From positions 1-20,818 of IMG/VR virus record IMGVR_UViG_3300021961_010940: DNA of 20,818 bases; one strand, 5' to 3'. This document shows positions 1 to 20,818 of the stretch, piece after piece; within the stretch, counting starts at the first letter, position 1; every line of letters begins with the position of its first letter. The notes beneath the pieces are model-generated. The model had not been told where the DNA came from. It saw only the letters and a program-made list of their open reading frames with translations, and ran no database searches. Source of the stretch: a virus. The translations under genes were made by a program, and so were the position numbers.

Positions 1-1428
1 ACACTCTAGCGTTCTCTCATAAAGAGTTTGATCTTTATTTAATTTAATTTTATCTATTTGTTTTTTATAATACTCGTGTAATTTCGTTTTATTTGATAGT
101 ATATTATTATTTTCTTTTTGCTGATCTTCTTCTGGGAAATTTACAGCATGGACACTATGTTGTATCATCATTTTGAGATCTTCGTAAGCGTCGGCACTTG
201 GCAATCTTTGCAAAGTCTGTATAATCATATCTAATACTTCATCATCATGAAAAGCATTATATGCCAATTGTTCTTTGTTTTTCATCATCAATTTGATTAA
301 AGGAAGATATTCATCCATATATTTGCCAGGGTTTGCTTGAATCAATTCAATAAATTTAGAAACAAACAATGACATTAAGTTTTTGAAATTAGATTTTCCA
401 ATTGCTTTCTTAGATGACATAATATCTGTATCAAATGCATCAGAAAGAGCAACTTTTAATCCATCTATCCATCCACCAGTTCTAGGGGCCTCTACTCTTC
501 TTTGGCGTTTTAAAATATTAGTAAAAACTGTGTTGTAATTAGTATGTAAAATTTTCCATCTAGGATCATCTTTAGCTAAAAAGAAAGGCAAATCTAAATC
601 AACTCCATCGATTTTGTAATCAAAAGCTCCTTCTGGCTTTATTCCTAAATAATAATTACCTTTATCATTTAACTTTTTCTTTTCATCAGATGATAAATTC
701 AAATAAGGAGCAAAATCACTTGCAACTTTTGCTTTTTGCTTTTCGCTTAATTTTGGATTGAATATATTAAAATCTATTACTTCTGGATCTTCGAGTTCTT
801 CTTTGGGTGGTGATGTATCAGTCTTTTCTGCCTCTGGCTTTGTTTCAGGGACTGGCACTGGAGTAGTAGTAGTTGTTGTTACAATAGGCGAAGGAGGAAC
901 GGTAGTAGTTGTGGTAGTAGAGCTTGTTGTAGTTGAAGTTGTGCCGGTTTCTGTATCAGTCACAGGAGGTTCTGGGAGAACATCTGTGCTTTCTGGTTCA
1001 TCTATTTTCTCAGCGTCACATTTGCCTTTTGAAATGCATCCTTGAACAAATTTAGTTAACTTTGTTTTTAATTGGCTTGCCCAATTATCGAGAAGTTTTT
1101 CAAATTTTGTTGTTCCAACGGCCTCATCTAAAATGAGAGCACTCTCTTTTAAAATATCAAGTTCATTTTTCTTACTATATGATTCGGCATATCCTAGAGC
1201 GCCTAATCTATTTCTATGATAATATGGATTTGAAGTCGTATCATGTCCATGAACTAAATTATTCCACCAATTCCTAAGCATATCAAAATATGATCTACTA
1301 GGAATTGGTTGAGACATTATTTGTCTTTTTAGTTTTTCAACTTCATTAGATATAATTGTCTTCAAATCTTGTAGTAAAAGATTTAATTTCGCATTCCCAT
1401 CTTCTTCATTAAATACATTATTCTTCAT
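1..1428 (-). CDS. Partial protein with Thr-rich hinge, probably virion-associated (3' end off window)
   Basis: The frame is open from an ATG at 1428 to the left edge, giving 476 codons without a stop; the C-terminus lies outside the window. The N-terminal part (about 170 residues) is mostly helical-looking and charged and contains a C-x5-C pair. Then comes a low-complexity hinge of Thr, Ser and Pro with two runs of six Thr, flanked by acidic Pro/Glu/Lys sequence. After it is a long Lys-rich helical C-terminal part with many Leu, Ile and Phe. I recognise no family. The Thr/Pro hinge is the same kind of sequence as the linkers in two other large proteins here, which suggests a shared extracellular or virion location. 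The ATG is 16 bases after the preceding stop and has no clear Shine-Dalgarno, so translational coupling is likely. The coding call is solid from length and composition; the role is inference. Confidence 0.85.
   Translation of the reverse strand, partial: MKNNVFNEEDGNAKLNLLLQDLKTIISNEVEKLKRQIMSQPIPSRSYFDMLRNWWNNLVHGHDTTSNPYYHRNRLGALGYAESYSKKNELDILKESALILDEAVGTTKFEKLLDNWASQLKTKLTKFVQGCISKGKCDAEKIDEPESTDVLPEPPVTDTETGTTSTTTSSTTTTTTVPPSPIVTTTTTTPVPVPETKPEAEKTDTSPPKEELEDPEVIDFNIFNPKLSEKQKAKVASDFAPYLNLSSDEKKKLNDKGNYYLGIKPEGAFDYKIDGVDLDLPFFLAKDDPRWKILHTNYNTVFTNILKRQRRVEAPRTGGWIDGLKVALSDAFDTDIMSSKKAIGKSNFKNLMSLFVSKFIELIQANPGKYMDEYLPLIKLMMKNKEQLAYNAFHDDEVLDMIIQTLQRLPSADAYEDLKMMIQHSVHAVNFPEEDQQKENNNILSNKTKLHEYYKKQIDKIKLNKDQTLYERTLEC
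862..942 (-). repeat. Thr/Ser-rich low-complexity hinge
   Basis: On the minus strand this encodes two clusters of Thr with some Ser, separated by a short V-P-P-S-P-I-V segment and followed by P-V-P-V-P. Codons are mostly ACT and ACA. The composition resembles mucin-type linkers and the longer Thr/Pro tract at the right edge of the window. Confidence 0.8.
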
Positions 1429-1444
1429 ATAGTATTTACTTTTT

Positions 1445-1888
1445 TTATAATATTTTCTTCAATGACATTAATTTGCTATCAAAGTCATGGAATGGAGAAG
1501 AAGCATATTGCAAATTCATCTCATCGAACTGTGATTCCTCATCTGGAGTATGAATATCAAAATAGAATGATCTGCCTTTTTTGCCTAGCAATTTGAACTT
1601 ATGCATGAGCAAGAAAGCGGCGGCTCCTAAATCTGTGACAAATTTGTTCGATTCAATCGTAAAAGGATATTCTTCGAGTTTTTTGAGTCCCATAAGACAA
1701 TGATCAAAATAGTGGAATTCACTAAACAAATATGCTGTTTTTAAATCTTCAAATTCTTTCAGCTTTTCTTTAGCAACCTTGAAAATAAAGGTTTTTTCTT
1801 TTCTTCCAGCAAGTTGATACTGATGCATAAGTACATAAGCAGCAATACCAAGGTCCTGTACTGGCTTGGAAACAATTTCTTTATTCAT
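1445..1888 (-). CDS. Tandemly duplicated DUF5659-like protein
   Basis: This 147-residue protein is an internal duplication. Residues about 7-70 and 80-145 align through the pattern DLG-x-AA-[YF]-x-LMH, then L-x-G-[RK]-K, a F-x-F strand, S-x-FH-x-FD, and LM-x-LKK. The pattern (an 'AAYLL' helix, a short basic hairpin with F-x-F, then a C-terminal 'LKK' helix) resembles the DUF5659 family, small single-domain proteins I associate with phages; that match is from memory. Two copies in one chain suggests a pseudo-dimer. Molecular function is unknown. It follows the actin-like gene by 16 bases and precedes the partial left-edge gene by 16 bases, so the three are probably one transcript. The nearest purine-rich ribosome-binding sequence (GAAAGG) is rather far (about 13 bases) from the ATG. 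Confidence 0.85.
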   Translation of the reverse strand: MNKEIVSKPVQDLGIAAYVLMHQYQLAGRKEKTFIFKVAKEKLKEFEDLKTAYLFSEFHYFDHCLMGLKKLEEYPFTIESNKFVTDLGAAAFLLMHKFKLLGKKGRSFYFDIHTPDEESQFDEMNLQYASSPFHDFDSKLMSLKKIL

Positions 1889-1904
1889 TTTTAAATTCAG
1901 CCTT

Positions 1905-2912
1905 TCAATTTGCGTTTTCTGCCGCTACGAGGCAACCTCTAGCGACACTAAATAATGGATCTGCGGGTCTAATGACCTCTCCCACAGGAATAGAAAGCTC
2001 TGCTGTTTTCAGAGTTTCAGCGAAAATTTCAGTGAAGCCAGTAGCACTAGCAGTTCCTCCGGCTACAATGAAATCTACTGGATTTTCAGATTTGACTGCT
2101 TTTTTTGAATTTGCAAGTCCTTCTTTAATACCAGTAATAGTTTTCTCTATCATCAAACGATATTGAGTGATAATTGCTCTTTCTACGAGACTACTTGGTT
2201 GTTTGCCCAAATCAACTTTCATTTTCTCTTTATTAATAAAAGTTGGGCTTTCTCCTGTTGCTTTTGCTGCTTGTTTGTCTATCCAGTCACCAGAGTTTAC
2301 AATGGCAAATTGAAATATTGGAGCGCCATACATAGCATAGCATACATTAACCATGCCTGCGCCACAGCTTACGCCAACACCAGTGAATGCTTTTTTAGCT
2401 AGTTCTGCATAAACAAGTGCTAATGCTTCATTAATTGGTTTGGCCTCAACTTTGAAACCATCATCTGATTCATAGCCCTTAAATATGGCTTCAAGAACTT
2501 TAGTATGGTAGTCAGCGTCTGTTTCTTGGTTAATTGCATTTGCTGGCACGCTATAGTAAAGCTTGGTTCCATCTTTACTAATTGGATCAATTAGACTGTG
2601 GGCCATGATTGACATTATTTGAAAAGCATCTTTCTCTTTTGGATTAACACATCCATCTTTCATAGGTCTTTTCAATTCCAACGATGGGAGTGTGTATGCC
2701 ATATTAACGGCTGATTCTCCCAAGGCATATGCTACATTTTCTCTTTCTATTAGAGGCACTCCCGCTTGTTTCATCATGTTAAAAACAAATCGGTTTTCTA
2801 GTGGCAAGTCAATAAATGCATTTATTTCACGTTTATATACAAAATTATTTTTATCATCCCTTTTGCAAGACACTAAGTTCCATGTGCCAAAATCAAAGCC
2901 TACACTAGACAT
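1905..2912 (-). CDS. Actin/MreB/Hsp70-fold ATPase homologue
   Basis: This is a 335-residue actin-superfamily protein. In order it has a phosphate-1 loop GFDFGTWN at residues 5-12, a connect-1-like helix PINEALALVYAE at 159-170, a phosphate-2 region GVSCGAGMVNV at 180-190, an MreB/Hsp70-like NSGDWID stretch at 206-212, and an adenosine loop VAGGTASATG at 283-292. The length suits bacterial or phage actins, which form filaments that move or position DNA. An ATG at 2972 would add 20 residues overlapping the upstream gene. I prefer the ATG at 2912 because phosphate-1 then sits at the N-terminus as is usual, and AGAGG lies 5 bases upstream. The phosphate-2 loop lacks the usual leading Asp (it reads V-S-C-G), so ATP hydrolysis may be altered. 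A filament role is inference; a chaperone-like role is possible. Confidence 0.85.
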   Translation of the reverse strand: MSSVGFDFGTWNLVSCKRDDKNNFVYKREINAFIDLPLENRFVFNMMKQAGVPLIERENVAYALGESAVNMAYTLPSLELKRPMKDGCVNPKEKDAFQIMSIMAHSLIDPISKDGTKLYYSVPANAINQETDADYHTKVLEAIFKGYESDDGFKVEAKPINEALALVYAELAKKAFTGVGVSCGAGMVNVCYAMYGAPIFQFAIVNSGDWIDKQAAKATGESPTFINKEKMKVDLGKQPSSLVERAIITQYRLMIEKTITGIKEGLANSKKAVKSENPVDFIVAGGTASATGFTEIFAETLKTAELSIPVGEVIRPADPLFSVARGCLVAAENAN

Positions 2913-2920
2913 AAAGACCT

Positions 2921-3157
2921 CTACTTTCCAAAATTTATTTTTTTTGATGGGCCGAAATCTGGAATTTCCCACTGAACATCGTCATCAGATTTCTTGATAA
3001 TTTTCTTTGTTATCTCATTTCCTGTATCTGTTGCATCAATAGAAGCGATTCCTCCATTTTGATTTAAATTAATATTCAAATCAAGCTTTAAAGAAATAGT
3101 CACTTCGCCATTTTGTGAAACTACTTTAACAGTATTTGGTGTAATTAATTGAGCCAT
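2921..3157 (-). CDS. Small protein of unknown function upstream of the actin-like gene
   Basis: This 78-residue protein looks beta-strand rich in its first half (alternating V, I, L around ISLKLDLNINLN). It then has an acidic and Asn-rich middle, and a basic end with D-F-G-P-S-K-K-I-N-F-G-K. It has no signal peptide or membrane segment, and I recognise no family. It ends 8 bases before the actin-like start, so the pair is likely co-translated; a filament partner or regulator is possible from position only. It does not look like a ribbon-helix-helix ParR protein. A TATAAATA site lies 25 bases before its ATG, inside the end of the upstream gene. No strong Shine-Dalgarno is seen. Confidence 0.75.
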   Translation of the reverse strand: MAQLITPNTVKVVSQNGEVTISLKLDLNINLNQNGGIASIDATDTGNEITKKIIKKSDDDVQWEIPDFGPSKKINFGK

Positions 3158-3180
3158 CGTTTTAATTTAGTTATCTTAAT

Positions 3181-4131
3181 TTATTTATATGAATCAAGTA
3201 GTTTTTTCCAGCCTTTTTTAATCATTTCGGGACTTATTTCTTCCAAGCATGGTTTTATTGTATCTGTTGTTCTTGGACAATTGTTGTAATTGAAACATGG
3301 GCCGCAATCTTCAATATTATTTGCATTATACTTTTGGACTACTATACATTTTGAATAGTACTTACAAATTTCATATCCACTTGTGTAAGAAAATATTCCA
3401 AGAGTTGGTATGCCATATCCGCCAGCACAATGTAAATGACCAGTGTCAGTAGAAACAATTAAGTTACAAAAATTTATAAGCGACATACTTTCTTGCAAGT
3501 TTAAGTTGCATATTTGTGGTATTTGTAGTTGGTTTAATTCTAATATAGGCACATTGTGATGGCCGATAAGAAAAAATTCCTGAGTCATTTCTTGTACAGA
3601 TTTCATTTGAAAAAAAAGTAAATTTTTTGCGCCAATAGCTGAGTGCGGTGTAAAACATACCAATTTTTTATGACCATCCCACCCTTTAGATTTCAGTATT
3701 TCAATTATTTTTGTATAATTTTCCTTATAATTTGGCATAAACATATTATGATTTAATAATTTTGATCCCATATATTCTGCCCATATATCTGCTCTATTTT
3801 TATCTGTTTGTTTCTTTTTTGACCATTCATACTTTGTACATGAATATGTTAAGTTGTAAACAGCCAAGTAATTTTCAAAATTAATTTGATTATGAGGTAT
3901 TAGATTTTTCACATATGGATGTTGCGCTGCTGCAGGAAAATACCCGTGTGGCAAAGCCCAATCAAATTCAAATTCTGGATATTTATTTTTGAGATCTTCA
4001 AATATCATTCTCATATTTAGTATATCGCCATATCCGCCTGAATCTCTTAATATGAGAATTTTGTTTTTAATTTGATTAAATTTATTGAATTCTAATTCAG
4101 TTTTATTTTTTTTCAAAGTGATAAGTTTCAT
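3181..4131 (-). CDS. GT9-type (heptosyltransferase-like) glycosyltransferase
   Basis: This 316-residue protein has the two-half layout of GT-B glycosyltransferases of family 9 (ADP-heptose transferase relatives). The N-terminal half opens with strand ILILR followed by SGGYGDILN at residues 31-39, the acceptor-side glycine loop typical of GT9. The C-terminal half has STDTGHLH at 227-234, matching the family's D-[ST]-G-x-x-H donor-site motif, followed by AGGYGIPTLGIF at 236-247. Near the end, C276, C279, C285 and C295 form the C-x2-C...C...C cluster that many GT9 proteins carry. Expected role: transfer of a sugar from a nucleotide donor; sugar and acceptor are unknown. As a phage gene among structural genes it could modify virion proteins or host surface glycans. 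A terminator precedes it, so it needs its own promoter or read-through; none is clear. Confidence 0.85.
   Translation of the reverse strand: MKLITLKKNKTELEFNKFNQIKNKILILRDSGGYGDILNMRMIFEDLKNKYPEFEFDWALPHGYFPAAAQHPYVKNLIPHNQINFENYLAVYNLTYSCTKYEWSKKKQTDKNRADIWAEYMGSKLLNHNMFMPNYKENYTKIIEILKSKGWDGHKKLVCFTPHSAIGAKNLLFFQMKSVQEMTQEFFLIGHHNVPILELNQLQIPQICNLNLQESMSLINFCNLIVSTDTGHLHCAGGYGIPTLGIFSYTSGYEICKYYSKCIVVQKYNANNIEDCGPCFNYNNCPRTTDTIKPCLEEISPEMIKKGWKKLLDSYK
3182..3189 (-). promoter_or_regulatory. Possible T4-type late promoter (TATAAATA)
   Basis: The minus strand reads TATAAATA, the T4 late promoter consensus, 25 bases before the ATG at 3157 and overlapping the stop codon of the upstream glycosyltransferase gene. 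The spacing would leave a short leader. In DNA this AT-rich several such octamers are expected by chance, so position is the main argument. Confidence 0.35.
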
Positions 4132-4144
4132 TCCATTAAAATAA

Positions 4145-4172
4145 AAAAGGGAGCAAATATTTGCTCCCTTTT
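4145..4172 (-). terminator. Intrinsic terminator of the 4195-4755 gene
   Basis: This is a perfect inverted repeat with 14-base arms centred between 4158 and 4159, core GGGAGCAAAT, flanked by A on one side and T on the other. On the minus strand it gives a GC-containing stem followed by a T run just after the stop at 4195. It is almost symmetric and could work in both directions, though no plus-strand gene ends here. The stem is nearly the same as that of the hairpin at 6357-6388. Confidence 0.9.
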
Positions 4173-4194
4173 CTTAATTTTTTATAAAATATGC

Positions 4195-4755
4195 TTATGT
4201 GTAGCAAACTGATTCGATGCTCGAAATTACTTGATAATTTACTGTGCTGTCTGTAGATGTTAACGATAGGCTAGAAAGAACCATATCTCCATTGTTGAAG
4301 ATCTGAGTATTGCCCGCACCTAATGGGAAAGTAGCAGCAGCTAGTCCATTTAGGGCAACATTTGCTGTGCCACTATTAATTGTGATTTGAGCAAAACTAG
4401 CATAACCACCACCAGAAGCTGTGAAATCAATACTTGCTGTTGCGCCTGAAGCTACTGTTGAAGCATATACAGCGGGGAATGTGTTTTCTCCGGGCTCTGT
4501 TGAGTAAATGCTTCCGTCATCTGTGACTACCTCAATAAAAGCTTGATCATGAGGAAGTTGAGGGTAAGCATATCTTTTCCAGTAGTTGCAATCAGTAAAT
4601 GTGCTTCCATCTACTAATTCACGATAAGTGCCGTTTGGACCAGCTACAAACATAGTTCTCTGATAAGAGGCACCACTCCTAAGACCAGAGCTGATGACAT
4701 AACTATCTAGTTTACCCATATATTGATTATCAAGCACTACTTTGAATACGCTCAT
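4195..4755 (-). CDS. Probable abundant virion structural protein
   Basis: This is a 186-residue protein with no recognised family. Residues 1-95 look like a compact alpha/beta domain with Y-W-K-R-Y-A-Y-P around 58-65. Residues about 95-186 are rich in Ala, Gly, Ser and Thr and look like a beta-sandwich, ending near V-C-Y-T. Composition and codon use (more GCT, GGA and ACT, less Lys and Ile) differ from neighbouring small genes and fit a highly expressed particle protein. It is a single-gene unit with a TATAAATA site about 40 bases upstream, a strong AAGGAG (4762-4767) 6 bases before the ATG, and its own hairpin terminator. That set-up is typical of abundant late proteins such as decoration or fibre-tip proteins, but which one is not shown by the sequence. 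Confidence 0.85.
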   Translation of the reverse strand: MSVFKVVLDNQYMGKLDSYVISSGLRSGASYQRTMFVAGPNGTYRELVDGSTFTDCNYWKRYAYPQLPHDQAFIEVVTDDGSIYSTEPGENTFPAVYASTVASGATASIDFTASGGGYASFAQITINSGTANVALNGLAAATFPLGAGNTQIFNNGDMVLSSLSLTSTDSTVNYQVISSIESVCYT

Positions 4756-4794
4756 TTAAGGCTCCTTATGAGAGACAGACTATAACTTATGTAA

Positions 4795-4802
4795 TATTTA
4801 TA
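4795..4802 (-). promoter_or_regulatory. T4-type late promoter for the 4195-4755 gene
   Basis: The minus strand reads TATAAATA in the 82-base gap before this gene, 39 bases upstream of its ATG. It leaves a leader of about 30 bases that contains AAGGAG at 4762-4767. Together with the terminator after the gene this is the best-supported promoter in the window. A second TATAAATA on the same strand lies inside the upstream gene (4902-4909). Confidence 0.6.
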
Positions 4803-4837
4803 CTTTTATTGTTTTATTTTAAAAATAATATTCGGTA

Positions 4838-5101
4838 TTATTTAATATCAAGATTTCTAATATTTTGGAATTTAGCAAAATTATTCTTGTATTTATCGAA
4901 ATATTTATAACAAAATATATAAAGATGTTCATCTTGATGATTTTCGAAGGAATTATCTACGAATAGATACAAGCTGCCTTTGTTTGTTTTTTTCTTTTCT
5001 AAAAATGTTTTTATAACACTTTTTACTTTAATTGAATCTTTTTCTAGATAAACGAAGGCAAAGTTATCTTTAATTGTGTATAAATAATCTATGGAAAACA
5101 T
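4838..5101 (-). CDS. Small hypothetical protein
   Basis: This 87-residue protein is rich in Lys, Phe, Tyr, Asp and Asn. It has no Trp, no membrane segment and no motif I recognise. The pattern of short strands (FAFVYLE, SLYLFVD, HLYIFCY) alternating with Lys-rich helices suggests a small alpha/beta fold. The start at 5101 is supported by CAGGTGG 7 bases upstream. Its start codon overlaps the beginning of a possible plus-strand ORF, so the two would be divergent with overlapping 5' ends. The isolated position between a divergent plus-strand group and a late structural gene hints at separate regulation. Confidence 0.7.
   Translation of the reverse strand: MFSIDYLYTIKDNFAFVYLEKDSIKVKSVIKTFLEKKKTNKGSLYLFVDNSFENHQDEHLYIFCYKYFDKYKNNFAKFQNIRNLDIK
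5079..5086 (+). promoter_or_regulatory. Possible late promoter for the plus-strand island
   Basis: The plus strand reads TATAAATA just before the first possible start of the plus-strand genes. If used as in T4, transcription would start near 5092-5095, so an ATG at 5091 would be lost and one at 5100 would be nearly leaderless; the 5239 gene would have a leader of about 145 bases. The site lies inside the coding sequence of the divergent gene. Chance occurrence is quite possible. Confidence 0.3.
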
Positions 5102-5237
5102 GAATTTACCACCTGAAAAAATAATGACAGATACTTACGAAGCATTTTCAGAGTTAAGCAAAACACTAGGTGAAGAATCTATATATAAAGAAATCATGTT
5201 GGAAGAACTTTTTAAAATAATTTTGAGAATAAAATAA
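5091..5237 (+). CDS. Possible small ORF (48 aa) leading the plus-strand group
   Basis: An ATG at 5091 opens a frame of 48 codons ending in TAA at 5235-5237, one base before the ATG of the next gene. In-frame ATGs at 5100 and 5124 are alternatives. The predicted peptide is acidic then basic, with a helix-like second half (SELSKTLGEESIYKEIML). The tight junction with the 5239 gene suggests translational coupling. Against it: no Shine-Dalgarno precedes any of the starts, and the first bases overlap the divergent gene. It is a weak but plausible gene; otherwise the stretch is a leader. Confidence 0.4.
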   Translation: MENMNLPPEKIMTDTYEAFSELSKTLGEESIYKEIMLEELFKIILRIK

Positions 5238-5238
5238 T

Positions 5239-5610
5239 ATGCAGTATATTTTACTTGCAAAGAGAGATAAGAGTTTTGTTGAAATACTTGCATATAGTAA
5301 ATTGCAAGACAATAATATTTCTAAAAGAAATGTTAGCACGAAAGACTTAAATTTAACTTTTGAAAATTTACAAAAACTTGAAAATTTCTATGATAAAAAA
5401 CTTATGAATTACGAACTATTAGTTGAAAGTGCTAAAAGTTTCGGAGAGCTTCAAGCAAATCTAAGGTCAAAGGGTTACAAAATCATACCTCAAGGATCTA
5501 AGCCAAAACTTTTTGTGGAAAATCAAAATTTCCTTAAAATAAATGAAGTGTCCAAGAAAAAAGTAGTTGAATTCAAAATAACCGTTGAACATAATGAATC
5601 ATCCGAGTAA
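5239..5610 (+). CDS. Hypothetical protein
   Basis: This 123-residue protein has 20% or so Lys, a long helical middle (FENLQKLENFYDKKLMNYELLVESAKSF in pieces) and a C-terminal strand V-V-E-F-K-I-T-V-E. No known domain, membrane segment or cysteine is seen. It is the first confident gene of the plus-strand island and is followed 20 bases later by the membrane-anchored protein gene. Its ribosome-binding site is weak, which fits coupling to the small ORF that ends one base upstream. Function is unknown. Confidence 0.7.
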   Translation: MQYILLAKRDKSFVEILAYSKLQDNNISKRNVSTKDLNLTFENLQKLENFYDKKLMNYELLVESAKSFGELQANLRSKGYKIIPQGSKPKLFVENQNFLKINEVSKKKVVEFKITVEHNESSE

Positions 5611-5630
5611 TCCTCTTAAGGAGATTCATC

Positions 5631-6341
5631 ATGTCTGGCGGCAATAGAGCTTCTTATATTTTAGTCATAATTGTTTTGATAGCTTCAATTACTGGAAATA
5701 TATTTTTATATAATAGCCAAAGAAACTCACAGTTCTTGTTAAAGATTATGACTGAAAGACTCAAAATAAATGAAGAGGAAAAATCGGAAATTGCATTCTC
5801 ACAGTTTTCAAAGCTGAGTGAAAATGTAGTTGAGCTTGCGAGAGGGCAAGGAAGAATAGAAGCTTTTGCTACACTTGCTAACAATTTGCCAGTTCAAGAA
5901 TCTGATGTTTCAGCAATTTTCCATGCTGGTCTTGATTCAGGTTATGGAACTGCTTTGCAACTCATAGATTCCATAATTTCTAATATGGATGAAAAAGTAG
6001 TTGCAACTATTCAGAAAATTCCAAATGTTGAGGAAACTAGAATACCTGCTGGAAATGTTAAGAATGCAATATCTAATACTAAAGATATTTTGGATTATTG
6101 GAACTCATCCAAGAAAACTATACAAAACACAATCAACTCTAAAGTAAGAGACGGCAAAAAATCTGAATACACATGGAAAGATAGTTTGATCACAAGAGCT
6201 AGAAAAGCAGAAATAGATTTGATGCTAGATGAAGCAAGGGAAGAAGGTAGGCTTCAAGGATATCACGATGCCACAGAAGATGGTGTTTGCCCCGCTCCCG
6301 GCGCAACTGCGCCAAAAAAAGTAGAAACAAATAAAAAATAG
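5631..6341 (+). CDS. Membrane-anchored protein of unknown function
   Basis: This is a 236-residue protein with one N-terminal membrane segment (about residues 9-27: YILVIIVLIASITGNIFLY) preceded by a short N-terminus with one Arg. This fits a signal anchor with the rest outside the cytoplasm. The body is helical, with Glu/Lys-rich segments at about 40-75 and 190-215. It ends with C-P-A-P-G-A and a basic tail. No lipobox, enzyme motif or holin/spanin signature is visible, though an envelope-directed phage function (lysis accessory, superinfection exclusion or injection) is conceivable. AAGGAG at 5618-5623 lies 7 bases before the ATG, so expression should be good. It is the last plus-strand gene and ends at the bidirectional terminator. 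Confidence 0.8.
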   Translation: MSGGNRASYILVIIVLIASITGNIFLYNSQRNSQFLLKIMTERLKINEEEKSEIAFSQFSKLSENVVELARGQGRIEAFATLANNLPVQESDVSAIFHAGLDSGYGTALQLIDSIISNMDEKVVATIQKIPNVEETRIPAGNVKNAISNTKDILDYWNSSKKTIQNTINSKVRDGKKSEYTWKDSLITRARKAEIDLMLDEAREEGRLQGYHDATEDGVCPAPGATAPKKVETNKK

Positions 6342-6356
6342 TTATTGTAATTGATT

Positions 6357-6388
6357 AAAAAGGGAGCAGAATATTCTGCTCCCTTTTT
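6357..6388. terminator. Bidirectional intrinsic terminator
   Basis: This is a perfect 32-base palindrome: 16-base arms centred between 6372 and 6373, with outer A/T runs and GGGAGCAGA in the stem. It sits between the convergent genes ending at 6341 (plus) and 6391 (minus), so each strand reads a GC-rich stem followed by at least five T. It is nearly identical in plan and sequence to the hairpin at 4145-4172. Confidence 0.93.
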
Positions 6389-6390
6389 TT

Positions 6391-6687
6391 TCATTCTAGA
6401 TGTTCTTTATTAATATAGAACTTGCCTTTTTTAGTAACTACAAGACAAGTATTTTCAAATATTTTTTTTACTCTTCCACCATTTTTGAAAAAACATTTTA
6501 GTATATCTTTAGTTGTGTTTTCTTGGTGTGGGCAATCAATATTTTCAAAAATTGTTTTATGATCAGATTTTGGTCTCACATATGAATTTTTTACAATCGC
6601 TGATTCATCATGTTCTGAATTGACCCACTTTTTGAAGTCCTTCAGAAAATCATTAGTTATACTATGAAATCCATCTTGTTTATTCAT
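6391..6687 (-). CDS. Small hypothetical protein at the end of the minus-strand block
   Basis: This is a 98-residue protein. The first half is polar and helical with D-F-L-K-D-F-K-K-W. The second half has C-P-H and a C-terminal beta-hairpin-like stretch (GGRVKKIFENTCLVVTKKGKF) that could be a small SH3-like or winged fold. No family is recognised. The start overlaps the end of the DUF115-like gene by 8 bases, so it is probably translated from the same mRNA; AAGAG lies about 9 bases before the ATG. It ends 3 bases from the shared terminator and is the last gene of the long block. Confidence 0.7.
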   Translation of the reverse strand: MNKQDGFHSITNDFLKDFKKWVNSEHDESAIVKNSYVRPKSDHKTIFENIDCPHQENTTKDILKCFFKNGGRVKKIFENTCLVVTKKGKFYINKEHLE

Positions 6688-7570
6688 CGTTAATCACTCT
6701 TATAAAATCTTCTTCTTCAAGATATTTAGCAAAGCTAAATGATTTTTTTAATCCAGTATAAAAAACTTGTAGCTGATTATTTTGTATTTTATTCCAAAAA
6801 ATATTTTTATTAACTACATCATTTGCAAGTTTTTGTTGTGGATAAATATATTTTTCATCTTCAACTTTTTCCATTCCGTCTTTGAATGTATCATATCCCT
6901 CTGAACAAAAAGCTAAAAATATTCTTTTTGCATTAAAATGCATAGCACAATTAAATGCGCCAACTATTGGATTCCTGTAATCATCTATAAAAAAACTGGC
7001 CCCTTTTGTTATGGGGCTGGCAAACAAATAACTAGGAGTGTTTGTATAAAAGTATTTCATATTTCTATATTTTTTAATATATTCGTGATTGCATCTTTTG
7101 CTTGCAATTAAAATAGGTAAAAATTTTATATTGGTAGGCGGGTTCAATTGATTGATAAGATAGTATTGAGGTACTTTTGCACTTTCCCAAAATCGCAAAG
7201 AGTTATTGACAGATAATACTACTTTTTTTTGAGATATATTTATTTTATCAAATACATTTTTATGATTCTTATAAAATCCATATCCATTTGATACAATTAC
7301 TACTGTTTCCCAATTAAAATTTTCTATTTCAATATCTGGTATATTCAATTTTGAGTTTTTTATTTCATTTTCTACAAGAAGTTTTACTTCTTCTTCATTA
7401 AAATAATTGTTTATATCAATAGGTGAAACATTTGGTTTTTTTGGATTTCTTATCCAAATATCATCTGATTTACAATATTCATTTCTGTCCTCATTTACTT
7501 TTATGTTTACAGTTTCTTTGTCTCCTTCAAAATTAAGGACTGTTACTTTTTTAATTGCTGAATTTGACAC
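6680..7570 (-). CDS. DUF115-like putative glycosyltransferase
   Basis: This is a 296-residue protein. After about 85 polar residues comes a Rossmann-like core. Strand VVIVSNGYGFYKN at 90-102 stands where DUF115/Maf-type proteins have their GxGPSL loop. KVVLSVNNSLRFW at 116-128 and VPQYYLINQ at 133-141 match the 'second strand, then substrate loop' order. GAFNCAMHFNAKRIFLAFCSEGYD at 204-227 matches the 'G-x-x-A...lG-x-k-I-x-L-x-G-x-D' region. This family is related to sialyltransferase-like enzymes and flagellin-modifying Maf proteins; the assignment is by pattern only, and the usual GPSL loop is changed. The start is GTG, 2 bases after the upstream stop, with GGAG 5 bases before it. Placement directly after the giant Thr/Pro/Cys-rich protein suggests that protein may be its target. 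Confidence 0.6.
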   Translation of the reverse strand: MSNSAIKKVTVLNFEGDKETVNIKVNEDRNEYCKSDDIWIRNPKKPNVSPIDINNYFNEEEVKLLVENEIKNSKLNIPDIEIENFNWETVVIVSNGYGFYKNHKNVFDKINISQKKVVLSVNNSLRFWESAKVPQYYLINQLNPPTNIKFLPILIASKRCNHEYIKKYRNMKYFYTNTPSYLFASPITKGASFFIDDYRNPIVGAFNCAMHFNAKRIFLAFCSEGYDTFKDGMEKVEDEKYIYPQQKLANDVVNKNIFWNKIQNNQLQVFYTGLKKSFSFAKYLEEEDFIRVINDE

Positions 7571-7572
7571 AC

Positions 7573-10500
7573 TTACTCTCCAAATATTTCGCCAACATCT
7601 GGTTTTACAGCGTTGTTTTTATCTTGTACTCTTAAAATATTATTTTCTTCTGTTTGTATTTTAACAAAAGGTATTTCAGATATTGCTTTCGAAATAAAAT
7701 CAGAAATTTCTCTATTTTTAATTTCTTGACTCATTTCGCCAACCACATCAACTTGAATTGGCATATTAATTTCTTCGGTTATAATTTGTGGTTTTGCAAG
7801 TTTATTTTTTATATCGTCTAGATTTAAATGAATGTGAGGTGCTCTGCCTAATTTAGAAAATTTCTCTTCAAAACTGAAAGCAAAAGATACAGAGCAATCT
7901 GTAGTAGCAGTTTGTCCAAAAGTGCTTCCTGCGAACGCTGGCTGTTGACAACCACAAATTGCTCCTTCGACTGTAGGGCAGTAATCAGTTTGTGTCCAAG
8001 CTCCAGGAACAGCCCAAGTCCATCCGCAAGTACCACAAGATCCACCTCCACCTCCGCCGCCACCATCACCAGCACACTCTTGAGGTTTGCAAATTGGCGG
8101 AAGTCTTCTTGTGCAAGGTGTTTGGGTTGATGTTTCGAGAACTGGAGGAGCATCTGGATAGGGGCATGCACATTCAACACAGCACCGAGTATTTACTTCA
8201 TCCCCATTTGTGTCTGCATTACAAGGGATCGCAGAATCGCCAAATAAAGCATCGTCTGGCTTTCTACACTTGCAACTACCATCTCCTTCAAGATCAGGAG
8301 CGCACACTGCATTATTTACTAATCTCCACCCTATGCCATTAAGACACAACCACCCACAACATGGCTCTACATCAAGTTCTATGCCCGGACATGCACTTGG
8401 AACTCCATTTGCATCTAGGGGGCCACATGGTTCCCCAAATCCACCTTGATGAACCCATTTGACTTCTCCTAATACATCCATAGCAGTCCAATTGCAAGTG
8501 CCACAACCTTGAGGAGCAGGAGTTGTAGTTGTTAGACAAGCTCTTTGCAAATGTTGTCCAGCATTTCCGGGAGGAGTCGGTGGTACACCAGGACAGTCAC
8601 AGCCGGGAAGTCTTACTGGCGGGAAGACAGTTGGCAAATAGTCATGACAATAATCTATAGCGGAAAGAGCCCATTCATATGGACCGACATCAAGTATACA
8701 AGGCAAGTCAACCAGTTCTCCATTTGCTGGATTTGCAGGGAATGACCCTGGGAACTGATAATATGCTGCCACCCAATTTAAACAAAGGCCAGATGCACCG
8801 CAATTAGCACCACATGGACCATTTTTGACTAATGTATAAATTTTATTTACAGCATCATATTGATATCTACATGCTGTTTGATCATCACATGTAGGATTAT
8901 CAGCAACGTATACACAATTTCCACATCCAGATGGTCGACCAGTAGTGCCTGGAACTGGTGTTGTAGTCACACAACATAATTGAACCAATTCATCTGGATA
9001 TAAAATTGGCACATTCGGCTCGTCTGGAGGGCATTCGCAACCTGCAAGACAGTAATTTGTTGGGCCTTCCCATTCGCCATCCAAAGCTAAACCAGAAACT
9101 CCATAACAATAACAGAAATCTTTATATTCATCTCCGTCATTTGGATTTACTGGTAACAGATTAACCATTTGCTCTGGATCTAAACATTCGCAATCAGGGC
9201 ATCCGGGGCATCCCAAAGAGTCGTCTAAAACCCATCCTGTCCCAGCAAAATAAGTGTAAACACAATTTGTGCCTGTTCCACCACACACAGTTGCATTGAA
9301 AACATAATCACAATAACCACACGTACAGCTAGGAGCAGGAGTTGTAGTAGTTGCACAAAATAAAGTTGCATATCTATCATCCACAATATCTCCACCATAA
9401 GATGGAGGTGGCGGACATTCGCATCCAGGCTGACAATCATCAGAAATGAACTGCCAATGTGGCTCACTGAGACAAGGCAAGTCTCCAGAAATAAATGGAT
9501 CAACATCTGGGACTTCAGGCAATTCGCCTCTTGCAATTCTTACTTCCACTGATTCGCATTGGCAACTAAGTCCATTTAGCTTGAAACAACTGCCGTTGAC
9601 AAAAGACCACGCTGCATTTTCGTACTTATAAATACAGTAATTTTTTGATGTATTGTCTATTACAGAGCATTCGTCATATACCCATTCATAATAACATGTG
9701 CCGCAATCTCCTCCAGGTGTTGGTGTCGGCGTGGGTGTAGGTGTAGGTGTGGGTGTAGGTGTGGGTGTGGGGGAAGGGCTAGGCGAGGGCGGTGTAGGCG
9801 AGGGCGGTGTAGGCGAGGGCGGTGTAGGCGAGGGCGGTGTTGGCGAGGGTGGTGTAGGTGAGGGTGGTGTAGGTGAGGGTGGTGTTGGCGATGGCGGTGT
9901 TGGCGATGGCGGTGTTGGCGATGGCGGTGTTGGCGTAGGTGTTGGTGTCGGCACTGGGCAATCTTGAGGCCTTTGCCCAACTGAATAACCTATTTTTACG
10001 CAAACTCTACTGAAAGTAAAACTTGTGGTACTTGGGGCAATAATATAAAACTTCCAAGGACTTGAATTCAGCGCTTCGCCTGTAAATGTTCCAAGATCTC
10101 CCCCATATGACGGAGCTGGAGCGGGTTCTACTAAAGTTACTCTTCCAGCCGATCTGCTGTTGTTATTGCCATTAGGGGATGGTCTATATTTGCCACTTGT
10201 AAGAGCACCTACAGAATAAATATCAGATGTGCCTGTATCATCAAAATTTATATTTATGGGACCAGAAAAAGAACCATGAGTCGATGAACTTCCCATAAGT
10301 AGAACTGTAGATCCAGCCCCACTTTGTAATAAAAACTTTATAGAGCCATAATCGCCTTTTGTAATTTGGAAATTTGTAATTTGTACAGTAACATTATTAA
10401 TTATTGGTTCGTCGCCTGGACATAATGTACAAACATCTGTTGAGTATGGATATTCTGTTGGAATGCCATTAACTACTGAAACATTAAAATCACAATTTAC

Positions 10501-11547
10501 ACATATATTTGTATTTAAATCTATTCCAACTGGTGTAATTATAATTTCACTTGGAATGTATACTGGAGTAATTACAATAACACTTGGAATATATGGGACA
10601 TTCAAGAATGGAATTGCGCTTGGAATAGGAGGAGTAATAGTGATTTGTGATGGAATTTGAATAGGGCCGAATGGTCCTATGTCCAAACATGGAAATATAA
10701 TTGGCGGAAACTGCAAGTCATTATTAGTATTTACACCAGGTTCACATCGAAGTGGGTCGGGAGGAGGCACATCAGGAACTGGAACTGTTAAATCTAATGG
10801 AATAATAGGTACTAAAGGCTCATTTACTTCAGTCCTTTCTATGCCTGTAGTAGTTATTTCGCATCTTGCAGATACTACTGTTACTGCTGGGTCTACTTTT
10901 ACATTAGGAGCGTATCGGTGTGTGCCGGAAATATTAGTTGTAGTTGAAGTTCCATCCCCGAAATCAATCAAAAATGATTGATATTCTCCAGTGATAATAA
11001 GGTTATAAAATATTAATGTGCCAGTAACGTTATCTTGGCTTAAAGTATAGAAATAAAATGTTACATCAGCGCAAAAGTCATCAACTATAGGATCTAATCT
11101 TGCTAAGTTTCTTATTCGCCAGTCTAATGTTTCTTTGACAGTTGAGTTTTCGACTCCAACAAAATTTTCAAGGTTAACAATAGCTCTTGCAAGTTGATTA
11201 TGATGTTCAGCTAAAACAAACCCTCTTACATATGTGCCAGCAGCATTGAATTTTGTGTGAGATCCGCCTAAATTTCTGATACATCCTAAGAGTCTGATAA
11301 TTTTTCCAGTAGCGTAATCTTTTTCGACGTTATCATAATATATAAGTTCCCCATCAATATTAACAAATCCATTGTCTGCCCAAATTTCAGGTTTGTTAAG
11401 ATCGACTGGAACTATGCCAATTTCAGTAGCCCATGCTTCAAGATTTTCACTTAAAGTGGTTTCTGAGGTGTTATAGACCTGAAAAAGAGTGTAGTCTGAA
11501 TCGTACTCTTTTGGGTATAAAACTTGGGGCGGATAACTTATAGCCAA
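7573..11547 (-). CDS. Giant modular tail/fibre adhesin with PKD, P-domain-like, Pro-stalk and Cys-rich modules
   Basis: This 1324-residue protein has, in order: an N-terminal module shared with the two upstream genes, with AEHHN at 113-117; a PKD-type domain with DFGDGTS at 195-201; a Pro-rich linker with repeated IPSxIxITP (about 298-341); a beta-sandwich at 384-520 resembling a proprotein-convertase P-domain (NFDDTGTSD, then LGTFTGEALNSSPWKFYI); a Pro/Thr/Ser stalk at about 531-612; five Cys-rich modules (about 613-1220) each opening CGxC, three joined by TTTTPAP or TTTPVP linkers; a Gly-rich run; and a non-repetitive C-terminus. The start is TTG at 11547, supported by AAAGG 6 bases upstream and the 10-base gap to the previous stop. 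Such composition suits an elongated virion appendage that binds host surface polymer; target unknown. Cys density implies disulfides or metal binding. Confidence 0.88.
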   Translation of the reverse strand: MAISYPPQVLYPKEYDSDYTLFQVYNTSETTLSENLEAWATEIGIVPVDLNKPEIWADNGFVNIDGELIYYDNVEKDYATGKIIRLLGCIRNLGGSHTKFNAAGTYVRGFVLAEHHNQLARAIVNLENFVGVENSTVKETLDWRIRNLARLDPIVDDFCADVTFYFYTLSQDNVTGTLIFYNLIITGEYQSFLIDFGDGTSTTTNISGTHRYAPNVKVDPAVTVVSARCEITTTGIERTEVNEPLVPIIPLDLTVPVPDVPPPDPLRCEPGVNTNNDLQFPPIIFPCLDIGPFGPIQIPSQITITPPIPSAIPFLNVPYIPSVIVITPVYIPSEIIITPVGIDLNTNICVNCDFNVSVVNGIPTEYPYSTDVCTLCPGDEPIINNVTVQITNFQITKGDYGSIKFLLQSGAGSTVLLMGSSSTHGSFSGPININFDDTGTSDIYSVGALTSGKYRPSPNGNNNSRSAGRVTLVEPAPAPSYGGDLGTFTGEALNSSPWKFYIIAPSTTSFTFSRVCVKIGYSVGQRPQDCPVPTPTPTPTPPSPTPPSPTPPSPTPPSPTPPSPTPPSPTPPSPTPPSPTPPSPTPPSPSPSPTPTPTPTPTPTPTPTPTPGGDCGTCYYEWVYDECSVIDNTSKNYCIYKYENAAWSFVNGSCFKLNGLSCQCESVEVRIARGELPEVPDVDPFISGDLPCLSEPHWQFISDDCQPGCECPPPPSYGGDIVDDRYATLFCATTTTPAPSCTCGYCDYVFNATVCGGTGTNCVYTYFAGTGWVLDDSLGCPGCPDCECLDPEQMVNLLPVNPNDGDEYKDFCYCYGVSGLALDGEWEGPTNYCLAGCECPPDEPNVPILYPDELVQLCCVTTTPVPGTTGRPSGCGNCVYVADNPTCDDQTACRYQYDAVNKIYTLVKNGPCGANCGASGLCLNWVAAYYQFPGSFPANPANGELVDLPCILDVGPYEWALSAIDYCHDYLPTVFPPVRLPGCDCPGVPPTPPGNAGQHLQRACLTTTTPAPQGCGTCNWTAMDVLGEVKWVHQGGFGEPCGPLDANGVPSACPGIELDVEPCCGWLCLNGIGWRLVNNAVCAPDLEGDGSCKCRKPDDALFGDSAIPCNADTNGDEVNTRCCVECACPYPDAPPVLETSTQTPCTRRLPPICKPQECAGDGGGGGGGGSCGTCGWTWAVPGAWTQTDYCPTVEGAICGCQQPAFAGSTFGQTATTDCSVSFAFSFEEKFSKLGRAPHIHLNLDDIKNKLAKPQIITEEINMPIQVDVVGEMSQEIKNREISDFISKAISEIPFVKIQTEENNILRVQDKNNAVKPDVGEIFGE
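8512..8529. repeat. Exact 18-bp direct repeat in linker, copy 1
   Basis: AGGAGCAGGAGTTGTAGT occurs here and again at 9331-9348, in both cases coding (minus strand) for the TTTTPAP linker between Cys-rich modules. The copies are 819 bp apart, two modules, in the same reading frame. Confidence 0.85.
9331..9348. repeat. Exact 18-bp direct repeat in linker, copy 2
   Basis: Second copy of the 18-bp linker repeat described at 8512-8529. In-frame recombination between the copies would remove exactly two Cys-rich modules. Confidence 0.85.
9716..9771 (-). repeat. 6-bp repeats coding for a Pro-Thr dipeptide tract
   Basis: A run of GGTGTA/GGTGTG-type hexamers encodes alternating Pro and Thr (minus strand) on the C-terminal side of the PPSPT array. 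It is much richer in GC than the surrounding DNA. Confidence 0.85.
9781..9930 (-). repeat. Ten 15-bp tandem repeats coding for PPSPT units
   Basis: Ten consecutive 15-bp units, e.g. AGGCGAGGGCGGTGT on the plus strand, encode the PPSPT stalk on the minus strand. Variants are grouped: four identical units (9781-9840), one intermediate (9841-9855), two identical (9856-9885), three identical (9886-9930). This pattern indicates recent local duplication by slippage or unequal exchange. The unit length keeps the reading frame, so copy number can change without breaking the protein. Confidence 0.93.
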
Positions 11548-11557
11548 TTTTTACCTT

Positions 11558-13777
11558 TCAATATGTTGTCATAATCCATTGGTTTCCATCTGGTCTACTA
11601 TTTAGTTTAGTAAATGTTAAGTCTAATTCATTAAATTTTGTATAAGCATTTGAACTGTAATCAAAACTTAGATATGCATTTCTATCACCATCTGTAGATG
11701 CCAGAAGCGTATTTGTTTCATCATCGTAATCAACTACAGAAGTATCTTGCATTTGCTTGAATTGAACTGAGTTGATTCCAGGGCCACCAGTCCTCCAAAC
11801 ATCTAAGTTGGTATCATATTGTGAAACAGATCCGCTATTGTTGAAAAAGAATAAACCGCTGGTCAAATTTACTAATTGGCCTTCTAGTTTTACTGACCCT
11901 AGCATATCTCCTAATTTTTTGAATCCTCCTATATCATTTCCTTGTGATTGGAATGATTCGTAAAATAGAATTATTCTGAAATTTTCGCCAACAAAATCAT
12001 TTTTCAGAATATATGCTGTTTGATCTCGATTAGCTGTTCTATATGTTGAGAAATATCCGTATTCTGATTCACCAGAAGAATTAAATTCAGCAGCGTTTTC
12101 TTGTAATTCAGTTGCTTGTCCTAAAAAGTCTTCAGAAGTAAACGAAGCAGCTAGTATAGTGTTTGTAAGAGTATTGTGTATTTGTATGCTTTCCCAATTT
12201 GTAATAGACAAACCAGGAGATTGATTTGTAGTAAGGTTGCCAAGCATGAAATAGCTTAGATCCCCGAAATCGAAAGCAACCCAGTTCCAAGGTCTTGTAA
12301 ATGTTTTAAAACTGTTATAAGTTTCTAAGTATCCATTATACTCTACTGATATTATTTCTTCGATTGATATTGGCTGTGTAGCGTTTCGCCCTGTAGCATA
12401 ATATAAAAGACAAGAACCGCTAAGTCCTGACACAACGTTTCCAATAGATTTTGCAAAAGTGTTACGTTTAAATTCTCTTACTAATTGCGCTGTATTTAAA
12501 TATTGCCCTTCTAAGAAAAGTGGATTTACATTTATTGAACAAAATGAATTCTGTTTAGTTTTAAAAACTTCAGTAGTAAATCCCATTTCTGAACTTTGAA
12601 TTACATTTGTAGAATCACCAAAAAATGTAAACAACCATATATTTGTTCTTTCTACGATATTAAAATAAGAATCAAAATTTGTAATTCTGAAAGATTGGTT
12701 TTCTGTATCACATCTTAGAGATATGTCATAGACTCCGCCAACGCTGTATAAAGCACTTGTTGTAGAGCTATTTGCATGATCTATATCATCAGATAAAAAC
12801 CATGTATAAGTAATTATTGGATCTAGGATTTTGCCAGATTCATCTGTAAGTTCACCATTATTTTCTACAGTAATTACTATTTGTAATCCAACTGGACTTT
12901 TGAAAATTCCATTAATAGGTTGTTGCAGCCCAGTGGTTAGTACAGATAATGTTGATTCATTTGGTGCTGGATATCTAGCATTAATTAGATCTCTAATAAG
13001 ATAAGTATCTTCGCCAAAATCATTAACAACACGCAATGAAACCGAATATATTCCTGGAGTTGTGTAAGTTTTTACAATAGTACCACCGTCTGTATCTTCT
13101 ATTATAGAATTTACATCTTGCACTGGAACTTCATCTGTGTATTCTTTATAAACAATATTGCTACCAGTTGCATCTCCAAAGTCCCAAAAAAACTTAATTT
13201 CATTTTTTGGTATTTGATCACCAAGTCTAATGCTCTGATTAGTAAAAGTGCAAGTAAGAGGAGCAAGTCCTAATCTTTTATCAACTGTAAACCATGCTTT
13301 TGGTTCAAAAGCTAATCTGGTAGCACAATTTGTTCGAGCTTCAATAGTACCTTGTGTTGGCACACAAGCTGCTTTTCTATCATCAATTCTTTTGCCTGCA
13401 TACTGTTGAATTGCTTTTATAGATTCTTTAATAGAGTTATGATGTTCTGCCATAACATTCATAACAACAGTCGTTACTATGCTAGGCTTATCAGAATCAA
13501 CAAATCCATCTAATTTTGTTAATCCAGAAAATATATTGTTTGCAAAAGATGTATAGTAAAAAGATAGTGCTCTTAGATCTGGTTCTGAACATTGCTCAAC
13601 TAAAGTAATGATTCCATTTGGCGGAAATAAACTTGTTTTGTCTTGATCAAATTCTACTTGTATTTCTTGATCGCCAGCCATGTAGTCTCTAGCGAGTTTC
13701 AGGTATACAGAGTCTTTGACAGAGTATAAATTTGTGTCGTTGTCTAAAGATACAGGATAATTTATTTCTGGAATCAT
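11558..13777 (-). CDS. PKD-domain tail/fibre protein (middle paralogue)
   Basis: This is a 739-residue protein. Residues about 30-130 are the shared N-terminal module, with FPPNGIITL at 51-59 and MAEHHNSIK at 109-117. A PKD domain follows (about 158-268) with FFWDFGDATGS at 196-206 and PGIYSVSLRV at 241-250. A second, more divergent PKD-like domain has ITYTWFLSDD and GGVYDISLRC before about residue 350. The remaining 370 or so residues are beta-rich and unknown; near the end, phrases such as Y-D-T-N-L-D-V-W-R-T-G-G resemble kelch or propeller blades, but too few are seen to call. The protein is probably virion-surface, with the PKD folds acting as spacers. The stop of the upstream gene is one base before its ATG, so coupling is likely; its own ribosome-binding site is weak. 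Confidence 0.87.
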   Translation of the reverse strand: MIPEINYPVSLDNDTNLYSVKDSVYLKLARDYMAGDQEIQVEFDQDKTSLFPPNGIITLVEQCSEPDLRALSFYYTSFANNIFSGLTKLDGFVDSDKPSIVTTVVMNVMAEHHNSIKESIKAIQQYAGKRIDDRKAACVPTQGTIEARTNCATRLAFEPKAWFTVDKRLGLAPLTCTFTNQSIRLGDQIPKNEIKFFWDFGDATGSNIVYKEYTDEVPVQDVNSIIEDTDGGTIVKTYTTPGIYSVSLRVVNDFGEDTYLIRDLINARYPAPNESTLSVLTTGLQQPINGIFKSPVGLQIVITVENNGELTDESGKILDPIITYTWFLSDDIDHANSSTTSALYSVGGVYDISLRCDTENQSFRITNFDSYFNIVERTNIWLFTFFGDSTNVIQSSEMGFTTEVFKTKQNSFCSINVNPLFLEGQYLNTAQLVREFKRNTFAKSIGNVVSGLSGSCLLYYATGRNATQPISIEEIISVEYNGYLETYNSFKTFTRPWNWVAFDFGDLSYFMLGNLTTNQSPGLSITNWESIQIHNTLTNTILAASFTSEDFLGQATELQENAAEFNSSGESEYGYFSTYRTANRDQTAYILKNDFVGENFRIILFYESFQSQGNDIGGFKKLGDMLGSVKLEGQLVNLTSGLFFFNNSGSVSQYDTNLDVWRTGGPGINSVQFKQMQDTSVVDYDDETNTLLASTDGDRNAYLSFDYSSNAYTKFNELDLTFTKLNSRPDGNQWIMTTY

Positions 13778-13778
13778 T

Positions 13779-14807
13779 TTATGTTACCATGATAGTTTCA
13801 GTTAAAAATACTCTTAGTACTCTTTGTCCTACAAGTTCAATTAATACTGAAGCATCATAAGAGCCGGGATTTTCATATTGATGCTGTGCTGTATGTATGT
13901 TTGGATTTGTTATCAAAGAAGTCGTTCCATCTCCAAATTGCCACAATCTATTTGTAATTTCCGCTCTAGTCTGATCAACAAACAAAAAATTTGTTGGCTC
14001 CATGTTTGATTTGGCTGCCGTTTTTTTTGAAACACCTACAAGTGGGCTTGCGTATGTAAAAGGCAAAGCATAATCATTTGCAACGCTGATGTATTCTTTT
14101 TTTGTTGTAAATCCTTGAGCACCCAAAGCTGTTATTACTCTAAATGTAATAGTATAATTGCCTGGAGCTTCATACGTATGAGTTGGATTCTTGTCAAATG
14201 AACTGCCGCCATCTCCAAACTCCCAAAAGAATCTAATCGCATTTGAATTACTAAATGTATGGAAGTTAACAGTAAGAGGTGGAGCGCCAACAGTTGGAAA
14301 AGCTCTGAATAATGCTTTAGGGGAAAGTATTTTTGATTCTTGAATCTTGAGAAGGCCAGTCAAAGTATCTTCTCCAACTGCTTCCTCAACACCTAAATAT
14401 GTTTCAAGATTTATAATTGCATCTTTTATTGAGTTATGATGCTCAGCCATAACTCCAGCTTCTACTGCTGTTCCTACAGGCCAAACACTTTGTTTTGTTG
14501 AACAAAAGCCTCGTATTAGTTGTGTAAAAGTATTATTTGTTCTTTTATTGTAATAAACTAATTCAGAATTTAATCCTATTTTATCTCTCAGAAAAAGTCT
14601 CAATATTCCTTTCTCTGGAAATTTTAGAGCATCATTATCTGGTACAACAATAAGTTGATCACTGACTGAAATGAATTGTAATGTTTTGCTTGAAGCAAGA
14701 TTTTTAGCTTCGTACAATGTTTCATAATTATCAATAGCGCTTTTGTAAACTGATAAATCACCAGCTACATAACCTGAATCATATGATGTTATTTTTTCTA
14801 TTGCCAT
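13779..14807 (-). CDS. Two-PKD tail/fibre protein (shortest paralogue)
   Basis: This is a 342-residue protein. It has the shared N-terminal module with FPEKGILRLFL at 63-73, E-L-V-Y-Y at 82-86, a RGF turn at 99-101 and VMAEHHNSIKDAI at 119-131. The region reads like the small beta-barrel found in many phage structural proteins ('P-x-x-G-x-I...E-x-I-x-Y...RG...GT'), followed by a helix. PKD domain 1 is at about 163-243 (FFWEFGDGGSS at 193-203, APGNYTITFRV at 214-224). PKD domain 2 is at about 272-341 (LWQFGDGTTS at 288-297, NPGSYDASVLI at 313-323). It has no catalytic motif. It starts three bases after the TAG of the coiled-coil gene. This is likely the ancestral-size version of the two larger downstream neighbours. 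Confidence 0.88.
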   Translation of the reverse strand: MAIEKITSYDSGYVAGDLSVYKSAIDNYETLYEAKNLASSKTLQFISVSDQLIVVPDNDALKFPEKGILRLFLRDKIGLNSELVYYNKRTNNTFTQLIRGFCSTKQSVWPVGTAVEAGVMAEHHNSIKDAIINLETYLGVEEAVGEDTLTGLLKIQESKILSPKALFRAFPTVGAPPLTVNFHTFSNSNAIRFFWEFGDGGSSFDKNPTHTYEAPGNYTITFRVITALGAQGFTTKKEYISVANDYALPFTYASPLVGVSKKTAAKSNMEPTNFLFVDQTRAEITNRLWQFGDGTTSLITNPNIHTAQHQYENPGSYDASVLIELVGQRVLRVFLTETIMVT

Positions 14808-14810
14808 ATA

Positions 14811-15458
14811 CTACTTATTCTTTTCTGTTAGCTTTTTTTGATTCTCTATTAATGCAGAAGCAAATTGATTTTTGATTGGAGCTGTATCTGGAAGACTTAA
14901 AATAGACTTTGCCAACTCTGGATTTATTGGATGTCCAAGCAAAGTATATACATTTAGTTCGTATTTGAACTTTGTATTCCAATACTCATTTTGCGCTGTT
15001 TGATTATCCCAATCTAATACTTCATAATCTTTTGTCAAATTGTTAAAAATTTCGAGTATTTTATTTGATTCTGCAAGTATAACTTCTTTTTTTTCATTAA
15101 GTTTTGAAAGAGTATTCTCTAATGTTTTTAACAATCTTTCTTTTTTTCTAACTACTATTTCTATTTCTTTTGCTTCAATAAATTTAATTTCAAGTACGTT
15201 TGATTTTGGAAGTCTTAATTTTGTCTTTTGAATTTTTAATTTTTGCAACTCAATATTATCTTTTGCTTGTTCTAATTCAAGTTCTAGGTTCTGAAGAGAC
15301 TCATATCTATTTTGTAGTTCTCTAATACATTGCCAAATTTTAGATTGTTTAGTGTATTCCTTGCCAATCATGAAATTTTCTATCTGAAAATCAGAATGCT
15401 TAGATGAAACTTTATGTTTGCTTACTACTTCTTTTATTTTTTCTACTATTTCGCTCAT
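14811..15458 (-). CDS. Coiled-coil protein, probably tail-associated
   Basis: This is a 215-residue protein. A short helical N-terminus is followed by a long coiled coil from about residue 40 to 140, with two Leu/Glu/Lys-rich heptad stretches broken by R-L-P-K-S-N near 82-87, so probably an antiparallel hairpin. The C-terminal 70 residues hold LDWDNQTAQNEYWNTKF and an LLGHPINPELAKSILSLPDTAPIK stretch (here split in description), which looks like a small conserved domain. I recognise no named family. It lies between the glycosyltransferase-like gene and the PKD genes with 1- to 3-base spacings, so it is expected in the same complex or assembly step. A chaperone or tail-assembly role is possible. 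It ends with TAG. Confidence 0.8.
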   Translation of the reverse strand: MSEIVEKIKEVVSKHKVSSKHSDFQIENFMIGKEYTKQSKIWQCIRELQNRYESLQNLELELEQAKDNIELQKLKIQKTKLRLPKSNVLEIKFIEAKEIEIVVRKKERLLKTLENTLSKLNEKKEVILAESNKILEIFNNLTKDYEVLDWDNQTAQNEYWNTKFKYELNVYTLLGHPINPELAKSILSLPDTAPIKNQFASALIENQKKLTEKNK

Positions 15459-15459
15459 T

Positions 15460-15978
15460 TCATACGTCTAAAGCCTGTACTATTGCTTTAAACTTTGCTC
15501 CTTTCGTAATCGCTCTATCAGCCCATTCTAATTTAGTTAATTTCAAATCATTTCCTGTCAAGAAATTGCCTACTGTATTAAAGAAGTTTTTATTCAATAA
15601 AAGACCATTCACAGACCCATCAACAAAATTCCAAACTCTATCAACAACAGGAAAAATTACATCTGAAAAATTATTGATATATCTTGATAATTTTGTATCT
15701 ATATTTTTCTTTATAGAAGTCCCTGAAAATATAAAATACAACCATTCTGCTTTTGCTTTATTAAAAGATTCGTTAATCATACATGTTATGCAGTTATTTG
15801 ACTTATATGTTGGATAATAAAATTCTGATAACGATGAATTTTGCGGAATGACCACAAAAAACTCATACTTGTTATTAAAATTTACAAAACTTTTAACCGT
15901 GCGATCTATATTTTTAGGCGAACCATCAAGGCAAAGAAGAACAACTTCCATGTTGATATCTTTTGCTGCATAATACAT
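15460..15978 (-). CDS. Minimal GT-A glycosyltransferase-like protein
   Basis: This is a 172-residue protein. Residues 10-45 (MEVVLLCLDGSPKNIDRTVKS, then YEFFVVIP) look like the first beta-alpha-beta of GT-A family 2 enzymes. NESFNKAKAEWLYFIFSGTSI at about 88-108 stands where those enzymes have 'N-x-g-x-x-x-A-x-G-e-W-x-x-F-l-D-x-D'. Here the metal-binding Asp residues are replaced by Ser-Gly-Thr, so catalysis is doubtful. DVIFPVVD and a later 'gllLNK-x-F-F' piece fit the acceptor part. It is short for an active enzyme (typically 230 residues or more). An internal Met at residue 10 could be the true start, but neither start has a strong ribosome-binding site. Gene spacing is 3 bases upstream and 1 downstream, inside a tail gene run. 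Activity and target are unknown. Confidence 0.5.
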   Translation of the reverse strand: MYYAAKDINMEVVLLCLDGSPKNIDRTVKSFVNFNNKYEFFVVIPQNSSLSEFYYPTYKSNNCITCMINESFNKAKAEWLYFIFSGTSIKKNIDTKLSRYINNFSDVIFPVVDRVWNFVDGSVNGLLLNKNFFNTVGNFLTGNDLKLTKLEWADRAITKGAKFKAIVQALDV

Positions 15979-15981
15979 GAT

Positions 15982-16821
15982 TCATACCAATGTGACTTCG
16001 AAATCGATCTTAATTATGTCATCAGCGGTGACTGCATTCAATAGCGCAAATCCTAAACCATTTGGATATTCCGTAAATTTATTAAGTTTCCAAGTTGGGT
16101 TATCACTAAAACTCGGATAATAAACTTCTGAATCATTAAAAATTCTAGTTCCATTTATGAATACCTTAAGAGAGCCTTCTCTAAATGGGGAACTAATATT
16201 AGTCAAATAGTCAAGATAGTTCGGACTTAGGTCTCGACTAATTGGCGTTATTCCATCATAGTGCTCATGAGGATTTGATAAACTAGATGTTACTTCTGCT
16301 TTTACAGTTTGATTATTTGCTACTGTCCAAGTTATAGTTGTTGAATCTTCAAAAGTTAAAATTCCATTATCTATGTAATCGATGCCAGAAGGAGTTGTAA
16401 ACCCTACACTAAAGTTTTTTGCTTCATTTGCTATAAGAGTTAATTTATCTCTTTCTGCTTGAAGCATTCTAACGAAAGGAACTGGATTAACTAAATCTGG
16501 AAAACCAAGTCCTTGCAGCGTTGCTAGAAATTCTTCAGTAACTTCATAAGTGCTATCTTGGTGCGCTCCAATATTATGTAAAGCCGCATCAACACCAGAC
16601 GCTTTGAGATTACCATTATCTTGCAAAGATTGAGCAAGCCTTAAAGCCAAACTACCCGCAGTTCCAAATGAAGCTTGTAATTCTGCGCTATTTACATCAA
16701 CTTGATAGTTAATGATATCTTCACGACGAACTAAAGCGGCAATCGGTAAATTGTCATAAGTATAATGATAAGGCTGATTGCCTTCGTACTGTGGTACTAC
16801 AACTTGATTTATATCTGGCAT
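15982..16821 (-). CDS. Phage tail/baseplate-periphery protein
   Basis: This is a 279-residue protein. The N-terminal half is helical and polar (ELQASFGTAGSLALRLAQSLQDNG near 47-70, SGVDAALHNIGAH near 76-88). The C-terminal half is beta-rich, with H-E-H-Y-D-G-I-T-P-I near 187-196 and a hairpin LKVFINGTRI near 222-231. That 'x-V-F-I-N-G-x-R' turn is common in phage tail-fibre and baseplate proteins. The last residues, DDIIKIDFEVTLV, look like a final strand. No family name can be given with confidence. Its ATG is 15 bases after the previous stop and no good Shine-Dalgarno is seen. Its position next to the gpI-like gene supports a baseplate or fibre attachment role. Confidence 0.75.
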   Translation of the reverse strand: MPDINQVVVPQYEGNQPYHYTYDNLPIAALVRREDIINYQVDVNSAELQASFGTAGSLALRLAQSLQDNGNLKASGVDAALHNIGAHQDSTYEVTEEFLATLQGLGFPDLVNPVPFVRMLQAERDKLTLIANEAKNFSVGFTTPSGIDYIDNGILTFEDSTTITWTVANNQTVKAEVTSSLSNPHEHYDGITPISRDLSPNYLDYLTNISSPFREGSLKVFINGTRIFNDSEVYYPSFSDNPTWKLNKFTEYPNGLGFALLNAVTADDIIKIDFEVTLV

Positions 16822-16836
16822 AATAACATATTTATG

Positions 16837-17313
16837 TTAAATGTAATTAATTCTCCAGTTAAAAGTAATTTGAATTTGATCAGTTTTATTCAAATCAGCG
16901 AAAGTAGTCATACTATATAAGTCGCCATTATTAAGAACCAAAGCCATTTCATTAATGGCATATCCATTTGCATCAGCATAAGATAAAACAGTTGTAAAAA
17001 TAGCTTGAGTAGGGTTTGTAGTATCAATATTACTTATGACAGATTTTTCTGCAACTGTAGCACCATAAAGACCAGTTCTGCTAGTATTCACCAGTTTTAC
17101 TTGCCCGCTTTCTGTGCCTCCAGTACCGAAAATCATACGCATGACATAAAAATTTGTATAATCTCCTAGCTCATTAGTAATTGTCTTTGCTAATGCTATT
17201 CGACCTAGTCGTAATACAGTATTTTTAACAGTCCAAGATTTTTTATTTCCTGACTTATCTTCTACTGTTATGTCAACAAATCCTTGTGATTCAATGTCAC
17301 TGCTGCTTTTCAT
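16837..17313 (-). CDS. Tail/fibre-associated structural protein
   Basis: This is a 158-residue protein of a type seen in large phages beside baseplate genes. The order is WTVKNTVLRLGRIALAKTI (27-45), MRMIFGTGGT (58-67), a strand pair with TRTGLYG, then GYAINEMALVL and LYSMTTFADLNKT, ending QITFNWRINYI. The pattern 'GR-x-x-L ... FG-x-GG ... INEMAL' reads as a beta-rich structural domain; I recall similar phage proteins but not a reliable family name. Its ATG overlaps the stop of the gpI-like gene by 4 bases (ATGA), with AAGGGG about 9 bases upstream, so the two are tightly coupled. No membrane segment, cysteine or enzymatic motif is seen. Confidence 0.75.
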   Translation of the reverse strand: MKSSSDIESQGFVDITVEDKSGNKKSWTVKNTVLRLGRIALAKTITNELGDYTNFYVMRMIFGTGGTESGQVKLVNTSRTGLYGATVAEKSVISNIDTTNPTQAIFTTVLSYADANGYAINEMALVLNNGDLYSMTTFADLNKTDQIQITFNWRINYI

Positions 17314-20300
17314 TTTATTTCCCCTTTTTCGCTTGTACCATCTTTTCTTTCAATGAAGAATGTTATTGAGTCAGATTGCATTACTTTTTCAGATATGCCA
17401 GGATCTTGCCCTTGTTGTTGGATTGGCAAATTATTATTTCCGCTCATGCTTTCTAAGTTTAGAGCAAATGAACCAGATCCTGTTTCTACCATATAATTTA
17501 TTACCTCTTGTCCATTTCTGCTTATGTCATATAAATCATATCCAAAAAATGCTGCAGAAGATTTGTCAAATTGAAGTAAAGTATAATTTTCTAATGTGCC
17601 AGCAGTATTTGTTGTGCCCCAGTTGTTAAAGTCTCCACCTATTCTTAGGCAATTATCAGAATCAACTTCGTAGTCTATAAAGTAATATGGTATATCATTT
17701 ACAATAAGTATATAATTTTCTTTGAAGTTTTGTGTATCAATAAGTGTTGTATCTGGATTGTCAAATGTAGGCCAAGAACCTGGTTTATAAACTTTCATGC
17801 CGTAATATGACAAACTTCCTATTGTATTATCAACTACTCTTTGTAAGATTTTACCTGAGAAGGTGCCGCTTCCTGAATTCCACCCGCTAATAAAGAATGA
17901 AGCAGCATCTGTGGAATCAAGACTATAAAATTCGTATTGAGTCGAATCAGAATCTTTGTAGAAATAAGTTGAAGCACTCACAAAGTCAGAAATATCTACA
18001 ATTCCTAAACCAACACTAGGTGTAACTTTTGCAATAAGTTCTACAGTATATGTTCCATTAGTAGAAGTAACAATGCCTTCATCAGAAGCGTTTAATAATT
18101 CAAATTCAACTCCTGTGGCAGCTACATCACTAAGTGTTCCATCATTTTCCAAAGTGAATATATTGTTTACGAAGCTTAAAATGTTATATGTAATCTCAGT
18201 AGATACAATTTTTATCTTCCAGCAATTAGATGCATATCCATTTGCAACGTCCCACAAAGATTTGATATCATATTCACTAAAATCTATTGTATTATCAAAT
18301 ATTTTATACATATTTGATTTTGTAATTACAAAAGAAGTATCACTTATTGTAATATTTGATATTCTAAATCCAAACGGAGAATCATTAATAAGTTCTGGTA
18401 ATGTTTCAACGATTTCAATATAATTTTTACGAGCATTTGTTACAGTATATTCTCCAGAATATATATTTGGAGATAAAATTTCTAGAAGTGTATTTGATGC
18501 TGTTTTAGTAATTCCAACTCTCTCAAAATTAATTTCCGAGCAGAATAAATTGATATACTGATTAAAGAACCGAGTAGAACCAGTTTCTAAAGTGGTTTGG
18601 GTAGCTAAAGCATCTCTCAGTACTTCATTTATTCCTGTACCTTGGAACATAGATCTATTAAATAAAACTTGTGCCATACCAGCAATTACAAATTCAGAAC
18701 CTTTATAGGTCAACAACATTTTGATATTTTCTTCTGGTGGCAAAACGAAGTCATGAAATGTGCCCTGGAAATTTAAGTTGTTTAAAGTTGCATGAAATGG
18801 AATGTATTCATTGATAATATTAATGCACTCTGTAATTCTAAATGTAGATAAACTATCTATTTCTACATCTAAATCAAAATACGGACTTATTGTAGATCTG
18901 CAAGGTTCAAGGAAATCTTTATCAATATCACATGGATTTGTACTATCTCTTAAGCTGCCATTATATTCATCCATGTTATAAACATTTTCACTATATGGGA
19001 ATATTGTTCTCACTTTGCCAAACTTAACATCATTGTAGAATGGATTCTTAGTTGATACAATTATGCTGAACATGGGATCAAGTTCAGAAATTAATCTTGT
19101 ATTCCAGTCCTTCTTTGGATAATCAAAATATTTATCATTTCTTGAATCAGCTAAAGGCAAAGTGAGAATGTAATCATGTATGTCAATTTGATTTTGATTT
19201 TCAAATGGTTTTATTTGATAAGTTATTTTTATATGGTCCCCATTGTTTAATGGAGCCCCAACCCAAACCATAGTGCTTACACCATTCGAGGTTGTAATTT
19301 TTATATTTGAAAGTGGAGCAAGTGCATAATCATCATATCTTGTTCTATATTCAAGAATAAAATAAGCATCTACTACAGATAAAGATACTTTAGTCAATTC
19401 AAAAGAATTCAGACCAGTATATTGAAAACTCTCAGTAAATACAAAGTCTGAGCCTGTAAGCCAAAGCTGATCATATTTTAGAAGTCTTATATTTGCTTCA
19501 GATAATGCGTGTTGTAAAGCACCGAGAGTACCTTTTCGTTTAAACTTAGGAATAGCTGTTTTTATTTGTCTGCGCCATAATGTTGGATCATTCGTTCTTA
19601 AGTTGAGTCCAAATAAATTTGCCAAGTAAACTAATAAAGGCTCCTGTACTACATTCGCATCCATCAAAAATTCCATTTGAAGTGCAAGATTTTCAAGTAC
19701 TGTAAATCCTTGTGCAATAGATTTATTTAAATTGTTTATTGTTTCTACACTTATATCTTCTTTGGCATAGTTTAGTTTATACATTTCAGGAGTATAAACA
19801 TCTAATAATTGTTCATACTTGTTTGCAGGCACTAAGTTGCTTGGATTTGTTACTTCGTTCTTTACATCACTACCAACGTAAAAGTGTATATAATCAGAAA
19901 GAGTATCAGACCCAAATTCTGGGGTCCATGTATAACACAAATAAAATTCGCCTTCTCGAACTGAACCATCTGGAGACCAAAGAAATCTAAATATGCCATT
20001 CTTTATAATTCCAACTGGATCTGACACTTTCTTTATTATTGAATTTGTGTTGTCTCCATATCTGCTCCAAATAGGATCAGAGTCGGATCCTGCTTTATAA
20101 ACTACATCAGTTTCTGAATAATAAATTTGATTTGACACTATAGATGCATCAAGTTGATATTTCAAGTTTTGAGCAGCAATATAGTCTTCCTCGGTCTGTG
20201 TTTCTGCCCATTTTTGAAAAGCCTCTGCATATCTTCGTTGAATATTCAAATCATATTCTTGAACAATAGTAGATTGATTTTTTACTGCATTTAAGTTTCT

Positions 20301-20818
20301 TTCAACGAAATAAATTTTTATTGTATCAACTTTATATGGGTCAAAATTAAATGTGCCATCAGCTAATGGAGTTAAAAATGTAAATTGTATAATATTGTTT
20401 ACATTTGTATTCTCAAAATAGTTTTTTACAAACTTGCCATCAATTATCTCACGTTGCGGCTCTGGTGGTCTCCCAGTAGTAGTAGATGTAGTCGTTGTAG
20501 GAGCCGGTGTAGTAGTCGTTGTAGGAGCCGGTGTAGTAGTCGTTGTAGGAGCCGGTGTAGTAGTGGTTGTCGGAGCCGGTGTAGTAGTGGTTGTCGGAGC
20601 CGGTGTAGTTGTAGTAGTTGTCGGTGCCGGTGTAGTTGTAGTAGTTGTCGGTTCTGGTGTAGTAGTAGTGGTTGTCGGTGCTGGTGTAGTAGTAGTGGTT
20701 GTCGGTGCTGGTGTAGTAGTAGTGGTTGTCGGTGCTGGTGTAGTAGTAGTGGTTGTCGGTGCTGGTGTGGTAGTAGTGGTTGTAGGTTCTGGTGTGGTAG
20801 TAGTGGTTGTCGGTGCTG
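17310..20818 (-). CDS. Giant gpI-like baseplate protein with N-terminal Thr/Pro repeats (5' end off window)
   Basis: The frame is open from the TGA at 17310 to the right edge, at least 1168 residues. A TTG at 20249 could be mistaken for a start, but the frame has no stop upstream and codes for clear protein there. Order from the N-terminal side: a TTTTT/PAP tract (20818-20475), an Ig-like strand segment (DGTFNFDPYKVDTIKIYFVER near 20375-20300, here described as one stretch), a second beta domain (SDPVGIIKNGIFRFLW..., FYLCYTWTP) about 20020-19860, then a gpI-type tail domain near 19640-19500 with LLVYLANLFGL, W-R-R-Q-I and K-R-K-G-T-L-G-A-L. The P2 gpI family sits on the baseplate periphery and links wedge to fibres. 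The last 600 or more residues are beta-rich and unknown. gpI proteins are usually near 200 residues, so this is a large elaboration. Confidence 0.88.
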   Translation of the reverse strand, partial: APTTTTTTPEPTTTTTTPAPTTTTTTPAPTTTTTTPAPTTTTTTPAPTTTTTTPEPTTTTTTPAPTTTTTTPAPTTTTTPAPTTTTTPAPTTTTTPAPTTTTTPAPTTTTSTTTGRPPEPQREIIDGKFVKNYFENTNVNNIIQFTFLTPLADGTFNFDPYKVDTIKIYFVERNLNAVKNQSTIVQEYDLNIQRRYAEAFQKWAETQTEEDYIAAQNLKYQLDASIVSNQIYYSETDVVYKAGSDSDPIWSRYGDNTNSIIKKVSDPVGIIKNGIFRFLWSPDGSVREGEFYLCYTWTPEFGSDTLSDYIHFYVGSDVKNEVTNPSNLVPANKYEQLLDVYTPEMYKLNYAKEDISVETINNLNKSIAQGFTVLENLALQMEFLMDANVVQEPLLVYLANLFGLNLRTNDPTLWRRQIKTAIPKFKRKGTLGALQHALSEANIRLLKYDQLWLTGSDFVFTESFQYTGLNSFELTKVSLSVVDAYFILEYRTRYDDYALAPLSNIKITTSNGVSTMVWVGAPLNNGDHIKITYQIKPFENQNQIDIHDYILTLPLADSRNDKYFDYPKKDWNTRLISELDPMFSIIVSTKNPFYNDVKFGKVRTIFPYSENVYNMDEYNGSLRDSTNPCDIDKDFLEPCRSTISPYFDLDVEIDSLSTFRITECINIINEYIPFHATLNNLNFQGTFHDFVLPPEENIKMLLTYKGSEFVIAGMAQVLFNRSMFQGTGINEVLRDALATQTTLETGSTRFFNQYINLFCSEINFERVGITKTASNTLLEILSPNIYSGEYTVTNARKNYIEIVETLPELINDSPFGFRISNITISDTSFVITKSNMYKIFDNTIDFSEYDIKSLWDVANGYASNCWKIKIVSTEITYNILSFVNNIFTLENDGTLSDVAATGVEFELLNASDEGIVTSTNGTYTVELIAKVTPSVGLGIVDISDFVSASTYFYKDSDSTQYEFYSLDSTDAASFFISGWNSGSGTFSGKILQRVVDNTIGSLSYYGMKVYKPGSWPTFDNPDTTLIDTQNFKENYILIVNDIPYYFIDYEVDSDNCLRIGGDFNNWGTTNTAGTLENYTLLQFDKSSAAFFGYDLYDISRNGQEVINYMVETGSGSFALNLESMSGNNNLPIQQQGQDPGISEKVMQSDSITFFIERKDGTSEKGEIK
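20475..20818 (-). repeat. Thr5-6/Pro-Ala-Pro tandem tract (continues off window)
   Basis: At least twelve 24- or 27-bp units encode five or six Thr followed by PAP, or PEP in two units. Nearest the unique sequence the units have five Thr with ACG or ACC codons. Farther out are four identical 27-bp units (about 20658-20765) with six Thr. All unit lengths are multiples of three, so copy number can vary in frame. The array reaches the window edge, and its full length is unknown. Confidence 0.93.

Follow-up and report, generated by a model that had tools for sequence, protein, structure and literature searches.

A Maf-like protein gene beside a fibre-type tail gene in a huge-phage lineage: a candidate virion glycosylation unit

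The 20,818-nucleotide stretch of viral DNA analysed here (the window) encodes three proteins with threonine- and proline-rich tracts alongside three proteins that resemble glycosyltransferases. To our knowledge, virion glycosylation has been documented in few phages. A sequence-only reading of the window proposed that the tracts are mucin-like acceptors of the three enzymes and that the virion may be self-glycosylated. Do tracts and transferases belong together, and, if not, what might the transferases be acting on?

The window is a fragment from a huge-phage lineage in which related records reach 595 kb, and it bears a conserved baseplate/fibre cassette (Table 1). Loci were merged into clusters when a core protein common to them reached 95% identity, and counts of such clusters are not phylogenetically independent. 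The w10 profile scan covered the 80 best of 90 relatives, the w13 scan the 80 best of 377. Matches to w11 were taken as complete if they did not touch the locus edge, and edge-touching matches were left out. This gave 66 complete representatives; a 67th (L143) is a 116-residue fragment and lies outside the 62 clusters in which a complete w11 adjoins w10. Because gene starts were placed at the first ATG, GTG or TTG of the frame, small gaps and overlaps between genes are approximate. Within the cassette, w11, w12 and w13 have profiles that cross-match one another. The N-terminal domain that w11 has in common with w12 and w13 is followed by IPS repeats, a Pro/Thr tract and Cys-rich modules with short TTTTPAP-type linkers between them. 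Pfam and PHROG scans gave no family above cut-off for w16, and w17 matches PF12571 under its cut-off (7.3e-4; 20 bits against 23).

Table 1. Genes and sequence features of the cassette in the window
Feature	Position	Strand	Description
w1	1..1428	-	Conserved cassette protein, open at contig end; carries Thr/Pro tract
w1 Thr/Pro tract	835..978	-	Residues 151-198
w3	1905..2972	-	Volactin-family actin; PF25216, E 3e-64
w4	3181..4131	-	Probably active GT9 glycosyltransferase; PF01075, 29.2 bits (cut-off 22)
w5	4195..4755	-	Conserved 186-aa protein directly upstream of GT9 gene w4
w10	6680..7570	-	Maf/MptE-fold protein, 296 aa; candidate virion-protein O-glycosyltransferase
w11	7573..11547	-	Baseplate/fibre-type protein; putative fibre role
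w11 Pro/Thr/Ser tract	9694..9975	-	Residues 525-618
w11 IPSxI repeat block	10543..10656	-	Residues 298-335; lineage-wide candidate acceptor
w12	11558..13777	-	PKD-containing paralogue of w11 and w13; PF18911, 6e-8, 33.1 bits (cut-off 27)
w13	13779..14807	-	PKD-containing structural protein; PF18911, 1.5e-22; PHROG 2885 baseplate wedge, 4e-5
w15	15460..15978	-	GT-A-fold protein without DXD
w16	15982..16821	-	Conserved cassette protein; gene order conserved
w17	16837..17313	-	Tail-fibre/baseplate-wedge-like; PHROG 9521 baseplate wedge, 6.7e-6
w18	17310..20816	-	Tail_P2_I baseplate protein, open at contig end; PF09684, 4.7e-6, 27 bits (cut-off 20.6)
w18 Thr/Pro tract	20451..20816	-	Residues 1-122 of open frame, in frame with w18

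Thr/Pro tracts and their relation to the transferase-like genes

The tracts noted in w1, w11 and w18 are real and stand far above chance. We count 29, 75 and 103 windows of 20 residues with at least 70% Thr, Pro or Ser in the three proteins, respectively; the maxima in 1000 composition shuffles of each are 0, 10 and 8, and 0/1000 shuffles match the observed value in any of them. The Thr/Ser/Pro tandem tracts that characterize mucin-type proteins are thus present in the window. In the DNA, near-perfect tandem repeats underlie two of these tracts, that of w11 (15 bp x 10.4) and that of w18 (27 bp x 12.6), each with 94% matches. The w18 tract lies at the contig end, in frame and with no usual start codon between, the first ATG, GTG or TTG of the frame coming only at 20249, past the tract; we flag it as a possible assembly artefact.

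Across the lineage the tracts come and go. Of 24 clusters with a member of the w1 family, 3, among them the window, have a tract in it. A w18 of more than 900 residues is found in 50 clusters, and a tract within its first 200 residues only in the window (1/50); the w18 of L007 has a Pro/Ser tract at another place in the protein. Tract composition over 16 clusters ranges from 4 to 43% Thr, 0 to 27% Ser and 22 to 59% Pro.

If the tracts were mucin-like acceptors decorated by all three enzymes, the two should go together. The tracts are real and lie in the same cassette as the transferase-like genes, and Maf enzymes can act on low-complexity regions: Maf acceptors have no sequon, their sites being found close to apolar residues or within stretches of low complexity (PMC11339370). 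However, w11 carries a tract in just 12 of the 62 clusters in which a complete w11 lies beside w10, so the co-occurrence that the sequence-only reading had put forward as its own check fails in the other 50. Other tract definitions move the count between 8 and 32, the loosest leaving 30/62 without one. Nor do tracts associate with the GT9 gene. A tract anywhere in the locus is found in 22/48 clusters with GT9 and 3/8 without (p 0.72); for the w11 tract alone the figures are 8/40 and 0/6, a difference in the expected direction with p 0.57. Clusters that lack the GT-A gene w15 still have tracts, which are if anything commoner there (7/10 versus 25/71, p 0.045, the clusters not being independent). 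These ten clusters (L095, L121, L100, L124, L122/123, L110, L105/107, L103, L104/106 and the L111 group) resemble largely one group by gene layout. A search in which w15 was absent included no positive record; the w15 profile matches 113 ORFs elsewhere. Finally, some w11 tracts are almost devoid of Thr (4% in L010, 5% in L007). We therefore regard decoration of the tracts by all three enzymes as quite unlikely. The tracts are best read as sporadic, fast-changing linkers produced by tandem-repeat expansion, an optional extra. To judge from the sequences they are probably not the reason why the enzymes have been kept, and their glycosylation may be incidental; because Maf acceptors include low-complexity regions, they may serve as acceptors in the window phage.

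w10 is positionally locked to w11 across the lineage

The position of w10 directly after w11, also remarked on in the sequence-only reading, is general. Of 72 non-redundant clusters, 69 have the w11 gene no more than 1.5 kb upstream of w10, and the remaining 3 are cut by contig ends. The gap between the two genes is -65 to +44 bp in 58 of those 69 clusters, with 30 overlapping. Scans based on w13, which involve no selection for w10, place w10 in the locus in 24/29 clusters where w11 is complete and followed by at least 1 kb of sequence. Among the 5 others, 4 carry w10 further along the record, one as a partial match at a contig end. In the count of tracts and transferases, two clusters were flagged as lacking w10: L143, discounted as a fragment, and L004/L005/L006/L108, which ends inside further ORFs. 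A w10 search in 24 records found it in 4, the other 20 being fragments of 14-46 kb. No such gene pair is evident from the titles and abstract openings of the open-licence literature on DUF115 and phages.

What all these w11 proteins have in common is a repeated segment rather than a tract. Segments of the form hydrophobic-P-x-any-hydrophobic occur at a mean of 27.1 per w11, with Ser or Thr at x in 61%; the same segments number 1.1-2.5 per protein in four neighbouring families, with Ser or Thr at x in 16-27%, a comparison that covers assigned proteins. The Ser/Thr form is present at least once in 66/66 complete w11 representatives and at least three times in 64/66. Ser or Thr fills at least 70% of the repeat positions in only 15/67 representatives, and the role of the repeats may be structural and nothing else.

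Assignment of the three transferase-like proteins

The predicted model of w10 (pLDDT 95.8) has the fold of the Maf central domain. It aligns with the Maf flagellin O-glycosyltransferase 5mu5 over 246 residues (Z 20.3, rmsd 3.6), covering residues 182-514 of the 632-residue entry, and the N- and C-terminal regions of Maf are absent. Sialyltransferases are more distant (Z 6.5-7.8). At the level of family profiles the window protein scores 15.8 bits against PF01973, below the cut-off of 34.6, and we therefore name it Maf-like rather than a member of the family. PF01973 matches 27/60 relatives with E no higher than 0.01 (best 1.1e-8). When 7 relatives were scanned one by one, 3 gave 19.0-20.5 bits and the other 4 had no match at E 0.01. 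NCBIfam and PHROGs gave no informative family for w10, and its profile gave 0 matches to PDB chain sequences at E up to 10. Single-sequence scans of viral contigs with w10 or w15 returned nothing, and an alignment-based profile was needed to collect the w10 relatives.

This assignment bears on whether w10 acts on protein at all. It could instead act on the host surface or on phage DNA, or be an MptE-like diphosphokinase, its adjacency to w11 reflecting cassette inheritance only. Foldseek E-values do lean this way, the best being to MptE/HPPK, with Maf not among the 50 matches listed. The phages are also rich in other transferases (PF00535 above cut-off in 11/12 records), and glucosylation of DNA by phages is known (PMC12619734). 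Against this, the structural similarity to Maf (Z 20.3) exceeds that to MptE/HPPK (Z 13.9), and w10, found in 11 of 12 records, is present in each of these as a single copy, adjoining a structural gene. We think this alternative unlikely.

The assignment of w4 as a GT9 enzyme stands. Three relatives score 24.5, 26.9 and 44.2 bits against PF01075. An N-terminal GD and a C-terminal D-[TS]-x-x-x-H, which we take to be GT9 signatures, are present in this general form in 47/49 cluster representatives of 271-359 residues, and G35, D36, D229, T230 and H234 are invariant across 7 aligned sequences. On these motifs w4 is probably an active GT9 glycosyltransferase. Its gene lies at most 400 bp downstream of w5 in 45/51 clusters with both in one locus.

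For w15, which has no Pfam match, the label GT-A-like describes the fold and nothing more. Its model has a GT-A fold (BcsA Z 16.6, WrtF Z 16.2, GalNAc-T2 Z 15.3), and the presence of GalNAc-T2 among these neighbours speaks for mucin-like decoration of the tracts. However, the DXD motif is found at its expected site, after the fourth strand, in 0/44 aligned members, 41 of which have Gly at position 86. D-x-D occurs elsewhere, roughly at residues 66-126 and mostly just before or after the site, in 24/113 ORFs of the family. Since DXD is absent at its site, w15 probably does not work as a standard transferase; a derivative with a structural, sugar-binding or chaperone-like role is more likely.

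The case of w15, an enzyme fold that lacks its metal motif, implies that repurposed transferases may occur in this cassette, and the same could apply to w10: the repeats and tracts of w11 would then be purely mechanical, an extended Pro-rich fibre with linkers, and w10 a non-catalytic factor for w11 folding or assembly. It also fits such a role that the tracts of relatives share richness in Pro rather than Thr. However, w10 keeps several polar invariants over 60 sequences, down to 26% identity: the invariant positions (N30, W39, R41, N68, G96, W128, Y175, D196, Y198, R199, N200 and W259) are mostly polar or aromatic. We consider a purely mechanical pair very unlikely.

A candidate tail-glycosylation unit and its known counterparts

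The reading that we prefer, with a probability of about 0.5, is that the Maf-like w10 is dedicated to glycosylating the neighbouring fibre-like tail protein w11 within the baseplate/fibre cassette. In outline, w10 would transfer a host-derived activated sugar to Ser or Thr of freshly synthesized w11 while the protein is still in the cytoplasm, ahead of tail assembly, as Maf does on flagellin. The likeliest sites would be the repeated hydrophobic-P-[S/T]-x-hydrophobic segments found in every complete w11. The GT9 enzyme w4 might then lengthen the glycan or act on a different virion protein, for example the neighbouring w5, and w15 would act as a structural, sugar-binding or chaperone-like derivative rather than a transferase. 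More tentatively, and less probably than not, the cassette could hold a lineage-wide flagellin-type O-glycosylation unit in which a stripped-down Maf sugars the w11 repeats and w15, having lost its metal motif, is now a tail component or sugar-binding factor.

The self-glycosylated virion of the sequence-only reading is thus made more plausible, because throughout the lineage a Maf-fold protein keeps its place beside the gene of a virion-type protein, whereas the tracts as its acceptors are not upheld. With a tail gene beside a Maf-like gene, these phages may coat their tails with sugars by themselves. Conserved genes for an enzyme and its substrate, lying together in phages of several hundred kb, would open virion glycosylation to testing in E. 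coli with just two genes. The w10/w11 pair may also be relevant to how the tail surface of huge phages varies and escapes recognition.

Among known systems, the MptE-like 6-hydroxymethylpterin diphosphokinase 8sd5 has a PF01973-type fold in common with w10, but with a lower Z (13.9) and a shorter alignment (192 residues) than Maf. The Moraphages are a large-phage lineage with putative transferases, like the present one: the accessible text of PMC12619734 places four in core orthogroups, raises virion glycosylation as one possible role and names no pair of Maf-like and tail proteins. Mycobacteriophages likewise combine phage-encoded transferases with virion proteins as presumed targets, and glycans have been observed on their capsid and tail tube (Freeman et al. 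2023, as cited in the same text); in contrast, what is seen in the present lineage is genes, and its candidate target is fibre-like.

Compared with the Maf flagellin glycosyltransferases (5mu5; CbMaf of Clostridium botulinum), w10 lacks the N- and C-terminal domains, falls below the Pfam cut-off and neighbours a phage tail-type protein. A search for NeuB found it in 0/16 lineage records (control genomes 9/14), so no nonulosonic acid pathway of the phages' own is seen. The likeness lies in the shared fold of the central Maf_flag10 domain (pfam01973) and may extend to gene arrangement: maf genes sit by flagellin genes, and w10 too lies beside the gene for its presumed structural-protein acceptor, w11.

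The cassette and its relatives

We compared the 18 main genes of the window with viral contigs reached by scans with w13, with the GT9 gene w4 and with the w10 alignment, adding the 595-kb record LR756511.1 to the set. The window and 167 related loci fall into 102 clusters; the virus record (G000) has 20,818 bases, and parent records reach 527, 532 and 595 kb. The genes recur in the order Tail_P2_I (w18) - w17 - w16 - w15 - w14 - w13 - w12 - w11 - w10 - w9 - (w7 reversed) - w5 - GT9 - Volactin - w2 - w1, which is kept in all 85 of the 85 loci that hold w14, w13, w12, w11 and w10 together. The Tail_P2_I match lies above cut-off, w13 and w17 match PHROG baseplate-wedge families more weakly, and profiles of w11, w12 and w13 cross-match in a common N-terminal domain; on these grounds we assign the cassette to a baseplate or fibre.

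One 77-kb contig binned as a Neisseriaceae MAG (L170) contains the w11 to w2 part of the phage cassette, a weak hint that Neisseriaceae are the host. The window's Volactin-family actin (PF25216, E 3e-64) has counterparts in 78 of the sources compared, and complete copies in relatives are 63–85% identical to it. The Volactin papers, in their accessible parts, deal with the archaeon Haloferax volcanii; a Volactin-type actin in a phage clade merits separate study.

Coordinates of the features discussed
Feature	Source	Position	Description
w1	window	1-1428	tract protein
w3	window	1905-2972	Volactin-family actin
w4	window	3181-4131	GT9
w5	window	4195-4755	small conserved protein
w10	window	6680-7570	Maf/MptE-fold protein
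w11	window	7573-11547	baseplate/fibre-type tract protein
w15	window	15460-15978	GT-A-fold protein
w16	window	15982-16821	
w17	window	16837-17313	
w18	window	17310-20816	Tail_P2_I protein
Thr/Pro repeat	window	20451-20816	fused to w18 frame
w16 relative	L002	1132-7923	2263 aa, between w17 and w16
PT-tract protein	L111	11017-17757	YFAGG-type repeats
PT-tract protein	L111	17773-21011	

Folds of the transferase-like proteins

The sequence-only reading had listed three glycosyltransferase-like genes, and the family or fold of each stands, but w15 lacks the DXD motif at its expected site. The w4 product is a real GT9 member, with the family signatures in 47 of 49 representatives. In 45 of the 51 clusters where w5 and GT9 share a locus, w5 sits close upstream of the transferase gene, and its product is a possible GT9 partner or target.

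The w10 model (60 sequences, pLDDT 95.8) matches Maf 5mu5 with Z 20.3 (rmsd 3.6, 246 residues), HPPK 8sd5 with Z 13.9 (192 residues), SteA with Z 10.3 and sialyltransferases with Z 6.5–7.8. Foldseek E-values rank HPPK first (4.4e-4), and Maf is not among the 50 matches listed. The available text of PMC11339370 describes the central Maf domain as pfam01973, similar to the sialyltransferase Cst-II.

The w15 model (44 sequences, pLDDT 93.2) is a clear GT-A fold. None of the 44 aligned members has DXD at the end of strand 79-84, and 41 of them have Gly at position 86; D-x-D occurs elsewhere, off site, in 24 of 113 w15-family ORFs. Some GT-A enzymes work without a metal, so w15 is likely, rather than certain, to be inactive. 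Searches of 11 records from the group around L100, L104-L106, L110, L111, L114-L117 and L124 found no w15, and Pro/Thr-tract proteins occupy the locus there. In L111, of a sister group, w12 to w10 were likewise not found after w13, and two very large PT-tract proteins stand in their place.

Tracts in the window and among relatives

The Thr/Pro tracts reported earlier in w1, w11 and w18 are all present and exceed composition shuffles; those of w11 and w18 are near-perfect tandem repeats in the DNA. The w18 repeat is in frame with w18, with no usual start codon separating the two, and extends past the contig end; either the fusion is recent or the assembly broke inside the repeat. A tract within the first 200 w18 residues is confined to the window among 50 clusters (orthologues >900 aa), and the w18 of a close relative, taken from that relative's contig, has none; in L007 a Pro/Ser tract lies in mid-w18. 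The w1 tract occurs in 3 of 24 clusters. By our main definition (T/P/S at least 70% in 20 aa), the w11 tract is present in 16 of the 66 clusters whose w11 is complete, and its composition shifts among relatives, from FPTP/QPTP units (L002) to near-pure Pro plus Ser (L010), PPTPV (L005) and SPSP (L007). Thr tracts also occur in other proteins of relatives: the L002 relative of w16 carries five, totalling 476 residues, and is more mucin-like than every window protein.

The w10–w11 pair and candidate acceptors

The strong result is that a Maf-like fold is locked to a tail-type protein gene. In 69 of the 72 clusters with w10, w11 lies at most 1.5 kb upstream (30 overlaps, 28 gaps of 0 to 44 bp, 11 of 92 to 1010 bp), and the other three (L024, L028, L037) are truncated where their contigs end. 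The w10 scan favours clusters with w10, so those reached by w13 are the fair set for this pairing. Among the best 80 of 377 w13 relatives, 29 clusters have a complete w11 followed by 1 kb or more of sequence; w10 is in the locus in 24 of these, and a whole-record search found it in four of the remaining five, one of the four matches being partial, at the end of a contig. Where a complete w11 adjoins w10, the main definition finds a tract in 12 of 62 clusters, and five definitions give 12, 32, 22, 8 and 12 of 62 (8, 18, 12, 5 and 7 of 25 among those reached by w13). The pair is therefore near-constant and the tract is not.

Nor do relatives bear out the proposal that the tracts are the transferases' target: in counts that, like those for the pair, are phylogenetically non-independent, a tract anywhere in the locus accompanies 22 of 48 clusters with GT9 and 3 of 8 without (p 0.72), and 25 of 71 with w15 against 7 of 10 without (p 0.045), the values for the w11 tract alone being 8/40 against 0/6 (p 0.57) and 13/55 against 0/1. 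The features were real and the system plausible, but it was tied to the wrong part.

Segments of the hydrophobic-P-x-any-hydrophobic type number 27.1 per w11 on average, and x is S/T in 61% of them; in w12, w13, w18 and w16 the share is 16–27%. Every one of the 66 complete w11 representatives has the S/T form, and 64 have three or more copies of it (L075 has two, L096 one); in the window's w11 there are four IPSxI repeats, at residues 298-335, plus one LPTVF. Among 67 w11 proteins, including one 116-aa fragment, the S/T form appears at least ten times in 33, and only 15 have S/T at x in at least 70%. These segments may be structural. In their hydrophobic-P-[S/T]-x-hydrophobic form they would nevertheless be better lineage-wide acceptor candidates than the tracts, and w11 is a putative glycosylation target of w10. 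We assume that the donor sugar would be supplied by the host; NeuB was not found in any of 16 records, and GT2-type transferases are common (PF00535 above cut-off in 11 of 12).

Maf acceptors, according to the accessible portion of PMC11339370, are Ser/Thr residues that follow no sequon and lie close to apolar residues or within low-complexity sequence. As far as the available text of PMC12619734 goes, a jumbo-phage lineage core includes four putative transferase orthogroups, and glycans are known on the capsid and tail tube of Mycobacterium phages (Freeman 2023, as cited there).

Follow-up and report, generated by a model that had tools for sequence, protein, structure and literature searches.

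A volactin-family actin gene and its small partner gene in very large bacterial viruses

Very large bacterial viruses of two lineages encode a volactin of their own, whose gene in one lineage almost always lies beside a tiny partner gene. The example analyzed here comes from an IMG/VR virus record of 20,818 bp, the whole of which is referred to as the window. It belongs to clade I, which comprises relatives at 64-86% identity, the window protein included. To judge from sequence and predicted fold, the 335-aa window protein is a member of the volactin family with an actin fold. On balance, it is probable that this phage-borne volactin polymerizes in the infected cell, with a 78-aa protein as its dedicated adaptor or regulator, and that the pair provides a cytoskeleton for the phage in the late stage of infection. 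The relevant features of the window are as follows.

1445..1888, minus strand: 147-aa gene downstream of the actin gene, made up of a ~66-aa repeat in two copies; third cassette member
1905..2912, minus strand: volactin-family actin-like ATPase gene, 335 aa (PF25216 match and AlphaFold2 fold)
2343..2381, minus strand: phosphate-2 loop GVGVSCGAGMVNV, residues 178-190; Ser182 codon at 2367-2369, where MamK has Asp161
2921..3157, minus strand: small partner gene, 78 aa, acidic (pI about 5.2), with homologues upstream of the actin gene in clade I
2924..2971, minus strand: conserved C-terminal motif W.IPDF...KI.FGK of the 78-aa protein (alignment A3)
3181..4131, minus strand: GT9/heptosyltransferase-like gene (PF01075, E 7e-7)
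4195..4755, minus strand: 186-aa gene, a conserved neighbour whose family occurs in 69 clade I loci
13779..20249, minus strand: tail/baseplate genes (Pfam and PHROGs matches)
13779-14807 and 16837-17313, minus strand: baseplate-wedge-like genes (phrog_2885, E 4e-5; phrog_9521, E 7e-6)
17310-20249, minus strand: Tail_P2_I protein gene (PF09684, E 4e-6)

Family, fold and distribution of the phage actin

The actin-like gene of the original prediction was recovered on the minus strand, with its ATG at 2912 and its end at 1905, and the DFGT (residues 7-10), VNSGDWID and AGGTASATG motifs are all found in the encoded protein. Its identity as an actin-fold ATPase is backed by both the Pfam Volactin match and the predicted structure. 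Residues 4-331 match PF25216 with an E of 2.4e-64, covering profile positions 3-321 of 321; the score of 218 bits is well over the cut-off of 35, which is loose when taken alone, as a MamK-like control scores 40 bits. The AlphaFold2 model, built from a 49-sequence alignment, has an actin fold (mean pLDDT 93.1, pTM 0.90), and the nearest PDB folds are MreB, MamK (5ljv, TM 0.71-0.73), BeeR (8r2n, TM 0.69-0.72) and actin. Neither a PHROGs search nor a single-sequence search of the PDB returned a match for the protein. The phosphate-1 Asp (D7) and the catalytic Glu (E162, aligned on MamK E143) are both kept, and the nucleotide-site residues are strictly conserved. The dN of the actin gene is about 0.12-0.15 with dS at about 2 or saturated, leaving dN far below dS.

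In the phylogenetic tree, volactins split from MreB/MamK at 100/100, and the volactin branch holds 52 rows, archaeal and bacterial sequences included. The 335-aa protein falls outside the MreB/MamK clade and carries Ser in place of the phosphate-2 Asp, and membership in MreB/MamK was rejected on these grounds; its score against the NCBIfam MamK profile is 32 bits, where the cut-off is 400. An Hsp70-type chaperone was likewise rejected: no PF00012 match was found at E<=1, and all 335 residues lie within the actin-like core, leaving no substrate-binding domain. The suggestion that the protein might be a non-filament chaperone is thus less likely, the more so because its closest folds, MreB, MamK, BeeR and actin, are filament formers.

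An alignment-based scan of IMG/VR found relatives of the 335-aa actin in 512 viral stretches, from records of up to 595 kb. LR756511 (595 kb) is in clade I, at 63% identity. A second group, clade II, is about 32% identical to the window protein and includes LR745208 (485 kb). Phage clades I and II are each monophyletic at 100/100 and are placed among cellular volactins. Haloarchaeal volactins on Natrinema and Haloarcula plasmids score 466 and 447 bits against PF25216 and carry the Ser; a single-sequence scan of viral contigs with a haloarchaeal volactin returned no relatives. Strong volactin matches occur in 5/148 Nitrospirota genomes, in 5/145 genomes belonging to the same phylum as an Omnitrophota MAG, and in 3/74 genomes from the phylum of a Saganbacteria MAG. 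Two further Nitrospirota matches just over the cut-off were left out of the count because one that was checked (L140) is MamK-like and has the Asp.

The cellular genes have settings of their own. In the Saganbacteria MAG and a relative from the same phylum (L085:1579-9126, L187:1441-9242), volactin lies inside a gas-vesicle gene cluster that also holds several GvpL/GvpF genes and a Cdc48-like AAA ATPase. Among the Nitrospirota volactins (L148:5902-9204, L147:5755-8346), one adjoins a class A penicillin-binding protein gene and another is two genes from a MinD/ParA-like gene. Genomes from the phylum of the Omnitrophota MAG (L183, L184, L185, L188) have volactins in adjacent pairs, with up to four copies per genome.

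The partner gene and its genomic setting

The actin gene had been described as paired with a small upstream gene, and this holds: the 78-aa gene runs from 3157 to 2921 on the minus strand, 8 bases upstream of the actin gene. A homologue occupies the same position and strand in 79 of the 80 clade I loci where there is space for the gene, most at a spacing of -4 to +16 bp. The 147-aa family is present in 82/83 clade I loci, usually as the next gene, and the two halves of the 147-aa window protein are 41% identical (E 1e-16). Across these loci, the actin gene and the 78-aa gene are conserved as a unit of two, followed downstream by the conserved 147-aa gene as a third. No recognizable homologue of the 78-aa protein was found in clade II; the genes upstream of actin there are different and unrelated, so the small partner is a trait of clade I.

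The 78-aa protein is predicted to be disordered on its own; AlphaFold2 run on it alone gave a pLDDT of 60.5 and a pTM of 0.19. The middle part of the sequence varies between homologues and the C-terminal motif is conserved, with P66, F68, F76 and G77 invariant and D67, K73 and K78 nearly invariant in alignment A3. Among the ORFs fetched, the motif is limited to ORFs of similar small size. The dN of the small gene is 0.31-0.45 with dS at about 2 or saturated, again far below dS, although dS is near saturation in the comparisons of both the small gene and the actin gene.

The original prediction also placed the actin beside structural genes. This is correct at the scale of the module, as the stretch at about 13.8-20.2 kb holds baseplate and tail genes, but the nearest neighbours are the GT9-like gene and genes of unassigned function. 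The GT9-like gene lies upstream of the cassette and is a conserved neighbour of it in 61 clade I loci. In 7/7 clade I records searched, a gene for the terminase large subunit is found about 9.5-15 kb downstream of actin; these records are related to each other and do not count as independent observations. The Terminase_6N profile had no match in clade II records, and the clade II neighbours include weak virion-structural matches. Within the tail-side gene run of the window, positions 7573-11547 encode a 1324-aa protein with a high content of Cys and of PSPTPP/TPTP repeats.

No DNA repeat array was found beside the operon, and the gap to the upstream gene is only 23 bp. A DNA-segregation cassette of the ParMRC/AlpAC type with a neighbouring centromere was rejected, there being neither repeats nor room. 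DNA is not an obvious cargo because no adaptor-binding DNA array lies beside the genes.

The phosphate-2 loop

The phosphate-2 segment of the 335-aa protein is FTGVGVSCGAGMVNVCY, and the Asp reported missing from it is indeed absent. A HMMER alignment of the family profile with the solved MamK chain 5jyg, along which MamK residue numbers were counted, puts S182 on D161 and E162 on E143, and hhalign comparison with MreB/MamK-like proteins agrees in placing S182 at the Asp position. No other Asp takes the aligned site in either profile alignment. Compensation by D209 or D212 was rejected, as both are common to MreB/MamK and hence are not extra. In the model, S182 would close strand 178-183 ahead of the GxG turn, like the Asp of the canonical hairpin.

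S182 is invariant in 83/83 aligned viral sequences and is therefore neither chance nor sequencing error. Ser, Asn189 and Glu162 are present in 60/60 volactin rows (14 from phage clade I, 21 from phage clade II, 23 from three bacterial phyla and 2 from haloarchaea), and Asp is present in 5/5 MreB/MamK-like controls. The phosphate-1 Asp occurs in 59/60 volactin rows, the remaining row being a truncated sequence. The window protein also has the phosphate-2 signature derived in the present analysis, S-x-G-x-G-(M/L)-x-N. The missing Asp had been presented as a peculiarity of the phage protein, and this finds no support: Ser is in every volactin examined, cellular and viral, and a phage-specific loss of Asp was rejected accordingly. 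On the sequences compared, the Asp-to-Ser change in phosphate 2 is a family-wide trait of volactins and no defect of a single virus.

A point against a phage volactin filament is that changing the equivalent Asp in MamK (D161A) abolishes filament dynamics (PMC5059902). The Asp-to-Ser change in volactins probably does not mean that no filament is formed, since dynamic filaments of the Haloferax volcanii volactin have been seen in vivo (PMC10869688). By analogy, the altered loop would be compatible with filaments provided that Haloferax HVO_2015 shares the Ser, which is itself seen in other haloarchaeal volactins. Volactins offer a clean test of actin nucleotide turnover without the phosphate-2 Asp because phage and cellular members all lack it.

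Some phage volactins contain inteins (L084:5369-7507, L113:5998-8211, L117:6004-8088, L118:5965-8088), with Pfam Intein_splicing matches accompanied by LAGLIDADG or HNH matches. In the phosphate-2 loop, one intein site precedes C183 and another follows N189 (P0001 numbering); a further one lies before the GDWID motif.

Proposed function and relation to known systems

By analogy with Haloferax volactin, the phage volactin most likely polymerizes in the infected cell. The 78-aa protein may bind the actin through its conserved C-terminal motif, regulating the filament or coupling it to cargo. The position in the tail/terminase region suggests action late in infection, when the cytoskeleton might place genomes or gather parts for particle assembly. 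Coupling to a DNA cargo in the manner of ParMRC is not supported because the genes have no repeat array beside them and only the 23-bp upstream gap. A more far-reaching proposal, which is possible but rather doubtful, is that a volactin cytoskeleton organizes infected cells in two huge-phage lineages without detected PhuZ-type tubulin, through a nucleotide cycle lacking the phosphate-2 Asp on which filament dynamics depend in other actins, and with control by a disordered, peptide-type adaptor in clade I.

Other roles would account for part of the evidence. PilM, for example, binds an N-terminal peptide of PilN. The phage protein might similarly be a non-filament assembly factor with an actin fold, one that binds ATP and the C-terminal peptide of the small protein as a switch-like platform and aids tail or head assembly. 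Proximity to the tail and terminase genes, the predicted disorder of a partner whose short terminal motif is conserved, and the absence of the Asp that supports hydrolysis elsewhere are all consistent with such a factor; it is nonetheless unlikely, given that the closest folds are filament formers, that no Hsp70 or PilM Pfam match was found, and that dynamic filaments are known in vivo for the characterized volactin (PMC10869688). Packaging of the protein as a structural component of the virion or tail would fit a gene in the late region, but is highly improbable: the strict conservation of nucleotide-site residues suggests an active NTPase, and we know of no tail protein with an actin fold.

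It is also conceivable, if quite improbable, that the phage volactin manipulates the host by co-polymerizing with or displacing a cell-shape actin, thereby altering wall growth or cell shape. Cellular volactins do occur in several bacterial phyla, one of them next to the class A penicillin-binding protein gene, and haloarchaeal volactin affects cell shape (PMC10869688). However, volactins are rare in the sampled bacteria (strong matches in 5/148, 5/145 and 3/74 genomes), and phage-specific conserved partner genes point to a role internal to the phage. A phage cytoskeleton of volactin and its small partner is the reading we prefer over these alternatives.

The phage cytoskeletons known so far are tubulins of the PhuZ type and a few actins of the ParM/Alp type. 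If the preferred reading is correct, a further kind would be a volactin-type actin that is widespread and has its own dedicated small partner in some of the largest phages known. No mention of volactin-family actins in phages was found in the jumbo-phage reviews, the huge-phage paper or the volactin paper; the reviews and the huge-phage paper do describe PhuZ. The PhuZ tubulin of phiKZ-like jumbo phages is likewise a cytoskeletal NTPase of very large phages, but the likeness is one of functional analogy only, as PhuZ has a tubulin fold. A search for PF00091 tubulin-family genes gave no match in 12 distinct large actin-bearing records, some of which may be incomplete (11 from IMG/VR, LR756511 and LR745208, one IMG/VR record apparently being the same genome as LR745208); the same search recovered PhuZ of phiKZ as a positive control. 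A single-sequence search for chimallin of phiKZ, which is a weak test, gave no match in 11 large records.

AlpA/AlpC of prophage CGP3 in Corynebacterium glutamicum likewise combine a phage actin with a small, co-transcribed adaptor gene and serve as the precedent for such a pairing (PMC4446434). They differ in that the actin is of another family, a C. glutamicum control genome having no PF25216 match, and in that the adaptor binds DNA. AlpA binds sites beside its own operon, whereas the phage volactin cassette shows neither such sites nor space for them. MamK, BeeR and MreB are the nearest solved folds (TM about 0.66-0.73), and phage volactin keeps the catalytic Glu (MamK E143); MamK and MreB have the phosphate-2 Asp where phage volactin has Ser, and the tree separates them at 100/100. 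The volactins of Haloferax volcanii (VolA, HVO_2015, PF25216) and other haloarchaea belong to the same family over the full length. These are cellular archaeal genes and not phage genes, and two of the loci have no annotated 78-aa partner gene alongside. The haloarchaeal volactins compared are 33% identical to the window protein and carry the same Ser/Met/Asn signature in phosphate 2, and haloarchaeal volactin has a role in the formation of disk-shaped cells.
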